Shown here: positions 1 through 64,000 of the stretch, piece by piece | Layout: the number at the start of each line of letters is the position of its first letter | How positions within the stretch are numbered: the first letter of the stretch is position 1 | Assembly: GCA_024281055.1 (NCBI GenBank) | Contig: JAMXLF010000019.1 | Location: forward strand, 1 to 64,000 | Length of the DNA: 64,000 bases | DNA from: Geobacteraceae bacterium | GTDB lineage: Bacteria > Desulfobacterota > Desulfuromonadia > Geobacterales > Geobacteraceae | Direction: 5' to 3' | Program-made: the position numbers and the translations under genes | The notes under the pieces: generated by a model | What the model was told of the DNA's origin: nothing | Seen by the model: only the letters and a program-made list of their open reading frames with translations | Database searches by the model: none

Positions 1-3000
1 ACAATCTGGGCACAGTCCGCCGGCGGTATCATCACCGTCACGAACGCTCTGCCTAACCCGGTAAAACTGACCTCGGCTTACGGCCAGGTTTTCGGGTCCT
101 ACTCCACCGCGGGTGGTGTTGCTCCGAATGTAACCGTAACGCCCAACCCCGGCTACTCGGTTAGCGGGACCACTACCTGCACGGGATCCATCGCCTCCGG
201 ATATGACCCGTCTACCGTGACCTGCGCTGAAGGGCAGTCGGTTCAGGCCCTGTTCGCCTACGTTCCGCAGGCTGCGGTCGTGACGGCTTCCGCCGGTGTT
301 GGCGGCCACGTGAACATGACGAAGCTCTCCAACATCTTCGTCGGCCAGAAGTTCGTCAGCGCCGTCACCTTCAAGTTCACCCCGCTCGCCGGCTACAGTG
401 TGACCGGCATTACCGGCATCCCTGCCGGCGCGATCGTGAACCCCCTCGGGGCGGACACCGCGGGTGGGGCAGTTAACCAGGTCGTGTCGGTCATCCTCCC
501 GGCCGGTTACACGCTCACCAACGTCCCCGTGAACCTTGCCGCTGGGTTCGGGACCACCCAAGCCGTCGCCAACGCCGGCGCGCCCCAGACCATCGTCGCT
601 CCCGCGTCGACGGCAACCCTGAACGGTTCCGCCAGCCTCAACGCAGTGAGCTACTCCTGGACCCAGACCAGCGGTCCCGTTGCGGCAACCCTTGCCACTC
701 CCACGGCTGCATCATGCGCCGTCAGCAACATGACCGCCCTGGGCACCTACATCTTCAAGCTGACCGTTAACGGCAGCGTGTACAAAACCACCAGCGTCAC
801 CGTGTCCAACTCGATCGCGGCTGCTGCCGCCACCGAGTGCGTGAACTGCCACGACGCCAACGGTATCGGCGGCGGCCTTGCTGCCGGCGGTATCTACGCC
901 AACTACACCAGCTCCATTCACGGCCAGAACACCCACTCCCTCTGCGCCATGTGCCATGTCGGCACCAACGCCGCCGGGCATCCCGGCACCGTCACGAAAA
1001 ACAGCGTCGATCCGTCCACGTTTACTGACAAAGCTGCCGGTGTCAACGGCACCCAGACCGCGGGGCAGATCTTCTGTACGGGCTGCCACAATGGTTCTCA
1101 TCCGATTCCGCACCTCTACCCGGGTGACACCAAAGGTACCACCTCTGCAAACTTCCACGTAACCTGTGCTGCCTGCCACACCGATGCGACCGGTAAAACC
1201 GCCGGCACTGGCGATGCCCACTCGATCCAGGGGCTGCCCGGTTGTATTAACTGCCATTCCGTAGCCCAGAAAAATGTTGCCGATGGGCTGGTCAATGACA
1301 ACAACGGCGTGCGCGCAATCACCACCGAGTTCGGCAAGTGGTCCCATCACGTTACCGGCACGACTCTCCAGGATGCTCACTGCGCCGCCTGCCACCTGGA
1401 AGGTAAAGCTTCCAACGGTGCCATCGTGGTTGACGGCACATACCACATGGTGGACAATAAAACCCACCTGCGTAACGCCGCAACCGACGCCGACATGCAG
1501 TGGAATCCGGCGGCTCCGAACCACTCCACCATGGACGCCTTCTGCATGAGCTGCCATAGCGCAACCGGTGCCACATCTACCCAGAGCGCAGCGATCCAGG
1601 CGATCATTGTCCCGGCCCCGGGTAAAACCGCTTCCGCCACCAACCCGTTCGGCGACACGATCTCCAACCAATACGACAAGCTGCAGCGTCCCGCAGTTGT
1701 GAACGTCAACGACCAGTTCAACGCTACCAACAACTCGCACCACGCTGTCAAAGGTCCGCGCTACTCCGGTCGGACCAGGCTGGCAGGCCCACGGCAGATT
1801 GCATCTCCGGCGACTTTCACCCAAAATTCTTCAGCCACTCTGCCCGGTGCACGTAACACCATTTATGACGCCGGCAAATTTAACCAGCTTTATGCCCCGC
1901 TCGCTGACAACGGTGGCGAAGCCGCTCCGCGCACCGGTTCGGCAACTCTTGGTGACGACTCCACCCTCCACTGCGGCGACTGCCACACCGTCGGCCAGTG
2001 GAAACCTGGCGTTGCCACCAACGCTCTTGGCGCCCTGAACACGGTCGCCATCGGCGCCCACGGCTCCAACAACGAGTACCTGCTCCGCAACGCTGCCGGT
2101 ACCGACCAGCATCATGTACCTCAGCAGTACAATGGTGGTAAAACTACGGCCACTTTGACCAGCTTGGCCACTGGCCAAAACTTCTCTGTAGCTTCGGGTA
2201 AGTACCTTTATGAGCCGGGCGCTCAGTACCTGGTCTGCTACAACTGCCACCAAATCAATAACTATGGTAATGGCAACTCCCACATAAGTGAGCAAACCAC
2301 CGAGACAAACTGCAACAGCTCGATCAATACCTTCGGCAACTACACGGCAACCGGAGCACAACGTTTGGCCAATAGGGCCACCATCGCCACATTCAACATG
2401 ACTACTGCCAACACTAACAGCAACATCTTCGGTATCCAGTGCGCCAACTGCCATAATAATGGCATAAGTGCTGGTAATATCTTTGGCGGTATCCACGGGT
2501 CTGCAGATCAAACCTACTTGGACGGCGCGGGTAATACCACTAAGCACGAGCGCTTCCTGCCGGGTCTGGGCAACGTCATGTACGCCCCGGGCACCAGAGG
2601 CGGCTTCACCGGTGGTACCACCGCCTACCAAAGTTACTCGTCAGCCGTTCAAAAGTCAGGTATTTCAACTGGTCAAAGGTTTAAGGGCTCCTATCCCTAC
2701 ACAACCGGTGGTGTGACCAACGACACGAACTGGGAGGAAAAATCACGTATTCCCGTCGGCGATGGCGTCACCAACTGGTCCCACAACCCCGGAGCAGCCG
2801 GCTGCTATACTATAAGTGCGCCTGACGACACTATGGAACCTTACAGTGCCGAAGGAAATGGCGTGCCGGCTGGGCCGCCAGCCTCCTTGGGCCTCACGGA
2901 TCCGAAAGGTAATGCTCTGTATGGAAACTGGGGTGGTTGCGCTGACCATTCTCAACAAACAGGGTCATCGGTTCGTCAACCCAGAAGTGGCGATACTTCT

Positions 3001-3021
3001 ATCCGCCCGGTAACGTACTAA
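1..3021 (+). CDS. Multiheme c-type cytochrome (10 visible hemes), 5' end outside window
   Basis: The reading frame is open from base 1, so the true start lies upstream and a GTG at 217 is only internal. The visible 1006 residues begin with beta-rich repeat-like modules (glycine/threonine/valine-rich, about residues 1-190), then a PKD/REJ-like stretch with a YSWTQTSGP signature (about 190-265). Ten CXXCH heme sites follow: CVNCH, CAMCH, CTGCH, CAACH, CINCH, CAACH, CMSCH, CGDCH, CYNCH and CANCH. The first lies at bases 838-852. CXXCH proteins of this size in Geobacter-like bacteria are periplasmic or outer-surface electron carriers, so a role in extracellular electron transfer is likely by family but not shown here. 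Distal ligand histidines are plentiful. The C-terminus ends in RPVTY. The N-terminal signal cannot be seen. Confidence 0.9.
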   Translation, partial: TIWAQSAGGIITVTNALPNPVKLTSAYGQVFGSYSTAGGVAPNVTVTPNPGYSVSGTTTCTGSIASGYDPSTVTCAEGQSVQALFAYVPQAAVVTASAGVGGHVNMTKLSNIFVGQKFVSAVTFKFTPLAGYSVTGITGIPAGAIVNPLGADTAGGAVNQVVSVILPAGYTLTNVPVNLAAGFGTTQAVANAGAPQTIVAPASTATLNGSASLNAVSYSWTQTSGPVAATLATPTAASCAVSNMTALGTYIFKLTVNGSVYKTTSVTVSNSIAAAAATECVNCHDANGIGGGLAAGGIYANYTSSIHGQNTHSLCAMCHVGTNAAGHPGTVTKNSVDPSTFTDKAAGVNGTQTAGQIFCTGCHNGSHPIPHLYPGDTKGTTSANFHVTCAACHTDATGKTAGTGDAHSIQGLPGCINCHSVAQKNVADGLVNDNNGVRAITTEFGKWSHHVTGTTLQDAHCAACHLEGKASNGAIVVDGTYHMVDNKTHLRNAATDADMQWNPAAPNHSTMDAFCMSCHSATGATSTQSAAIQAIIVPAPGKTASATNPFGDTISNQYDKLQRPAVVNVNDQFNATNNSHHAVKGPRYSGRTRLAGPRQIASPATFTQNSSATLPGARNTIYDAGKFNQLYAPLADNGGEAAPRTGSATLGDDSTLHCGDCHTVGQWKPGVATNALGALNTVAIGAHGSNNEYLLRNAAGTDQHHVPQQYNGGKTTATLTSLATGQNFSVASGKYLYEPGAQYLVCYNCHQINNYGNGNSHISEQTTETNCNSSINTFGNYTATGAQRLANRATIATFNMTTANTNSNIFGIQCANCHNNGISAGNIFGGIHGSADQTYLDGAGNTTKHERFLPGLGNVMYAPGTRGGFTGGTTAYQSYSSAVQKSGISTGQRFKGSYPYTTGGVTNDTNWEEKSRIPVGDGVTNWSHNPGAAGCYTISAPDDTMEPYSAEGNGVPAGPPASLGLTDPKGNALYGNWGGCADHSQQTGSSVRQPRSGDTSIRPVTY

Positions 3022-3033
3022 TTATTTGTTATC

Positions 3034-3059
3034 GTGGAGAGGGGGCACCCCCTCTCCAC
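3034..3059 (+). terminator. Perfect 12-bp hairpin after the cytochrome gene
   Basis: GTGGAGAGGGGG is followed two bases later by its exact reverse complement, and then by TCTTTT. It lies 12 bases after the cytochrome stop codon and 30 bases before the next start. It may be a full intrinsic terminator or a partial attenuator that lowers expression of the small downstream gene. Confidence 0.75.
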
Positions 3060-3088
3060 TCTTTTCAGTTCCTTAGCAGAGGTCGTCT

Positions 3089-3406
3089 ATGAGCAAGATT
3101 GTAAGGATTTTAAACATTATCCTGGTGCTTGCTGTCTTACCCCATATGGCTCATGCCGGACACGGGACAATCCGTGAAACCGATACTCAAATTATTGTCG
3201 AATATGAAGGGGATGCTGATGAAGTAATTGCCGCCAAGAGTACTAAAGAAAAAGAGGAAAAGTTGAAGGAGCAGGAACAGAAAATTAAAGAACAGGAAGA
3301 GAAATTTAAAGAGCAGGAAGTTGAGAGGATAAAAAAATTATCTGAAAATCATGTCAAAGAGATAGAAAAGAGAAGAGCAAAATACAAAGAAGGATACGAA
3401 GATTAG
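3089..3406 (+). CDS. Small secreted coiled-coil protein
   Basis: The 105-aa product has a signal peptide (residues 1-23, hydrophobic core ILNIILVLAVLP, cleavage after AHA) and then about 30 residues of mixed sequence. From about residue 48 it is a highly charged Lys/Glu helix with repeated KEQEQK/KEQEEK heptads, typical of a coiled coil. It lies 67 bases after the decaheme cytochrome and beyond the hairpin at 3034, so it could be a low-level partner in the same transcript. The low-complexity helix makes homology calls unreliable and I recognise no family. A role as a periplasmic spacer or cytochrome-associated protein is a guess. Confidence 0.65.
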   Translation: MSKIVRILNIILVLAVLPHMAHAGHGTIRETDTQIIVEYEGDADEVIAAKSTKEKEEKLKEQEQKIKEQEEKFKEQEVERIKKLSENHVKEIEKRRAKYKEGYED

Positions 3407-4071
3407 TTTGGATAATAGAGGTCCTGCCTTTTACCATTTCTACACACAAGCTTGTGAATTTACCCTAGCAATGAATTGAGGGGCTGCGCCTCCGCCGTTT
3501 TCTCCGGTTCGCTATTAGATGTCGGACAGCGTGTCGCCAGCATTTCAAGTGTTTCGTCCCTCCGCCCCCCCAAATTCCAGCCTAGAGCTATGTCTCATCA
3601 AATCCAGCAAGAGTTCCATTCCTCGGGCGGTCTTCATGCACGTTGTGGCTCTGTTCTCATATGTGTTCTCCAACGGGTCTGATAGATTCAGCATTAGCAA
3701 CTTTTTCCGGTGCCAGAGGGCTTTGTGTCCCTGTATGGTTTCGCCGTTCACCGGTGCCTTCGCAATATCGGTGGCATTTGTCGCGGCGACATCTTCCGTT
3801 TCAGGAAATTCTTTTTCTCTCGCCCAAAACAGATGGAGACTCCATTGCCGATGAGTACATGCCCCACTTCCACGAGCCAAGTCCTCTTTACTGCAGGGGC
3901 AGTGGCAATTGTGATCCCTGAAAGGTCATCGTTCCAGATTTTACCTGAATCTGCCATATGAATCCTTTCCTGTCCAGACCATTTGGGAGTCAGAGGCAAA
4001 AGTCGGAATCGATGGGCTTGAATATCTTGAACTCGCTTTGCAGCCAGCCTAAAGGTGATATTTCGATAAAT
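3407..4071. other. Gene-poor spacer, possible decayed minus-strand gene
   Basis: No convincing intact gene is present. On the minus strand two ORFs in different frames (about 3748-3999 and 3545-3880) follow each other and could be one gene split by a frameshift near 3800. Neither half resembles a family I know. Their overlap carries the same bases in both frames (FGREKK versus WAREKE). I would treat this as intergenic, perhaps with a relic. Confidence 0.3.
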
Positions 4072-5286
4072 TTATGTACTAAATGTTGTGGCCTCGTCGG
4101 TTAGCGGTACCACACGGATCGCAGGCCTATCCAACCAGGTCAACGCCCCCCCGGTCAAAACGCACACTCCAGCAAGTTCCAAGGAGAGGCCAAACCCGCC
4201 ACCCCCTTGCGCCAACCATCCTGCGCATATCGGTCCCAGAACCTGGCCGAGAGCAAAGGCGGCAGTCATAATAATGGCAGAACGGGACTGGTTGACGCCA
4301 CTTCGGCTTGCCCCCTCGGCCATGGAGAGGGCCGTAATCCCAACGAAGGTACCTCCGAAAGCCGCTGCGGAGAGGAGAATCCCGATTGGCCCGTCAGCCA
4401 TTTTGCTGAGAAAAAGGCTCGCTGCCTGAAGAAGGTAGGCGGCCGTTGTGGCAAGACGCCACCCGAAGCGGCGTGAAATCAACTGCCAAAGGGCCGTCGA
4501 GGGAGCGGCGCTTAAACCCACAGTGATCCAGCTTGCCGCCCCCCAGCCTGCCATCCCTGGTGTATGTGTTACGATAGCGACTAAAAAGGTTGCTGTCACG
4601 ATGTACCCAAGCCCCTCCAGGAAGTACGCTGCTGTCAGAAGTCCAATCCCCGAGCGGGCTGAGGTGACCGTGGCAGTGGAGGAGCTTCCCGGAGGTATTT
4701 CGGCCAACAGCTTCCAACTAGTCATGGAAAGAATCGCTGAGACAGCCCCCAGTCCGAACCAACCTCCTCTCCAGCCATAAAGAGTATCCAAGAGTGGAGT
4801 AAGCGCACCGGTGCACGCGATGCCGAAGCCGACACCGCTGAAAACCAGTGGGGATTGGCTGCTCCTTCCCGAGCGGGAGAGGTGCGAGATCACCAGTCCT
4901 GCAACAGAGACGAAGGCGATTGAACTCGCCATCCCGCCTACGAATCGCAGGACGCTCCACCAAATGGGAGATGATGTGAGTCCCATGGCAACAGTTGTCG
5001 CACAACTGACGGCCAATGATGTCGGACAGAGTGCGCGGGAACGGCGTAACGGAACAAACACAAATAACAACACCGTTCCGGCAAGATATCCAACGTAGTT
5101 CCAGGATGCGATCTGTCCAGCCATCAGGGGGCCGAGTCCTGTGTCTCGTTGCATGGTTGGAAGGATCGGGGTGTAGGCGAACCTGCCAATCCCCATCGCA
5201 ACCACTAGCCCCAGTATACCTCCCAGCAATACCCTCCAAGGAGAAGCTTCACGTCTATCGGTGACCGTTTCGAGCATTGTATCCAT
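4072..5286 (-). CDS. YbfB/YjiJ-type MFS transporter
   Basis: This is a 404-aa inner-membrane protein with about 12 hydrophobic segments. After a short cytoplasmic tail comes a first helix of the YbfB/YjiJ (MFS_4) type, with GIGRFAYTPILPTMQ at about residues 38-52, the hallmark of this subgroup. Family members are proton-coupled exporters or importers of uncertain substrate. The ATG at 5286 has an AAGGGAG ribosome site. It is divergent from a LysR regulator (5384) with overlapping promoters between them, the usual arrangement for a transporter controlled by the adjacent LysR protein. Substrate is unknown. Confidence 0.88.
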   Translation of the reverse strand: MDTMLETVTDRREASPWRVLLGGILGLVVAMGIGRFAYTPILPTMQRDTGLGPLMAGQIASWNYVGYLAGTVLLFVFVPLRRSRALCPTSLAVSCATTVAMGLTSSPIWWSVLRFVGGMASSIAFVSVAGLVISHLSRSGRSSQSPLVFSGVGFGIACTGALTPLLDTLYGWRGGWFGLGAVSAILSMTSWKLLAEIPPGSSSTATVTSARSGIGLLTAAYFLEGLGYIVTATFLVAIVTHTPGMAGWGAASWITVGLSAAPSTALWQLISRRFGWRLATTAAYLLQAASLFLSKMADGPIGILLSAAAFGGTFVGITALSMAEGASRSGVNQSRSAIIMTAAFALGQVLGPICAGWLAQGGGGFGLSLELAGVCVLTGGALTWLDRPAIRVVPLTDEATTFST

Positions 5287-5314
5287 CGCTCCCTTCCTGG
5301 TTATAATCTATCTC

Positions 5315-5351
5315 TTGAATTGATCATAAGACTTACGATATATTATTACAA
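5315..5351. promoter_or_regulatory. Overlapping divergent promoters, MFS / LysR
   Basis: On the minus strand TTGTAA (5351-5346), 17 bases, then TATGAT (5328-5323) points at the MFS gene. On the plus strand TTGAAT (5315-5320), 18 bases, then TATATT (5339-5344) points at the LysR gene. The two overlap, so transcription should be mutually exclusive and open to control by one bound regulator. Read by eye from consensus matches. Confidence 0.45.
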
Positions 5352-5372
5352 ATGAAACATTTTAATACGAGG

Positions 5373-5389
5373 TATCATAAAATATGATA
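5373..5389. promoter_or_regulatory. LysR-type box overlapping the regulator's start codon
   Basis: The inverted repeat TATCAT-AAAAT-ATGATA fits the LysR T-N11-A rule (ATC-N9-GAT). Its right arm contains the ATG of the LysR gene itself at 5384. This position suits negative autoregulation. Binding is inferred only from the motif. Confidence 0.45.
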
Positions 5390-6241
5390 TTTGATCTAAA
5401 TGACCTACGGATCTTTTCAGCAGTCGCTGAGGAAGCAAGCATCTCCAAGGCTGCCGAAAAACTGAACTATGTGCAGTCCAATGTGACGACGCGGATTCGT
5501 CAGTTGGAGGACAGACTTGGGGTCTCGCTCTTCAACCGTCAAAGTCGGGGAGTTAGCCTCACATCGGCGGGACGGCAGTTGCAGGACTACGCCATCAGAA
5601 TTCTGGCTCTTGCTGCGGAAGCCGAACGGGCTGTGCAGGAGCGTGAGGCACCAGCGGGTACGCTGTCGATCGGCTCCATGGAGACCACTGCAGCGATTCG
5701 CCTGCCGGAGCTTTTGGCCAACTATCACCAATCGTTTCCAGACGTGGAGCTGCAGGTTGTCACTGGAACCAGTGAAGAACTTCTTGCACGGGTCATTGCC
5801 TACAAGCTCGATGCCGCCCTGGTCGGTGGGGCAGTCGAACACCCGGAACTGGAAAGTGAGCAGGTCTTTCAAGAGGAACTGGTCCTTGCCGTTCCAACTG
5901 GAACGGACCTGGACACGCTCCGGAAACGGACCGTTCTGGTTTTCAGGCGCGGTTGTTCCTACCGCGCACGGCTCGAGCAGTGGCTCCGCGACGAAGGCTT
6001 GGTACCCTTTCAGGTGATGGAGTTTGGCACCGTGGAGGGGATCATTGGCTGTGTTCGAGCCGGTATGGGAATAGCGCTTCTTCCACGGGGGGTGTTTCGA
6101 AACGAGATGGGGTTGGAACTTCGCTCCCTGCCGACAACAGTCGCCCACATAACGACTTTCCTCGTTCGGCGACGCAATACGATGGTCACCAGGGCACTGG
6201 CGGAGCTTAGAAAGCTTTTGCTGCAGCAGGAAAAGATATGA
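5384..6241 (+). CDS. LysR-family transcriptional regulator
   Basis: The 285-aa protein has an N-terminal winged helix-turn-helix (residues about 4-63, with SISKAAEKLNYVQSNVTTRI and the DRLGVSLFNRQSRG wing). A linker helix and a periplasmic-binding-protein-like effector domain (about 90-285) follow. Length is normal for the family. The start at 5384 has a GAGG site ten bases upstream and begins directly inside a LysR-type palindrome. It very likely controls the divergent MFS gene. The effector is unknown. Confidence 0.92.
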   Translation: MIFDLNDLRIFSAVAEEASISKAAEKLNYVQSNVTTRIRQLEDRLGVSLFNRQSRGVSLTSAGRQLQDYAIRILALAAEAERAVQEREAPAGTLSIGSMETTAAIRLPELLANYHQSFPDVELQVVTGTSEELLARVIAYKLDAALVGGAVEHPELESEQVFQEELVLAVPTGTDLDTLRKRTVLVFRRGCSYRARLEQWLRDEGLVPFQVMEFGTVEGIIGCVRAGMGIALLPRGVFRNEMGLELRSLPTTVAHITTFLVRRRNTMVTRALAELRKLLLQQEKI

Positions 6242-6413
6242 CGCTGGTCATAAAACCATCCTTTTTCATTCGTATGAGTAAGCGTGACCTTCCCTCAGAG
6301 ATGCCCACCCCTCTCCTGAAGCCACGCCCAGTGCAATGTCTCATCAAATTATGTAAATTCTCACTGAAAGTTGTTGTATCTTCCACGTCGTCGTCGGCGA
6401 AGACGGGTTCATA

Positions 6414-6457
6414 ATCATTATACATATTGACAGCATACTGACTATACGTATAATGAT
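6414..6457. promoter_or_regulatory. Inverted-repeat operator for the MarR/efflux operon
   Basis: ATCATTATAC (6414-6423) and its exact reverse complement GTATAATGAT (6448-6457) flank the -35 region. The match extends to 15 bases per arm with two mismatches. The right arm covers the -10 box and also contains the self-complementary TATACGTATA (6443-6452). This is a good candidate for MarR autorepression. Confidence 0.6.
6427..6454 (+). promoter_or_regulatory. Consensus sigma-70 promoter of the efflux operon
   Basis: TTGACA (6427-6432), a 16-base spacer, then TATAAT (6449-6454): both boxes match consensus perfectly. The start codon of the MarR gene follows 23 bases after the -10, with a GGAGG site at 6467-6471. 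A promoter this strong is expected to need a repressor, in line with the overlapping inverted repeat. Confidence 0.8.
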
Positions 6458-6477
6458 CATGTTTATGGAGGCCCTTC

Positions 6478-6891
6478 ATGTTTGATATCGAAAACAGCAT
6501 CGGGTTCCTGCTGGCAAAGGTCCACCAGCGGGGATTTGCCCTCTTCAAGGAACAGCTCGACAGGTATGCCCTGACTCCTCCGCAATTCTCTGTCCTTGCC
6601 TTTTTGTGGCAGGAGGACGGACTCTCCCAGGCTGACCTGTCGTCGAAAACCCAGATTGACCGCACTACGATCGGGGGGTTGATCGACCGTCTGGAAAAGG
6701 ACGGGCTGGTCGCCCGCCTGCCCCATCCCGACGACCGCCGCGCTTACCGGATATGTCTCACAACTCGGGGGAAGTCTCTGGAAAATGAGCTCTGTGAACT
6801 CGCCCACACCGTTCAGGAAAGATTCATCGCCAGGATTTCCCTTGAGGAGCGCGCCATTCTACTGCAACTGCTTCAGAAACTGCGAAGCTGA
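6478..6891 (+). CDS. MarR-family repressor
   Basis: The 137-aa winged-helix regulator has a dimerisation helix at the N-terminus. Recognition helix region: LSQADLSSKTQIDRTTIGGL (about residues 49-68). Wing: DGLVARLPHPDDRRAYRICLT (about 76-96, split here as DGLVARLPHP and DDRRAYRICLT). MarR proteins typically repress multidrug efflux genes and are released by phenolic or other small ligands. It is the first gene of an operon with TolC-, HlyD- and DHA2-type efflux genes. The inverted repeat over its own promoter suggests autorepression of the whole operon. Confidence 0.92.
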   Translation: MFDIENSIGFLLAKVHQRGFALFKEQLDRYALTPPQFSVLAFLWQEDGLSQADLSSKTQIDRTTIGGLIDRLEKDGLVARLPHPDDRRAYRICLTTRGKSLENELCELAHTVQERFIARISLEERAILLQLLQKLRS

Positions 6892-6904
6892 ATCGGGGTA
6901 ATAT

Positions 6905-8173
6905 ATGAAAACTGCTCACTGTCTTTTGGTCTTCCTGATGTGCTATTCGGCCGCAACTGCATTGGCAGCGCCACTGACACTCAGCGATTGTCTGAAAAAG
7001 GCCGCCAGAGACAACTATACACTGAAAGTTTCAGCTTACGACGAGAGGATCGCCGAGGAAACCGTGACCGTCAGCCGGAGCGGCTTCCTCCCGCGAATAG
7101 ATTTCCAGGGTGGGTACACTGCGCAGCAGGCACCCCAGGCAATCGCTCTGGACGGTCGGACGATCGAAACCCAAGACGCCGATTTCGGTTTTTTCAACGC
7201 GTCGCTCTACCAGATGCTCTACGATTTCGGCCGCACGAGCGCCCTAACCAAGCGGGCTACAGCGGCCAAAGAAGCCGCAGCCCTCAGCTATACCGGACTG
7301 GAAAAAGATGTCTTCCTCAAGGTCGTAACCGCCTACTTCGGCATCATGGAGGCACAAAAACTCCTGGATGCTGCCGAGGAAGAAGTTGTCCAGATGACGG
7401 ACCACCTGCGGGTCGCCAAGAACCTCTTCGAACAGGGGGTAGTCACCCGCAACGATCTGCTCCAGGCCGAGGTGAGACTTGCCGGCAGCAAACAGCGACG
7501 ACTCGAGGCCGCCAACCGTCTCGACAATACCTGGCTCACGCTGAACTTCCTTACCGGCAGCAAACCCGACTTCAGGGGCGAACTCGACCGGGAGACCACC
7601 ATGGGCATTGCGGAGCCGCCCGCAGATGTGAATAAGGAGATCATGTCGCGCGCGGAAATACAGGCTCAGCAGAAGGTTGTGGAAGAAAGCAACCAGGATG
7701 TGGCAGCGAGCAGGTCTGCGTATTTTCCCGAACTGTTCGCGAAGCTGAGCGTCGATTACGTGCAGAACAACATGGTAAAGGAGCAGGCTATCATGGCCGC
7801 GACAGTCGGATTGAAGATTAATCTTTTCGACGGTCTGGCCACCACCGCCCGCTACCGGCAGGCGGTAAAGAACCGGTCCCGCAACGAGGAGCTTCTGCGC
7901 AGCATGGAAGAGGAAATGCTCCTCGATTACCGGACTGCAGCCAACGATGCCAGGGTTGCCCGGGAGCGAATCTCCGTAACTGAACAGGCGATCCGGCAGG
8001 GAGAGGAGAACCTGCGCATCAACAAAGACCGCTACCAGGAGCAGGTTGGTACCGCCACGGATGTCATCGATGCCCAGACGCTGCTCACCCAGACCCGCAC
8101 CGATAACTCACGGGCCGTCTTCGACTACCAGGTGGCAATAACCCGGGTCAAACGGGCGCTCGGTCAGCTTTAA
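6905..8173 (+). CDS. TolC-family outer-membrane efflux channel
   Basis: The 422-aa protein has a signal peptide (residues 1-22, cleavage after ALAAP-type site). Two outer-membrane-efflux repeats follow, with long coiled-coil helices (about 30-215 and 235-420). Characteristic positions include LSDCLKKAARDNYTLKVS near the N-terminus and a YRQAVKNRSRNEELL helix in the second repeat. Trimeric TolC proteins form the outer-membrane duct of tripartite pumps. It starts 13 bases after the MarR gene and is followed 19 bases later by the adaptor gene, so it is cotranscribed with them. Confidence 0.93.
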   Translation: MKTAHCLLVFLMCYSAATALAAPLTLSDCLKKAARDNYTLKVSAYDERIAEETVTVSRSGFLPRIDFQGGYTAQQAPQAIALDGRTIETQDADFGFFNASLYQMLYDFGRTSALTKRATAAKEAAALSYTGLEKDVFLKVVTAYFGIMEAQKLLDAAEEEVVQMTDHLRVAKNLFEQGVVTRNDLLQAEVRLAGSKQRRLEAANRLDNTWLTLNFLTGSKPDFRGELDRETTMGIAEPPADVNKEIMSRAEIQAQQKVVEESNQDVAASRSAYFPELFAKLSVDYVQNNMVKEQAIMAATVGLKINLFDGLATTARYRQAVKNRSRNEELLRSMEEEMLLDYRTAANDARVARERISVTEQAIRQGEENLRINKDRYQEQVGTATDVIDAQTLLTQTRTDNSRAVFDYQVAITRVKRALGQL

Positions 8174-8192
8174 CACACAGCCAGGAGAAAAG

Positions 8193-9314
8193 ATGGACGC
8201 AAAGATGGAAACGACACCCACCACCAGCGACAATCCGGCTGCCGGCGCTACAGCCAACCCCGCACCCCCTGCCGGCACCGGCAAGAGAAAACGTGCCGGG
8301 GTCATCCTCCTCGTGCTTCTGCTGGCCGGGGCCTTCCTCGGCTCCCGCTTCTGGATAAGGAGCACGACTCACGTGACGACCGACAACGCCTTTGTCGAAG
8401 CGCACGTCTATTCCGTTTCTGCGCGGGTTCCCGGCACGGTCGTCGCGGTCCCGGTCAAAGACAATCAGTTCGTCAAAAAGGGAGACCTGCTGATGGAACT
8501 TGATGCGATCGACTATGGCGTCCGGGTTCGGAATGCCGCAGCCGGACTCGCCATGGCAAAGAATGAGACTTCCGGCGACTACGCCAGCGTCGAGGAAAAG
8601 AAAGCCGCCGCAAGTAACGCCAGGGCAAGGCTGGAGCAGGCTGAACTCGATCTGCGCCGCGGCAGGGCCCTTTTTGCACGGGAGGTAATCCCGAAGGAGC
8701 AGCTCGACCGACTGGAAACCGCTCGCAGGGGAGCGACGGCCCAGCTCCAGGAAGCAGAAGAAGGGGTGCGTCGTGCCCAGGCGGAACTTGGCCTGGCGGG
8801 GACCGGCAGCAAAGATGCCAGGATAGCCCAACGGGCGGCCCAGTTGAAGGAAGCGGAGTTGAACCTCTCCTATACCAAGGTATATGCCCCCGCCGACGGA
8901 TACGTCACAAAAAAGTCGGTTGAGGTCGGCAACAACGTGCAGGCTGGACAGCCTCTCATGGCCGTCGTGGCGCTCGATGATGCCTGGGCGACTGCCAATT
9001 ACAAGGAACGCCAGCTGACCCACGTGCGGCCGGGTCAGGCCGTGGAATTCGAGGTGGATACCTATCCCGGCCGGACGTTCCGCGGCAGTGTGGAGAGCAT
9101 CATGGCCGGCACCGGCGCGGCATTTTCCCTGCTGCCGCCGGAAAACGCCACGGGCAACTACGTGAAGGTCGTGCAGCGGATCCCGGTAAAGATCGTCATC
9201 GACAAGGCCAGTGACCCCGAGCACCTGCTCCGTGTGGGGATGAGCGTTGTCCCGACCATCCTCACCGAACGGAAACTGGCAGACATCCTGCGGGATCTGA
9301 GCTCGTTTAAATAA
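8193..9314 (+). CDS. HlyD/EmrA-type periplasmic adaptor
   Basis: The 373-aa membrane-fusion protein has a cytoplasmic tail rich in Pro/Ala and one membrane segment (about residues 32-52). It is followed by the biotinyl-lipoyl-like half motif TTDNAFVEAHVYSVS (about 65-79), a coiled-coil hairpin (about 115-205) and a beta-barrel domain with GNNVQAGQPLM. The order and the downstream DHA2 transporter match EmrA. The start at 8193 has an AGGAG site. It links the inner-membrane MFS pump to the TolC-like channel. Substrates are probably hydrophobic drugs or phenolics, by family. Confidence 0.92.
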   Translation: MDAKMETTPTTSDNPAAGATANPAPPAGTGKRKRAGVILLVLLLAGAFLGSRFWIRSTTHVTTDNAFVEAHVYSVSARVPGTVVAVPVKDNQFVKKGDLLMELDAIDYGVRVRNAAAGLAMAKNETSGDYASVEEKKAAASNARARLEQAELDLRRGRALFAREVIPKEQLDRLETARRGATAQLQEAEEGVRRAQAELGLAGTGSKDARIAQRAAQLKEAELNLSYTKVYAPADGYVTKKSVEVGNNVQAGQPLMAVVALDDAWATANYKERQLTHVRPGQAVEFEVDTYPGRTFRGSVESIMAGTGAAFSLLPPENATGNYVKVVQRIPVKIVIDKASDPEHLLRVGMSVVPTILTERKLADILRDLSSFK

Positions 9315-9317
9315 CCC

Positions 9318-9375
9318 GTAGGGGCGGCCCCGTGTGGCCGCCCGACTGCGGGCGCCCACACGGGGGTGCCCCTAC
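9318..9375. repeat. REP-like imperfect palindrome between adaptor and pump genes
   Basis: A 58-base element starts GTAGGGGCGGCCCCGTGTGG and ends CACACGGGGGTGCCCCTAC; the two halves are near-reverse complements. It fills almost all of the 72-base gap between the two efflux genes. It resembles the short GTAGGGGC...GCCCCTAC palindromes scattered through many bacterial genomes. No second copy was noticed in this window. Confidence 0.7.
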
Positions 9376-9386
9376 ATGATCAATTC

Positions 9387-10937
9387 ATGAAAACCGACAT
9401 AAAACCCGTCAACAAATGGCTCATCACGATAACCGTGATGCTGCCCACCATCATGGAGATCATCGACACGTCGGTGGCGAACGTCGCCCTCCCCCACATG
9501 CAGGGGAGTCTCAACGCAGGCACCGACGAGGTCACCTGGGTCCTCACCTCCTATCTCGTCGCCAACGCCGTGGTGCTCCCCATGACCGGCTGGCTGTCGC
9601 GACTCTTCGGAAGGAAGCGCTTTCTCATTACCTGTATCATCCTCTTTACCATCGCGTCGTTGCTCTGCGGTGCCGCGCCCAACCTGGGGATGCTCGTCTT
9701 TTTCCGTATCCTTCAGGGCGCAGCAGGCGGAGCGCTTATCCCCAACAGCCAGGCGATCCTCCTGGAAACCTTCCCCCCCCGCGAACGAGGAATGGCCAAT
9801 GCCATTTTCGGTATCGGCGCCATGTTCGGGCCGATCGTCGGGCCGGCTCTCGGCGGCTGGATCACCGACAACCTGAACTGGCGCTGGATCTTTTACATCA
9901 ATATCCCCATTGGCATCATCGCCGTCATCATGGCAACCTATTTCATCTTCGACCCCGCGTACCTGAAACGGAGCAAGATAGCCATCGACTACTGGGGACT
10001 CGGTCTCTTGATCGTCGGACTGGGCGCCTTGCAAATCGTTCTCGACAAGGGGCACCAGGAAGACTGGTTCAATTCTTCCTTCATCGTCGCATTTTCCGTT
10101 ATCTCGGCGATCGCGCTCCTGTTGCTGATCTACGTAGAATTGAGGCACCCCCACCCGATAATCAACCTCCGGCTGTTCAAGGATGTTTCTTTCTCTGCCG
10201 GCAACCTGACCATGTTTATGGTCGGATTCTGCCTCTACAGTTCCATCATGCTCATCCCCCTTTTCCTCCAGACGCTCATGGGCTATGATGCCACCCTGGC
10301 CGGGATGGTGCTCGCGCCGGGCGGTGTGGCCACCCTCCTCACCATGCCTTTCGTGGGGGCCATGATCACCCATTACGACGGGAGAAAAGTGGTGTTCGCC
10401 GGCCTGCTGATCGGCGCCTGGTCTATGTACATCATGCACGGCTTCACCCTTGAAGCGTCCTACTGGGACTTCGTCTGGCCTCGGGTCGTTCTGGGGGTGG
10501 GTCTGGCCATGATCTTCGTACCGCTCACCACGGTCACCCTGGCAACCATCCCGCGGGAGGAAATGGGGAACGCCACCGGCCTGTTCAACCTGCTTCGCAA
10601 CATCGGCGGCAGCGTCGGCATCGCCATCTCCGCCACGCAACTCTCCCGGCTCAGCCAGTTTTACCAGAACACCATGGTGCCCCATGTGTCAAGCTTCGAC
10701 CTCGCCACCCAGGAACGGCTCGCCTCACTGAAACGGGCGGCCATGGCCCGGGGGATGGATGCGGCTACTGCGGACAGTTTTTCCCTCGCCGCTCTCTACG
10801 GGACCGTCAAGCGCCAGGCGGGAATGCTCTCCTACAACCGCATCTTCTGGATTGTCGGTCTGGCCTTTCTTGCCATCATCCCGTTTCTCCTCCTCCTCAA
10901 ACGACCACGGCACGATGAGGCTGCGGGACTCCATTGA
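9387..10937 (+). CDS. DHA2-family MFS drug exporter (EmrB-like)
   Basis: The 516-aa inner-membrane protein has about 14 hydrophobic segments, as usual for the DHA2 group. It carries MEIIDTSVANVALPHMQG (TM1 motif D), GWLSRLFGRKR (loop 2-3 motif A) and a motif C-like GIGAMFGPIVGPALGGW in TM5. I choose the ATG at 9387. An upstream in-frame GTG at 9366 lies inside the palindromic repeat and has no spaced ribosome site. Even the ATG lacks a clear Shine-Dalgarno, possibly because the repeat displaced it. It works with the TolC-like and HlyD-like products in a tripartite pump. Confidence 0.92.
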   Translation: MKTDIKPVNKWLITITVMLPTIMEIIDTSVANVALPHMQGSLNAGTDEVTWVLTSYLVANAVVLPMTGWLSRLFGRKRFLITCIILFTIASLLCGAAPNLGMLVFFRILQGAAGGALIPNSQAILLETFPPRERGMANAIFGIGAMFGPIVGPALGGWITDNLNWRWIFYINIPIGIIAVIMATYFIFDPAYLKRSKIAIDYWGLGLLIVGLGALQIVLDKGHQEDWFNSSFIVAFSVISAIALLLLIYVELRHPHPIINLRLFKDVSFSAGNLTMFMVGFCLYSSIMLIPLFLQTLMGYDATLAGMVLAPGGVATLLTMPFVGAMITHYDGRKVVFAGLLIGAWSMYIMHGFTLEASYWDFVWPRVVLGVGLAMIFVPLTTVTLATIPREEMGNATGLFNLLRNIGGSVGIAISATQLSRLSQFYQNTMVPHVSSFDLATQERLASLKRAAMARGMDAATADSFSLAALYGTVKRQAGMLSYNRIFWIVGLAFLAIIPFLLLLKRPRHDEAAGLH

Positions 10938-10965
10938 CAACCTGATCAATGGAGACATCGATGAT

Positions 10966-10994
10966 TTGACATTGTTAATATATCTGCAATAATT
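10966..10994 (+). promoter_or_regulatory. Candidate promoter for the 61-aa protein gene
   Basis: TTGACA (10966-10971), 17 bases, then ATAATT (10989-10994). It sits just after the efflux operon and about 58 bases before the next start codon, suggesting the small gene is transcribed on its own. Confidence 0.4.
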
Positions 10995-11052
10995 TTTGTG
11001 GTATATTTCCCGCCGGGTTTGCGACATCGCTGTAACAAGGGAGGAAATTATC

Positions 11053-11238
11053 ATGCTGATCAAGGTAATCTATCTCGACGGTTCATCAGGCACGGTGAGA
11101 TCCTCCGCCCTTGGCAGACTTACCAAAGAGGGTGCAATAGTGGCTTTCAAATGTACCGAGGGATGGGTAGAGGTCAGGCGCAAGCACAACCCGGCCGATT
11201 ACAGGGGACCGGAACGCCGGGTGATAACTCTTTTTTAG
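11053..11238 (+). CDS. Small conserved protein, MLIKV...GPERR type
   Basis: The 61-aa protein has the ATG at 11053 with a GGGAGG site eight to nine bases upstream; longer upstream starts lack one. It begins MLIKVIYLDGSSGTV and ends with YRGPERR. A second copy of the same family lies at 21172 (MLIKVLFTDGSQGMI ... YTGSERR), about 45% identical by eye. The beta-strand-rich N-terminus and the Arg-rich tail suggest a small regulatory or binding domain. Function unknown. Confidence 0.75.
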   Translation: MLIKVIYLDGSSGTVRSSALGRLTKEGAIVAFKCTEGWVEVRRKHNPADYRGPERRVITLF

Positions 11239-11392
11239 TGATTCGACCGAGACATGTGTTTTGGCAGGTGCTTTATTATTACACCATAGATTTGTGGGGA
11301 TTATTTACGTCGGTCAGCACCATACACCCATGAATTGGTGTAGTCCTGCATAGTTATTTATTGAGTATACTAGACAATTGTACTAAGTTAGG

Positions 11393-11737
11393 TTATTTCA
11401 ATAGAGTCTTTTTTAATTTTACAATAAGTATACAAACTATAATATTTACCACAATGCTATAAAAGCTATTCCAATCATAAACGAATGTCATGATATTAAC
11501 GTGATCCAGATAATCAGCTGTCGATTTGGCAAATATTATTTCAAGTATACACAAGGCTCCTATAATACCATTTGTGAACCAAGTAACAAATATTACGCAA
11601 AACATATATAATATATCAATTGATAACTCACCTGTTATATAATCAATATAACCTAAGATTGCAACAATTACTGTAGTAAGTATTACACCTTTTAATAAAT
11701 CTGTAATTTGATATTTCCCTGCTGCGGCAACCATCAT
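11393..11737 (-). CDS. Stand-alone membrane sensor-like domain
   Basis: The 114-aa protein has four hydrophobic segments (about residues 16-32, 38-56, 58-72 and 90-107). The sequence GYIDYITGELSIDILYMFCV resembles the membrane module at the N-terminus of many histidine kinases and GGDEF proteins (GxxDYxTG...xxFYxxPV). Here no catalytic domain follows. The ATG at 11737 has an AGAGG site. Base composition is far more AT-rich than its neighbours, which suggests recent acquisition or a truncated relic. Confidence 0.5.
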   Translation of the reverse strand: MMVAAAGKYQITDLLKGVILTTVIVAILGYIDYITGELSIDILYMFCVIFVTWFTNGIIGALCILEIIFAKSTADYLDHVNIMTFVYDWNSFYSIVVNIIVCILIVKLKKTLLK

Positions 11738-11946
11738 TATCCTCTTTAGCGCATCGATTCAATTATATATGATCAACATTTAGGGTTATAAGCACATCAT
11801 GTGCAACGTGATGGTAGTCACCTGACGTTGTTTAAAAGTAATGGCCGTATACCGCCATTGAACGGGATAAAGATGATGTTGTCCAGAAAAATCTTTCCCT
11901 GAGGGGAACGGAATGACCAACGAGGCCAAGATAGCACAAAGAAAGC

Positions 11947-13806
11947 TCAGTTTACCAGAACTTGCTGCGGACCTGTCGAATGTGAGCACGGACTCCTCCG
12001 CGCTTCACTCCAGAGCATATCCCTAAGCCCGGACTTCCTGTCTATTCTCCTTGAAACAGCCGTCACAAACACATCCTTCTCTCCCCAAATTTCAACAGCA
12101 CTCTTTGCCCTTGTTATTCCGGTATAGATCAGCTCCCTCGTAAGAAGCTCGGAATCGTGGTCAGGCAGAAGCATCAAGACCTGATCAACCTCAGAACCCT
12201 GGCTCTTGTGAACGGTCATGGCATAGACCGTTTCATGTGCTGGGAGGCGAACCGGAGAAATTTTCCGCACCCCTCCATCCGGAGCCGGGAAGAAGGCCCG
12301 GGGAGCACCTTCAGCTCCCGGATCGGGAAAGACGATCCCCACGTCGCCATTGAACAGCTTCAGGTTGTAGTCGTTCACCATGATCATCACCGGTCGCCCC
12401 CGGTACCAGCGGTTGCGCATATCGATCAGCCCCTTCTCGGCGAGGATTTCCTCGATGATGGCGTTGATGCCGGCGACACCGTAAGGCCCCTGGCGCAGGG
12501 CGCACAGAATGCGGAAGACATCGAAGCGTTCCAGGGCCTCGGCAGGTGAGCCTGCGGCGAGGTAGGCCCCGTACCCGTCTGTCACCGTCTCGGCAAGTGC
12601 CCGCTTGAGACCATCGGGCCTCGGCACGTTGCGCCAGGCCATGTCGCGGCACCCCTCATCCTTGAGCAGCGCCAGCGCCCGCGCCCCCTCTCCGGCATTG
12701 ACTCGCCTCCCCACTTCCCCGATGCCGCTGTCGGCGCCAAAGCGGTAGTTCCGTTTCAGGACAACCAGCGAGTCGACGAGCGGGGTGGCGGCCGCATCAA
12801 CCGGGACCCGGTCACCCGTCATTCTGGCGACGAGGCCGGCGAATTCGGCCGAGAACGGTTCTTTCCTCCCTCCGCCGCAGATGTCGCCAAGGACCGCGCC
12901 CGCCTCGACCGACGCGAGCTGGTCCCTGTCACCGAGGAGGATGAGCCTGGCGTCATCCTTGAGGGCCACGGCAAGCTTCGCCATCAGGGGAAGCGCCACC
13001 ATGGAGGCCTCGTCGACGATGACCACGTCGTGCGGCAACGGGTTCTCCTCCGAGTGCCGGAAGCGGTTTGAACCTGCCCGGACACCGAGCAGCCGGTGGA
13101 TTGTCGTGACATCATCGGGGATGAGACCCTTGACGGCAGCAGTGCAATCCAGGTTCTCCTGCATGCGGCGAATCGATTCCCTGAGCCGGGCTGCAGATTT
13201 TCCGGTGGGGGCAGCCAGTGCAATCCTGAGCGGCGCGCCTTTCGCCTGCTCCAGGAGGAGCGCGATGATCTTCACTACCGTAGAGGTCTTGCCGGTCCCC
13301 GGCCCTCCAGAGATGACGCAGAACCGCTTCCGCACCGCCGCCATCGCCGCCACCCTCTGCCAATCGATACCCTCCCCGCTGCTACCGGGAAAGAACCTGG
13401 CAAGACCTGCTGCAAGGAGCTGTTCATCGATCCCGCCGCCTGAAACCGCTCCCTTCTCCAGGATTACCCGTGTCAGCTCCTGTTCATAGCGCCAGTACCG
13501 GTAGAGGTAAAGCCGGCCGTCGCCATCCAGGATTAGGGGGCGGTACTCGCCAGGCCCGCCGACTACGGCGGTGCGCAGAAGGCCGTCCTGCAGCTCTGTC
13601 AGCGGAGGGAGGGCGGCCTCTTCGCCGTTAACCCTGATATTCACGGCTGCGAGATCGGCAAGGTTCAGACAGATGTTGCCGTTCCCCACCGCGTTGCTGG
13701 CCAGAGAGACGGCCACCCCCAGCCAAGGGGGCGCGTCACCCGCCTCACGGCGGATGAACTCGGCAAAATGCCGGTCGATTGCACTCAGCTCGAATTCCAT
13801 GGTCAC
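11947..13806 (-). CDS. recD: Exodeoxyribonuclease V alpha subunit RecD
   Basis: The 619-aa 5'-3' helicase subunit of RecBCD carries Walker A GGPGTGKT (residues 167-174), a helicase motif VIVDEASMV (Walker B), the LILLGDRDQLASVEAGAVLGD segment (given as LILLGDRDQ and ASVEAG), and a C-terminal AMTVHKSQGSE (UvrD_C_2). The GTG at 13806 sits six bases after a GGAGGG site and four bases after the recB stop, so translation is coupled; ATG 13800 is the alternative. The C-terminal 25 residues are not conserved-looking. It is the third gene of recC-recB-recD. The complex repairs double-strand breaks and degrades linear DNA. Confidence 0.95.
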   Translation of the reverse strand: MTMEFELSAIDRHFAEFIRREAGDAPPWLGVAVSLASNAVGNGNICLNLADLAAVNIRVNGEEAALPPLTELQDGLLRTAVVGGPGEYRPLILDGDGRLYLYRYWRYEQELTRVILEKGAVSGGGIDEQLLAAGLARFFPGSSGEGIDWQRVAAMAAVRKRFCVISGGPGTGKTSTVVKIIALLLEQAKGAPLRIALAAPTGKSAARLRESIRRMQENLDCTAAVKGLIPDDVTTIHRLLGVRAGSNRFRHSEENPLPHDVVIVDEASMVALPLMAKLAVALKDDARLILLGDRDQLASVEAGAVLGDICGGGRKEPFSAEFAGLVARMTGDRVPVDAAATPLVDSLVVLKRNYRFGADSGIGEVGRRVNAGEGARALALLKDEGCRDMAWRNVPRPDGLKRALAETVTDGYGAYLAAGSPAEALERFDVFRILCALRQGPYGVAGINAIIEEILAEKGLIDMRNRWYRGRPVMIMVNDYNLKLFNGDVGIVFPDPGAEGAPRAFFPAPDGGVRKISPVRLPAHETVYAMTVHKSQGSEVDQVLMLLPDHDSELLTRELIYTGITRAKSAVEIWGEKDVFVTAVSRRIDRKSGLRDMLWSEARRSPCSHSTGPQQVLVN

Positions 13807-13809
13807 CCT

Positions 13810-16800
13810 TTACCCTCCGGCCTCAATCAGACACGCGGTCAGTTCGTCAACCAGTCCGGCAGACGGGGCATCCCGGAAGATGCCGAACTCCTCGCCCCGT
13901 TCCCGGCGCACCCCGCGCAGGAAAAAATAGAGTACGCCGCCGAAATGGACCGAGTAGTCATAGTCCCTCACCCGCAGCGACAGGTACCTGTTGAGGGCCA
14001 CCGTGTAGAGGAGATACTGGAGCGGATAGAGGTTGCGCTCCATCGCAACCTTGAGGGGCTCACATCCGTAGTCCTCCACCCGGTAGCCGAGATGGTTCGA
14101 CTTCCAGTCCACCAGGTAATACCTGCCGCCATGCTCGAAGACCATGTCCATGAAGCCACGCACCATCCCCCGCACCGGCCGGAATTTCAGGAGAGCACTC
14201 AGCCGGAGGAGGTCGATCGCACCTTTCCCGCCCCACTTCCCGAAACAGCTCCCCAGAAGGTTGGAGGTGACGAACCTGAGGGGGAAGAAGAACTCGAGCT
14301 CCGTGAGCCAGCTCCCCGGCTGCAGGTCGGAGAGTGAGAAGGTCCCTTCGGGCGATGCCAGCGGCACCGTTATGACGTTGGTGACCATGGAGCTCACGTG
14401 GGGCAGCCACTCCCTGTCATAGCCATGCTTTTCCAGCCCCTTCTCCACCAGGGCGCTGACAGCTGCCGAAGGACCCGCGGCAAAGTCGAGTCCCTCGAAC
14501 AGCTCGTGAAGGAATATCCCTGCCTGCGCCCCCCGCGGAAAGGTGAAGATGCTCATCCCCGGGGGCGGCTCGCCGGCCGCCGCGGTGGCCATGGCCTCCC
14601 CTGTCCTCGCCTCGTCTCTGTCGGGGAGCTCGGCCGCCGCGACGTCGTGCCTCGCGAACGAGGTGAAACTCGCCACGCACCACGTGCTTTCGATCGTTGC
14701 GGATAATTTCCGGCAGGCAAGAGACGTGTCATCGGCACCGGCCGGAATATAGGAAGCGACATCATCCGCTTCGTGCATCTGTCTGACGCTAATGGTCCCC
14801 TTCCCCGTTGCGGTAAGGGTTCGCAACTGCTCTTCCATAACCTGCCGGGGAAGCCCCGTCACTTCGGCAGCCAGCGGACTTACCGGATCCTCCGCGTTCC
14901 TGGTTCCCTCTGAAGCATGGAAGAGATAGGCAAGTGGGGATGTCTCGGGTCTGTTCTTTTTCGTGCTGTCCTGGATTTTTCCCGCACACAGGTAGCATCT
15001 GTACTTTGCCCGGGAAAGGGCGACGTAAAGAAGCCGGAGGCTTTCGGCCAGGGACTCCTTCTGTGCCAGGACCCGGTGCCGCTCGAGCTCAGGGGAGCCG
15101 AAGTCCTTCATCATTCTGAAGCCGTCATGGAATGTGACCGCATTGCCGTTCCCCTTGAGCCCGCCCCACATGAAGGGGCAGAAGACGACCGGGTACTCCA
15201 GTCCCTTGCTGACATGGACCGTGACGATCTTCACCATCTTCTCGTCGGTTTCCAGCCGGATCTGGTACTCCTCGGCTTCCTCCCCACCGCTCACCCGCTC
15301 ACCGAACCAGGTGAGGAGCCCTTCTACACCAAGCCCCCGTTCGTGGGCCGCCTTGTGAATGACCTCGAAGCAGTGGAGCAGATTGGTCAGTCGCCGCTCT
15401 CCGTCGGGTCGCCGTAGCAAGCGTCCCCGCACCCCCTCGCAGGCAAGAAAGGACTGTGACATGGTCATGAATCCCTGTTCAAGCCAGAGGTGATGGTAGC
15501 TGCGGAACGTCTCCAGGCATTCCTCCCACTCCTCCTCCTTCTCGTGGAGAAGAACGATGTCGTCACCCGTCCTGCCGAGGATGTCGGTTACCAGGGCTGC
15601 CCGGACCTTCGCTTCGTTCCCCGGATCGGCAAGGGCCGCAAGGAGGGTGCAGACTTCGCGGGCCTCGCCGGTCGCGAAAATGCTCATGTCGCTCCGCATG
15701 ACGCTCGGAATGCCGAGTTTCTTAAGAGCATCCTGAACGTAGCCCGCCTGCCAGCGGTCACGGACGATGACAGCGATGTCTTCGGGCAAAAGGGGACGAT
15801 CGCCGATGAGGGCTTTCCCGTCCAACCCGTTACGGAGCAGCCGGGCGATTTCCGCGGCGACCGCAGAGGGGATGGCATCGTTGGCTCTGCCGACGTTGAT
15901 CGCTCCCCCTTTCTCGTCGGGGGGCATGTACCATACTTGCAGAGGAGCATCGTCCCCACCGATGAGGGTAAGATCGTTACCGGCTTGATCCTTGCCCGGC
16001 TTGACCGGATGGTAGGCAATGTCGTCAAAGACGAAAGGCTTTGCCCCGTTGGCAAAAACGGCATTGAAGGCGGTCAGCAGGCGGGGAGTAGAGCGCCAGT
16101 TCCCCGTCAGGGTATAACGTCTTTCCTCCTGCACGTCTGCCGCAGCCTCCAGATAGGCAAAGATGTCCGCCCCCCGGAAGCTGTAGATAGCCTGTTTCGG
16201 GTCTCCGATCAAGAACAGGGGGGAGTCCTGGTCAGCATAGACCTTGCGGAAAATGTCGTACTGGACCGGATCGGTATCCTGGAATTCGTCGATGAGGGCA
16301 GCCCGGTAGCGCTCCCTGAGTCTCCCGGCGAATGCGCCGCCATGCGGTCCGCACAAAGCGATATAGAGGTCATTGAGAAGGTCGTCGAAAAAGCGGACAT
16401 TGGCCTCCCGCTTCCGAGCCGGGAGACGCTCCCGCGCGAACGCCACCAGTTCCCAGCAAAGGGCCAGGAAGCGCTCTGCAACATTCTTCCGGAGTTCCTC
16501 GCAGGAGTCGAAGAAAGGATGCACCGGCGGAGGGTTTTTCTTCAGTCGCTGCTCTTCGATTCTCCCCGTGCAGAACTTGTCAAAGCCGTCAAAAAGGTCA
16601 TAGGGGTTATCTCCTCCGAGAAATGTGGTCATGGCGTCAAGCAGTGCAGGGATCAGGTTTTCCCGGTAGTTATCCGCGGAGCGGCTCAACCCCTTGTCAT
16701 TGTTGAGGATATACGTTATCTCTCCCTCGGAGCCGGCCCAGACCTCTCGCAGACCTTCGAACGAGCGCCGGCACCTCTCTTCGATGGCCTCGATTTCGTC

Positions 16801-17418
16801 AGCGCTGAATCGCGGGACGACTTCCAATTTCGGGTTTGACAGCATCCCTTTGAGGAAGCCCATGAAACAGGCGGGAGAGTAACCGCTGCGCAGGACATAC
16901 CCCAGCAGTGGCGCCGACTCGGCGAAGAAACGCATCCGCCAGAAGTCGTCGACGATATCCTGCAGCCAAACGGCCTGGTCGGTGACCAGTTCCGTGTCGT
17001 AGAGGGAACCGCTCTCGAAGGCGTTGTCCTGGAGGGCGCGCAGGCAGAAGCCGTGGATGGTGAAGATCGCGGCGGTATCGAAGGAGTTGAGCGCCCGACC
17101 AAGGAGTTCCTGGGCCTTAGCACGGACGGGACCTTTGCCGTTGACGTTCAGAGCGAGCCCCTGGAGAAATGGGTCCGTCGTTTCGCCGCCGGAAAAGACC
17201 TCCAGCGCCTCCCGAATCCGGCCGCGGATTCGCCCGCGCAACTCCTCGGTCGCCGCCTCGGTGTAGGTCACCACGAGGAGCTGTTCCGGGGTGAGCTCCT
17301 TCTCGACAAGCAGACGCAGGTAAAGGGATGCAATGGCATAGGTTTTTCCCGTACCGGCGCTCGCCTCGATCAGGTTCTTCCCGGACAGCTCAATATGCAG
17401 GTGGTCCAGTTCCTTCAT
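13810..17418 (-). CDS. recB: Exodeoxyribonuclease V beta subunit RecB
   Basis: The 1202-aa protein is full length. UvrD-type Walker A ASAGTGKT is at residues 19-26, Walker B ALIDEFQDTDPVQY and GDPKQAIYSFRGAD lie in the first helicase core, and VTVHVSKGLEYPVVF in the second. A C-terminal RecB nuclease domain has MDMVFEHGG and YLVDWKSNHLG, the Asp/Lys metal-binding core. It supplies 3'-5' helicase and all nuclease activity of RecBCD. It starts 17 bases after recC and runs into recD with only three bases between stop and start. Confidence 0.97.
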   Translation of the reverse strand: MKELDHLHIELSGKNLIEASAGTGKTYAIASLYLRLLVEKELTPEQLLVVTYTEAATEELRGRIRGRIREALEVFSGGETTDPFLQGLALNVNGKGPVRAKAQELLGRALNSFDTAAIFTIHGFCLRALQDNAFESGSLYDTELVTDQAVWLQDIVDDFWRMRFFAESAPLLGYVLRSGYSPACFMGFLKGMLSNPKLEVVPRFSADEIEAIEERCRRSFEGLREVWAGSEGEITYILNNDKGLSRSADNYRENLIPALLDAMTTFLGGDNPYDLFDGFDKFCTGRIEEQRLKKNPPPVHPFFDSCEELRKNVAERFLALCWELVAFARERLPARKREANVRFFDDLLNDLYIALCGPHGGAFAGRLRERYRAALIDEFQDTDPVQYDIFRKVYADQDSPLFLIGDPKQAIYSFRGADIFAYLEAAADVQEERRYTLTGNWRSTPRLLTAFNAVFANGAKPFVFDDIAYHPVKPGKDQAGNDLTLIGGDDAPLQVWYMPPDEKGGAINVGRANDAIPSAVAAEIARLLRNGLDGKALIGDRPLLPEDIAVIVRDRWQAGYVQDALKKLGIPSVMRSDMSIFATGEAREVCTLLAALADPGNEAKVRAALVTDILGRTGDDIVLLHEKEEEWEECLETFRSYHHLWLEQGFMTMSQSFLACEGVRGRLLRRPDGERRLTNLLHCFEVIHKAAHERGLGVEGLLTWFGERVSGGEEAEEYQIRLETDEKMVKIVTVHVSKGLEYPVVFCPFMWGGLKGNGNAVTFHDGFRMMKDFGSPELERHRVLAQKESLAESLRLLYVALSRAKYRCYLCAGKIQDSTKKNRPETSPLAYLFHASEGTRNAEDPVSPLAAEVTGLPRQVMEEQLRTLTATGKGTISVRQMHEADDVASYIPAGADDTSLACRKLSATIESTWCVASFTSFARHDVAAAELPDRDEARTGEAMATAAAGEPPPGMSIFTFPRGAQAGIFLHELFEGLDFAAGPSAAVSALVEKGLEKHGYDREWLPHVSSMVTNVITVPLASPEGTFSLSDLQPGSWLTELEFFFPLRFVTSNLLGSCFGKWGGKGAIDLLRLSALLKFRPVRGMVRGFMDMVFEHGGRYYLVDWKSNHLGYRVEDYGCEPLKVAMERNLYPLQYLLYTVALNRYLSLRVRDYDYSVHFGGVLYFFLRGVRRERGEEFGIFRDAPSAGLVDELTACLIEAGG

Positions 17419-17435
17419 ATCATCACCAACCTGTT

Positions 17436-20400
17436 CTATGACTGGTGCCGGAGAAGCGGCTCCAGCAGCGTGCGGGCAACCCGCTCGAATTCGCCATCGA
17501 ACGGGTCAACCTGGCCGAAGCAGAGCCGGAAATAGAGATCTTCACCTTCGCCAGGGACGTTGTAGCCGTCTTCCCATTTTTTCCGTGCCCGTTCCAGGAC
17601 CCATTCCTGTTTGTGGGCGTACGCCATGGCGGACGCAGGGAAAAACCGGAGCGGCTTCACGAGCCCTTGCCAGTAAAGGGCGAGGATGGCCTGCAGGATG
17701 TCGGCCGGATTGTCCACAGGGGCGTATGATTTGGCGCCGTCGCTCATGAACAGCAGGCTCTCCCTGGGATACCCCTCCTCCATGGCCGCGTTGAGGACCA
17801 GGTGCTCGATCCAGGTCCGCACCTGGTCCTTTGCCTTGGTCTTGGCGCAGCGGTACCGGAACATCCTGTCGGCCCAGATCCTGTCCAACCTGCCGGTCAG
17901 CCTGAACCCTCCCACTTCCAGGTCGATATCGAGTGGGGGAAGCTTGGCTGCGGTGCCGGTTTTATCTCGCAGGGAATCTGCAAAGGAGCAAATTTCCCTG
18001 GCTGTAGTTGCAAACAGGGCCTCGCCGTGCATGGCCGGCGGTATGACTCCCCGGCAGCGCACGACAGGCAGGAAAACGCCCAGGTCCCCGCCGTCGAGGC
18101 AGATCTCCAGCATTTCCTGTTTGAGGCCGTAAGCTTCAAGCCCTTCCAGATCAAAGGGCTCCCGCTCCCCGAGGGGAGCGGCAATATCCTCCAGACGTAT
18201 CCCCAGCCTGTTTTCCAGGAGAAACCGGGCCGGGTTATCGAAAAACCGCAGCAGTTTCGGAAGAGATACGTCCATCCATTCGTCGGTCGGGGGAGCGAGT
18301 TCAGAGGCAAGAAATTCAGCCGGTTGCCAGGGATGGCTGCGCCGGTAAAGAAGCGCGGTGCAATTCTCCTCCGAGTAGCTGAAGAGCGGTGAACCGCCGG
18401 CGAAATACTCACTGCTGAACGCCTGGAGGCGGTGTTTCGTGACCAGGAGATCAGCGGGCCTGGCATTCTCTCCTGCCGTGAACCCTCTCGCTATGGCGTC
18501 GAGGAACTCGCTCACGAGGACCGACGGAGGAATTTCGCTGTTGTCCCTGATGCTCTGGCCGAGGTAGCTGAGGTAGAGGGAGTCGCGCGCCGAGAGGATC
18601 GCCTCCAGGAACAGGTAGCGGTCCTCGTCCCGCAGGGATCGGTCGCCGCGCCGTGGATGCCTGGAGATCAAGTCGAAGCCGGGAGGGCGGCTCTGCCGCG
18701 GAAAAGCGCCGTCGTTCATGCCGATGAGGGCGACCACCCGGAACGGTATGCTCCGCATGGGCAGCATGGCGCAGAAGGTCACCCCGCCGGTCATGAAGCC
18801 AAGCCCCTTCTCCACTCTGGCGAGACGGGTGGAGAGCCAGGAGCGGAAAACGCCAAGTTCAACCTTCTCGGTGAAGCCCGTCTCCCCAGCCAGTTCCCCT
18901 ATCTCTTCCACGATTCCGGCAACGGTTGCCAGTTCGCGGGCCGACTCTTCATCAGCCGCTATGAAGTCGCCCGTAAGCGTTCGCAATTCATCCCGCCACT
19001 CCCCCAGGGTTCGCGGCCCTGCCAGCTTCCTGGCAATTCCCGCAATCACGCCGATAAACTCCGCCAGCTTGCCCAGGACCCGGGTGCTTGTCCCTTCCAT
19101 TTCATCATAGGGGAGCATGCCGTTGAACAGCCTTCCCTCTTCGCCGGGCATGGCATAGCCGAGGAGGAGCCGGTCGAGCCCCGCCTGCCAGGAGTTGTCG
19201 CGATAGCCGGGAAGCCCGAGACGCTCCCGGTCCCGCTCGTCCATCCCCCAGCGGACCCGGATGTCCTGAAGCCACCCGCGAATGACATCGAGCTCGTCAT
19301 CATCCAGGCCAAATCGCCGGCTGACAGGAGTGCTCTCCAGGATATCAAGAAGTTGAGGAACAGCGAGACGGCTTCCGGGGAGCGCGAGCAGTTTCAGCAA
19401 CACCGCGGCGATCTCCCCTTCGCTCGTAATATTTCGATCGGCTATGGAGTAAGGAATCTTCCTGGCCTGGTCCTGGCAGCCATCGAAGACGGTCGAGATG
19501 TACGGGGCATAGGTCTCGATGTCGGGAGTCATCACCACGATGTCCCGCGGCGCAAGCCCTTCCAGGTCCTCAAGGAGTGAAAGGAGGTTATCGTGCAGCA
19601 CCTCGATTTCCCGCATGGGGCTGTGGCAGGAGTGAATCTGCACCGACCGGTCGGCCGGGTCGATCGGCCGCCTATCCCTCCCTTCCTCGGCGCCGGTCAG
19701 ATTGAGGATGTCGGACTGGATGGCCGCGAGGAGCGATACCCCGCCTGGTTCCTGGTAGAGGTCGGCTTGGGAGGCGGCAACCTCGCCGGTCTCGACGACC
19801 GTGTCGGAAAAGTCCCGACCGAGCTTTCCCAAGGAGGCCAGGAGCGGGTTCCCTTCGATGAGGAGTGGACTTTCCTCCCGAGTCCGGCGGGCCTTTTCCC
19901 GGTCCGAGACGATGTCGGCCCAATATTCACGGGTCGGGCTCAGGAGGAACAGATTAACCGTAGCGACCTGCGCCGTCGCAGCCAGGATCTCCATGTGGTA
20001 CTTCGGCAGATAGGAGATGCCAAACACCGCGATCCTCTCCGGAATCCCGCTTACCCCCTGCACACCGGCCCTCAACCGCTGGCAGAAGTCCTCCTTCAGC
20101 CTTGCACGGTGCTCTCCTTTGGTGGCTGCGGCAATCTCCCGCCAGAGGAGCGCCAGCCACTCCCCGTCGACCGCTGTCTCGCCCGCCGCTTCCCATGCCA
20201 GAAGCATCTCAGGGCGGAACAGAGTGTATTGATCAAAAGTATCGGCGATCCTCTCCGCAAGCTGAAGGCGCTTGAGCCCGTCCCGGTCGTTGGCCAGGTA
20301 GTGTGAGAGCGGCGCGAAAGACTCTCGGCCCAGAAGGCCGGGCAGCAAACCCATCACCTGCCAGGTCATTACCTCGGGGGAAAAGGGGGAACTGTCCTGG

Positions 20401-20639
20401 ATCTCCGGCAGGACAGCACGGAACAGCCTCCACACCATTGAGTTGGGAAACGGGTAGTTACAGTTCGCCCAGACGCCGAACCGCCCGGCAAGCTCCATGG
20501 CGAGCCAACGTTGCATCCCCTTGCTCTGCACGACGATTGTCTCGGGGACGAAGGGGGACGCGAGCGGCTCTGCCACAACCCCCGCCAGGGCCTCGACCAG
20601 GTTTTCCATCCGGTTGCTGGTGTAGATGTTCAGGGGCAT
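17436..20639 (-). CDS. recC: Exodeoxyribonuclease V gamma subunit RecC
   Basis: The 1067-aa subunit starts at the ATG at 20639 (MPLNIYTSNRMENL, typical of RecC), preceded by an AGAGGA site. The frame continues 33 codons upstream but without conservation. Recognisable segments are QSKGMQRWLAMELA near the N-terminus and the DFNDGAFPR-like ALIGMNDGAFPRQ core motif. RecC holds the complex together and scans for Chi through inactivated helicase and nuclease folds. First gene of the operon recC-recB-recD. Confidence 0.95.
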   Translation of the reverse strand: MPLNIYTSNRMENLVEALAGVVAEPLASPFVPETIVVQSKGMQRWLAMELAGRFGVWANCNYPFPNSMVWRLFRAVLPEIQDSSPFSPEVMTWQVMGLLPGLLGRESFAPLSHYLANDRDGLKRLQLAERIADTFDQYTLFRPEMLLAWEAAGETAVDGEWLALLWREIAAATKGEHRARLKEDFCQRLRAGVQGVSGIPERIAVFGISYLPKYHMEILAATAQVATVNLFLLSPTREYWADIVSDREKARRTREESPLLIEGNPLLASLGKLGRDFSDTVVETGEVAASQADLYQEPGGVSLLAAIQSDILNLTGAEEGRDRRPIDPADRSVQIHSCHSPMREIEVLHDNLLSLLEDLEGLAPRDIVVMTPDIETYAPYISTVFDGCQDQARKIPYSIADRNITSEGEIAAVLLKLLALPGSRLAVPQLLDILESTPVSRRFGLDDDELDVIRGWLQDIRVRWGMDERDRERLGLPGYRDNSWQAGLDRLLLGYAMPGEEGRLFNGMLPYDEMEGTSTRVLGKLAEFIGVIAGIARKLAGPRTLGEWRDELRTLTGDFIAADEESARELATVAGIVEEIGELAGETGFTEKVELGVFRSWLSTRLARVEKGLGFMTGGVTFCAMLPMRSIPFRVVALIGMNDGAFPRQSRPPGFDLISRHPRRGDRSLRDEDRYLFLEAILSARDSLYLSYLGQSIRDNSEIPPSVLVSEFLDAIARGFTAGENARPADLLVTKHRLQAFSSEYFAGGSPLFSYSEENCTALLYRRSHPWQPAEFLASELAPPTDEWMDVSLPKLLRFFDNPARFLLENRLGIRLEDIAAPLGEREPFDLEGLEAYGLKQEMLEICLDGGDLGVFLPVVRCRGVIPPAMHGEALFATTAREICSFADSLRDKTGTAAKLPPLDIDLEVGGFRLTGRLDRIWADRMFRYRCAKTKAKDQVRTWIEHLVLNAAMEEGYPRESLLFMSDGAKSYAPVDNPADILQAILALYWQGLVKPLRFFPASAMAYAHKQEWVLERARKKWEDGYNVPGEGEDLYFRLCFGQVDPFDGEFERVARTLLEPLLRHQS

Positions 20640-20793
20640 GGATGATTCCTCTATCTGGTTTCCATAAATATAACGGAAGTCTATGTCAGAATACGTCGCA
20701 AACAAAGGAGCCGGAGGAAGAGTTTTATAGCAAAACACACCCCACGTAACTACTCTGTTTCACATTCATTTTCAAGGACTAATGCTGCCTGCG

Positions 20794-21000
20794 CTAGCTA
20801 ACCCAGTGCCAAGTGAGCATATTTTCCTGTGACTGGATGGTGCTATAGCCCCGCCTTTCCTTGACCGCGTAAAGATCAACTCCCTTGTCCACGAGCCTTC
20901 TTGCACATGTATGACGTAGAGCATGTAGCACGAATTCCTTGTCCTTATCAAGCTTCATCTTTTTTACGAGCTGGTCTCCTCCTCTGGTCCGAATAAGATA
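20794..21000 (-). pseudogene. Tyrosine recombinase (integrase) C-terminal remnant
   Basis: Translating the minus strand from 21000 to the stop at 20794-20796 gives about 68 residues containing HALRHTCARRLVDKGVDLY and VKERRGYSTIQ. This matches the box II of tyrosine recombinases (HxLRHTxAxxLxxxG) followed by a decayed GHSSIQ segment. A TGA precedes the fragment in frame. The nucleophilic Tyr region is replaced by QENMLTWH. It is therefore a broken, inactive integrase piece. Confidence 0.75.
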
Positions 21001-21072
21001 TCATTGGTCATTGGTATTACCTCCTTTGGATAGCGCAAAAGTAGACTAACGTCGCGATTTATTGAGGTTTAC

Positions 21073-21100
21073 TTGATAGCGATGAAGGCTGTTATAAAAT
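21073..21100 (+). promoter_or_regulatory. Candidate promoter for the 60-aa protein gene
   Basis: TTGATA (21073-21078), 16 bases, then TAAAAT (21095-21100). It lies 72 bases before the start codon at 21172, so a leader of about 65 bases is expected. Confidence 0.5.
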
Positions 21101-21171
21101 TTAAGTGGGTTACCAGAACAACATCATCGGCATATCCTTCCCAGGGCAATAAACCGAAAGGAGGAATAGTC

Positions 21172-21354
21172 ATGCTGATAAAGGTACTTTTCACGGACGG
21201 CTCACAAGGCATGATTAAAACATCAAGACTAGTTGAATTCATGAGGATGGGTGAAATCGCTGCCTATAAGCCCTTTGAGGATTGGATAGAATTGAGACGC
21301 AAAGAAAAGGACGGTTACACGGGGTCCGAAAGAAGGTTTAATACGCTTCATTGA
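21172..21354 (+). CDS. Small conserved protein, paralog of the gene at 11053
   Basis: The 60-aa protein has a strong AAAGGAGG site at 21157-21164. It begins MLIKVLFTDGSQGMIKTS and ends YTGSERRFNTLH. The shared layout with the 11053 gene (MLIKV start, G-S-x-G turn, W-[IV]-E-[LV]-R-R-K, Y-x-G-x-E-R-R tail) shows they are paralogs. Both stand alone with their own promoters. The function is not known to me. Confidence 0.75.
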   Translation: MLIKVLFTDGSQGMIKTSRLVEFMRMGEIAAYKPFEDWIELRRKEKDGYTGSERRFNTLH

Positions 21355-21730
21355 CCAATACAGGATTCCTTGTTTAACGTCTGTCTGCTTAAAGTGGGAT
21401 AGTTGTTCATAAGATAACCTACGCGTACGCCCCCGATGCTCATCGACATCAGGGGCGTACTTTATTGATTGACCCAACCGGTTATATTCCACTTGCTAAT
21501 TTCATATCCTGGCCACTGCTCCGTGAGTAATATTTCGGATTATATATATGCCCTGGTAGTTACTTAATGAGAGATACAGCGAATAGTTCTGAAGGTGAGA
21601 GTTTCTTGGATTGGGTTCTATAGATTTTGGCTGGAATGCTCCTGTGGATAATTGCGGTAGAAGTATTGACAAGTTGCTTTTTTGTTATAAATATGTATTT
21701 AACAACTTCTCGCCTACAGAGGATTACCGC
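21355..21730. other. AT-rich spacer
   Basis: Apart from the hairpin at 21425 I see no gene here. Short ORFs on both strands have no ribosome site or recognisable sequence. The 120 bases upstream of 21731 could be read as an N-terminal extension of the next gene (from 21611), but conservation-like sequence starts only at 21731. Confidence 0.4.
21425..21460 (+). terminator. Intrinsic terminator after the 60-aa protein gene
   Basis: GTACGCCCC (21425-21433) pairs perfectly with GGGGCGTAC (21452-21460), and TTTATT follows. It lies about 70 bases past the stop codon at 21354. The T-tract is short. Confidence 0.6.
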
Positions 21731-21934
21731 ATGGCCAATTGTGACTTGTTGAGCACGTGTGACTTCTTTAACAACATAATGCCTGATCTCCCAGCTACTT
21801 CGGAATATCTGAAGAACAAGTACTGTAAAGGTATATACTGCGACTGTGCAAGATATAGGGTTTGTAAGGAATACGGCAGGGATAAAGTACCCAAGGGTTT
21901 GTTTCCTCAAGAAATAGCCAGATACGGCAGGTAA
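21731..21934 (+). CDS. Small Cys-rich protein (MANCDLLSTC type)
   Basis: The 67-aa protein begins MANCDLLSTCDFFNNIM and continues KYCKGIYCDCARYRVCKEYG, then KVPKGLFP. It has seven cysteines. From memory, short proteins with this pattern (M-A-x-C-x-L-L-x-T-C-x-F-F-N, C-A-R-Y, K-V-P-x-x-L-[FY]-P) recur in Geobacter, either alone or at the end of sensory proteins. The cysteine set suggests a metal site or Fe-S cluster. An upstream in-frame ATG at 21611 would add 40 residues and is less likely. Confidence 0.6.
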   Translation: MANCDLLSTCDFFNNIMPDLPATSEYLKNKYCKGIYCDCARYRVCKEYGRDKVPKGLFPQEIARYGR

Positions 21935-22182
21935 GGTAATATTTCGCCATTACAGCAAGTTACACCATTATCCTCCAGTAAAGTAGAATAGACAGAGTAG
22001 ATAGGGTAGAGCACTCAGTGCCCGTTATATGGTCAATTACATCCGAGTAGCCAAGTTTTCAGTGTCTTGATGAAATCAAACACGGTCATGGTTACCATCG
22101 CTGGATTAACAGCATGGTAAATTAAGGAAAGAGGTTTTCAACGTACCCGCGTCAACATCCGCGTCAGCACAGTAGCAGAACA
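21935..22182. other. Spacer before tRNA-Cys terminator
   Basis: No gene was seen. A direct repeat of CGCGTCA occurs near 22149 and 22161. The stretch lies between the 3' end of tRNA-Cys and the small genes next to the integrase remnant, so it could be the tail of a decayed integrated element. Confidence 0.3.
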
Positions 22183-22216
22183 ATAAAAAAGGCACCTAGG
22201 ATTTACCTAAGTGCCT
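22183..22216 (-). terminator. Intrinsic terminator of tRNA-Cys
   Basis: Read on the minus strand, AGGCACTTAGG, loop TAAAT, CCTAGGTGCCT forms an 11-bp stem (one G-U), and six T residues follow. It begins eight bases after the tRNA CCA end. Confidence 0.85.
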
Positions 22217-22224
22217 GTTTTTAT

Positions 22225-22299
<75 letters not shown>

Positions 22300-22375
22300 A
22301 TTTCGAATTCGTGTGAAAGAAAAAAATTTATAACCTTTTTCACCGACGATGTCAACGGCAAATTGGCCGAATCCC

Positions 22376-23629
22376 CTATTCTTCCACATAGTCGAGATCT
22401 TTACCGAAGGTTTCTTCGAGGAGATAGAGGGCATAGAGGGCTACTCCCATGCAGAGGACACCGACGAGCACCGCTCCCTGAAGTATGCCGAACTGCTGCC
22501 GGGCATACTGGAACAGCAGGGTGATGGGAACCACCATGCCGCGGACAAAGTTAGGCACCGTGGTCGCCACGGTGGCCCGCAGGTTGGTGCCGAACTGCTC
22601 GGCGGCAATGGTCACGAAAATCGCCCAGTAGCCGCTGGCAAAGCCAAGCAGCGTGCAGACCGTGTAGAAGAGCGTCGCGCTCACACCCGCCTGAAGGAAG
22701 TAGGCGCAGATGCCGAGGACGGTGAAACAGAGGAAAAGGAGCACCACCTTTTTGCGGCTGCGCAGATACTGGCTCAACATGCCGCTCGCAAAATCGCCGA
22801 ACACCAGGCCGAGATAGCAGAACATCACGGCATTGCCGGCGCTCACCGGCGCGGACACCTTCATGATCCTGGCGAATTCCGGGGAGAATGTGATCAGGAT
22901 GCCCACCACAAACCAGGTCGGAACACCAATCAGGATCGATTTCAGATACTTGGCGAACCGGGCGCGTCGGCGGAACAGGGCAAGGAAATTCCCCTTGCTG
23001 ACCTGTCGGTTTTCCATCTGGCGGAACATCGTCGATTCGCTGACGCTGATCCGCAGGATGAGGAGCAGAAGTCCCAGCCCACCACCGATATAGTAGGCGC
23101 TCCGCCAGTCGAAGTGCCCGGCGATGAAGTTCGCCACGATCGCCCCGGACACACCGACAGCCGCCACGATCATCGTGCCGTAACCGCGCACCTCGCGGGG
23201 GAGAATCTCCGATACAAGGGTAATGCCGGCCCCAAGTTCTCCGGCAAGGCCGACTCCGGCGACGAACCGGAGCACTGCATAGGCACCCATGCTCGTAACC
23301 ATGCCGTTGGCAATGTTGGCCAGGGAATAGAGAAAGATGGAGCCGAACAGGATCTTCAGCCGTCCTTTCTTGTCCCCCAGCACCCCCCAGAGGATTCCGC
23401 CCAGAAGCATGCCGACCATCTGCATGTTGAGGAGAAACACACCCTGATTGATGAGGGCTTGCCCCTGGACGCCGATGGATTTCAGGCTCGGTACACGGAC
23501 GATGCTGAAGAGGACCAGATCGTAAATATCCACGAAATAACCGAGAGCCGCCACAATGACCGGAATGCTGAAAATATCCCGCCATGACAGCGCGTACGGC
23601 TGCGCCTCTTGTGCTGCCAGATCTTCCAT
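22376..23629 (-). CDS. MFS transporter (metabolite:H+ symporter type)
   Basis: The 417-aa protein has about 12 membrane segments. It shows YFVDIYDLVLFS in TM1 (MHS-like FDxYD pattern), the loop 2-3 motif WGVLGDKKGR and GLAGELGAGITLVSE in TM4-5, all typical of the sugar/metabolite:H+ symporter branch. The ATG at 23629 has a GGGAG site. It is the third gene after the lytic transglycosylase and pgsA on the same strand, 41 bases from pgsA. Substrate unknown; carboxylates are common in this branch. Confidence 0.85.
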   Translation of the reverse strand: MEDLAAQEAQPYALSWRDIFSIPVIVAALGYFVDIYDLVLFSIVRVPSLKSIGVQGQALINQGVFLLNMQMVGMLLGGILWGVLGDKKGRLKILFGSIFLYSLANIANGMVTSMGAYAVLRFVAGVGLAGELGAGITLVSEILPREVRGYGTMIVAAVGVSGAIVANFIAGHFDWRSAYYIGGGLGLLLLILRISVSESTMFRQMENRQVSKGNFLALFRRRARFAKYLKSILIGVPTWFVVGILITFSPEFARIMKVSAPVSAGNAVMFCYLGLVFGDFASGMLSQYLRSRKKVVLLFLCFTVLGICAYFLQAGVSATLFYTVCTLLGFASGYWAIFVTIAAEQFGTNLRATVATTVPNFVRGMVVPITLLFQYARQQFGILQGAVLVGVLCMGVALYALYLLEETFGKDLDYVEE

Positions 23630-23670
23630 GATTGCTGTTCTCCCGCGTTTGTACGGAATTGCTTGAAGAG

Positions 23671-24294
23671 CTACTTGGCGATCACACGCATGAACTTCAT
23701 GAGATAGTCAACCCCGGACCATATAGTGATGATGGTTGCGATCCAGAGGTAACACATGCCGACGTGCTGCATGTTGACATAGAGATAGGGATGGTCGATG
23801 GAGAAGAACCAGTGGTAGTCGTAGTGGAGCAGCAGCGCCAGGATGGCGACGATCTGGAAAATGGTTTTGAACTTGCCGAGCTCGCTGGCGGCGATGACGA
23901 TCCCTTCCGTCGAGGCGATACCGCGCAGGCCGGTGATGATGATCTCCCGCCCCAGGATGACGAGTACCATCCAGGCGGGGACGTTGCCGTAGGGAAGGAG
24001 CATGATGAGGGCCGCCATGACGATGAGCTTGTCGGCAATGGGATCGAGGAACTTGCCGAACACGGTGACGATCCCCATCCGTCGCGCCAGGTAACCGTCC
24101 AGCCAGTCGGTGATGGAAGCGATTGCGAACAGCGCCGCCGCCCAGAATCCGTCCTCTTGGGATTGCGCCTCCGGCCGCATCCCCGGCGTTCCGTGGGGGA
24201 GAAGCAGGATCACCAGAAGCGGGATGGCGGCGATGCGCAACAGGGTGAGGATGTTGGGCAGGTTCCAGATGGAATGGGGCGAGGTCGTGGACAT
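23671..24294 (-). CDS. pgsA: CDP-diacylglycerol-glycerol-3-phosphate phosphatidyltransferase
   Basis: This 207-aa inner-membrane enzyme makes phosphatidylglycerol phosphate from CDP-diacylglycerol and glycerol 3-phosphate. The CDP-alcohol phosphotransferase signature D-x2-D-G-x2-A-R-x8-G-x3-D-x3-D is complete (DWLDGYLARRMG ... GKFLDPIADK, about residues 60-86). About five membrane segments are present. The ATG at 24294 follows the stop of the transglycosylase gene by eight bases. The frame stays open 136 codons upstream, but that region is antisense-like noise inside the previous gene. N-terminal WNLPNILTLLRI is typical PgsA. Confidence 0.95.
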   Translation of the reverse strand: MSTTSPHSIWNLPNILTLLRIAAIPLLVILLLPHGTPGMRPEAQSQEDGFWAAALFAIASITDWLDGYLARRMGIVTVFGKFLDPIADKLIVMAALIMLLPYGNVPAWMVLVILGREIIITGLRGIASTEGIVIAASELGKFKTIFQIVAILALLLHYDYHWFFSIDHPYLYVNMQHVGMCYLWIATIITIWSGVDYLMKFMRVIAK

Positions 24295-24302
24295 GGGGCG
24301 GT

Positions 24303-24905
24303 CTAGTTGCTCCGATACGATTGCTGGTAACTCAACACCTTGGAGACGTAATTGCGGGTCTCCTCGAACGGCGGTATCCCGCCGTACCGGGCAACGCGCG
24401 AAAGCCCCGCGTTGTATGCCGCCACGGCCAGGGCAACATCCCCCTTGAAGGTATCGAGGAGAAAACGGAGGTAGCGGACCCCGCCGCGGATGTTCTCCGT
24501 CGGATCGAAGCTGTTGCTGACCTTGAGTCCCTGCGCGGTCTTCGGCATGAGTTGCATGAGCCCCTGTGCCCCCTTGGAGGAGACGGCGTTGGGGTCGTAG
24601 CCGGACTCGGCGTGGATCACCGCCTTCACCAGGGCCTTGTCGACGCCGAACTCGAGGGCGCAGGCATTGATGATCGGCTCGAATTCCGCGGGGTTTCTGC
24701 ACCCCGAGAGCTTGAAGGAGGTACGCAGCTTCCGGTCCTTCTTGATGTCGTGCATGAATATCTTGAAACGGCGGTCGGTCGGGGCGTCGGTGAAATGGAG
24801 CACGCCGCTCTCGTCTTCATACTTGTAGATATCCGCCAGCGCCGGCACTGCGGCAAGGATGAGCAGCAGAAACGGCACCCCGACATGGATCCGGACCCTT
24901 TTCAT
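24303..24905 (-). CDS. Lytic transglycosylase with DUF4124-like N-terminus
   Basis: The approximately 200-aa exported protein has a signal peptide (MKRVRIHVGVPFLLL ... ALA) and a DUF4124-like strand region (IYKYEDESGVLHFTDAP). It then has an SLT domain with catalytic Glu in HAESGYDPNAVSSKGAQGLM (given as HAESGYDP and SSKGAQGLMQLMP) and AVAAYNAG. It cleaves peptidoglycan glycosidic bonds in the periplasm. I prefer the ATG at 24905, nine bases after GGGAGG; ATG 24911 is only three bases away. First gene of the slt-pgsA-MFS group. Confidence 0.9.
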   Translation of the reverse strand: MKRVRIHVGVPFLLLILAAVPALADIYKYEDESGVLHFTDAPTDRRFKIFMHDIKKDRKLRTSFKLSGCRNPAEFEPIINACALEFGVDKALVKAVIHAESGYDPNAVSSKGAQGLMQLMPKTAQGLKVSNSFDPTENIRGGVRYLRFLLDTFKGDVALAVAAYNAGLSRVARYGGIPPFEETRNYVSKVLSYQQSYRSN

Positions 24906-25031
24906 CGGCATTGCCCTCCCACGACATTCAGCATTGCGCCAAAACACAAGGATAAATCAACTTATATACCAAGAAAGTGCGCAATTCAAGCGTTAATATA
25001 CGCTCAACATCGGATAACCACGCAAAATGCC

Positions 25032-25060
25032 TTGACAAAACTCCGGCAGGGGTCAATAAT
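25032..25060 (+). promoter_or_regulatory. nadB promoter
   Basis: TTGACA (25032-25037), 17 bases, then AATAAT (25055-25060), 55 bases before the nadB start. The -35 is consensus and the -10 matches five of six. Confidence 0.7.
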
Positions 25061-25114
25061 TCGAAGGCTTTACTGCCTTAGTCGGCAATTTCCGACCATT
25101 ACGGGAGAAGTAAG

Positions 25115-26710
25115 ATGAAGGTAACCAGCGATTTTCTTGTCATCGGCAGCGGCATCGCCGGCCTGTCCTTTGCCCTTCGGGCCGCCGCCCATGGCAAAGT
25201 GGCGCTCGTGACCAAACGGGAGATCACGGAATCGGCCACCAATTATGCGCAGGGGGGCATTGCAACCGTCTTTTCCCAGGAAGATACCTTCGCCGCTCAC
25301 ATCGAGGATACCCTCGTCGCCGGGGCAGGCATCTGCCACGAGGACGTGGTACGACTTGTGGTCGAGGAAGGGCCGCAGGTCATCCGCAACCTCATCGACT
25401 GGGGGGTGAAATTCACCACCAGCGGGGACAGCTACGACCTCACCCGTGAGGGAGGACACAGCCAGCGCCGCATCCTGCATGCTGACGATGTGACCGGTCG
25501 CGAGATCGAGCGCGCCCTCGTGCAGGCTGTCCAGGAAAACCCCAACATCCAGGTCTACGAACACCATATCGCTGTGGACTTGATCACCGAAGCCAAGGTC
25601 ACGCGGAAACGGATCAAGCCGAACCGCTGCCTCGGCGCCCACGTTCTCGACATCGCCAGCGGCCGGGTGAAGACCTTTACTTCAAAAATCACCCTTCTGG
25701 CCACCGGCGGCGCCGGTAAGGTCTATCTCTATACCTGCAACCCGGATGTGGCCACCGGTGACGGCGTGGCCATGGCCTACCGTGCCGGCGCAACCATCGG
25801 CAACATGGAGTTCATGCAGTTCCACCCCACCACCCTCTACCATCCCCACGCCAAATCATTCCTCATCTCGGAGGCGGTGCGCGGCGAAGGTGCGATCCTG
25901 CGCCGCCGCGACGGCACTGCCTTCATGGAGAAGTACCACAAACTGAAGGACCTTGCCCCCCGCGACATCGTGGCCCGTGCCATCGACAATGAAATGAAAA
26001 CGCACGGCGACGACTGCGTATTCCTCGACATCACCCATAAAGAGCCGGAGTACGTGAGGAACCGCTTTCCCAACATCTACCAGACCTGCCTCGGCTACGG
26101 CCTCGACATGACGAAAGATCCCCTGCCGGTAGTGCCGGCAGCCCACTACCTGTGCGGCGGCGTGGCTGTTGACCAGAACGGCGAGACCGACCTCCAGCAC
26201 CTGTACGCCATCGGTGAGGTGGCCTTTACCGGTCTCCACGGGGCGAACCGCCTGGCGAGCAATTCTCTGCTCGAAGCGGCGGTCTACGCGGGTCGGGCCT
26301 ATGAGCACGCGGTTGCCCAGCTCGCCGCCAACAGCTTCGATTTCCCGGAGATCCCGGAATGGGACGCGGGCACCGCCACCAACAGCGACGAGATGGTCGT
26401 GGTTTCCCAGAACTGGGATGAGGTGCGCCGCTTCATGTGGAACTATGTGGGTATCGTGCGGTCAGACAAGCGGCTGGAGCGGGCCCGGCACCGTATCAGG
26501 CTGATTCAGGAGGAGATCGAGGACTACTACTGGGATTTCATCATCACTTCCGACCTTATCGAGCTGCGCAACATTGCCACCGTGGCAGAGCTCATTGTCC
26601 TCTGCGCCCAGCAGCGCAAGGAATCCCGCGGGCTCCACTACAACATCGACTACCCGGAGCGGGACGACGCCCATTGGAAGAAGGACACCTTCGTCAAGAA
26701 ACAGTTTTAG
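25115..26710 (+). CDS. nadB: L-aspartate oxidase
   Basis: The 531-aa FAD enzyme oxidises L-aspartate to iminoaspartate, the first step of NAD synthesis with NadA. The N-terminal FAD fold GSGIAGLSFALRAA (about residues 9-22) is present. Other motifs are the fumarate-reductase-like TREGGHSQRRILHADD region, QFHPTTLYHP, and the C-terminal GANRLASNSLLEA. A helical C-terminal domain of normal length follows. GGGAG lies before the ATG. The 100 bases after it hold no gene. No nadA is visible in the window. Confidence 0.96.
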   Translation: MKVTSDFLVIGSGIAGLSFALRAAAHGKVALVTKREITESATNYAQGGIATVFSQEDTFAAHIEDTLVAGAGICHEDVVRLVVEEGPQVIRNLIDWGVKFTTSGDSYDLTREGGHSQRRILHADDVTGREIERALVQAVQENPNIQVYEHHIAVDLITEAKVTRKRIKPNRCLGAHVLDIASGRVKTFTSKITLLATGGAGKVYLYTCNPDVATGDGVAMAYRAGATIGNMEFMQFHPTTLYHPHAKSFLISEAVRGEGAILRRRDGTAFMEKYHKLKDLAPRDIVARAIDNEMKTHGDDCVFLDITHKEPEYVRNRFPNIYQTCLGYGLDMTKDPLPVVPAAHYLCGGVAVDQNGETDLQHLYAIGEVAFTGLHGANRLASNSLLEAAVYAGRAYEHAVAQLAANSFDFPEIPEWDAGTATNSDEMVVVSQNWDEVRRFMWNYVGIVRSDKRLERARHRIRLIQEEIEDYYWDFIITSDLIELRNIATVAELIVLCAQQRKESRGLHYNIDYPERDDAHWKKDTFVKKQF

Positions 26711-26809
26711 TATAGTTCTTCCCCCTCCCTTGACGTACCCCACTAGGGGGGAGAGTGAGCCAGATTTGACGTTAATACCAGAGGTTACAGGGCAATAGTT
26801 GAGGTATAA

Positions 26810-27088
26810 ATGGACATCAATGATTTGCGCAAAGAGATCGACCGGCTCGACAACGAGCTGCTCCGGATATTCAACGAGCGGGCAGGGCTCGCCCTGAAGA
26901 TCGGCGAGATCAAGAAGGGACTGGGGCTTCCCGTATACGACCCTGCCCGGGAAAAACGGATCTTCCAGCGCATGAAGGACGCGAACCCCGGCCCACTCGA
27001 CGATCAGGCCATCGTCAGGCTTTTCGAGCGCGTGATCGACGAATCACGGCGGCTGGAGAGGATCATGACCACCGGGAAAGAGAGCTAA
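26810..27088 (+). CDS. Chorismate mutase, AroQ type
   Basis: This 92-aa all-helical enzyme converts chorismate to prephenate. It has the AroQ pattern: IDRLDNELLRIFNERAGLALKIGEIK (shown as IDRLDNELL, NERAGLALKIGEIK), then YDPAREKRIFQRM with the active-site Arg, and an RVIDESRRLE C-terminal helix. Its length equals a stand-alone chorismate mutase, not fused to prephenate dehydratase. It is followed 53 bases later by an FXD-domain gene related to DAHP synthase, giving a small aromatic-pathway pair. Confidence 0.9.
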   Translation: MDINDLRKEIDRLDNELLRIFNERAGLALKIGEIKKGLGLPVYDPAREKRIFQRMKDANPGPLDDQAIVRLFERVIDESRRLERIMTTGKES

Positions 27089-27141
27089 TCTGACAAAATC
27101 TGCGGCCGGGGCGCCGTAGCCGCCGGCGAAGGAGGAACAAC

Positions 27142-27351
27142 GTGCTCATCATCATGAAAAAAAGCGCCGATGAAACTGCGCTCGATCATGTCAAGGAATT
27201 CCTCATCAACAAGAATTTCGACATCCACCAGTCGACCGGCGCCAACCGGATCATCATCGGCGTTATCGGAGACACCGATACCCTCGATGCCCGGGAACTG
27301 GAGTCCATGCCCGGCGTGCTGCAGGTCATCAGGATCACCAAAGAAGAGTGA
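27142..27351 (+). CDS. Free-standing DAHP-synthase ferredoxin-like (FXD) domain
   Basis: The 69-aa protein starts at the GTG at 27142 (MLIIMKKSADE), preceded by AAGGAGG. It resembles the N-terminal regulatory FXD domain of type I-beta DAHP synthases (MLIVMKPGA ... IGVIGDT ... GV..V.RI): MLIIMKK, RIIIGVIGDTDTLD, MPGVLQVIRITK. In DAHP synthase that domain mediates feedback by Tyr/Phe or binds chorismate mutase. Here no catalytic part follows; the gene stops and a convergent transcript comes in. It may regulate the neighbouring chorismate mutase or a DAHP synthase elsewhere. Confidence 0.75.
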   Translation: MLIIMKKSADETALDHVKEFLINKNFDIHQSTGANRIIIGVIGDTDTLDARELESMPGVLQVIRITKEE

Positions 27352-27354
27352 GAA

Positions 27355-27558
27355 TCATCTATCGACAAATTCCTGCCGGTCTGGATGCTTGCAGATAAAG
27401 CCGCCCCCCATGGACAGCGAGTGTTCACAGTATCGCGGACTCGGCTTTTTAACCCGACATTCGTACATCTGGTTGCCAATCATGCGGGTGCTGCACATTT
27501 TAGCAACGGCGAACAAAGATGAAAATTTCCTGCTGACCAGATTCTTCACGCTATTCAT
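27355..27558 (-). CDS. 67-aa Cys-containing protein under riboswitch control
   Basis: The 67-aa product has four cysteines, three of them in its C-terminal half (YECR, RYCEHS, FICKHPD). The ATG at 27558 has a GAGG site nine bases upstream. It is the only minus-strand frame with a ribosome site directly downstream of the GEMM-I riboswitch and terminator at 27633-27735, which argues that it is real. The family is not recognised; the Cys spacing suggests metal binding. Its end converges on the FXD gene with three bases between stop codons. Confidence 0.55.
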   Translation of the reverse strand: MNSVKNLVSRKFSSLFAVAKMCSTRMIGNQMYECRVKKPSPRYCEHSLSMGGGFICKHPDRQEFVDR

Positions 27559-27632
27559 ATCTGATTACCTCGCGCAGACTGTTGTTCCCATGATTTGCTT
27601 CCCTATCATTCCAACCGTACATTCGTCCCAAT

Positions 27633-27676
27633 AAAAAAGCCGGGACCGATATCTTGAGATATTTCGGCAACCCGGC
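27633..27676 (-). terminator. Riboswitch-controlled intrinsic terminator
   Basis: On the minus strand GCCGGG...CCGAAATATC pairs with GATATCGG...CCCGGC, followed by six T residues. The 5' arm is built from the last bases of the GEMM-I aptamer, so ligand-bound aptamer and terminator should exclude each other. This predicts that ligand turns expression on. Confidence 0.8.
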
Positions 27677-27735
27677 TGTCTTCTGGAGACCCTGTAGGCT
27701 TTCCGTCCCATCCTCACGGATGGTTTAGTATTATC
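27658..27735 (-). ncRNA. GEMM-I-class cyclic-dinucleotide riboswitch
   Basis: The minus strand carries the GEMM-I core in order: AAACC, a hairpin CATCC-GTGA-GGATG with a GNRA loop, GGGACGGAAAGCC, a second hairpin (CAGGGTCTCC ... GACAGCC), then GGGTTGCCGA. GEMM-I RNAs bind c-di-GMP, and a Geobacter subgroup prefers 3',3'-cGAMP. The sequence resembles the Geobacter subgroup, but I cannot assign the ligand. A promoter lies just upstream and a terminator overlaps the 3' end. The controlled gene is the 67-aa protein. Confidence 0.8.
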
Positions 27736-27782
27736 GTTTATCCGCGGAACTTCTGTAGTTCGCTGAACTTCTGTCGTTTAAT

Positions 27783-27811
27783 ACCATAATGCAAAAGCCC
27801 CGAGAAGTCAA
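27783..27811 (-). promoter_or_regulatory. Promoter of the riboswitch transcript
   Basis: On the minus strand TTGACT (27811-27806), 17 bases, TATGGT (27788-27783). Transcription would begin near 27776, about 40 bases before the aptamer. In the early leader ACAGAAGTTC occurs twice (27774-27765 and 27756-27747), spaced 18 bases, a possible protein-binding direct repeat. Confidence 0.6.
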
Positions 27812-28056
27812 GCTGACAGCTGCCAGGCAGGTCCTCGGGTGAGGTCTTGATTTCAGAGGTCAAGCAAAACGGGGTATGGGAAGCGAACGAAGGATGCTTT
27901 TGCGACTAGTACGGGTTAACACGTTGGTGCCACCTATTTACCATCTTTTTCCGATGTAAAATCACCAATATAGGTCATTGCCCCATAGATGGAGTATGGA
28001 AAAATTAATGTCAGATACTCAGGATAGCCCCTTCACAGAACAGAGCGGAGGAAACG

Positions 28057-28857
28057 ATGAAGAATATATCAGCAATTCTTGTTTTCGTCATCCTTGCCGC
28101 CAGCGCGGACATTTCCCTTGCCGGCTCCGCCCCTGCGACCGGCGTCAACGAATCGATGCACGACATAACCTACCTGGGCAAGGCATTCGGCACCTATAAC
28201 CAGGACGATTTCCAGCGGGTCTGCATCTTTTGCCATACCCCGCACAACGCCCTGCCGAATGGCACAGTTCCCGCCCCGCTCTGGAATCATGCCCCCTCGA
28301 CCGTAGTACTACAGCCTTACACCTGGGCCGCTCCGGCCAACTCCCTGATCACCTTCAACGCCGACCCCCTCATCGGACCGAGCCGCCTCTGCATGGCCTG
28401 TCATGACGGGGTCACCGCCGTCGACAGCCACGGCGCAGCCGGTTGGGCCAACAACGGCGCCAACGTCATGAGCTCATTCTATGTCGACGGCCTCGGCAAT
28501 ACTGCCAAGCGCTACATCGAAGACCTGGGCGTCACCCACCCAATCGGCTTCCTGTACCAAGATGCCCTGAACGTGCGAAACTCGGGCAATGTAGAAATCA
28601 TCACCCCCGACCGCCGTTTTCTCGTCGATATACCCGCCAACCCCAATACCCATACCCGCGCCGGTTGGGTGATGGGCAACAAGATGATCGCCGACACCCT
28701 CTATAGCGGCTACTTTACCTGTGCTTCCTGCCACGATGTCCACAACACCAACAACGCCATCAGTCTCCCGGCACTCACCGACGGCAGGATTCCAAACTAT
28801 TTTCTCTGGGCGCCGGAGCAGAAGTCCCTCCTCTGCCTCTCCTGTCACGTCAAATAG
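28057..28857 (+). CDS. Tetraheme c-type cytochrome
   Basis: The 266-aa exported protein has a signal peptide (residues 1-22, ending SLA). Four CXXCH sites are visible: CIFCH, CMACH, CASCH and CLSCH. The pattern CIFCHTPHNA with later CMACHDG and CASCHDVHN is typical of the periplasmic cytochromes with a CxxCHxPH start found in metal-reducing bacteria. Its ATG has a GGAGG site. It is a single gene facing away from the riboswitch unit and converging on the MscS gene. The electron partner is unknown. Confidence 0.9.
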   Translation: MKNISAILVFVILAASADISLAGSAPATGVNESMHDITYLGKAFGTYNQDDFQRVCIFCHTPHNALPNGTVPAPLWNHAPSTVVLQPYTWAAPANSLITFNADPLIGPSRLCMACHDGVTAVDSHGAAGWANNGANVMSSFYVDGLGNTAKRYIEDLGVTHPIGFLYQDALNVRNSGNVEIITPDRRFLVDIPANPNTHTRAGWVMGNKMIADTLYSGYFTCASCHDVHNTNNAISLPALTDGRIPNYFLWAPEQKSLLCLSCHVK

Positions 28858-28884
28858 AGAGGGGCGGAGCAATCATTCTCTCAA

Positions 28885-30378
28885 TCAAAATCCGAAAAAA
28901 TTCCGAAGAAGGGTCAGATATTCGTCCTTCCTGGGAACCGTTTCTTTATCCTGGTCGCAGGATCTGCGCCGTTCGCTGTTGAGCTCTTCCCGCGTCGCCA
29001 GAACGGCGCTGAGGGCGTCCATGATGGCAGGGCTGTCACGAATGAGCGGCTCCAGCACTTCCTTGCTGACCTCCAGAAGCCAGACTTCCTCCATCGCCTC
29101 AACCGTGGCCTGGCGGAGCGCGCCGGTCAGCAAAGACATCTCGCCGAAGAAATCGCATCTCTGCAGGGCACCTATCGGAGTTTGACCCTGGCGTACCGAA
29201 AGTTCCCCGCGCAGGACTACGAAGAGCGAATCTCCCACCTCTCCTTCCCTGACGACCAGCTCTCCCGGGCCAAAGACTCTCAGCTTGGCATGTTCGGCGA
29301 GATAATGCTGTTCCTGCTCGCTGAGGATGCGGAAAAAATCGATTCGCATCAGCTCGTCCCTGATCCCCTCCTTCTTGATACTGAAGGGGGCACTGCGTTC
29401 CGTCACCGTAATGATCTCCTGGTGTGGATAGGGAAAACCGTATCCCTGCCTGGTGAACGCATACCATATCTTGCCGTAGAGACGATCCTTCACCTGCTCC
29501 CGCATGCCGTAATCCTTGAGCGTATACCTGAGCCGATAATTGATGCTGCTGTCGGCAAACCTCAGGACACGCACCTGGGGAGGAGGATCGCTGCAGACGT
29601 CCGCTTCACCCGCAAAAACCGACAGGAGGATATTCTTTGTCTTTTCCGGGGGAAGCTCGTAACCGAGGGAGATGTCGAGCATGGTCGATGCCAGTTCGGT
29701 ATCCTTCTCTGATCCGAGGCTTGTCACGACGTTCTGCATGATGAGATTGTTGGGCACCATCAGGATGGAGTTGTCAAAGGTTTTGAGCGAGGTATAGCGA
29801 AAGCCCACGTTGACGATCTTGCCGACCACATCCTTGTCTTTGATGGCTATCCAGGTATTCTTGCGCAGGTTGTCGTCGCTCTGGATGGAAAATCCCGACA
29901 GGACGTTGGTGAGGGTATTCTGCATGGCAAAGGCGATGGTGGCGGTGAGGACCGTGGTGGTGGTGACGATGGACGAGATTTCGATGTGAAAGACCACGCG
30001 CAGCGAAACGATGGCCGCCAGGAGATAGACAACGAGGGAGACGAGGTCCCGGACGAAGGAGGGGACTTCGCTGCGGGTCCGGTAATGGACGTAGACGTCG
30101 ATGATGAGATAGATGATGAGATTGGCGAGGCACAACAGCACGACGATGTGTCCCGCCCCCTGGAGCACCTGGTGATAGGACGTTGCCGCAACGAACGAAT
30201 CGGCGATGAGAAGCGCGAGCCCCAGAAGGGCGAGGCGGATGGTCCCCTGAGCGCACGTTGGGGGCACTGTCCCGCGGACCAGCCGTGAATGGAGGGAAAC
30301 GGCCGCAAAATAAAGAAAGACCGCACCGAGAAAGATAGCGCTGTCGGCTGCAAAGAGAGGCAGGTCGTGCAGATCCAT
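28885..30378 (-). CDS. MscS-type channel with C-terminal cyclic-nucleotide-binding domain
   Basis: The 497-aa protein has four to five membrane helices in the first ~170 residues. The last, ATIAFAMQNTLTNVLSGFSI, is the pore-lining helix of MscS channels and is followed by the MscS beta and C-terminal domains (to about 325). Residues about 345-460 form a CAP_ED domain with FGPGELVVREGEVGDSLF and the phosphate-binding cassette FGEMSLLTG...RQATV, including the Arg that contacts the cyclic phosphate. It is the last gene of the long operon and lies 19 bases after a CHASE2 adenylate cyclase. A cyclic-nucleotide-gated osmotic channel is the natural reading. Confidence 0.92.
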   Translation of the reverse strand: MDLHDLPLFAADSAIFLGAVFLYFAAVSLHSRLVRGTVPPTCAQGTIRLALLGLALLIADSFVAATSYHQVLQGAGHIVVLLCLANLIIYLIIDVYVHYRTRSEVPSFVRDLVSLVVYLLAAIVSLRVVFHIEISSIVTTTTVLTATIAFAMQNTLTNVLSGFSIQSDDNLRKNTWIAIKDKDVVGKIVNVGFRYTSLKTFDNSILMVPNNLIMQNVVTSLGSEKDTELASTMLDISLGYELPPEKTKNILLSVFAGEADVCSDPPPQVRVLRFADSSINYRLRYTLKDYGMREQVKDRLYGKIWYAFTRQGYGFPYPHQEIITVTERSAPFSIKKEGIRDELMRIDFFRILSEQEQHYLAEHAKLRVFGPGELVVREGEVGDSLFVVLRGELSVRQGQTPIGALQRCDFFGEMSLLTGALRQATVEAMEEVWLLEVSKEVLEPLIRDSPAIMDALSAVLATREELNSERRRSCDQDKETVPRKDEYLTLLRNFFGF

Positions 30379-30397
30379 CGTATTTCTCCTTCGTCCC

Positions 30398-32482
30398 TTA
30401 CTTCGTCCGCGCCACGAACACCCCGTCCCACCCGGCGCCGGGAGGATCCATCAGGAAATCCCGACAACGCTCCGCGTACAGGGCGGATGCCTTGTCACCT
30501 CCCTCCGCGAGTTCGGAGAAGAGCCGGAGCGCCCCGGCGAAATTCTTTCCCCGGTACAACGCAAGCCCTTCGGCAAATGGGGCGACGATGGCGTGATTAT
30601 CGACCATCAATTCAAAGACCGCAACAGGTTTCTGCTTCCCTTTGACCCGCACCAGGTCGATCTCCCGGAAGGTGAAATCGTCACCTGCACCTTCCCGTGT
30701 AGCGTCGCTCACGATGATATGGGCGCCGTACTGCTTGGTGAGGCCTTCCAGGCGCGAGGCGAGGTTGACGTTGTCGCCGATGGCGGTGTAATCGAAACGC
30801 ATATCCGCCCCCATGTTACCCACAACTGCCTCGCCGGTATTGATCCCGACCCCGATCTCGATCCGCGGAATCCCGCGTTTGGCGAACTCAGCATTCAAGG
30901 TTGCAAGTCTGTCGAGCATCCGCACCGCGCTGCGGCAGGCATATGCAGCATGACCGGCGACATCGAGGGGAGCATTGAAGATGGCCATGATCGCGTCGCC
31001 GATGTACTTGTCGAGGGTTCCCCGCTCTTCGAGTATGATATGAGTCATGGGGCTCAGGTATTCATTGAGGAGCTGAACGAGATCCTCCGGCGACACAGCT
31101 TCGGAGAGAGTAGTAAAACCACGGATGTCCGAGAAGAGGATGCTCACTTCCCGCTTCTCACCGCCGAGCTTCAGCCGCTCCGGATTCTTCACGATCTCCT
31201 CGACCAATTGGGGGGAAACATAGCTGCTGAACGCTTTCTTCAGGTAGCGCCCCCGTTTCTCCATCACCAGATTCCGGTACGCCTCCGCACCGACATAGGT
31301 GAGCCCCACCGGGACAATGGGGAAGATGACGCTCAGGTCGAGGCTAACGTGCTTGAAGAGGAGATAGTTGAGCACGAAGTAGAACCCGCAACCCAGGACG
31401 AAATAGACAAGTCCGACCAGGGTGCGCGGCGCATTGCTGAGGAGAAAGGCAAGAAGAATGGGGAGAAAGAACATGCACGCCATTTCCAGGCCGAACGTCC
31501 TCCCGTCCCGGAGGAGAAAGCGCTTGTCAAGGGCGTTGGCAGCAACCGTTGCGTGGATCTCCACCCCGGGGAGCGCCGGGTCGAAGGGGGTTGCCCGCAT
31601 GTCGTAGATGGCCGTCTCCGTCGTGCCGAGAAAAACGAGCTTTCCCCGCAGGGCGTTGACGGGGACCTTCCCGGCGAGCACGTCTGCGGCGGAAATGGTC
31701 GGGAAGCTCCCGCCAGGACCGTAGTAGTTGAGGGAAAGAGCACCCTGCTCGTTTACCGGCAAGGAAAGGGAACCGAGGGCGACGGAGCGGACCCCGAAGC
31801 CCGCCACGTCCACCATGACGTCCTTCCCCAGGTAGCGTCCGAGCGCCTTGAGGCCGAGGGACGGGTAGATGTTCCCGTCGTACATCATGAGGAGCGGCGA
31901 CTTCCTGAACAGGCCGTCGTCGTCGGGAATGGCGTTGAAGAATCCGAAATCGAGGGCTCCCGCACCCACAACCGGGATGTTGGCGTCAAGGCTCGGGAAC
32001 TCGGGGAGCGGCACGGCGGAGACCCCATCCTCGATCCGCAGGAACTTTACCTTTGCGGCGGCAATCTGCTCAAGGGCCAGTGGGTCGATCTTCTGCTCCT
32101 CGTCCCGGAAGAAATACCCCAGAACGACGTTGCCTGAAGCAGCCACGGCCCGCGCCAGCGCCCTGTCCTGCACCTCCCCCTGCTGCTCGGAGAAGACCAT
32201 ATCGACAGCGACTACCTTGGCGCCGCAGTCGGCCAGGCTCCTGACAAGCCTTGCGGTGACCTCCCGCGACCAGGGCCAGCGTCCGACCTCTTTGACGCTC
32301 TTGTTATCCACCGCCACCACTATCACGCTTGAGCTCGGGGCGACCGGTCCCCGGAGCCTGAACCGGGCATCCTTCAGGCGCAGGTCGACCTGCCGGACGA
32401 AGGGTAGCCCACTCCGGTAGAGAAAAAAGCCGATGAGTGCGGCGACAAGGGCGATTACCAGGAAGACGAGTTTCTTTTTCAT
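30398..32482 (-). CDS. CHASE2-domain adenylate cyclase (class III)
   Basis: This is a 694-aa membrane enzyme. One N-terminal membrane segment (residues 5-22) is followed by an extracytoplasmic CHASE2 sensor (about 30-325) with WPWSRE and GLFRKSP. Three membrane segments (about 330-400) lead to a class III cyclase domain (about 440-630). Metal-binding Asp are at 452 (FSDIRGF) and 496 (KYIGDAIMA). Lys492 and Asp564 fit ATP specificity, and Asn573 and Arg577 (NVNLASRLE) stabilise the transition state. All catalytic residues are therefore present. It sits directly upstream of a cNMP-binding MscS channel, likely its target. Confidence 0.94.
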   Translation of the reverse strand: MKKKLVFLVIALVAALIGFFLYRSGLPFVRQVDLRLKDARFRLRGPVAPSSSVIVVAVDNKSVKEVGRWPWSREVTARLVRSLADCGAKVVAVDMVFSEQQGEVQDRALARAVAASGNVVLGYFFRDEEQKIDPLALEQIAAAKVKFLRIEDGVSAVPLPEFPSLDANIPVVGAGALDFGFFNAIPDDDGLFRKSPLLMMYDGNIYPSLGLKALGRYLGKDVMVDVAGFGVRSVALGSLSLPVNEQGALSLNYYGPGGSFPTISAADVLAGKVPVNALRGKLVFLGTTETAIYDMRATPFDPALPGVEIHATVAANALDKRFLLRDGRTFGLEMACMFFLPILLAFLLSNAPRTLVGLVYFVLGCGFYFVLNYLLFKHVSLDLSVIFPIVPVGLTYVGAEAYRNLVMEKRGRYLKKAFSSYVSPQLVEEIVKNPERLKLGGEKREVSILFSDIRGFTTLSEAVSPEDLVQLLNEYLSPMTHIILEERGTLDKYIGDAIMAIFNAPLDVAGHAAYACRSAVRMLDRLATLNAEFAKRGIPRIEIGVGINTGEAVVGNMGADMRFDYTAIGDNVNLASRLEGLTKQYGAHIIVSDATREGAGDDFTFREIDLVRVKGKQKPVAVFELMVDNHAIVAPFAEGLALYRGKNFAGALRLFSELAEGGDKASALYAERCRDFLMDPPGAGWDGVFVARTK

Positions 32483-32500
32483 GGGCTTAAAGGCGCCTCC

Positions 32501-33544
32501 CTACCGCTCCAGCAGCCTCAGCAGGGTCTCCACGCTGTTTCTGTGCTTGCCATCGGGATATTCTTTCAGATACTGTCTGAACCGGGCCTTGGCCAGGTCG
32601 AGCTTTCCCATCTCGTACAGGGTCTGGCCGACGCTGTAAAGCGCGGTCTCCATCTGGGGAATCCGTGGATACTCCTCAAGGACGAGAAGGTATTCGGCCA
32701 GAGCGGCCTCCGGGTGCTTGAGGAACCTTCCGTACACGGCTCCCCGCTCAAGTCGCGCATCGGAGCGAATATCCGGCAGAGTGGTCAGGTCGAGGGCGAT
32801 CTGGAATACGTGGAGCGCCTCGTCGTAGCGGCCCCCGTCAGCCAGATAGTGGCCATGGTTGATGTCCCAGCGGGCGATGATGTTCGGGAGGTTGTCCGAA
32901 TCGGCCCACTCGGCCGGGGGAACCGTGCCGGTCGCCTGCTCGAAGGCTGATTTCGCCTTCGCCAGGGGGGTATCCGTCTCCACCTTCACCGCAGCCACCG
33001 GCCTGTATCCCCTGGTGTTCTGGGTCATTGTGTCCGCCGGCAGGGGCTCGCTCTCTCCGGCAGAGCCCGATACGGCAACCGTCCCCTCGTTGCCGAAAAA
33101 GACGTTGGCCGGTCCCTGGGCGAGCATGAGGAACTCCGTCCCCTTCACCCCTGCCACCGCGGTGCCGCTCTTCACCCTGATATCGGTCTGTTTGCCGGCC
33201 AGCTTCACCACCGAGGCCCGCAGTTTCCCTTGGACCAGGTTGAACGACCCTTCCCGCTTTTCCTTGCCGACGGTAAACGCGGATATCTCCAACTCCGAGT
33301 TGTTGGCGATGGTGAACCGGCTGTTGTCGGAGAGGGTGAGCTCGACCCAGCCGTCCTTGCCGGCCTTTACCCAGTTCCCTTCACCGACCTCCTGCCCCGG
33401 CGAAAGCGCCTTGTATGAGGCAGTGCCGTTTTTCCTGAACGAAACGCTCCCCTTTGCCCGGGTCACCTTGCCCACAGGAAGGGCAAAGGCTGCCTGGGCA
33501 AGGAGAAACAACAGCAGATGAACAATCAAAAAAACGTTCCTCAT
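32501..33544 (-). CDS. FecR-domain and TPR periplasmic protein
   Basis: The 347-aa protein starts at the ATG at 33544, after GGGAGGG; an ATG four codons earlier would bury that site. A signal peptide (residues 1-21) precedes a FecR-type beta domain (about 22-160: GKVTRAKGSVSFRK, VELTLSDNSRFTIA, VAGVKGTEF). A helical TPR region (about 210-345) has YDEALHVFQIALD and KARFRQYLKEYPDG. Such FecR proteins bind envelope or peptidoglycan-like ligands rather than act as anti-sigma factors, and often neighbour CHASE2 cyclases. It lies 18 bases upstream of the cyclase. Confidence 0.88.
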   Translation of the reverse strand: MRNVFLIVHLLLFLLAQAAFALPVGKVTRAKGSVSFRKNGTASYKALSPGQEVGEGNWVKAGKDGWVELTLSDNSRFTIANNSELEISAFTVGKEKREGSFNLVQGKLRASVVKLAGKQTDIRVKSGTAVAGVKGTEFLMLAQGPANVFFGNEGTVAVSGSAGESEPLPADTMTQNTRGYRPVAAVKVETDTPLAKAKSAFEQATGTVPPAEWADSDNLPNIIARWDINHGHYLADGGRYDEALHVFQIALDLTTLPDIRSDARLERGAVYGRFLKHPEAALAEYLLVLEEYPRIPQMETALYSVGQTLYEMGKLDLAKARFRQYLKEYPDGKHRNSVETLLRLLER

Positions 33545-33617
33545 AATCCCTCCCATACTTCATCGTATCGCGATCACATCATTCACTTTTCCGTTTACAA
33601 CCGACCGCTTCGATCTT

Positions 33618-36542
33618 TCACTTCCCCGCCTCATGGCTGACTGACTTCAGGGCCAAGGGGAAATCGGGGATCGTCCGCGGCTTGGCGGTGGTCGGGGTCT
33701 GTTTCCCGTCGGTCAATTCCTGCACCCGCTCGGAAAGCCAGAGGTCGAGGCTGGTGACAGTGATCCGCCCCTTGCCGGTGTAGTCGGCCTTACCCCTCAC
33801 TCCTTCGAGAAGCGCCTTGGTGAAGGCGCCGTTACCCCAGGACTCGTCTTCCAGAGAGTACTGCCCGCCGGTGGACGAGGCGAAGACCACCACGCCGTTC
33901 TCGGTGCTGGCGAGTTCGTTCACCACGGCGTTGACACTGCCCGTCCCCATTCTCCCCCCCATCACGTCGCCGGCGTGGCAGGTGTCGACGAAGAGGACCG
34001 CCTTGCCGGGGAGGGTCATGAGGGTGTCCCTGATCTCGCCGAAGACGACACCTGTTTGAGCAAGCTTTTTGGGGTCACCGTCGACCGGAACGAAATAATA
34101 GGTCCCGCTGGAGTCGGTCACGCCGTGGCCGGAGAGGAAAACGAGCGCCGTATCGCGGGGGCTCGCCGTCTGTCGCAGCCACCGGAGCCCATCGAGGACC
34201 GCCTCGTGTGTGGCAGCCGAGTCGGTCAGTACCCGCACGGTCACATCACCGTAGAGTCCTCCCTTTTGAAGGAGCATGAGGGAGGCGAAATCGCGGGCGT
34301 CCTTGGCCGCAAATGCGAGGGCCATCTCCTTGTCGGTATAGGCCCCGACCCCGATGGCAAGAATATGCAGCCGCGGCTGGACGGAGATTTCCTCAACAGC
34401 TTCACCGGCAGAGCGGGTAACCCTGACAACCGCCGGCTCGCTCGAAGCAAAACGGTTCTCGGCAATGACGGCGATCTCGCTCTCACCCGCGGGGAGCGGA
34501 ACGGCCACTTCGCGGAGTTCGCCCCGTGCCGCCCCATTATTCCGCTCTTTGAACTGCACGGGACGACCGTTCACCAGTACTCGTACGCCGGTCACGGGCT
34601 CGCCGGAGAGGGAGCGCACGGCAAAGGCGACGGTGGCCTCGCGGGTGTCGATCACGCTCCTTTCGGCCGGAGAGCTGATAGCGACCACCGGCGGCAGGAG
34701 GGTGGAGATGTGCCTCGTCTCTCCCCTCCTCCCGGAGGCGGCATCCGCAAGCCTTACCGCCTCCCCCTCGTCCCCGGCTGCAAGGATGCGGGCAATCACA
34801 TCAGGGCGACAGTAAACGGCGCGAAAACGGGAGAGCGGGAAGAAATCGGCACTCAGTTCGGGACCGTTGTTCAGATGCCAGCCCGCCAGTTCCTCCCCCC
34901 CCACCGAGGCGTCGTAATAACCGGAAGATGTCCAGAGAACCCAGCGCTTTCTGTCGGCATTGAGAAAAAAGGCGATGAGTTCCTTCCCGTCGGACAGGCG
35001 GTACCAGCGAATGCTGCCATCGCCCGAAGAAACCGCGGCAACCCTGCCGTTCCCGGCGATATTCACTCCCCATACTATGCCGGGAGCCGGGACACACCAG
35101 CGCTCCCTGCCATGGCGGTCGAAAAAGCGCAGGTGCCAGTCAGTGCCGAGGAGAAACCCCGATGCGTCAGGCGCCACTGCCAGACTGCGGGCGGTTTCGT
35201 GTACCCCGAGCCTGAGAGGCCTGCCGTTCAGGCTCGGGCTCGGGCCGTTGCGCCATCCGGTTACGTGCAGGCCGGGCGCATCCGTCAATGCAGGAACGAG
35301 CGACAGTGAAGCGTCAGTCCGCAGCGACCGTTCAGCAACGGCAAAGACGGCGCTGGATTTTCCGCCCGTACCCGGCCCGAAACCGACGACGGAGCCGTCC
35401 GCCGAGAGAAGGAGCCGGCCATCCCGGTTGTCGACGGCGCTCGCTCCCATGTGCGCAAGGACCATCCCATCGGCATCGACAACCCCGATCTCGGGGCCTG
35501 CGGCGGCAAAGGCGAGCGCACCGCTTCCCGCCGGGATGATTTGCATGATGTTGCCGTCCGCAACGGGAAGGTCGACGTACTTCCCCTTCCCTCCCTCGTC
35601 CCAGCGACGCACCAGGAATTTCCGGCCGTCCCGGTAGCTGCCGGCAGCATAGAGCGCGGTGCCGTCAGGGGACCAGGCGACACTGAAAAGGCTCCCGCCG
35701 TCCGCCCCCCCTGGAGGCGTAAAGAGTGGCGTCAGGTCTTTCCCCGCGAGGACGGCGACTTTGCGCGAATCGTCGCATCCCACCGCGATTCTGCCGCCGT
35801 CGGCCGAGAAAGCCACCGAAAAGGGGCGCTCCCCGTTGAGGGCCTTCTCTTTGGCAATGAGCCTGAACCCCTTGTCGTACAGCCGGACAAAACCATCCCA
35901 GGAGACGGTCGCCAGTCGCCCGTCACGGTCGAAATCTAGCCCGTAGCAGTCGCTGCCGTAGTGAGCGTCGACCCCGACCAGCTGCCAGTCCGCGACGCGG
36001 ACGAGGTAGACCCCCTTCCCCGCCCCGAGCCCCACGGCCAGCTGCTTTCCGTCGCGGGAATAGGCGAGGGTCTTGATGACGTCGGGAAAGCCGTCGAGCC
36101 GCTTGAGGAGGCGGCCGCTGGCCCGGTCGAAGAAATAGACGGCTGCATTCTTGTTCCAGTCCCAGCCGGTCCAGCCGCCGCATGCGATGGTGGCCCCGTC
36201 GGGGGAGACGGCCACGGCAAAGAGTTTCCCCTCGTTCCCCACACCGATGGGGGGACGTATTACCTTTACAGGCAACAAGGTTTTCCCGGTCCCCGGTCCC
36301 CGGCCCCCGGCCCCCGCCAAGTCCCACACCCGCACGGTCTTGTCATCGGAGGCGGTGACCAGCCAGCGGCCGGCCGCGTCGGCGGCTATCCCCTTGATCA
36401 TCGCCGTGTGCATACCGGTCTCGATCCGGAGGATCGGCTCCGGCGGCGGTCCGGCAAACGCCGGGGCCGCAGAGAGGATAAATGAGGACACCATGACAAG
36501 TAAGAGCAGTCTGTGCCTTATTGCTCGTGAATCTCCAGCCAC
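33618..36542 (-). CDS. WD40-repeat caspase-like (C14) protease, exported
   Basis: The 974-aa protein starts at GTG 36542. A signal peptide (to about residue 30, ending AFA) is followed by an N-terminal propeller of WD40-like repeats (about 40-560; e.g. MIKGIAADAAGRWLVTASDD split as MIKGIAADAAG, WLVTASDDKTVRVWD). A linker with an Ig-like part (about 610-710) leads to a caspase p20 domain. The catalytic dyad is visible: SGHG with His near residue 803 and DTCHAGD with Cys near 854. The signal peptide places the protease outside the cytoplasm, unusual for a caspase homolog. Its start is one base past the stop of a 32-aa membrane peptide. Confidence 0.9.
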   Translation of the reverse strand: MAGDSRAIRHRLLLLVMVSSFILSAAPAFAGPPPEPILRIETGMHTAMIKGIAADAAGRWLVTASDDKTVRVWDLAGAGGRGPGTGKTLLPVKVIRPPIGVGNEGKLFAVAVSPDGATIACGGWTGWDWNKNAAVYFFDRASGRLLKRLDGFPDVIKTLAYSRDGKQLAVGLGAGKGVYLVRVADWQLVGVDAHYGSDCYGLDFDRDGRLATVSWDGFVRLYDKGFRLIAKEKALNGERPFSVAFSADGGRIAVGCDDSRKVAVLAGKDLTPLFTPPGGADGGSLFSVAWSPDGTALYAAGSYRDGRKFLVRRWDEGGKGKYVDLPVADGNIMQIIPAGSGALAFAAAGPEIGVVDADGMVLAHMGASAVDNRDGRLLLSADGSVVGFGPGTGGKSSAVFAVAERSLRTDASLSLVPALTDAPGLHVTGWRNGPSPSLNGRPLRLGVHETARSLAVAPDASGFLLGTDWHLRFFDRHGRERWCVPAPGIVWGVNIAGNGRVAAVSSGDGSIRWYRLSDGKELIAFFLNADRKRWVLWTSSGYYDASVGGEELAGWHLNNGPELSADFFPLSRFRAVYCRPDVIARILAAGDEGEAVRLADAASGRRGETRHISTLLPPVVAISSPAERSVIDTREATVAFAVRSLSGEPVTGVRVLVNGRPVQFKERNNGAARGELREVAVPLPAGESEIAVIAENRFASSEPAVVRVTRSAGEAVEEISVQPRLHILAIGVGAYTDKEMALAFAAKDARDFASLMLLQKGGLYGDVTVRVLTDSAATHEAVLDGLRWLRQTASPRDTALVFLSGHGVTDSSGTYYFVPVDGDPKKLAQTGVVFGEIRDTLMTLPGKAVLFVDTCHAGDVMGGRMGTGSVNAVVNELASTENGVVVFASSTGGQYSLEDESWGNGAFTKALLEGVRGKADYTGKGRITVTSLDLWLSERVQELTDGKQTPTTAKPRTIPDFPLALKSVSHEAGK

Positions 36543-36543
36543 T

Positions 36544-36642
36544 TCAGAGTCCTTCCTTTATCATTTTGGCGATCAGCACCAGAATGAACAGGATGATGAG
36601 GTCAAGCAGGAACAGGCTGCCTACAACTGTCTCCATTGACAT
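36544..36642 (-). CDS. 32-aa single-pass membrane peptide
   Basis: The minus strand encodes MSMETVVGSLFLLDLIILFI and then LVLIAKMIKEGL. The ATG at 36642 has an AAGGAG site seven bases upstream and the stop lies one base before the GTG of the caspase gene. One hydrophobic helix with a Lys-rich C-terminal tail is expected. The strong ribosome site and tight coupling support a real gene. It may help translate or anchor the caspase protein. Confidence 0.65.
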   Translation of the reverse strand: MSMETVVGSLFLLDLIILFILVLIAKMIKEGL

Positions 36643-36742
36643 GGCTCTTCTCCTTCGGAAAGTTTGGCATCAAACCGTCTGAAGAAATTTGACAGACAGA
36701 GCGCCGGATTCCTGCATCGTGCCGGGACGCAAGCCAACTCTT

Positions 36743-38671
36743 CTACCGCACCACCCGTCCCGCCACCTTGAAGACGAAGTCGTAGGTGAGAATATCCTCC
36801 CACTGCCAGCCGCGGGCGGTGGAACGGGTATCGTCCGGACCACCGTACGGCTTGCCGGGGGTGTAGAACCAGTTCATGATCGCCTCGCCGGAGCGGCGCA
36901 AAACGATCCAGTACTTGCCCGGCTCGAAGGTGCCGGTGTCCGCGGGCAGGGCAAAATCGAGCCAGCCGTACCCGGGGAGGCGCCTAACGTTCTCCAGGTA
37001 GACCGGTCGCGAGCGGACGCCGCTGGTGAGTCCCGGCTTGCCGTTCTCGTCCGCCACGATGTCCAGGTAGACCGTGCCGTCGCCGCCGAACTTCTTCATG
37101 GCCAGCGACACCTTTTCCAGCCGGAGCGGCCGGTCGAGCACGAACGCCTGGGCGTAAACCCCCGTGGAGGTAACGTATTCGGCGGTTTCCCGCTCAAGGG
37201 TTGCCTCGCCCCGGTCGCCGCTCGTGGTGTAAAAACTGACCATGGCCGGAAAGCGCATGTTGCCGAACACGACCAGGCCGTCCTTGTCGGGCTGCACGGG
37301 TGGCGGTCCGGCAGGCGAAGGTGGCGGCGTGACCGGTTTCGGCGCATCCCTTTCCTCGGCTTTCGGCAGAGGCTTCGGCAGAGAGGGCTCCGGCTCCGGT
37401 TTCGGCTTCTCCTTTCCGTCAACCTTGACTGGTGAGGGCGGCACGGGTGTCGGCACTGGCACGGGCACGGGTGTTGGTAGAGGAGGCGGTACAGGCGTTG
37501 GCACAGGGGGTGGCACAGGTGGCAGATCTGGTGCTGGGGCAGGTGTGATATCCGAAGGCTTCGGCGCCGGCTTCGGGGGCTCAGGGAGGGGGACGGGCAC
37601 GGGCGGCGGTTTGATGCCCACCGGCTCCGGGGCCGCGGCAATCATCTCGTTGCTCGCCATGTAACCGCGCGGAGCCGCGCCCGATCCCTTGAGACTCAGA
37701 TCGACCACGTCCCGGGTGAAATTGCTGCTGATCACGGAATCATAGCGGGGGAGGACCGGTGCGGCCCTCCAGGTGGCGCCGATATCGACGCATTCGGGGC
37801 CATGGGCGTACTTTATGTGCCGGGTGGAGGTGAACTGCTTCGACTGCTGGGGGTCGTAGGGGAGCCAGCCGAGACCGGGGTAAAAGACCTCGAACCACGC
37901 ATGGAGTCCCTCCCCCATCCCCTGCACCAGAGACGAGCCCTTATTGTCCAACGGTATCTTCCACTTCTCCTTGAGGGTAAGCCCGACCGCCACACGAGCA
38001 GGAATGCCGGAGGCGCGCAGCAGGGCGCACGCCAGATGGGCGTAGTTCTGGCAGTTACCGGTGCGGCTGGAGAAGCCATAGAGGGCGTCGTAGAACTTGG
38101 GCGGGGTCTCGTACCGGATGTGGTCGGTGACGAAGTTGAGAATGGCATCGACCGCGGCCGCCTCCGTCGCGGCCCCGGCGGTGAGCTCGGCCGCCTTGAC
38201 GGCAATCTCCCTGTCATCACTCTGCACCAGCTTCGTCGCTTTGAGATAGGACCGTGCCTCCTCGGGCACCTTTGTCAGGGGGAAAGGTGCTTTTGCGGCA
38301 AGGGGGTCAAGAACGGCATCGGTGGCGGAGGTAAAGACGATGGTGGCCCGGGCGTCGCCGGTCAGCTCCCGCCAGGTCACCACCTTGTAGTGATTGCCGA
38401 AACCGTCGGTTTCGTCCTTGACCGATGCGGGCTGCGGATCGAAGGTGAGACGATGGTCGGCGAGCCGCTGGCTGATGCTCGGAGCGTCGACACCGGCAGG
38501 GAGGGGAAAACGGTAGGTGAGCTGGGGCAGATTCTGATCGACGCCAAAGGTTACCTGCTGGGTTACCGTCACCTCGCTGGAGAGCCGGCCGGTGACGACC
38601 AGTGTCCTTGCGCGGCACGGGGCCGCCGTAACCGCCAGAAGCAGCACTATTCCCAAGGATTTCAGAAGCAT
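36743..38671 (-). CDS. Exported transglutaminase-like protein with proline-rich linker
   Basis: The 642-aa product starts at the ATG at 38671 with an AGGGGGG site; the frame continues 18 codons upstream. Signal peptide about 1-22. An N-terminal beta domain is followed by a transglutaminase/protease core with catalytic Cys (RTGNCQNYAHL, about residue 207), His (LHAWFEVFY, about 260) and Asp (LPYDP, about 275). Then comes a 120-residue Pro/Val/Lys-rich linker of PVPTPVPP-like repeats. A C-terminal jelly-roll-like domain follows (about 480-642). The linker could span the periplasm or cell wall. Substrate unknown. Confidence 0.87.
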   Translation of the reverse strand: MLLKSLGIVLLLAVTAAPCRARTLVVTGRLSSEVTVTQQVTFGVDQNLPQLTYRFPLPAGVDAPSISQRLADHRLTFDPQPASVKDETDGFGNHYKVVTWRELTGDARATIVFTSATDAVLDPLAAKAPFPLTKVPEEARSYLKATKLVQSDDREIAVKAAELTAGAATEAAAVDAILNFVTDHIRYETPPKFYDALYGFSSRTGNCQNYAHLACALLRASGIPARVAVGLTLKEKWKIPLDNKGSSLVQGMGEGLHAWFEVFYPGLGWLPYDPQQSKQFTSTRHIKYAHGPECVDIGATWRAAPVLPRYDSVISSNFTRDVVDLSLKGSGAAPRGYMASNEMIAAAPEPVGIKPPPVPVPLPEPPKPAPKPSDITPAPAPDLPPVPPPVPTPVPPPLPTPVPVPVPTPVPPSPVKVDGKEKPKPEPEPSLPKPLPKAEERDAPKPVTPPPSPAGPPPVQPDKDGLVVFGNMRFPAMVSFYTTSGDRGEATLERETAEYVTSTGVYAQAFVLDRPLRLEKVSLAMKKFGGDGTVYLDIVADENGKPGLTSGVRSRPVYLENVRRLPGYGWLDFALPADTGTFEPGKYWIVLRRSGEAIMNWFYTPGKPYGGPDDTRSTARGWQWEDILTYDFVFKVAGRVVR

Positions 38672-38726
38672 GCCGCCCCCCTGTAGGACCATGGTATTCC
38701 GTCCGAAACCGTCGTATGCCGGCATT

Positions 38727-39866
38727 CTATTTCAAATACTTCAGGTTGATCGTCGAGGGGGTGAACGCCTCGACGTGAAGGTTCCCCTTCTGGTTGATGC
38801 TGTTGGCCAGGTAGATGGGATTCTCCGGATAGCTGACGACGAACTCGCCGAGCCCCTTTTCCTCCACGCTGGTCACCCAGGCGAGGTTCTGCAGGACTTC
38901 CTTGACCGCGAAGCTGTCCTTCAGCTCGGCAATCCCGGCAACTTTCACCTCGATGCGCTTCGCCACTCCCTTGATGTACGAGCCGACCTTGTCGAGAAGT
39001 ACCGGTCCCATTTTTTCGGCAATTTCATTGAGTCCCTGGGCCGCGGCATCCTCCACGCTCCCCGCGAGACCCTTTCCCTGCTCCGTTCCTGCCGAGAGGA
39101 TGACCATTTTACCGGAAGGGTCCCGGGTGATGAGCCGGTAGGTTAACCGCACCGTCACGCTGTTGAACGGCATGGCTATGCCGTACCCGACGTGTTCACC
39201 CTTCCTGGTGGAAACGGTGTAGTCAACCTTCCCGACCAGCAGCACATTGGCGAGGAACTTGTACATCATGCTGCGCAGGGAGAGGAAATTGCCGCTTTTC
39301 AGCGCCTGATCCATTTCCGCCGCATCCAGGGCGTGGGTCGGGGCCACATCGACCACCGTGTACCCCTGCCCGGTGAGCTTGCCGATGAGGGTTTCCGACA
39401 GGACGTTCGTCTCCTCGTAGCGCCCCCCCCCACCGCTATTTCCCGGCTTGCGGGCAGGGAGGAAAACGGCGATGGCGTTGTTGAGCGCCAGCCCGGCAAT
39501 CGCATCCTTCGCCCGCACCGGCTCCACACACGCGTTCACCTTCACCGTTACCGTATCCGGGCCGTTGTTTACCCGGAGCACCTTGTAGCGGGAAACCACC
39601 CCGTTGATCTGCCTGCTGATCGCCTCATCGACCAGCATCATGTTCTGGACGACGCTCTGCGCCTTCACCTCTGCCCCCACGGCCTGCTCCACGGCCGCCC
39701 ATTTCGCCCGGGCAACGGCCTCCGCCTTGGCGGATGGCAGGTCGTTATTGACGATGGCGGCCTCGCCTTCGGCGTCGAGGCAGATGGGCGCGGCAAAGGA
39801 AGATGTGCCGGACAGTGCGACGAATAGCATCGCGAGCAGTGGTATAGAGCGCATGGGCATGGGCAT
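38727..39866 (-). CDS. Exported protein with FlgT-N/LPP20-like N-terminal domain
   Basis: The 379-aa protein starts at the ATG at 39866 (GGAG four bases upstream) and has a signal peptide to about residue 26. Residues about 27-120 (AEGEAAIVNNDLPSAKAEAV, RAKWAAVEQAVGAEV, SRYKVL) look like the N-terminal domain of FlgT and related envelope proteins. The middle part resembles TolB/CsgG-type alternating strands (GQGYTVVDV). It is followed 55 bases later by the transglutaminase. A direct flagellar role is unlikely, as no flagellar gene is near. Cell-envelope partner function is inferred. Confidence 0.75.
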   Translation of the reverse strand: MPMPMRSIPLLAMLFVALSGTSSFAAPICLDAEGEAAIVNNDLPSAKAEAVARAKWAAVEQAVGAEVKAQSVVQNMMLVDEAISRQINGVVSRYKVLRVNNGPDTVTVKVNACVEPVRAKDAIAGLALNNAIAVFLPARKPGNSGGGGRYEETNVLSETLIGKLTGQGYTVVDVAPTHALDAAEMDQALKSGNFLSLRSMMYKFLANVLLVGKVDYTVSTRKGEHVGYGIAMPFNSVTVRLTYRLITRDPSGKMVILSAGTEQGKGLAGSVEDAAAQGLNEIAEKMGPVLLDKVGSYIKGVAKRIEVKVAGIAELKDSFAVKEVLQNLAWVTSVEEKGLGEFVVSYPENPIYLANSINQKGNLHVEAFTPSTINLKYLK

Positions 39867-39951
39867 GTTTCTCCGTTTTAGATAACGCCAAAGAGGAGAT
39901 ACAGGCGCCGCACGCCTCCATCTCCCCTTTGGCCAGCCTGCCGGCAACGGC

Positions 39952-40890
39952 TTACTTCAGCACGAAGGCGACCTTGGCGCCGGCAAGGAAGTTCCCCTTC
40001 TGATTCGCCGAGAAGATGGTCACCGCGTCTTCGTCGGAAACCTGGAGGTCAGCCGCACTGACCGTGCCGACCGCCTTGACGACCAGCGGGTTCTTGACCC
40101 CGCGCGAGCCGAGGGCCGCCCGGGCCTTGTCAACGCTGTTGGTATACTCGCCGCATCCCTGCTCCACCAGCACCTTCTGGCTCACTTTTGAAGGATCATA
40201 GAGGAGCTCTTTCTTGGTGCTGAAGATCCGGTTGATGAGGGCCGGCTTGAAGTTCTGCTCGGTGGCGTCGATGATCAGGCCGTCGTACTTCTCTTCCAGC
40301 GGTTCCACCGAATGTTTGTACTTCAGTGCCTGTTTTCCGTCCACCTCGGTCAGGGTCTTTTTCAGATCGGGATCCTTGAACATCTTCTCGTAAATGGCCG
40401 AGGCGAATCCCTTCGGCCCGTGCATGCCCAGCTTGACGATGGCAATGGCGGTATCCTTCTCCTTGCTGTAGTCCTGGACCACTACCTGGACGCCCTTGAC
40501 GATTCCCGCCACCGCCGACCTGACGGTGTCGTACTGCAGCATGCCGTCCTTGACGAGGGTGTCCCCGACCAAGGCAAAACCGTTGAGGTACTCGGCGACC
40601 GCCCGCTGGGCGACCACCACGGCGGCGCGCTTGGCCCCTTGCTCCCGCTGTGCGGGGGTACGGGCATCTGGGTTCCCCACCGACTCCCCGAAGAAAATGA
40701 TCGCCTCCTGTTGAAACGCCGCGTTATCGTCCCTTCCCGACGGGCTGCCGGTCAGGGTAAGGTTCTGCTGGCTGAGCCAGGTCTTCGCCTTGGTGAACGT
40801 TTCGTCGATCTGGATGGAATTCTCATCCGCCGCGTGCCCGTTCCCCGCAAGCCCCGCCGTCAGCAATACCGCAACCAGTAACTTCTTCAT
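39952..40890 (-). CDS. Exported LPP20-like envelope protein
   Basis: The 312-aa protein has a signal peptide MKKLLVAVLLTAGLAGNGHA. The region QREQGAKRAAVVVAQRAVAE (about residues 80-99) followed by an EYLNGFALVGDTLV segment resembles the LPP20/YqiC-type repeat of envelope lipoproteins, but no lipobox Cys is present. A second domain covers about 195-312. It ends FLAGAKVAFVLK. It shares general plan and neighbourhood with the next gene downstream. Function unknown; periplasmic by signal. Confidence 0.7.
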   Translation of the reverse strand: MKKLLVAVLLTAGLAGNGHAADENSIQIDETFTKAKTWLSQQNLTLTGSPSGRDDNAAFQQEAIIFFGESVGNPDARTPAQREQGAKRAAVVVAQRAVAEYLNGFALVGDTLVKDGMLQYDTVRSAVAGIVKGVQVVVQDYSKEKDTAIAIVKLGMHGPKGFASAIYEKMFKDPDLKKTLTEVDGKQALKYKHSVEPLEEKYDGLIIDATEQNFKPALINRIFSTKKELLYDPSKVSQKVLVEQGCGEYTNSVDKARAALGSRGVKNPLVVKAVGTVSAADLQVSDEDAVTIFSANQKGNFLAGAKVAFVLK

Positions 40891-40905
40891 AATCCCCTCC
40901 TGTTA

Positions 40906-42120
40906 TCAATAGATGTTTATTCTCTGTTTCAGCACCCTGATGGCGAGGAGCGCCTCGGCCCCGTCAACCGGCTCGTCGGGCCGGAATTCGCCTGAAAGCT
41001 CTCCCTCCATGATCCCCCGGGTGGTCACGTTCATGACCGCATTGTAGAAAGGTGACGTGGCACGCACATCGGGAAACGGCGACTTGTCCTGGCCGAAATA
41101 GGCGGTGGCCAGCTTTTCGTCGCCGGTAAGCTTGATCAGCACGTCTTCCAGGGTGAAGGCCATCTCTCCCCTCTTGACGCTATCGGCGGGCTTGAAGAGG
41201 TATGCCTGCGTGGTTTCGTCAAACTTCGGCTCCAGCCCCCGCACCTTCCATTTCATCATGGTGAGGATCTCTTCCCTGAAAGGATCGTTGAGCACGTCGG
41301 CCGGGGTAAACTCCGCCTTCATTTTCGCCACCTGGGAGGCCACGGGGATGCGACCGGCAAAGAGCTTCTCCAGCTTCATCTCGTCGATCAGGAGTGCGGC
41401 GAGGTCCCCGCGGGAAATGGCATCCTTGACCGCGATCTTCTTCCCCACATCCCCCACGGTTATCCCTGCCAGGGCGCGGACGATCCGGTCGGTCTTCTTC
41501 CACCCCCGGTCAGCCTTCTCGTGCCATTTCCCCTCCCGCTTGGCGTTCAGGACGTCGGCGAAACGGTCGCGGGCCTTCTGGAACTCCAGGGCTTCGAGGC
41601 AGGCGACCCCCATGAAGTATCTGAGCGCCTCGGTCCCCTGGTAGTAGGTGAGGGTGCGCTCGTCGACCTTCAGCCTCTCTCCGGCCCTGAACGCGTCCTC
41701 GGCCTCCTCCAGCCATCCCTTGTTCCTGACCAGGGTCGCAACCCGGATCCGGGCCACGCAGAGGTCGAATTCCTCGTCGGGCTTATCGGCATATTTCTCC
41801 GCCTTCTTCAGGCTCTCCACGACCCTCTCCATCTCCACCTGACGAAAGCCGGCATCCGGCTGTACCTTCACCTTCTCGGCGGAGACGATGGCAAGCCCGG
41901 CGTAGGCCTTGGCGAAACGCTCGTCCAGGTAGATCGCCCGCTCGAACTTTTCCTGGGCAACGGCTATCTTGCCGTTTTCAAGGGCGGTCATCCCCGTCAG
42001 GTAGTGGTGCTCGGGGTTGTCTTCCGGCGAGGTGCTGCGGACCTGGGGTCCCGAGCAGCCAGCCATGGCGAGGAGCAACGCCCCCAGTGCACACAGCACG
42101 AACAGCATCTTTCTTCTCAT
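40906..42120 (-). CDS. TPR/SLH-domain lipoprotein
   Basis: The 404-aa lipoprotein has lipobox LLAMAGC (Cys at about residue 21). TPR-like helices follow (about 38-215: HHYLTGMTALENGKIAVAQE split HHYLTGMTALENG, YLDERFAKAYAGLA). S-layer-homology-type segments come next (ISRGDLAALLIDEM; FPDVRATSPFYNAVM; GEFRPDEPVDGAEALLAI). SLH domains bind cell-wall polymers, so the protein may tether the complex to peptidoglycan. A strong AGGAGGTCGACG ribosome site precedes the ATG. A 106-base gap separates it from the protease gene upstream. Confidence 0.85.
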   Translation of the reverse strand: MRRKMLFVLCALGALLLAMAGCSGPQVRSTSPEDNPEHHYLTGMTALENGKIAVAQEKFERAIYLDERFAKAYAGLAIVSAEKVKVQPDAGFRQVEMERVVESLKKAEKYADKPDEEFDLCVARIRVATLVRNKGWLEEAEDAFRAGERLKVDERTLTYYQGTEALRYFMGVACLEALEFQKARDRFADVLNAKREGKWHEKADRGWKKTDRIVRALAGITVGDVGKKIAVKDAISRGDLAALLIDEMKLEKLFAGRIPVASQVAKMKAEFTPADVLNDPFREEILTMMKWKVRGLEPKFDETTQAYLFKPADSVKRGEMAFTLEDVLIKLTGDEKLATAYFGQDKSPFPDVRATSPFYNAVMNVTTRGIMEGELSGEFRPDEPVDGAEALLAIRVLKQRINIY

Positions 42121-42226
42121 CGTCGACCTCCTTGTGATTTCATCAAATCGAAAAATCTCGTGCGATTATTTTATGAATCTTGAGACGGACACTTTGGCAA
42201 CTTTGCGCGGACCCGAAGAAAAAAAT

Positions 42227-43945
42227 TCACTCCAGGGCGAAAACCATCCACCCGCTCACGTTCCCGGCCTGATTCACCGCGAAGATGATCCCGCTCTTCC
42301 CGTAGACGCGGTACTCTCCCTGCCGCGATACCATGACCCGCGTGGGCTCGCCGTACGCAAGCCGCATCGCCTCCGCCATCTGGCCGATCCGTATCCCGCG
42401 GGCGGTCTCTCCACCGTACCCCTTTGCAGTCGCGACAAAGTGTACGGGCCGGCCGTCGATGATGACCACGGTATCCTCGACGCTTTTCCTTTGCCGGGAA
42501 TAGACGGTCAGCGTCGGCTCACCCTTGTCCACCCCTTTCAGGGAGAACGCGGCGACATCCGCATCCTTCCTGAAACCATCGCGGGCGGAGACGCCGCCGA
42601 TGGTCTCGCGCAGGCCGGCGACTGCTTCGGAACCTGGCGGAAGCGGGGTGCCCTTTTCCTCCTGCAGCACACCGAGGTTGAGGGTGGCGGCGTGATTACC
42701 CATATTGCGGGCGGCCGCCATGTCGACCATCGCCCGCTCCCGGTTCCCCCCGGCTGCGTAGGCAATGCCGCGAGCCACCAGGGCGCTGGCCAGGGTCGTG
42801 TTCTCGTTATCCTTCTTGGCAAGCTCCATCCCCTTGTTGGCAAGGATGACGGCCGTATCGTGGTCGCCAAGCAGGATATCGACCGCAGCCAGGTTGACAC
42901 AGGCAACGGCGTACCCCTTGTCGCGCTGGACCGCCTTGTCGAAGTTGTCCGCCGCCTTCTGAAGGAGCCGAACCCGGCGCTCCGCCGTCTCGTCCTGTAT
43001 CCCCTTGGCCCGCGCACCCCTGGCACGCAGCCTCGTTTCCGCGTCAAACTCGAAGGGGTAGGCGAATTTCACCTCTCCGGGCCTGGAGAGGCGGAGCGCC
43101 TCCAGCGCATAGGCCACCCCGGCGTTATTGAACATCTCCCGGCTCGGGAAGGTGTGGGCGAGATGCTCGAACAGACGCGCCGCCTCCTCGTACTTCTCCA
43201 GGAGGAGAAGATGTTTCGCCGCCTCGAACACCGGTACCATCTTCTGCAGGTTTCCTTCGGCTCGCTCGGCGATGGCCCGCCGTTCCGTCCGCGAGGGGTA
43301 GTTGGGGAGCTTGTCGGGAAGGTCATAGGCGGCGTAGATCATCTCCAGTGCCCGGGGCGCGACGCCCAGGGTGTCGTATCCCGCGAGATAACCGTAGAAG
43401 CCCCCGAAATAGTCCGCCTCGGTCTCCCGTTTCATGACCTCCTCGTAGGTGGCGGCCTTGATCATCTTCTTCCCCATGTCGAGGGAGGCGAAGGAGTTGC
43501 CGAAGTCCCCCACCCAGCCGTGCCGCATGTAGTAGTGGGTCAACTCGTGGCCAAGGAGGAATGCCAACGCGCTTTCCCGGTCGTCACCCAGGGAGGCGAA
43601 CAGGTCGTAGACCTTTTCGTCGCAGGCTATGTACCCCTCCCGCAGCGGGGCGTTCTCCGCCTCGATGCCGATCGCCCCTTCGGTGCCGGGATCGGACCAG
43701 GCGACGGCATTGCGGCTCTCGGCGCCGACCGGGCTGACGATCAGGCGCGGTGGGATCCTTCCGTCGCCGAAGGCGCGGGCGACGTTGTCGTAGACTTTCC
43801 TGACCGCCTGGTACTTGGCGTTGTCGGCCGGCAGGGAAGCTGCGGCAAAGGCGGGGCCGGCCGTCGCTGCGGCGAGGAAAAACAGCGCCAGGGCGCCCAG
43901 TCCCCGGGCCGATTCCCCCTTGGCTCTATACATGCGTGGCAGCAT
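42227..43945 (-). CDS. M48-type metalloprotease with TPR region
   Basis: The 572-aa product starts at the ATG at 43945, eight bases after GGAG and directly after the previous stop. The frame is open further upstream but overlaps the preceding gene. Signal peptide about residues 1-34. An M48 peptidase domain carries the zinc motif HELTH (about 132-136) with YFGGFYGYLAGYD downstream carrying the third ligand region. Helical repeats (about 260-470) and a C-terminal beta domain (about 490-572) follow. It resembles BepA-type proteases that act on outer-membrane proteins. Secreted to the periplasm. Confidence 0.87.
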   Translation of the reverse strand: MLPRMYRAKGESARGLGALALFFLAAATAGPAFAAASLPADNAKYQAVRKVYDNVARAFGDGRIPPRLIVSPVGAESRNAVAWSDPGTEGAIGIEAENAPLREGYIACDEKVYDLFASLGDDRESALAFLLGHELTHYYMRHGWVGDFGNSFASLDMGKKMIKAATYEEVMKRETEADYFGGFYGYLAGYDTLGVAPRALEMIYAAYDLPDKLPNYPSRTERRAIAERAEGNLQKMVPVFEAAKHLLLLEKYEEAARLFEHLAHTFPSREMFNNAGVAYALEALRLSRPGEVKFAYPFEFDAETRLRARGARAKGIQDETAERRVRLLQKAADNFDKAVQRDKGYAVACVNLAAVDILLGDHDTAVILANKGMELAKKDNENTTLASALVARGIAYAAGGNRERAMVDMAAARNMGNHAATLNLGVLQEEKGTPLPPGSEAVAGLRETIGGVSARDGFRKDADVAAFSLKGVDKGEPTLTVYSRQRKSVEDTVVIIDGRPVHFVATAKGYGGETARGIRIGQMAEAMRLAYGEPTRVMVSRQGEYRVYGKSGIIFAVNQAGNVSGWMVFALE

Positions 43946-43956
43946 CAGGGCATCTC

Positions 43957-44418
43957 CTAGAACTTGACCGAAACCTTCACGGTGAAATCCTTTTCGGACA
44001 TTCTGCCGTTGACATCGCCGATGGCCACCCTGAACCGGTAAAGGCCAGGAGGGAGCGAAACATTGGCGATCCGGACCCCCTCCGTGGTGGCATAGGGCTT
44101 GATCCGGGGCGTCAGGTCGATGGTGGTGCTCTTCAGGCATTCCATCTTCAGGGTGGCGAGGTCCACGGCACCTCCGGCCCGCGTGGCGAACCCGACCTCC
44201 AGCGGGAACGAGGGCTGCCCCTCGCCGACTTCTACATCCTTCACCCTGATCGCCGGCCCGTCGCTGCGCAGGCTGGTGGAAAAGCCGAACGATCTCGCTT
44301 CGGGCAGCGCCGCTTCCTCGCGGGTCAAGAGCTCGAGTGTCGCGGCACAGGTCCCAAGGGAGATGGCACCGAGAGAGAGCAGAAACGCAGCAACGACTAT
44401 CAACGGGAACTTTTTCAT
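43957..44418 (-). CDS. Small secreted beta-rich protein
   Basis: The 153-aa protein has a signal peptide (about residues 1-25, ending TCA). The rest alternates short strands and turns (PGLYRFRVAIGDVNGRMSEK near the end), as in Ig-like or fibronectin-like folds. An AAGGAGG ribosome site precedes the ATG. It follows the anti-sigma gene by 76 bases and the protease gene starts 11 bases after it. No family recognised. Confidence 0.7.
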   Translation of the reverse strand: MKKFPLIVVAAFLLSLGAISLGTCAATLELLTREEAALPEARSFGFSTSLRSDGPAIRVKDVEVGEGQPSFPLEVGFATRAGGAVDLATLKMECLKSTTIDLTPRIKPYATTEGVRIANVSLPPGLYRFRVAIGDVNGRMSEKDFTVKVSVKF

Positions 44419-44494
44419 GGCGGTCCTCCTTGCCCATTCACTCCGGATTCGTTCTCTCCGCCTGTTGGACGGACAGATGGTAATTTCCCGTCCC

Positions 44495-45553
44495 TCAAAA
44501 CAACCGGATCAGCTCGTCCAGCTCCCTTTCCACCGATCCGAAATCGATGGTGTGCGGTTCCCGCACCTTGCAGTCCAGCTCCAGCAGGGCATGTGCCGCT
44601 CCACGGGGGGCTCCAGCGCCGGCCAGGCCCTTCCGGAAATACGTGGGCACCCCACCGGCGAAGAACTTCCCGTTGCCGGCCCGTGCCGCCATCCGTGCCC
44701 CCTCAGCCCACGCGCCGAGACGGGCGTAGACCATCTTGTCACGGGAAAGCGCCCGCTCGACGATGCCGCTCCCGCCCGCATAGCCGCTCGGCTTCCCCCC
44801 CTGTTCCAGCTTTTCCACGAGTCGCTCCAGGTCGGCAACGTTGTCGTCGCCGCTCAGCGCCTGGAGGAGGGAGCCGAGGCGGTTCGCCTCCGCCTGCGCC
44901 CGGTCGCTGTCGTCGGCAAGAAGGGCGATCTCCAGGTCCATGGCGCTCACGCCGATCCGGAACGAGATGGCCGTATCGTCCCCCTTCTCGGCAAAGCCGT
45001 AAGTCCTGTCACGACCGCCGGTCAGGAGGGCGAGCTGCCGCGGGTCACCTGACCGGGCAAGCTGTCGCGCCAGCCGTTCGGCCGTCGGCAGAGGCTCTTC
45101 CTTCCGGGTGACAGGCCCGCTTTCCTTTTCCACACCATGGGAGTTCCCCTTTTCGGACTGGACGGCAGCAGGACTGAGCGACTCCGCACGCTGCGCCACC
45201 TGCACCTTTTCCTGGGGGGATTGCCGCAGGGTTATGGTCAGGGCTACGACGAGAACCGCGGCCACAGCCAGGACGGAGGAGGCAGCATACCACTTCCGGT
45301 TGCTCACGGTTGCAGTGTTCTGCACCAGTTCGCGGGCCGTGACGTAGATATCGCGGCACCTCCCGCACTCCGCCAGGTGCCCCAGCAGGCTGTCCCGCTC
45401 GTCAGCGCTCATGGCTCCGTCCACCAGCGCGGCCATCGCTTCGGAGGACGGACACGACGTGGCGCCCGCGCGGTCTCCGAGCGCGCGGGCCATGGCGCGC
45501 CCCAGGACCAGGTCGCGTTCCTTCGGTTGGTCGATTCTCCGGCTCTCGTTCAT
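44495..45553 (-). CDS. Membrane anti-sigma factor with zinc-finger (zf-HC2)
   Basis: The 352-aa protein has an N-terminal anti-sigma zinc finger with the H-x3-C-x2-C pattern GHLAECGRCRD (about residues 58-68). One membrane segment (about 87-108) and a ~240-residue extracytoplasmic domain follow, rich in charged helices. The finger is expected to hold the adjacent sigma factor, and the outer domain to sense an envelope cue. It lies next to the sigma gene in the usual order. Not a canonical RseA or RsiW. Confidence 0.85.
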   Translation of the reverse strand: MNESRRIDQPKERDLVLGRAMARALGDRAGATSCPSSEAMAALVDGAMSADERDSLLGHLAECGRCRDIYVTARELVQNTATVSNRKWYAASSVLAVAAVLVVALTITLRQSPQEKVQVAQRAESLSPAAVQSEKGNSHGVEKESGPVTRKEEPLPTAERLARQLARSGDPRQLALLTGGRDRTYGFAEKGDDTAISFRIGVSAMDLEIALLADDSDRAQAEANRLGSLLQALSGDDNVADLERLVEKLEQGGKPSGYAGGSGIVERALSRDKMVYARLGAWAEGARMAARAGNGKFFAGGVPTYFRKGLAGAGAPRGAAHALLELDCKVREPHTIDFGSVERELDELIRLF

Positions 45554-45556
45554 GGG

Positions 45557-45658
45557 TCATCCCGAAAAGTTGGTGGTATTCCGTTGCGGCAGGGTGGAAA
45601 GAAGCTTTCGCACCGATACCATCACCGCCTGTTTTTCTTTGACGGACATCTCCACCAT
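45557..45658 (-). CDS. Possible 33-aa ORF between sigma and anti-sigma genes
   Basis: The minus strand reads MVEMSVKEKQAVMVSVRKLL and then STLPQRNTTNFSG, ending three bases before the anti-sigma ATG and starting three bases after the sigma stop. It fills the 108-base gap exactly. The ribosome site is weak (GAAA only), so it would rely on coupling. The amphipathic helix looks protein-like, but it could be chance. Confidence 0.35.
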   Translation of the reverse strand: MVEMSVKEKQAVMVSVRKLLSTLPQRNTTNFSG

Positions 45659-45661
45659 TTT

Positions 45662-46594
45662 CTACACATCGATGAAATCGTCGAGGGAAAGCCCCCGGCC
45701 GATGAGGACTTCGCGCATCCGCGCGAGAGCTCTCCTGATCCGGGCGTCGACCGCCTTTTCCGAAAGCCCGAGGATCGAGGCGATTTCCCGCGGGGATTTC
45801 GGCTCCTCTTCCTCGTCGCCGGGAAACCGCATCCGTATCATGAGCCGCTCTTCCCCGCTCAGATCGGCTACCACCTCGGCCAAGGCCCGGCGCACCGTGG
45901 CTTCCTTCTGCCCGCTTATGAGCAGCTCTTCCGCGTTGTGCGCCGGATCGGCGACGACGATCTCCGTGGTGTCGTCATCCGTGATCTCCTTCCCCGGCGC
46001 AAGCCATGACGAGCCGGGCTCACCTCCCCACGCGAACGCCTTTTCCCGTCCGCGCATCCGGCCGAGCATCAGCTGCAGGCTCTCCAGGGGCTCTAGGATA
46101 CCATAGACGATCTCCAGATGTCCCTGGGCCTCCGTGACGGAACAACCGCGTCCGAAGACGAGGTCATAGAGCCGGCAACCCACCTCACCCATCTCCTGGG
46201 CCCGCTCCCGGGCGCGGCTTCTTCCTTTTTTTTGCCGCACGAGATCGACAACGAGGTTGGAAATGATGGTGGTGATGTAGGTGGTAAGCTTCGCCTTCCC
46301 CCTGAACTCCCGCAAGGCCTTGAAATCGTCAGCCTTCAGGCGGTCGAGGACCTCGTTCAGCAGCTCGTCCGCTTCGTTTTCCTGGGAAAGACCGTCGGAA
46401 CGGGGCAACAGAGAGGGAGCGGCGAACTCGCCATCGGCCGGACCTTTGCCGGCGACCGCCCTGCGGCACTGTCTTTCGATGTAGGTGAGATTTTCGACGA
46501 TCAGACGCGAATGGTCGCACATCTCCCCCATGGCTGGTTGAGACGGAACGACGCGGCTGGCCCCTCTTCGAAATAATTGCATTGCACGAACCAT
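45662..46594 (-). CDS. RNA polymerase sigma factor, sigma-70 / ECF-like
   Basis: This is a 310-aa protein with region 2 (about residues 97-130: LREFRGKAKLTTYITTIISN split as FRGKAKLTTY, ISNLVVDLVRQKKGR) and region 4 helix-turn-helix (about 255-305: EIASILGLSEKAVDARIRRA). The middle ~100 residues between them are longer than in ordinary ECF factors. It heads the long envelope operon and is paired with a zf-HC2 anti-sigma factor. The start is uncertain because no good ribosome site precedes ATG 46594; ATGs at 46531 and 46522 are alternatives. It is preceded by a riboswitch leader. Confidence 0.88.
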   Translation of the reverse strand: MVRAMQLFRRGASRVVPSQPAMGEMCDHSRLIVENLTYIERQCRRAVAGKGPADGEFAAPSLLPRSDGLSQENEADELLNEVLDRLKADDFKALREFRGKAKLTTYITTIISNLVVDLVRQKKGRSRARERAQEMGEVGCRLYDLVFGRGCSVTEAQGHLEIVYGILEPLESLQLMLGRMRGREKAFAWGGEPGSSWLAPGKEITDDDTTEIVVADPAHNAEELLISGQKEATVRRALAEVVADLSGEERLMIRMRFPGDEEEEPKSPREIASILGLSEKAVDARIRRALARMREVLIGRGLSLDDFIDV

Positions 46595-46672
46595 AACAGT
46601 AAAGACTACTCAGGCTGATAAGACACTGGTATCAAAGGAAAAATGCTTCGTGAAACCAGCGCACGAACCACG

Positions 46673-46708
46673 AAAAAACGCCCAATCCGATGACGAAAAA
46701 TGGGCGTT
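46673..46708 (-). terminator. Intrinsic terminator in the sigma-gene leader
   Basis: On the minus strand AACGCCCA pairs with TGGGCGTT, followed by a T run. It lies between the GEMM-I aptamer and the sigma-factor start. The aptamer's TGGGC (near 46756) could pair with GCCCA of the terminator arm as an antiterminator, so ligand binding would favour termination. The sign of control is inferred. Confidence 0.75.
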
Positions 46709-46741
46709 AATCAGCCAACGAGGAAACAGCTGGCGAAATTT

Positions 46742-46826
46742 ACCTTCTTCGGCGGCCCAGCCATCCGCAGCTGCGGATCTGTGACTCTGCGTCCCCGGAT
46801 TGCTCCGGGTTTGCTCTTATCGGAGG
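46742..46826 (-). ncRNA. GEMM-I-like cyclic-dinucleotide riboswitch
   Basis: Minus strand order: GAGCAAACC, hairpin CCCGGA-GCAA-TCCGGG with a GNRA loop, GGGACGCAGAGTC, a second stem GATCCGCAGCTGCGGATGGC, then GGGCCGCCGAAG. The GCAAACC / GNRA hairpin / GGGACGCA core is diagnostic for GEMM-I. Deviations are AGAGTC for AAAGCC and GGGCC for GGGTT. It begins at the predicted transcription start and precedes a terminator and the sigma gene, so it should control the whole downstream operon. Confidence 0.7.
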
Positions 46827-46833
46827 GATAAAT

Positions 46834-46862
46834 ATTATGTTGTAAAGAGTACGCTGATACAA
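46834..46862 (-). promoter_or_regulatory. Candidate promoter of the sigma/envelope operon
   Basis: On the minus strand TTGTAT (46862-46857), 17 bases, CATAAT (46839-46834). Transcription would start near 46827, just at the 5' end of the riboswitch. The -35 is weak (four of six). Confidence 0.45.
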
Positions 46863-46867
46863 AAAAA

Positions 46868-46900
46868 GTCCGATTCAATCACGTATTGATTGAAAAGGAC
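46868..46900 (-). terminator. Hairpin with T-run upstream of the operon promoter
   Basis: GTCC-TT-TTCAATCA, loop ATACG, TGATTGAA-TC-GGAC, then seven T residues when read on the minus strand. It could insulate the operon from transcripts arriving from the right, although no minus-strand gene is seen there. Confidence 0.6.
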
Positions 46901-47179
46901 CTTCGCGCCCTCCTTTCACAATTCTTCATTAGTCAATGCACAGCAGTTGTTATGCAATTACACGTTTACTGCCCGTTTGTCAATGGAATATTCAGAAATC
47001 CAGCAGGTTCTTCGGCTCTTACCGTTCTGACCGGGACGCAGTGGTGTAGATCATGGTTGTCTTGCGGCTCGCAGTACAGATGAGGAGGGAGAAGAAGCAT
47101 TGCCATCATCTTATTATTTTTAATTTATGTTTTATCAAAAATTGGGTATAGTTTGCGATATCTTTCGCAACAGGAAGTG
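46901..47179. other. Spacer without recognised gene
   Basis: AT-rich, no gene supported. A small inverted repeat TTGCG...CGCAA occurs at about 47153-47171 just ahead of the frameshifted relic. Confidence 0.3.
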
Positions 47180-47483
47180 ATGCCCTCCGTGAAAACCAGC
47201 CTTGTTCTCAAGCCGGGGCAACGAAGGGCACAAAAAGCTTGACCGACAAGAACGGTGACAATCTCGTATGTGTACGTTACAGGTATGGCGCAAAGACCCG
47301 GCAACGGCTGAAAACAATTGAAATGATAATCGAGCGAACAGATTGGGAACCTCCGGTTGAAAAATTCTCAGCCGACACAGTTGTGACATTGAAAATCGAA
47401 AAGTATGAGACATAATGCGCAAGAAAGTCAAAGAAGCTGGTGGGAAATGGATGTTATTATGGCAAGGCTACTTATATTTTTGA
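47180..47483 (+). pseudogene. Frameshifted small conserved protein gene
   Basis: Three successive frames spell one protein. 47180: MPSVKTSLVLKPGQRRAQK. From 47242: TDKNGDNLVCVRYRYGAKTR and RQRLKTIEMIIERTDWEPP to KYET. From 47415: MRKKVKEAGGKW. The joined product matches, from memory, a short conserved family (LKPGQ.GTKKL ... CVRYRYD ... R.KT.EL.VE ... LR..VK.AGGKW). Two frame changes and an early stop make it non-functional. The minus-strand ORF here is a shadow. Confidence 0.7.
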
Positions 47484-47508
47484 CAATTGGATAACAGGAG
47501 GAACGCAG

Positions 47509-48225
47509 ATGAGATTAAAGGCGATGGTTATCATAGCATATACCATAATAACGTTTGCGTTACCTCAACCAACCAACGCAGCAGATATAATTCCCAATAA
47601 TAAAGCATGGACGCTTGCTTTGGGCGCAGTTATCAACCGACAGAACCACGGAGACAGCATCTATCTAGGTGGCTTTCAACAGAATGAAAAAAGCAAGGAA
47701 AGAGCCAAGATGATTTTGTCAAAATGGTGGGGTGTCGAATCTACTGAAGACCTGTTGTTTACGCTGAGCTGGTTGAAATTGCAAGGTCACCGCAAAGAAT
47801 ATAACGAGATTAAGACCGCTCTTAACAAGATGTCTGAATCACAATTGCGACAACTGAAAGAACAATTATCCAATACCCCAGAACTACTGAGTAAACTGGA
47901 ACATGTATTGGCGACTAAGGATAGTCTTGGAGAAGCGGGTATACTGGCGTGGGACATGGGACGATTTGTAAATGTGTGTGGATGGGGGTACCTGGCAGGC
48001 TATATCAATGAAAAAGGGACGTGGCAAATGCTGCGGCCACTGGCGAAAGACATACAAAGAAAATTCAATAGTTGGGAACAATATTCGAAAAGCTATCTCG
48101 CAGGAAGAGAATTCTGGTCGTCAGATGAGACCAAGAATAAGGAGATAAGATCAATCATCGACTCGTTGCTGAACGATTCAGATAGCCCTTGGAACTTACA
48201 TCCCTGGAGTACCAACTTGGATTAG
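47509..48225 (+). CDS. DUF1266-domain exported protein
   Basis: The 238-aa protein starts at the ATG at 47509 with an AGGAGG site; the frame is open 23 codons upstream but begins inside the relic gene. Signal peptide about residues 1-25 (ending TNA). The body has the DUF1266 pattern: LSKWWGVESTEDLL, WLKLQGHRKEYNE, AGILAWDMGRFVNVCGWGY (split AGILAWDMGR, VCGWGYLAGYI), SWEQYSKSYLAGREFW. Biochemical role unknown in the family. Base composition is more AT-rich than the surrounding operons, hinting at acquisition together with the relic. Confidence 0.75.
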   Translation: MRLKAMVIIAYTIITFALPQPTNAADIIPNNKAWTLALGAVINRQNHGDSIYLGGFQQNEKSKERAKMILSKWWGVESTEDLLFTLSWLKLQGHRKEYNEIKTALNKMSESQLRQLKEQLSNTPELLSKLEHVLATKDSLGEAGILAWDMGRFVNVCGWGYLAGYINEKGTWQMLRPLAKDIQRKFNSWEQYSKSYLAGREFWSSDETKNKEIRSIIDSLLNDSDSPWNLHPWSTNLD

Positions 48226-48305
48226 CTCGGTGCGACTCGAACTTTTATAAACATTACTAATTATTGTCATTCACGGAAAAAGATAGTTTCCGGATGGGAA
48301 CTAAT

Positions 48306-48716
48306 TCAGGGACGGGGCTTCAAAAATTCCACCACATCTGCACGAATCGTGATTCTGGGGATGGAGAACAGGATAAAATACGCCGATGTGTACTGCTGAA
48401 GTATATTGACGAGGGCCTGTGGCTTGTCTTCCACTACCCCTCCATCCTTGTAGAGTTGGTTCATCGCTTTCACATACTGGGGAGAGACAATGGGAATGAG
48501 CCCTAAAAAATTGATGCCCCAATCCGTGCCCACGGCGCTTGTCTTTGCGATTCGATAATTACCCGAGGTCAGCTGAACGGTGGTCGTGGTTTGCATGGTC
48601 GGCTGCCCGCCCCCATCAAAAACCGAGAAAGAGGGCGAAATTGAGTGGGAGGACGCGGCAGCACATCCGGTGCAGAAGGAAAACAAGATGACCAGCTTTG
48701 GAAATAGCCTTTTCAT
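48306..48716 (-). CDS. Small lipoprotein
   Basis: The 136-aa product starts at the ATG at 48716, four bases after AAGGAGG. N-terminus MKRLFPKLVILFSFCTGC gives a lipobox-like site with Cys at residue 18. The mature part has QTTTTVQLTSGNYRIAKTSA, a GLIPIVSPQYVKAM helix and a C-terminal strand ITIRADVVEF. The upstream frame extension has no ribosome site. Family not recognised. Confidence 0.7.
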   Translation of the reverse strand: MKRLFPKLVILFSFCTGCAAASSHSISPSFSVFDGGGQPTMQTTTTVQLTSGNYRIAKTSAVGTDWGINFLGLIPIVSPQYVKAMNQLYKDGGVVEDKPQALVNILQQYTSAYFILFSIPRITIRADVVEFLKPRP

Positions 48717-48904
48717 GTTTCCTCCTTCGCCATTGTTTAAACGCAGCAAAAGAGTACCACTAAATGAGAGGCAATCAACCATGCCGGAACCTCGCATAAC
48801 GACATGATTTGCCGCCTCACCTGGATACCCCGGAGGGGAGAAACATACGAAGCCATGGGCTATTGTGAAGCAGGTCCGTTGACGGGAAGATGTCCGCACC
48901 ACGT

Positions 48905-49366
48905 TCATTTCGTCTTGCTGTCGACGTAGTCTTTCAGGAGCCCAATCAGATCGACCGACGATTCCGTATCGATGATCTGGCCGTTGTTGCCGAGAACGTG
49001 ATCCGATCCACCCGGTGTGAGTGCTATGAACTTGTCGCCGATGATCCCCTGGGTCCGTACCGAGGCGATGACGTCGTCAGTAAGCTTGATTCCCTGCCGG
49101 ATTCGCATGAAAACTTTTGCCTGTTCGGTCTTCCGATCGAAGGTAATCCGGTCAACCCTTCCCACATCTACCCCGGCGATCTCCACCGATGCACCTGCCT
49201 TGAGCCCCGCCACAGAGTCAAATTCCCCGTAGACCACGTAATAGGGGCCTTCGAGGATCTCCAGTTTTCCAAGTGTGACACACAGGTAGACGAGACACAG
49301 GCAACCGGTCAGAATGAAAAGACCGACAGCTGCCACCATGCTCGCCTTTTTTCTATCAATCGCCAT
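48905..49366 (-). CDS. MlaD/MCE-domain lipid-transport protein
   Basis: The 153-aa protein has one N-terminal membrane helix (about residues 12-33) and a single MCE domain: YVVYGEFDSVAGLKAGASVE (split YGEFDSVAGLKAG, SVEIAGVDVGRV), ASVRTQGIIGDKFIALTPGG. This is the length and layout of MlaD, the hexameric periplasmic part of the phospholipid transporter at the inner membrane. No MlaE or MlaF gene is adjacent, so it is an orphan here. Upstream is a YfdX-family gene, 84 bases away on the same strand. Confidence 0.88.
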   Translation of the reverse strand: MAIDRKKASMVAAVGLFILTGCLCLVYLCVTLGKLEILEGPYYVVYGEFDSVAGLKAGASVEIAGVDVGRVDRITFDRKTEQAKVFMRIRQGIKLTDDVIASVRTQGIIGDKFIALTPGGSDHVLGNNGQIIDTESSVDLIGLLKDYVDSKTK

Positions 49367-49450
49367 AGGATCATCCCCATTGGCAAGAAAATCCTGGCCT
49401 GGCAGAGTTCAGATTCTTTGTTCCGGCGTCGGCATATTCTCCGGTTGCCG

Positions 49451-50707
49451 TTACAGTTCGTGAATCAACTCGCTCAGGCGGCCCTTGATGGATTCATAGC
49501 GGTCCCGAACAGCACTGTCCTTCTCGGCGGTATCGGCCTTGATGCCCAGAACCTCCTTATCGAGTTCGTTGATTTTCTCGGCATTGGCCTTATCGACCAG
49601 CTCTCCCTGGAGTGCCTTGCGAAGGCAGGCATCTGCCCTGCCCAGTTCATCGGCCGCCTTGCCCGGTTCACCGGCCGTCACCTGGTAGGTTTCGGCATAC
49701 GCCACATGCAGCTTGGCCTCGATCAGGTTATCCTCTCCCTTCAGGGTGGTTTCCTCTTCCGCGATTCCCGCGGCCAGATACTCCGCAGACCGCTCGGCCA
49801 GGGCCTTGCTCCGCTCCCAGAGGGATTTCAGTCCCGTTGCGGCCACATTACCGCTGGCCGGGATTCTTTTTTCGAGGTCGGACGCCTCCAGAGATAGCTC
49901 GCTAACCGCTTGCCGCTGGCTGGCACGGCCTTTCTTTGCCTCTTCTTCCAGATACACCCTCCCCTGCTCCAGGTACGTCCTGGCCTCGGCCGTTCTCCCC
50001 TCAGAGTATGCCCGGCTGGCCTGCCAGAATTTCTTTTTGGCCAGATGGAGCGGCGATTCGATCATCAAGTATATCCCCCGCGCCTGCACCTCCGCCATCC
50101 ACAAAGCCTTGTCCGCTTTTCCGGTTTCCCGGCCGATAAGGTCATACCTGGCCTTGGATATGAATTTTGCCACCTTGAACAGGGGAAGCTCTACCTCGAT
50201 GGAAACAAGAGCCCCCCTGGCCAGCGACAATTCCTTCGCGGCCCTCTTTTTGTCGTCTTTTCCCAGATACTCCCTTGCGCGGTCAATGTGAAGCTTCGCC
50301 CCGTCAATAGGGAGAAAGACGGCGATTCTGTCCAACGATGCGTAAATTGGGGGAAGATCACCCATAACCTTTGAGGGGGGCTCAAACTCCAGATGTTTCA
50401 TGGCGATCCCGATAAGCCCCCTCGGTATCGCCGTCGAGAGGCTTTCTTTCATCGTACCGATTAATGTTTCCGCTGCGTCCAGTTCGCGCCAGGCACCGTC
50501 AGGGTTATTATGGTTGATGTCCGCCCGGGCCTGGACAATGCGCCCGTGTATGTCCACTGCCGCTCTCTCGATGGAGACGTCTTCCTGCGACAAGATGCCG
50601 TCCTGCAGGTTGGCCTGTATCGGCGAAACTGCTTGAGCAGATGGCATTCCGGAAGCTGAAAGCAGCATCACACATAAGAGCGGTACTGTCAGTCGGGCAC
50701 TGTTCAT
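49451..50707 (-). CDS. YfdX-family exported protein, copy 1
   Basis: The 418-aa protein has a signal peptide (about residues 1-26) and then mostly helical sequence with repeats. YfdX-like units include IVQARADINHNNPDGAWREL (split IVQARADINHN, GAWRELDAAE) and KRAAKELSLARGALVSIEVE. A related unit recurs later (AYAETYQVTAGEPGKAADEL). An AAAGGAG site precedes the ATG, with a promoter at 50753-50780. A paralog with the same layout lies at 58506-59810. YfdX proteins are periplasmic stress-linked chaperone-like proteins in enterobacteria. Confidence 0.82.
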   Translation of the reverse strand: MNSARLTVPLLCVMLLSASGMPSAQAVSPIQANLQDGILSQEDVSIERAAVDIHGRIVQARADINHNNPDGAWRELDAAETLIGTMKESLSTAIPRGLIGIAMKHLEFEPPSKVMGDLPPIYASLDRIAVFLPIDGAKLHIDRAREYLGKDDKKRAAKELSLARGALVSIEVELPLFKVAKFISKARYDLIGRETGKADKALWMAEVQARGIYLMIESPLHLAKKKFWQASRAYSEGRTAEARTYLEQGRVYLEEEAKKGRASQRQAVSELSLEASDLEKRIPASGNVAATGLKSLWERSKALAERSAEYLAAGIAEEETTLKGEDNLIEAKLHVAYAETYQVTAGEPGKAADELGRADACLRKALQGELVDKANAEKINELDKEVLGIKADTAEKDSAVRDRYESIKGRLSELIHEL

Positions 50708-50752
50708 GGCTGTTCGCTCCTTTGATGACGGGAAAAGGTCACCTCAGCCAAA

Positions 50753-50780
50753 AGTATAGCAAAGCAGCATGATGGTTCAA
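50753..50780 (-). promoter_or_regulatory. Promoter of YfdX copy 1
   Basis: On the minus strand TTGAAC (50780-50775), 16 bases, TATACT (50758-50753), 45 bases ahead of the start codon. Both boxes are close to consensus. Confidence 0.6.
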
Positions 50781-50891
50781 TGGAGCAACGATCTGAATTG
50801 ATCCTTTACTTGCGCCGGGCCGCTTGCTGCCTATGAGTCTTTCAAAGCCAGGCATGACCGGCCGTGAGATCCGGTGAAACTCCGACAACAA

Positions 50892-51812
50892 CTACCGGAG
50901 CCCATCATTGTCATCCTGCTGCTCGAACCTGCCGTAGCGAAGCGCAATGGCGGGGAGCGCAAGGAGATTGAGGACCGTCGAGGTCAATAGTCCACCCAGA
51001 ATGACGATCGCCATCGGCCCCTCGATCTCCCGCCCCGGCGCCCCGCTGCCGGCCGCCATTGGCAGCAGCCCCACGGCGGTCGCCGTCGCTGTCATGAGGA
51101 TCGGTGCCAGCCGCTCCGAGGCTCCGCGGATGACGCACTCCATTCCCCAGTGCATTCCCTCCACGGAAACCAGGTGTTCGAAGTGCGAAATCAGCATGAT
51201 GGAGTTACGCAGCGTGATGCCGAATAGCGTCACAAACCCGATCAACGAGCCAAGGGAGAGTGTTCCCCCCATCATGAAGGCCGCCGCGACCCCGCCGATC
51301 AAGGCAAACGGCAGATTGACCAGGACGAGGAGGAGATTGCGCCGGTCCTGGAGCGCAATGGCCAGCAACAGAACGATAGCGACGCCTGCCAGGAGGGAGT
51401 GGACCAGGAGCTCTCGCTGCGATGCGGCGCGGGCTGTTGCCGTACCGCCGAAATCGATGTAGCTTCCGGCGGGAAGGGCTAGCTCGGCGAGAAGCCGTTT
51501 TTTTGCCCTGGCCACAAATGCACCGGCGTCCCCCCCGGCGACATCGCAGGTAACCGCCTGGACCCGCCGCGCGCCGTCGTGCAGCACCACGTAGCGGCCT
51601 GCCGCTCCCTGAATGGTGGCGAGTTGGCGCAGCTGCACGTAGCTCCCGCCCGGACTGCGCAGGGGCAAGGTGCCGATGTTGCTTACGGATGTCCGGCTCT
51701 GCGGGTCCAGGATTACCGAAACGGCGAAATTTCTGTCGCCCTCGTGGACCTGGCCGACCGTATCCCCCTGGTAGGCGGTGCGGATGGCATCGAGCACCGG
51801 TATGGCGGTCAT
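50892..51812 (-). CDS. RND efflux pump, C-terminal part (after frameshift)
   Basis: These 306 codons hold the second periplasmic part and last membrane helices of a CusA/CzcA-type pump. GFVTLFGITLRNSIMLISH and the closing GLLTSTVLNLLALPAIALRYG (split GLLTSTVLNL, LALPAIALRYG) are typical. Reading backwards past the listed start, the frame continues as EELTRWGMTAIP, which fits directly onto the end of the upstream fragment. Thus one gene has been split by a one-base shift near 51827-51835. The independent start at 51812 has no good ribosome site. Confidence 0.85.
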   Translation of the reverse strand: MTAIPVLDAIRTAYQGDTVGQVHEGDRNFAVSVILDPQSRTSVSNIGTLPLRSPGGSYVQLRQLATIQGAAGRYVVLHDGARRVQAVTCDVAGGDAGAFVARAKKRLLAELALPAGSYIDFGGTATARAASQRELLVHSLLAGVAIVLLLAIALQDRRNLLLVLVNLPFALIGGVAAAFMMGGTLSLGSLIGFVTLFGITLRNSIMLISHFEHLVSVEGMHWGMECVIRGASERLAPILMTATATAVGLLPMAAGSGAPGREIEGPMAIVILGGLLTSTVLNLLALPAIALRYGRFEQQDDNDGLR

Positions 51813-51823
51813 CCCCCATCGGG

Positions 51824-54001
51824 TCAGCTCTTCTTTTCCAGCCTGACGTTGAGTTGCGGCATTCCCTGGGGCGCCTGGATCTTTATTCCGGCCGCCCCGT
51901 CGACTTTCCCAAGAATGCGGGCTACATCCTGCGCGGTTTTATCCAATTGGTCGAGGTCGTTCCCGTAGATATTCACCACCACCGGGGCCGCGTAGCCGGA
52001 CAGCGTCTCCTCCACCCGCTCCGACAGGAAGGTGGTGAGCGCAAAGTTCACTCCGGCAAACGGCGCTATCGCCTCCCGTATCCGCGTTTCTGCACGTTCG
52101 GACTCCTCGCCGGACAGGGGTTTCAGGTCCACCTCGAACTCACTGTCCTGGGTTCCCAGGATATCGTCCCCCAGTTCGGCCCTTCCCACCCGCTGGGCAA
52201 CGGAGCGGACAGCGGGGATCTGCAGGAGTGCGCGGGTCACCCGTTCTCCCAGGCGCACTGATTCCGCCAGCGACGTCCCGGGGACAGCCGACATGTGGAG
52301 GATAAAGTGTCCTTCCCGAAGCTCGGGAAGAAAGTCAGCCCTGAAAAACGGCAGGGCCGCCGCACCGATGACCGTCAGCAGGAGCACGCTCGCCAGCACC
52401 GTGCGCGGATGATTCATTGCCGCTGTCAAAACGGCACCGTACCATGTTTTCGGTTGGGCCTCGACCGGAGGGGCCTTTTCACCCGTGCCTCCGCGCGGGA
52501 GCATGACGAGACAGAGGGCCGGTGTCAGGGTGAGGGCGACGAACAGCGAAGCCAGGACCGCCAGGATATAGGCGAAACCGAGCGGGGCAAAGATCCGTCC
52601 GGCGAGACCGGACATTGTGACGACCGGGACAAAGACCAGCACCACCGCAAAAGTTGCGTATACCACGGCGCTCCGCACCTCGAGCGAAGCGTCGAGGACA
52701 ATGCGCCAGGAGGGAAGCGGCACCTCCCGGCAGCGGTTTTCCTCGAGCCGCCTGGTGATGTTCTGCACATCGACGATGGCGTCATCGACCACCTCGCCGA
52801 TGGCAATGGCCAATCCGCCCAGGGTCATCGTATTCAGGCTCAGCCCCATTCGTTCCAGAACGGTCACGGTCGCAAGCAGTGACAGGGGGATTGCAGTACA
52901 GGAAATGACCGCCGCCCGCCAATTGCGCAGGAACAGGAAAATGATGATCCCCACCAGTACCGCACCGATGAGAAGCGAGGAGCGCACGTTCCCCGTTGCG
53001 GTCCGGATAAAGTTCGCCGGGCGGAATATATCCGTGTGCAGGCGGATCCCCTCGGCTTCGAGTGTCGTGCGAAGCTCATCCAGCGCCCGGTCGAGGCGTT
53101 CGGCCACCTGGAGGGTGTTGGCGCCGTACTGGGCGGAGACCATCAGGACGACCCCGACCTTTCCCATGACAGCGGCGGCGCTGAACGGCGGTTCGGGACC
53201 ATACGTCACCCGGGCCACGTCTTCGAGTCTCAGGACGGCGCCGGCACGTTGGAGGACAACGGTCTGCCCCAGCTCGGCCGGGGTGAGGGACTGTCCGCCG
53301 GTCTGCAGCACGATCCGCTGGTTGGCGGTGTCGATGAAACCTCCCCCGCGAACGCCGGTAGCCCGCCGTGCCGCTGCCAGGACGTCTTCGACGACCAGAT
53401 TGTTCCTGATGAGAACATCGGGGTTGATCTGGATCTGCACCTGCCGCGTTTCACCGCCGAATACCGCCACTTTCGCCACGCCGGGAACGGCGAGGAGGCG
53501 CTGCCTGACGGTCCAGTCGGCAACAGTCCGCAGCTCCATCAGCGACCGTTTTCCGGAGGTGAGTCCCATGCCAAGCACGATGCTGGTGGATGATGTCAGG
53601 GGGGTCATCGCCGGAGGCCGGACCCCCTCGGGGAGCGATCCGGCAACGAGGGCCAGGCGTTCCGCCACCACCTGACGGTCGCGATAGATGTCGCTTCCCC
53701 CGTGAAACGTCACGGTGATGACGGAAATCCCCTGCATGGAGCCAGAGCGGAGGGACTCGACCCCCGGTACGCCGTTCACGGCGTTCTCAACGGGCTGCGT
53801 GACCAGCATCTCCACCTGCTCCGGGGAAAGGCCGGGGGCTTCGGTCTGGATGACGACCTGCGGCGGGGCGAATTCGGGGAAAACGTCGTAGCTAGCCCGG
53901 GAGAGGGAATAGAGGCCGTACAGACAAAAAAGGGAGGCCAGGGCGATGACGATGCCGCGCCGGCGCAGAGAAAACCCGATGATCCTGCCGAGGGGGCCCA
54001 T
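51824..54001 (-). CDS. RND efflux pump (CusA/CzcA-like), N-terminal part
   Basis: The 725-aa fragment begins MGPLGRIIGFSLRRRGIVIA with membrane helix 1. It contains the two porter subdomains and TM2-TM6: SLNTMTLGGLAIAIGEVVDD with the Asp pair in TM4 and ALTLTPALCLVML in TM6. It ends LEKKS at a frameshift. Together with the next fragment the length (~1035) equals a whole heavy-metal-type RND pump. GAGGAG precedes the ATG, two to three bases after the adaptor stop. It works with the adaptor and outer-membrane gene upstream. Metal or organic substrate not assignable. Confidence 0.92.
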   Translation of the reverse strand: MGPLGRIIGFSLRRRGIVIALASLFCLYGLYSLSRASYDVFPEFAPPQVVIQTEAPGLSPEQVEMLVTQPVENAVNGVPGVESLRSGSMQGISVITVTFHGGSDIYRDRQVVAERLALVAGSLPEGVRPPAMTPLTSSTSIVLGMGLTSGKRSLMELRTVADWTVRQRLLAVPGVAKVAVFGGETRQVQIQINPDVLIRNNLVVEDVLAAARRATGVRGGGFIDTANQRIVLQTGGQSLTPAELGQTVVLQRAGAVLRLEDVARVTYGPEPPFSAAAVMGKVGVVLMVSAQYGANTLQVAERLDRALDELRTTLEAEGIRLHTDIFRPANFIRTATGNVRSSLLIGAVLVGIIIFLFLRNWRAAVISCTAIPLSLLATVTVLERMGLSLNTMTLGGLAIAIGEVVDDAIVDVQNITRRLEENRCREVPLPSWRIVLDASLEVRSAVVYATFAVVLVFVPVVTMSGLAGRIFAPLGFAYILAVLASLFVALTLTPALCLVMLPRGGTGEKAPPVEAQPKTWYGAVLTAAMNHPRTVLASVLLLTVIGAAALPFFRADFLPELREGHFILHMSAVPGTSLAESVRLGERVTRALLQIPAVRSVAQRVGRAELGDDILGTQDSEFEVDLKPLSGEESERAETRIREAIAPFAGVNFALTTFLSERVEETLSGYAAPVVVNIYGNDLDQLDKTAQDVARILGKVDGAAGIKIQAPQGMPQLNVRLEKKS

Positions 54002-54004
54002 CGC

Positions 54005-55054
54005 CTACTCCTCGATCCGGATGCGGGAACGGAGCTCTTCCGACAGGAGGAGCTGAGCGCCGGTCACAACAACCCTGCCGGCGCCGGACAAGCCGCCGGC
54101 GACGAACCAGCCACCCTGGACGGGATGCCCGGTCGGGATCTCGATACGCTCATACTCTTCCCCGTTCCGCTGCAGATAGCCCCATGCCCTTCCCCGCCAC
54201 CAGACCACTGCCGCCGCTGGGGCGAAAACCCCTTTCGCTGTCACTCCGACGGAGATGGTCGCGACGACGTTCATGCCGGGGAGAAGCGTACCGGCCGAGG
54301 GAGAAGCGAGGTAATAGTAACTTGCACCCTGAATATCCCGCTGCATCCGGGGCGATCGGGAGACGAGCCGCGCATTCACCGGCCTGCCCACCATTCCCTT
54401 TACCTGGATCGAGCGTGGCGGGGAAGGGATCGGGGCGGCAGCGGGAACGGTAAGCAGGACGAGCGCCACCTCCTGCCTGACCAGCCTCTCCAGGACCGGA
54501 TTTCCCTCCATGAGCCAGCCTGCGATAACACCGCCCCAGCGCTCCCGGGCGGTCCAGTGAAGATTGCGATACGACCGCTCGGCAGTCCGGACTTCGGCCT
54601 CGTCGGAGCGCAGTTTCCCTTCGGCGCTTTGCAGCACCTTGTCGGAGACGTTATGATTGTTGTCGTGCAGCTCTTTCAGGCGAAGGTATTCGTTACGGGA
54701 GACCGCAAGCTGGGCGCGCCTTTTTTCCAGTTCTCCCGATGCCTTGGCGTAATCGTTCAGCCACAGGAGAAGCTCCCCCATGTCCACCACCGTTCCGTAG
54801 GCCATCAATTCCCCGGACCGGACGATCTCTGCGAGTGGTTCTGCCCGAATGCCGCTCTGCGCCGCCGCTCCTTTCCGCAGGACGACGAGATTGCCGCTCG
54901 TCGGAGCCCGGACCACGCCAGGCGGAGCGCCGGCACGTTCCCGTTCCTCTTCCCTGCCGGACTCCCCGTGCCTTGCCACAAATGCCCAGATCAGGAGCGC
55001 GACGAGGGCTGCCAGGAGAACGGCTATGGCGACTGTCTTCCCGCGTACGTTCAT
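54005..55054 (-). CDS. RND periplasmic adaptor (CusB/HlyD type)
   Basis: The 349-aa protein has an N-terminal membrane anchor (residues 8-27). A barrel-sandwich hybrid is split by a helical hairpin (about 100-175: YAKASGELEKRRAQL, SDKVLQSAEGKLRSDEAEV), followed by barrel and proximal domains with LLPGMNVVATISVG. It carries no N-terminal Cys/Met metal-binding cluster as seen in CusB. Its ATG overlaps the stop of the outer-membrane gene (ATGA), so expression is coupled. Confidence 0.92.
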   Translation of the reverse strand: MNVRGKTVAIAVLLAALVALLIWAFVARHGESGREEERERAGAPPGVVRAPTSGNLVVLRKGAAAQSGIRAEPLAEIVRSGELMAYGTVVDMGELLLWLNDYAKASGELEKRRAQLAVSRNEYLRLKELHDNNHNVSDKVLQSAEGKLRSDEAEVRTAERSYRNLHWTARERWGGVIAGWLMEGNPVLERLVRQEVALVLLTVPAAAPIPSPPRSIQVKGMVGRPVNARLVSRSPRMQRDIQGASYYYLASPSAGTLLPGMNVVATISVGVTAKGVFAPAAAVVWWRGRAWGYLQRNGEEYERIEIPTGHPVQGGWFVAGGLSGAGRVVVTGAQLLLSEELRSRIRIEE

Positions 55055-56475
55055 CGTCCCTCCTCCCGGTTTTCCAGAACCATCGGAGCATGCGGTGCTG
55101 AAGGCGTCTCCGGGGTAAGCGGGTAATAGAGGGCTTCTTCCAGTGCGCCCAAGGCTTCCTGCGCGTCACTCAAGGCGCTCACGCGGGAAAGACCGGACCC
55201 GACATAGTCGAGCCGGGCACTGATCAGGACCACGCGATCCACCTCGCCGGCGTCGTACATGGCCTGTGCCGACTGATAGTGGCTCTTCTGCGTCGTAAGC
55301 AGGCTCTCCGCAGCGGCCAGCTTCTGCGTGGCTGCCTCAAACGAAGCGGCTGCCCGGTCGATGTCGCCGATGATCCTTCCCTGGAGGGTGACAAAGGCGG
55401 CTTCGGCCTGAGCCCGCCGTGCCTCCGCCTCGGCAATCGGGCCTTCATTCCGGTTCAGAATGGGCAGGGTAAGCGCAACGCCGAAGGCCCATTCGTTTTG
55501 CCCCTGGTCCCACGTATAGCCGGGAAGCAGGTTAATATCCGGATACTGTCTGGCTATCTCCAGCTGCAGCGAGGATTCGGCAGCCTCGTACACGGCAAGG
55601 GCGGCCAGTATGTCGGGCCGGCTCAGAAGCGCCCGGCGGCGCAGGTCGGGCACGGAGAACGATGCGGGAGAAGGGAGCTCTTCCACCGTCTCCGTGGAGA
55701 CGGCTACTTTATTGAAGGCGCCGACCGGCAGACCGATGGCAGAGGCAACCTGCACCCGAGCCTCCCCTTCCCGTTTCTGCACGCCGCGAAGCTGCAGTTC
55801 TGCACGGTCGAGGAGCACCTGCGCGGCGAGCACCTCACTGGCGGCCACTTCGCCCGCAGCCGCACGCTGCCGAACCATCGAGACAAGTTCCGCCAGTTCC
55901 TCTGTCTCCTGCCCGCGCAGGGTTGCCTCCTGCCGCGCCAGGGAGAGGCCGAGCATCGCCTTGCGCACATGGCCCCTCACCCGCCAGGCGGTGGCGACCG
56001 TCTCGAAACTGGCAGCCCGGGCGAGGTACCTGGCCCGGTTCAGCCGGTATCCCCTTTTGCCGGCCGTTTCAATGGGGATATCGAGAGCGGCAATCAGGAA
56101 CCAGGGGGATACGTCGGAAGGGGGATTGGCGGAGAACTGGGGGGTGACGCTCAGGGATGGATTGGGACGGGCACCTGCCGTGATCACGGCAGCCTTGGCG
56201 CCTTTTTCCCCGGCCCTGGCCACGGCCAGATCCGGGTGATAATAGAGGGCCGCCAGCGAAAGGAGGGTGAAATCCCATGATTGGGGCGGCCAGGTGGTGA
56301 TTTCCCGGCCCAGGTGCCCTTCGAGGAATTTCCTGAGGGCCGGGTCGTCAAGAGTGCGCTTTTCGAAGCCGGCAGCTTTTTCCTCAGGCGAGAACGGCTT
56401 CGGATGATACACCGCGCACCCGGCGATCTGCAAAACAATCACAAACGCGCTGACTATGTTTCGCAGTCTTTTCAT
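55051..56475 (-). CDS. RND outer-membrane factor (CusC/NodT type lipoprotein)
   Basis: The ~474-aa protein starts at the ATG at 56475 (MKRLRNIVSAFVIVLQIAGC); the lipobox IAGC gives an acylated Cys at residue 20. An upstream GTG at 56508 would misplace the signal. Two OEP repeats with long helices follow, e.g. RRALLSRPDILAALAVYEAA and a second at AEARRAQAEAAFVTLQG. It is the first gene of a three-gene efflux operon (outer membrane factor, adaptor, pump). Confidence 0.9.
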   Translation of the reverse strand: MKRLRNIVSAFVIVLQIAGCAVYHPKPFSPEEKAAGFEKRTLDDPALRKFLEGHLGREITTWPPQSWDFTLLSLAALYYHPDLAVARAGEKGAKAAVITAGARPNPSLSVTPQFSANPPSDVSPWFLIAALDIPIETAGKRGYRLNRARYLARAASFETVATAWRVRGHVRKAMLGLSLARQEATLRGQETEELAELVSMVRQRAAAGEVAASEVLAAQVLLDRAELQLRGVQKREGEARVQVASAIGLPVGAFNKVAVSTETVEELPSPASFSVPDLRRRALLSRPDILAALAVYEAAESSLQLEIARQYPDINLLPGYTWDQGQNEWAFGVALTLPILNRNEGPIAEAEARRAQAEAAFVTLQGRIIGDIDRAAASFEAATQKLAAAESLLTTQKSHYQSAQAMYDAGEVDRVVLISARLDYVGSGLSRVSALSDAQEALGALEEALYYPLTPETPSAPHAPMVLENREEGR

Positions 56476-56607
56476 GACAACCGCCTGCCCCGGCAGCTTG
56501 GCTATCACCTCGGTCGCATCAGCTCACTGCCACTCATGCCGGCACTCCCGTAGAACCGCACTGAAGATCAATCGCCGCAGATGGGCCATCCGATCAGCGT
56601 GTGTCGC

Positions 56608-57228
56608 TCAAATCAGGCCTGCCTTGGCGAGGGCCTGGGCAACCAGCCGTGCAAGGTCCTTGCTGACAGTGACGACCTTCCCCGGCTCCGATGTCTGCAA
56701 ATTGGCGGCCCATATCAGGCTGTCGGTTCGTGCCTCAAGAAGATTCACCTGTATCGATGCAACCTCATAGGTTGAAATGTACGGCGGCCCGTAGAAAGGC
56801 ACCATGCCGTAGTCGCCGTAGTAGTACCACGGCGGGCCTGTCGGATACCAGTAATCGTAGTAGGGGTAGCTGGACTGGACATACATCTGTTCCTCGACCC
56901 TCACGGTCTGCACTGTGAGCACCGCATCCGCCCCGGATTCCTTTACCGCTTTTGACAGCGCTTTTTGGTCAGGCTTCCCGTCAGTGGGTAGCAGAGTATA
57001 ACTCGACACCGCCTCGACGCCGCTTGCCCTGAGTTCATTGGCGATGACATCCTCAAAAAGTCGCCGCTTTTCTTCGATCCTGGTTATGCTCACGACCAGC
57101 ACCTTGTGAAATCTCACGCTGGGAATGCCAGGATTGCGCCAGGTATCCACCAGGGACGTCGTTGCACAGGAAGCCAGTAACGAAGCCACGCCGATGAGGA
57201 TCAGCATTTTTGCGAACATCGACCGCAT
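56608..57228 (-). CDS. DUF4136-like lipoprotein
   Basis: The 206-aa lipoprotein has the lipobox SLLASC (Cys at residue 21) followed by an ATTSLVDTWRNPG strand and KVLVVSITRIEEKRRLFEDV (split KVLVVSITRI, EEKRRLFEDV). A Tyr/Pro/Gly-rich insert (YPYYDYWYPTGPPWYYYGDYG-like, about 119-145) follows. The C-terminal part ends in a helix, SKDLARLVAQALAK. GGAGG precedes the ATG. Similar to envelope lipoproteins with TolB-N/DUF4136 folds. Function unknown. Confidence 0.75.
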   Translation of the reverse strand: MRSMFAKMLILIGVASLLASCATTSLVDTWRNPGIPSVRFHKVLVVSITRIEEKRRLFEDVIANELRASGVEAVSSYTLLPTDGKPDQKALSKAVKESGADAVLTVQTVRVEEQMYVQSSYPYYDYWYPTGPPWYYYGDYGMVPFYGPPYISTYEVASIQVNLLEARTDSLIWAANLQTSEPGKVVTVSKDLARLVAQALAKAGLI

Positions 57229-57313
57229 ATGGCACCTCCTCTATGTTGCTGGGTACATCTCCCGGTCCGATTATCTCGGGAGAACGATTTTGCAGAGCAT
57301 GTCTGTGCTACGC

Positions 57314-58471
57314 TCAGGAACCGGGCATTACCGTTTTGCGAACCCTGAAGATCTTATACGGCGGCGTCCGCAGATCCTTGCCATCATTGAGGCAGGGAAG
57401 CCGGTCGAACTGGGACGTCGTAAAGTAAAGAACGTCAGTGGGAGCGGTACTTACGCTGTCCGGCCATAGCAATCTGTCGTCCCGGGCCAGTGTCGCCACC
57501 CCACCGTCAGATACTCGATAGCGCTTGACCGCATTCTCTTCGGGAGCGGTCAGGTGGAGGTTGTAGTCACTATCCATGGCGATCCCGTCGGCGGCGCCGG
57601 TATCCGCCAGGCGCTCCACGTGTTCGCCCAGATTTTTGCCGGTGATCATGGGATCGTTCAAATAGCTAGTCCGGACCCGGTACAGTGTTCGCGCCGTGAG
57701 CGCATGGTAGTAAAGGAACATGCTATCGGGGTCCAAGGCGATGCCGTCCACGTGGAGTTGCACCGGTTTCCCCGTTTCATCCCGCAACTCCTTCCCGTGA
57801 ACGCTGAGCACCATACCCGGTTCGGCCTTGGTTGAGGGGTCATCGGCCAGCTTCCGCCAGCTCAGCCCGTTGTCGAGGTCGGTGACGATCAGGGCGCCGG
57901 TGCCTGTGTCGCTTATGTAGGCATAGCTCTGCCACTGGTCGACGCAGACGTTGCGCAAGAAGCTTTCAGGCAGCACGGTGGTGTTGTCGAAGGCGATCAC
58001 CTTCCATACCCGGTCGGTGCCGAGATCAATCCCGACGAGTTTCGCCCTATTGGGGAATCTCCCCTTGCAGTAGGCCGAGGGTGAATCGAGGACCCAAAGG
58101 ATGTTTTCTCCGTCCACGAACATACCCTGCGCGGCGATGAAATGGGTGTCGGGTCGGCTCTCTTCCGCGTTCCCCCAGCTATTCCACTCCTTGTCCGGGT
58201 AGGGGCGGAGAGAACCGTCAGCCAGGACTTCGGCCACGGCATAGGTAATCTTCCCGTCCCAGCGGGGGAAGGAGACGAAGATCCGCCCTTCCCGGGACAC
58301 GGCAATGCCCGCAACCTGGTCGGTGAAAGAGGCGTATTCCAGCAATTCTCCCCGAATGTCGGGCAGCGAAGCGTTGTAGCTTACGGGATTGACGACGCAG
58401 CCGGCGAGACATGCGAGCGTTATTGAGACAAGAGAGAACGCCGTGACCCAAATTCGTAGTGTACCGTACAT
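57314..58471 (-). CDS. Major-royal-jelly-protein-like lipoprotein
   Basis: The 385-aa product starts at the ATG at 58471 with a GGGGAG site. Lipobox ACLAGC. The body is a six-bladed propeller of the MRJP/yellow type: GRIFVSFPRWDG, PDTHFIAAQGMFVD, LWVLDSPS, AYISDTGTGALIV, DGIALDPDSMFLYYHALTAR (split DGIALDPDSMFLYY, HALTARTLYRV) and DGIAMDSDYNL. Bacterial members are secreted and may bind small ligands. The true reaction is unknown. Flanked by a DUF4136-like lipoprotein and a YfdX paralog on the same strand. Confidence 0.85.
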   Translation of the reverse strand: MYGTLRIWVTAFSLVSITLACLAGCVVNPVSYNASLPDIRGELLEYASFTDQVAGIAVSREGRIFVSFPRWDGKITYAVAEVLADGSLRPYPDKEWNSWGNAEESRPDTHFIAAQGMFVDGENILWVLDSPSAYCKGRFPNRAKLVGIDLGTDRVWKVIAFDNTTVLPESFLRNVCVDQWQSYAYISDTGTGALIVTDLDNGLSWRKLADDPSTKAEPGMVLSVHGKELRDETGKPVQLHVDGIALDPDSMFLYYHALTARTLYRVRTSYLNDPMITGKNLGEHVERLADTGAADGIAMDSDYNLHLTAPEENAVKRYRVSDGGVATLARDDRLLWPDSVSTAPTDVLYFTTSQFDRLPCLNDGKDLRTPPYKIFRVRKTVMPGS

Positions 58472-58505
58472 CGGGCTCCCCTTTCGTTGTCGCCGCTCGT
58501 TCAGC

Positions 58506-59810
58506 TTACCCGCTCTCTTCCATCTCCTGAACCATATCACTCGATTTCACATGGTGAATCATCTCGCCCAAATCTTCGATGATGGCATCATACGATTCCC
58601 GGATCGCTGCACCGCTGTCCGCGGGACGTAGCTTGAGCTGCGCCAGTTTCTTCTCTGTCGTCACAATCTTCTGCTGCACGGCAACTCCTGTAAGCCCGCT
58701 CTTCGAGGCTTTCTCCAGATACGTTTCCGCCCGGTCAAGTTCTTTGACCGCCCGAGCCGGCTCCCCCGCAGTCACTTGGTAGCTCTCGGCACAGGCCACA
58801 TGCAGTTTTGCCTCGATCAACAGGTACTCGCGCGGTTGGATGGTCTCCTCTTCCGACCAGCCGGCAGCAAGGTAGTCTGCCTCACGCTCGGCCAATGCCT
58901 TGCTCCGTTCCCAGGCGGAAAGGAGCGCTGTTCCTCCTGCTTTTCCCCCGGCGTCGATCTTTCTCTCAAGCTCCGCCACGTCCTTGAGGAGTTGCCCCGC
59001 CTCTTCCCGTCCCTTCGCATCACCCAGTTTTGAGGCCTGCTCCAGGTACGTCTTCGCCTGCTCGACGTACATCCGGGCATCGGCGGTATTCCCTGCGGAA
59101 TACCGTTTGACGGCAAGCCAGAAGCTCCTCTTCGCACGATGCAGCGGAGATTTCACTATTATCGAGATCGCCTGCGTCTTCTGCTCGGCAAGCTTCAGCG
59201 CAGCGTCTGCCTTTGCCACGTTCCCGCCGGCCAGATCCCTTCGTGCTTCATCGATGTATTTCTCCGCGTCGAGAAGGGGTAGTTCCACCTCGACGGTCAC
59301 CAGACTCTTGTCGGCCAGTGCCAGTTCCCGTCCGGCACCACCTTTGTCATTTTTTTCCAGGTATGCCCTGGCCGCGTCCAGGCGTTGCCTGGCCCTGTCA
59401 GTCGGAAGGTAGTCTTCCGTCTCATCAAGCGCGGCATAAATGGCCGGCAGATCACGCAGCACCTGTTCCGCGGGCTCGAATTCCAGATGCTTTCGGGCAA
59501 TCCCTATCCTGTTTCTCACCGTAGCCGATGAAAGGTCGTCGCGAATCGTTCCCGCGATCCGTGCCGCCTCAGCCACGTCATACCTGGCTCTCTCGGGCTC
59601 GTTCCCATGGATGTCCGCGCGGGCCTGCACGATGTGACGCAGCGCATCGACGGTCGTTCGGTCGATCACGGTCTCCTCCTGCGGGGGCAGGCTCCGGTAA
59701 AGCCCTTGCCCCGCGTGGAGATAGCGAAACTGGTACACGGAAATACCCGTCGCTGTCAATGACAGGGCGACCGTCAGCACAACTGCAAGGGTAAGAGGCG
59801 TTTTTTGCAT
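58506..59810 (-). CDS. YfdX-family protein, copy 2
   Basis: The 434-aa protein is a paralog of the 49451 gene. Shared segments are HIVQARADIHGNEPERARYD, HLEFEPAEQVLRDLPAIYAA, SPLHRAKRSFWLAVKRYSAG, AWERSKALAEREADYLAAG and ESYQVTAGEPARAV, in the same order. The N-terminus keeps a hydrophobic helix (residues 9-27) that looks uncleaved, so this copy may be membrane-anchored. It lies 34 bases before the MRJP-like gene and is probably its cotranscribed partner. Function inferred as periplasmic stress-related. Confidence 0.82.
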   Translation of the reverse strand: MQKTPLTLAVVLTVALSLTATGISVYQFRYLHAGQGLYRSLPPQEETVIDRTTVDALRHIVQARADIHGNEPERARYDVAEAARIAGTIRDDLSSATVRNRIGIARKHLEFEPAEQVLRDLPAIYAALDETEDYLPTDRARQRLDAARAYLEKNDKGGAGRELALADKSLVTVEVELPLLDAEKYIDEARRDLAGGNVAKADAALKLAEQKTQAISIIVKSPLHRAKRSFWLAVKRYSAGNTADARMYVEQAKTYLEQASKLGDAKGREEAGQLLKDVAELERKIDAGGKAGGTALLSAWERSKALAEREADYLAAGWSEEETIQPREYLLIEAKLHVACAESYQVTAGEPARAVKELDRAETYLEKASKSGLTGVAVQQKIVTTEKKLAQLKLRPADSGAAIRESYDAIIEDLGEMIHHVKSSDMVQEMEESG

Positions 59811-59986
59811 AGTGCCGTCCTTTATCCAGGAATGATGAACGTCAGCTCTGTTCGATCAGCTTGATTATCTCGGGCACCGCTCGCTTCATGACCGTCTGCA
59901 GAACCGCTGCCATCAATACAGTGAAAATACCTTAACAAAGTGTACCTGCACATCCGCTCGCTGCAACATGCCCGACAGCTGAGACA
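59811..59986. other. Short spacer
   Basis: No supported gene. The minus strand could encode a 23-aa helix-like peptide (MAAVLQTVMKRAVPEIIKLI...) ending near 59843, without a ribosome site. I consider it chance or a relic. Confidence 0.25.
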
Positions 59987-62647
59987 TCATGGCTGAGAGG
60001 GACCACGGGTGACCTGAACGAAAGCGCTCGGCCGTATCCAGCGGGCGAACGCCTTTCGGACCTGGGCGGCGGTGGTCGTACGGTAGCGCTCGGCAGCCTG
60101 TGCCGGCTCGTCCAGGGGGAGGTCGTGCAGGACCAGGTCGAGGAACTCCGCCGCGATGCTGCCGGCGCTCGTCCTGTCCAAGAGCATCTGGCGCAGAAGG
60201 AGCGTCTTGGCCTGGCGCAGCTCATGGGCGGAAACCGGCTCACGCTGCATTCGGTAGAGGTTGCGCTCGACCAGGTCGCGGGCTTTCGTGACGTTGTTCG
60301 GGTCGCAGCCGTAGAAGACCCCGAACAGCGAACGGGTCTTGCCGGCATGGAGGAACGCCTCGACGGTGTAGACCAGCCCGGCCCGCTCCCGCAGGTCGCG
60401 GTAGAGCCTCGTCGCATAGAAGCCCCCCGACAGGACGTGGAGGCCGACCTGCAGCGGGTAATAATCGGGGTTTTCCCTGGTGAGCCCTATGGTCTCGGCC
60501 AGCGTCACCTCGTCCTGCACCCGGCTCTTGTCCGGCACGCTCACGGCAGACGGCCCGTTGAGGGGAACCGGCGGGAGATCGGTTGCCGGCCGGGGACCTT
60601 CGGCCCGCCAGGCGCCGAACTCCTTCTCTATTACCTCTTTGGCCTGCGCCGGGGCCACCGCACCGATGACGACAATGGTCGTGAGGTCCGGCCGGAACAC
60701 GGTCCGGTGGTAGTTTCTGACGTCGTCAAGGGTAAGGGCGGCGACCGTCTCGGGGGTGGCATGGCGCAATGCAGGATCATCCCTGGGATAGAGCCCCTTG
60801 TCCAGTGCGCGTCCCGCGAGCCAGCCCGGGCTTTCCAGCTTTCCGGCCAGGGCGGCGGCGGTTTCCGTCCGGACGACCTTGAACGCCTCCGGGGGGAGAG
60901 CCGGACGGAGAAGGTTGTCGGCGAGGAGGTGGACTCCCTGCGCAAAATGCTCCTTCAGGACGTTCAGTGAAAAGCTCGCCCCGGCCGTCTCGTCGGCGGC
61001 AATGTCGTCGAGCGCCCTCTGGAAGGCGAGCCGGTCGAGGGAGGTGGTCCCGTAGGAGAAGAGCCCGTCAAGTACGCTATCGACCCCTTCTTTCCCCCGG
61101 GGTGTTTCCAGGAAAGGGTTGTTCTTGACCCGGCCGTAGACCCCCACGGTGCCGTTTGTGGCTGTTGGCAAAATGATGAGGCGCAGGCCGTTGGCGAGCC
61201 GGAAGTCGGCCGGCTTCTTCCCGGTGGCCAGGGCCGGCAGGGCCGTAGTGAGGTTGGCGGCCCATGCCGGAAGCTTGACCGGCTTGACGTTCTTCGAGAC
61301 GAACGACTCATTGCCCCGGCTGAACCCCTTTGCCTCGACCGGTTTTCCCGACGGCCGCGGAATGAGAAGGGCGGTAATCGCCGTGTCGTTCACGAGGTAC
61401 ATACGGGCAACCCGGTTGACATCCTCGACGGTGACACGCCGGATGGCTGCTATGTCGTCGTCGGGACAGGTTCGTCCCTCGATGGCAACCGCCTGTGACC
61501 ACATGAATGCCTGCCCGGCGATGGAGTTCTTCTCGTACTCGGCATCGGCGACCTCGTGCCGTTTCGCCGCGTCCACCAGCTCGGGCGGAATGCCGTTCTT
61601 CACATATCCGGCAACGATCTCCTTCATTATGGCGATGAGCCGTTTGCCGTCGTCTCCCTGGGGGAACGCTGCCGTGGTAAAACCGGCTCCCCCCTTCGGC
61701 AGCATCATCCCCTCGAATCCGATGGCAAGGGCTTTTCCCTCGGTAACCAGGTTATAGAGATTGCCCCGCTGGCTCTCCAGGACATCTCCCAGTATCTGTC
61801 CCGCCGCATAGTCGGGATTCTCATAGCCGGGGAGCCGGTAGGCAACGACGGCGAGGCCGTAGGGAAGGTTCGATTCGAGCTCGAAAAAGGCCGCCTTGAG
61901 CGGCTGCAGTGCAACGGTAGGCCGCGGGGGCAGATGACGTGCTGGAATCGTTCCGAATATCCGACGTACCATTGTCAGAGTATGTGCCGGGTCGACATCG
62001 CCCACGATGATGAGGACGGCGTTGTTGGGCGCGTACCAGTCGCGGTGAAACTTCTGGAGCATGGCCGCGGTCGTCTTGTCAAAAGAGGTGCGGGTGCCGA
62101 GGGCATCATGCTCGTAGGGGGTCCCGTCGAAAAGGTTTTCCAGAAGCCGGACGCTCAGCAGGTACTCCGGGTTCGAGAGGTCCTGCGCGACCTCCTGCTC
62201 GATGGCTCCACGCTCCTCCTCCCACGCTTTCCGGCTGTCGATGATTCCCTGCATGCGGAGCGCCTCGACGCGAAGTGCCGGTTCGAGGTCTTTGACCGCG
62301 ACCGTGGCCAGATACTGGGTCACCACCTGCTGGGTGTCGGCGTTGAAGTCACCCCCGGCGGCGGCGATGATCGTGGAAAGCTGGTCGGCCGAAAGCCCCG
62401 GGCTGCCGCGGAACATCATGTGCTCCTGGGCGTGCGCCATGCCGGGAAAGCCGGGTGGGGCCTCCACGGAGCCGACGAGGTAGTTGAGCTGGACCGCGAC
62501 GGCCGGTGCCAGGGTATTGCGGACGACGATCACCCTGAGGCCGTTCGGCAGGGTGCCACGACTGATGTCTGCGGCCGCTGCCGGTGGTAAAAGCGACATG
62601 AAGATGGCACATGCCAGGAAGAGAGCGCGAAACAAGCTGGTCTGCAT
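59987..62647 (-). CDS. M16-family zinc peptidase, two-domain
   Basis: The 886-aa protein starts at the ATG at 62647 (MQTSLFRALFLACAIFMSLL), a signal peptide, with GGAG five to six bases upstream; the frame extends 33 codons further. The first M16 domain carries the inverted zinc motif HAQEH (about residues 79-83) and the downstream Glu in ERGAIEQEVAQ. The second M16-like half (about 480-880) lacks this motif, as usual for pitrilysin-type peptidases in two halves. It is exported, so it degrades peptides in the periplasm. The gene is transcribed from its own promoter. Confidence 0.93.
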   Translation of the reverse strand: MQTSLFRALFLACAIFMSLLPPAAAADISRGTLPNGLRVIVVRNTLAPAVAVQLNYLVGSVEAPPGFPGMAHAQEHMMFRGSPGLSADQLSTIIAAAGGDFNADTQQVVTQYLATVAVKDLEPALRVEALRMQGIIDSRKAWEEERGAIEQEVAQDLSNPEYLLSVRLLENLFDGTPYEHDALGTRTSFDKTTAAMLQKFHRDWYAPNNAVLIIVGDVDPAHTLTMVRRIFGTIPARHLPPRPTVALQPLKAAFFELESNLPYGLAVVAYRLPGYENPDYAAGQILGDVLESQRGNLYNLVTEGKALAIGFEGMMLPKGGAGFTTAAFPQGDDGKRLIAIMKEIVAGYVKNGIPPELVDAAKRHEVADAEYEKNSIAGQAFMWSQAVAIEGRTCPDDDIAAIRRVTVEDVNRVARMYLVNDTAITALLIPRPSGKPVEAKGFSRGNESFVSKNVKPVKLPAWAANLTTALPALATGKKPADFRLANGLRLIILPTATNGTVGVYGRVKNNPFLETPRGKEGVDSVLDGLFSYGTTSLDRLAFQRALDDIAADETAGASFSLNVLKEHFAQGVHLLADNLLRPALPPEAFKVVRTETAAALAGKLESPGWLAGRALDKGLYPRDDPALRHATPETVAALTLDDVRNYHRTVFRPDLTTIVVIGAVAPAQAKEVIEKEFGAWRAEGPRPATDLPPVPLNGPSAVSVPDKSRVQDEVTLAETIGLTRENPDYYPLQVGLHVLSGGFYATRLYRDLRERAGLVYTVEAFLHAGKTRSLFGVFYGCDPNNVTKARDLVERNLYRMQREPVSAHELRQAKTLLLRQMLLDRTSAGSIAAEFLDLVLHDLPLDEPAQAAERYRTTTAAQVRKAFARWIRPSAFVQVTRGPSQP

Positions 62648-62989
62648 ACTGTCTCCGTGCCTGAAGGGGTTCACAATGAGTGTACCGTAGGAGACGCTCG
62701 GGTCAACCACGGCTTGGCGAACCGAAATGTTAGGTGTGGAGGACAACGAGGCACCTTTTTACCTGCTTGCAATCGTCCTTTTTTGTGCTCTATTTGGTAA
62801 CAGCAGGTCAATACAGCCGTAAACCGAGGCCCAGCCCAAAAGACATCACGCGGGAGAGGCGCCTCCCGATAGCCGAAGAAGTCTTCTTCGCGCTTGCCTC
62901 ATGGTCCTGAACTGTATTTTCATCGTCTTTGAACTCATATGATGGAAGTATGAAGTGGTTCTGCGAATTCACCATGGGAGACCTGAAAC
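62648..62989. other. Divergent intergenic region (M16 peptidase / S41 peptidase)
   Basis: Holds the M16 promoter at 62679-62706. Inverted repeats lie near 62849-62865 (GGGAG...CTCCC) and 62877-62891 (GAAGA...TCTTC). A minus-strand ORF at 62808-62975 (55 codons) has a poor ribosome site. No other gene seen. Confidence 0.4.
62679..62706 (-). promoter_or_regulatory. Promoter of the M16 peptidase gene
   Basis: On the minus strand TTGACC (62706-62701), 16 bases, TACACT (62684-62679). Transcription would start near 62672, about 25 bases before the ATG, giving a short leader containing the GGAG site. Confidence 0.55.
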
Positions 62990-64000
62990 TTGGCCTTGAA
63001 AAGCCGGAAACAATTCCTGTGGGCTGTGGGCCTTCTTGTGGTGGCACTGCTGGTTCTCGCCGCAGGTCATCAGTGCCTCAGCACCTATGTCCCGTCCAGC
63101 AAGATCCCCCCAGAAGCGGAAACCAATTTCGCCCTGATGGCAGAGGCCTGGAATACCATCCAGCGGTTTTACGTCGATCGATCCGCCCTGAAATCCGGAT
63201 CCCTCACCTACGGCGCCATCGGCGGAATGGTGGATGCGCTGGGAGACACCGGCCACAGCGTTTTCCTGAGCCCGGAAATGGTAAAGGAAGAGCAGAAGTT
63301 TACCGAAGGCAGATACAAGGGGATAGGCGTAGAAATCAAGAGCAGGAATGGCTACATAGTTATCGTCGCCCCCATGGACGGGTCGCCTGCCCAGAAAGCG
63401 GGGCTGCACACGGGAGAGATCATCCTCAAGGCAGACGGAAAGGACTTGACCAACCTTCCGCTGATCCAGGTGGTAAAGCGGATATCCGGGCCCGAGGGAA
63501 CGCGGGTCACGTTAATGGTTCTGAACCCGCATACCAGTGAAACCCGGGTCGTCACCGTGACCAGGGCTTCGATAACCGTCAACAATGTCCGCTGGCAGCG
63601 TCTCCCCGGCACCGATATCGCACAGCTCCGCATTGCCAGCTTTAGCAAGGATGTAACCGGAGAACTACGCACGGCGTTGCATGAGATCACACGTCACGGA
63701 ATAAAAGGGATCATCCTCGATCTGCGCGACGATCCCGGAGGCTTGTTTGATGAGGCAACAGGGTGTGCGAGCCAGTTCCTGGCAAAAGGTACTATTTTGC
63801 TGGAAAGAAATGCCAAGGGAGAGATCTCCCATGTACCGGTGAAGCCCGGAGGCGAAGCCACGACCGTTCCCTTGGTGGTTCTCGTGAACGGCGGAACGGC
63901 AAGCGCCTCCGAAATAGTGACCGGGGCCATCCAGGACGCCAAAAGGGCCAAAGTGGTGGGAGAGAAGACCTTCGGCACCGGCACCATCCTGACTTCGTTT
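62990..64000 (+). CDS. S41 C-terminal processing peptidase (Ctp), cut by window end
   Basis: 337 codons are visible and the frame is open at base 64000. No ATG starts it: a TTG at 62990 lies nine bases after GGGAG, and a second TTG at 62996 is possible. An uncleaved membrane anchor (WAVGLLVVALLVLAAG, about residues 11-26) precedes a helical N-terminal region. A PDZ domain follows (about 105-190: KGIGVEIKSRNGYIVIVAP split KGIGVEIKSR, NGYIVIVAPMDGSPA). The protease core has IILDLRDDPGG, the catalytic Ser in GGTASASEI and the Lys in GEKTFGTG. It trims C-termini of periplasmic proteins. Confidence 0.93.
   Translation, partial: MALKSRKQFLWAVGLLVVALLVLAAGHQCLSTYVPSSKIPPEAETNFALMAEAWNTIQRFYVDRSALKSGSLTYGAIGGMVDALGDTGHSVFLSPEMVKEEQKFTEGRYKGIGVEIKSRNGYIVIVAPMDGSPAQKAGLHTGEIILKADGKDLTNLPLIQVVKRISGPEGTRVTLMVLNPHTSETRVVTVTRASITVNNVRWQRLPGTDIAQLRIASFSKDVTGELRTALHEITRHGIKGIILDLRDDPGGLFDEATGCASQFLAKGTILLERNAKGEISHVPVKPGGEATTVPLVVLVNGGTASASEIVTGAIQDAKRAKVVGEKTFGTGTILTSF

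Follow-up and report, generated by a model that had tools for sequence, protein, structure and literature searches.

A gene block of Geobacteraceae that may watch the outer envelope with secreted proteases and signal inside the cell via cAMP

What joins a sigma factor, secreted proteases, surface proteins and an adenylate cyclase in one run of genes is the question raised by a locus in a 64,000-nucleotide stretch of contig JAMXLF010000019.1 from a Geobacteraceae bacterium, here called the window. The locus comprises 12 annotated minus-strand genes, from an ECF sigma factor gene to the gene of a cyclic-nucleotide-binding (cNMP) MscS channel, and is headed by a c-di-GMP-I riboswitch ahead of the sigma gene (Table 1). 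The gene calls, strand and order given in the initial annotation are correct on re-examination. Its count of thirteen genes becomes 12 annotated ones and a possible thirteenth, a 32-aa ORF, and its gap sizes of about 1–108 bases hold for all but one gap, the 200 nt between the transglutaminase and caspase genes that contain this candidate membrane ORF. The ORF was found upstream of none of five other cassette caspases. Within the block, neither sigma-70 promoter-like sites (4 vs 3.2 expected from shuffles in a promoter scan) nor terminator-like sites (15 vs 17.7 in shuffles) are in excess.

Table 1. Features of the locus in window coordinates. Pfam scores behind the domain calls are in bits, with the cut-off in brackets or after a stroke where given.
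Feature	Position	Strand	Basis
c-di-GMP-I (GEMM-I) aptamer, predicted cGAMP (GEMM-Ib) type	46748..46825	-	RF01051, 54.3 bits
Predicted intrinsic terminator of the expression platform, approximate borders	46670..46710	-	Hairpin and U-run in the leader MFE fold
ECF-type sigma factor, 310 aa	45662..46594	-	TIGR02937, Sigma70_r4
zf-HC2 anti-sigma factor	44495..45553	-	PF13490, 27.1 bits (22.2); HLAECGRC motif
Small exported protein	43957..44418	-	Weak Y_Y_Y, 15.1 bits, below cut-off
Exported M48-like metallopeptidase with TPR	42227..43945	-	M48, 19.2 bits; HELTH at 133
TPR/SLH lipoprotein-like protein	40906..42120	-	SLH, 59.6 bits (20.8)
Exported FlgP/LPP20-like protein	39952..40890	-	Profile match to solved lipoproteins
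Exported FlgT_N protein, TTG start	38727..39947	-	FlgT_N, 29.0 bits (28.8)
Exported transglutaminase-like protein, Pro-rich linker	36743..38725	-	Transglut_core, 88.9 bits (23.0); GNCQNYA
Possible 32-aa single-TM peptide ORF with Shine-Dalgarno	36544..36642	-	Sequence
Exported WD40-propeller caspase	33618..36542	-	WD40 and Peptidase_C14 (59.6/21.4)
Exported FecR/TPR protein	32501..33556	-	FecR, 47.6 bits (24.0)
CHASE2 class III adenylate cyclase	30398..32482	-	CHASE2, 203.6 bits; Guanylate_cyc, 89.4 bits
MscS-type channel with cyclic-nucleotide-binding domain (bCNG type)	28885..30378	-	Pfam; FGEMSLLTGALRQAT pocket motif

The sigma factor scores 58.3 bits against TIGR02937 (cut-off 42.9) and matches Sigma70_r4 above the Pfam cut-off, with region 2 just below it (21.9 vs 24.0) and no match to region 3. 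An alternative start at 46582 agrees in the alignment with the start of the Geomonas Red32 sigma factor. The neighboring anti-sigma factor has a single TM-like segment (residues 91–109) followed by about 240 residues, and shares 37–47% identity among its four best relatives. A sigma factor with regions 2 and 4 but no region 3, encoded next to a zf-HC2 membrane protein, is the pattern of an ECF sigma/zf-HC2 pair, and we infer that the ECF sigma factor is held by the anti-sigma factor. Autoregulation of the sigma factor is unsupported, since a two-block motif search of the regions preceding seven sigma loci returned no shared promoter above block-shuffled controls. A caspase or CHAT protein lies near the sigma gene in 10 of 17 sigma loci. 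By eye, a short word common to the window and Red32 sigma upstream regions was spotted.

Eight of the proteins are predicted to be exported; the anti-sigma factor, cyclase and channel are predicted to reside in the inner membrane, and the sigma factor and the cyclase domain in the cytoplasm. The topology scan used is crude and flagged a hydrophobic N-terminus in seven of the eight, the signal peptide of the FlgP-like protein being assigned by reading its sequence. The active-site motifs of the cassette enzymes are intact in sequence. Pfam scores above the cut-offs confirm the earlier zf-HC2, SLH, FlgT_N, transglutaminase, FecR and WD40-caspase assignments. The M48 assignment falls under its cut-off (19.2 vs 20.3) and keeps its HELTH motif; the peptidase gene starts at 43945, and a longer ORF from 44437 overlaps the preceding gene. 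The protein first labeled LPP20-like has no Pfam match, but its middle part resembles solved lipoproteins (9hmf, 'Lipoprotein, putative', 1.1e-7), FlgP included (8z5n, 8e-4); its AlphaFold model, made from three sequences, is uninformative (pLDDT 32.5). For the FlgT_N protein, which has no match in the PDB up to E 1, the ATG at 39866 with a Shine-Dalgarno sequence is the likelier true start. The small exported protein is 48–61% identical to its counterparts in five other loci.

The caspase is a predicted active C14 protease with intact catalytic His806 and Cys855, both of which are retained in 73 of 79 alignment rows. Its AF2 model has a pLDDT of 87.7, and a fold search matches a propeller at residues 45–366 (Z 39.7); all results of this whole-model search concern the N-terminal propeller, so they speak for that domain alone. 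Among 80 WD40-caspase loci, clustering places a CHASE2 cyclase in the flanks examined in only 7, and phmmer in 8. Outside the order, the two genes adjoin in one Desulfuromonadales MAG and lie 13 nt apart in two Nitrospirae, both on short contigs.

A gene-neighborhood search found the cassette in related genomes. G205, G208 (Geobacter UBA9964) and G209 (Red32) each have eleven of the 12 genes in a cluster of nearly constant order; in UBA9964 and G205, FlgT precedes sigma, and in Red32, CsgG, DUF4384 and an extra transglutaminase join the cassette. G210 holds 9 of the 12 genes spread over two contigs, and OR-1 has eight in a different order, without the sigma pair. The 19 ORFs flanking the cassette in the window have no match in the flanks compared. 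The conserved linkage and the lack of shared flank genes support a self-contained unit, as first proposed. The outcome named at the outset as a refutation, an absence of linkage in relatives, was not observed. Across 277 genomes of the class, the sigma factor is present in 17 and the WD40-caspase in 21, and both occur in 9 where 1.3 would be expected (hypergeometric P 2e-7, a statistic that ignores relatedness). Only four of these nine genomes, the window genome included, have both genes linked on one contig; contigs end inside the cassette in G210 and G041, the two genes lie on separate contigs in G051 and G256, and they are far apart in G204. These counts come from tblastn and Pfam because whole-ORF profile HMM labels bleed between genes, the exception being the anti-sigma neighbors in G273 and G204, which were seen only by such HMMs. 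As judged from sequence, the core is the sigma/anti-sigma pair, the exported proteases with FlgP/FlgT-like proteins and the FecR-CHASE2 cyclase.

The cyclase is of the adenylate-cyclase type, in line with the cAMP output originally proposed, and four relatives (G205, G208, G209 and G210) add a predicted cAMP phosphodiesterase gene behind it. In OR-1, the cyclase has Gln in place of the Lys of the adenine-binding motif, and it is followed by a GAF/HD-GYP-like protein and no phosphodiesterase. The window channel has three Pfam domains above cut-off, combining MscS pore domains with a C-terminal cNMP-binding domain as in bCNG channels; its intact pocket contains Arg in the cNMP pocket motif FGEMSLLTGALRQAT. 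No other cassette examined carries the channel, its closest relatives mostly adjoin dihydroorotate-dehydrogenase-type genes, and a cyclase motif occurs in the flanks (up to 1.5 kb) of 0 of 25 channel relatives. Channel gating as the general end point of the pathway is not supported, given the absence of the channel from these other cassettes and the different neighbors of its relatives.

The riboswitch noted initially scores 54.3 bits against an Rfam gathering score of 35 and is thereby a member of the c-di-GMP-I family, of predicted cGAMP type. Model position 11 of RF01051, which we take to be Vc2 position 20, is occupied by A and not G. Vc2 position 20 is described as the ligand-selectivity base of GEMM-I aptamers in excerpts of PMC6456294 and is also named in PMC9262584, and cGAMP is the predicted ligand because of this A. 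The MFE fold of the leader, including the terminator hairpin, has a z of -2.71; a simple terminator scan did not report this hairpin. Two GGDEF proteins of the window genome carry Ser at the Hypr position. A second A20-type riboswitch in this genome precedes a different FlgT_N/CsgG operon. No riboswitch reached the Rfam gathering score at other cassettes in the loci searched, and none was detected up to E 0.5 in loci L126 and L127; for UBA9964, loss is uncertain because a run of N lies upstream of the cassette's first gene. OR-1 has one riboswitch about 8.5 kb beyond its caspase, ahead of another ORF. A riboswitch heading the cassette was thus found in the window genome only, and riboswitch control is not supported as a general feature. 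Since riboswitch and channel are the two non-conserved parts and relatives carry a phosphodiesterase, both appear to be additions in the window genome.

Our preferred reading, to which we assign a probability of roughly 45%, is a cassette for envelope surveillance, inherited or exchanged as a whole, which may watch the outer envelope by secreted proteases and signal inside via cAMP. The zf-HC2 anti-sigma factor would span the membrane and hold the ECF sigma factor, which upon release would drive expression of the block. In the periplasm or outer membrane, the FlgP/FlgT-like, SLH/TPR and transglutaminase proteins would come together after export, and a change in the envelope or surface contact would trigger the exported WD40-caspase and M48 peptidase to act on that assembly or on the outer part of the anti-sigma factor. 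The FecR/TPR protein and CHASE2 would pass the envelope state to the cyclase, yielding cAMP in the cytoplasm. This signal would be terminated by the phosphodiesterase in relatives, whose slot would be occupied by a cAMP-gated MscS-type channel in the window genome, where the cGAMP riboswitch placed ahead would let the cassette be made only at high cGAMP. A relay of three messenger steps in one operon, in which cGAMP acts through RNA on the ECF sigma cassette, the secreted caspase checks the envelope and sets the CHASE2 cyclase and cAMP opens the channel, is unlikely; on this reading the cassette would have a replaceable end, its output slot being occupied elsewhere by a phosphodiesterase. The overall interpretation offered at the outset is thus supported in part, for its self-contained unit and cyclase output, and unsupported as a general rule for channel gating and riboswitch control.

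A surface-structure assembly locus is a rather unlikely alternative; here an outer-membrane structure would be put together by FlgP/FlgT-like, CsgG, SLH and transglutaminase proteins and matured by the proteases, with the cyclase as a side branch. The members that look structural rank with the most conserved ones (67–76% identity among full-length matches for the TPR/SLH protein, 65–81% in other cassettes for the FlgP-like protein), and the FlgP match and the additional Red32 genes would suit such a role, as would the surface cytochromes and pili among G. sulfurreducens GEMM-Ib genes (excerpts of PMC6456294). However, assembly leaves the dedicated ECF sigma/anti-sigma pair and the cyclase-phosphodiesterase pairing unexplained, and the Nitrospirae caspase-cyclase pair occurs without the other members, on short contigs. 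A loose neighborhood of envelope genes without a common pathway would account for the varying gene sets and order (FlgT before sigma in two genomes, OR-1 differing), but is quite improbable given that four genomes, counting that of the window, keep eleven genes in one cluster with no flank genes in common, and given the co-occurrence of sigma factor and caspase across genomes. An anti-phage or cell-death system of the Pycsar or bacterial-caspase-immunity style, in which a cyclic nucleotide opens the channel and the caspase kills, is improbable: the sporadic distribution (17 and 21 of 277 genomes) and PADLOC matches of the cyclase domain to PycC (92.4 bits), to a caspase model (47 bits) and of the cNMP domain to Pycsar effector models are in its favor, but these matches are domain-level only and missing for the other seven of ten proteins, signal-peptide-like N-termini are present in eight proteins, the caspase and M48 peptidase among them, the cyclase bears a CHASE2 sensor and the other cassettes examined have no channel.

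Excerpts of PMC3501461 list 70 of 217 caspase operons without assigned function. Under the envelope-surveillance reading, an apparently exported, catalytically intact WD40-caspase tied to an anti-sigma factor and a cAMP-making sensor would give a bacterial caspase homologue a concrete role, namely protease-to-second-messenger signaling across the envelope. The alternation of phosphodiesterase and cyclic-nucleotide channel at one place, and a riboswitch on one copy, suggest that input and output are separable.

Among known systems, the bCNG channels of Caldwell 2010 and Malcolm 2012 reportedly place a cyclic-nucleotide-binding domain after the MscS pore domains; the window channel shares this arrangement, but sits directly behind an adenylate cyclase. 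With the Geobacter GEMM-Ib regulon, the window riboswitch shares the aptamer family, A20, a terminator-type platform, Hypr-type GGDEF proteins and exported-protein targets, whereas its target, an ECF sigma factor, stands first in a signaling cassette and those described in excerpts of PMC6456294 are cytochromes, pili, lipoprotein transpeptidases and a transcriptional regulator. In the literature covered, mostly open-access papers, nothing was found on a cGAMP riboswitch on a sigma factor in Geobacter, on a caspase linked with CHASE2 and FecR or with Geomonas, or on the full larger cassette. The EACC2-caspase systems, as described in excerpts of PMC8195603, likewise bring together an ECF sigma factor, TPR and caspase, and their second gene has CHASE2 as a variable domain; there, EACC2 is constant and coupled to the caspase, whereas the window caspase begins with a signal-peptide-like stretch and carries a WD40 propeller. 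Sigma factor and caspase in one same-strand block also link the cassette to the predicted metacaspase operons with sigma-70 factors from Myxococcus, Anaeromyxobacter, Haliangium, Sorangium, Ralstonia and Fibrobacter, related Deltaproteobacteria among them (excerpts of PMC3501461). The same excerpts name one cyanobacterial caspase-CHASE2 fusion, but do not describe the anti-sigma factor, CHASE2 cyclase, FecR, transglutaminase and FlgP/FlgT proteins in these operons, all of which the window has in addition to its riboswitch and channel. Sigma factors in caspase operons are thus already published, and the larger cassette was not found in the literature searched.

The cassette consists, by gene calls, Pfam and Rfam, of 12 genes downstream of an RNA element (see the table). 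Linkage of these genes in related genomes, on which the initial annotation had made its proposal of one envelope-sensing operon depend, is conserved rather than lacking. Eleven of the 12 genes, all except the channel, are clustered in three other genomes, Geobacter sp. UBA9964 (G208; loci L044, L127), Geomonas sp. Red32 (G209; L045, L126) and a single-contig genome (G205; L202, L203), with identities of 37-81% overall. Nine are found in G210, split between a contig that carries sigma to transglutaminase and a second one running from transglutaminase to cyclase; no small exported protein, FlgT or channel gene was detected in this genome. Parts of the cassette are split over two contigs in G041, while G255 has the sigma, anti-sigma, M48, SLH, FlgP-like and FlgT genes alongside other caspases. 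Geobacter sp. OR-1 (G051) has eight cassette genes in a different order, the sigma pair not among them. None of 19 ORFs flanking the cassette (8 chosen and 11 from an automatic list that possibly includes false ORFs) matches the flanks of other cassettes, some of which were compared over a few kb.

Features of the cassette, in order of transcription, and of its surroundings
Order	Feature	Positions	Strand	Match or motif
	Whole cassette	28885-46862	-	
0	c-di-GMP-I riboswitch	46825-46748	-	RF01051
1	ECF-type sigma factor		-	
2	zf-HC2 anti-sigma		-	
3	Small exported protein		-	weak Y_Y_Y
4	Exported M48-like/TPR peptidase		-	HELTH
5	TPR/SLH lipoprotein-like protein		-	
6	Exported FlgP/LPP20-like protein		-	
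7	Exported FlgT_N protein		-	
8	Exported transglutaminase, Pro-rich linker		-	GNCQNYA
9	Exported WD40-caspase		-	His806, Cys855
10	Exported FecR/TPR protein		-	
11	CHASE2 adenylate cyclase		-	class III cyclase motifs
12	MscS-type channel with cNMP-binding domain		-	cNMP pocket with Arg
	32-aa ORF	36642-36544	-	Shine-Dalgarno, single TM
	Cytochrome-like gene	28057-28857	+	CXXCH
	Second c-di-GMP-I riboswitch, A20 type	27739-27663	-	50.5 bits
	67-aa ORF	27558-27355	-	Cys-containing

Of 277 genomes examined in the class, 17 have the sigma family and 21 the WD40-caspase. Both occur together in nine genomes against 1.3 expected (hypergeometric 2e-7, uncorrected for genome relatedness). Seven genomes of the window's family carry the sigma, and the same seven carry the caspase. 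Within the nine, both genes lie on one contig within the cassette in the window, G205, G208 and G209, and the contig ends inside the cassette in G210 and G041; they are on separate contigs in G051 and G256 and about 0.9 Mb apart in G204.

Intergenic gaps measure 1-108 nt, with the sole exception of 200 nt upstream of the caspase. This gap holds the 32-aa ORF, with one hydrophobic stretch and a stop one base ahead of the caspase start; no such ORF lies upstream of five other caspases, leaving the window alone among the six loci compared. Eight proteins are regarded as exported, seven from a hydrophobic N-terminus in a crude scan and the FlgP-like one from reading its sequence. The M48, transglutaminase, caspase, class III cyclase and cNMP-pocket motifs are in place. 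The cytochrome-like gene converges on the cassette end and comes within 27 bases of the channel gene.

In 15 of 17 sigma loci (all but G256 and G261), an anti-sigma relative is at most two genes away from sigma; the neighbours in G273 and G204 are recognised by profile match alone, and that in G144 has 20% identity. A caspase or CHAT protein is found near sigma, in stretches of up to about 20 kb, in ten of the 17 (window, G205, G208, G209, G041, G255, G273, G037, G204, G051). The G210 caspase is on a contig other than that of sigma; G250 has WD40 only, G266 a C10 peptidase, G267 M48 and G256 TPR, and no caspase, CHAT or other such protein was recognised at the G261 and G144 loci. The sigma pair thus tends to associate with proteases in general, the window cassette being one form. 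In G037 (L040, L041), a CHASE2 protein comes after a related sigma/anti-sigma pair, and a TPR-CHAT protein and several relatives of the WD40-caspase lie no more than about 25 kb away.

WD40-caspases of the cassette type are widespread, with at least 485 candidate stretches confirmed in several phyla. The AlphaFold model of the caspase is good (pLDDT 87.7) and resembles a seven-bladed propeller over residues 45-366 (Z 39.7, rmsd 1.7, 284 residues). The catalytic His and Cys are both kept in 73 of 79 aligned rows (78 ORFs and the query); of the six remaining rows, three have gaps at these positions. In a neighbourhood sample of 80 of the at least 485 stretches, a CHASE2 cyclase occurs in the examined flanks of seven loci by clustering and eight by phmmer (one match weak), DUF4384-type proteins near five and a transglutaminase near four, both by clustering. 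Outside the Geobacter-type cassettes, the cyclase lies 13 nt behind the caspase in two Nitrospirae and directly ahead of it in one Desulfuromonadales (32% identity); of the remaining cases, one is on the opposite strand and one is the weak match.

A metallo-beta-lactamase-fold protein comes next after the cyclase in all four other sigma cassettes whose end is resolved (G205, G208, G209, G210). Over residues 45-104, the one tested, from L044, matches class-II cAMP phosphodiesterase with 44.7 bits against a cut-off of 23.7, the general Lactamase_B_2 match being stronger. The channel occupies this place in the window; the window genome has its phosphodiesterase relative (59% identity) on a different contig from the cassette. 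Long relatives of the channel (39-50%) occur in 25 genomes, all of one other family, and within the window's family in the window genome alone; remaining matches are to the pore domain at 30% or less. A dihydroorotate-dehydrogenase-type motif adjoins the channel in 21 of the 25 relative loci, Pfam-confirmed in the one locus checked, and a cyclase motif in none of the 25, in flanks of up to 1.5 kb. OR-1 is exceptional: its cyclase is followed by a protein reading as GAF/HD-GYP, with the phosphodiesterase relative on a different contig. Furthermore, its cyclase (L050 64-2169) has Gln for the Lys of LDKYIGD kept in the other five aligned cyclases, so that substrate may be altered or activity lost.

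The cassette riboswitch scores 54.3 bits against RF01051 and has A at model position 11, which we take to be position 20 of Vc2. PMC9262584 describes Vc2 position 20 as a selectivity factor for cyclic dinucleotides, and PMC6456294 reports that A-to-G at nucleotide 20 of the Gmet_0970 GEMM-Ib element switches it from cGAMP to c-di-GMP. Since the cassette element has A at this base, cGAMP is its predicted ligand. The leader fold (z -2.71) has a hairpin and a U-run downstream of the aptamer, ahead of the start codon. No riboswitch was found before the other cassettes at Rfam's threshold, with the reservation of an N run upstream in UBA9964. The window genome (G000) has 41 c-di-GMP-I matches, 40 above cut-off, compared to 17 GEMM-I reported for G. 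sulfurreducens in PMC6456294. Among 30 with an extracted locus (L128-L157), the selectivity base is A in 20 and G in ten, and one A20 type, the type with A at this base, is present in the genome as many nearly identical copies; several of the 30 have no close downstream ORF in a simple scan. Of 26 GGDEF matches in the genome, 23 had a motif readable by script, two of these with Ser 26 residues ahead of the third motif residue, the Hypr-marking place by residue numbers in PMC6456294. An A20 riboswitch also heads an operon encoding FlgT_N/CsgG, TPR/CsgG and fibronectin-III proteins (L256, G000:C77:24500-33891), whose FlgT protein has 27% identity to that of the cassette over 160 residues; this genome thus has more than one case of such exported proteins under predicted cGAMP control. 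The second riboswitch in the window is followed by a T-run and the 67-aa ORF, with no NCBIfam match and no relative at the 29 other extracted riboswitch loci.

The simplest reading of the clustering and motifs is a surveillance loop, with predicted placements and causal steps that we infer. The exported assembly and proteases would act outside the cell, and two outputs would arise inside: sigma released by an anti-sigma that sits in the membrane and has an outer part, and cAMP from an inner-membrane sensor cyclase. Against this count the failure to find a common promoter motif upstream of seven sigma loci, anti-sigma identities of just 37-47% among the four best relatives, and the OR-1 cassette, without sigma and with an altered cyclase. 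Assembly of a structure is still a serious rival, because structural-looking members rank among the best conserved. A role in immunity is weakened, since the caspase and M48 are apparently exported and the PADLOC matches are at domain level only.

Parts of the cassette have precedents. PMC3501461 describes sigma factors within caspase operons and mentions a caspase-CHASE2 fusion, and PMC8195603 describes an ECF sigma together with a caspase. A search of mainly open-access literature did not turn up the larger set, in which CHASE2 cyclase, FecR and FlgP/FlgT-like proteins are also present.
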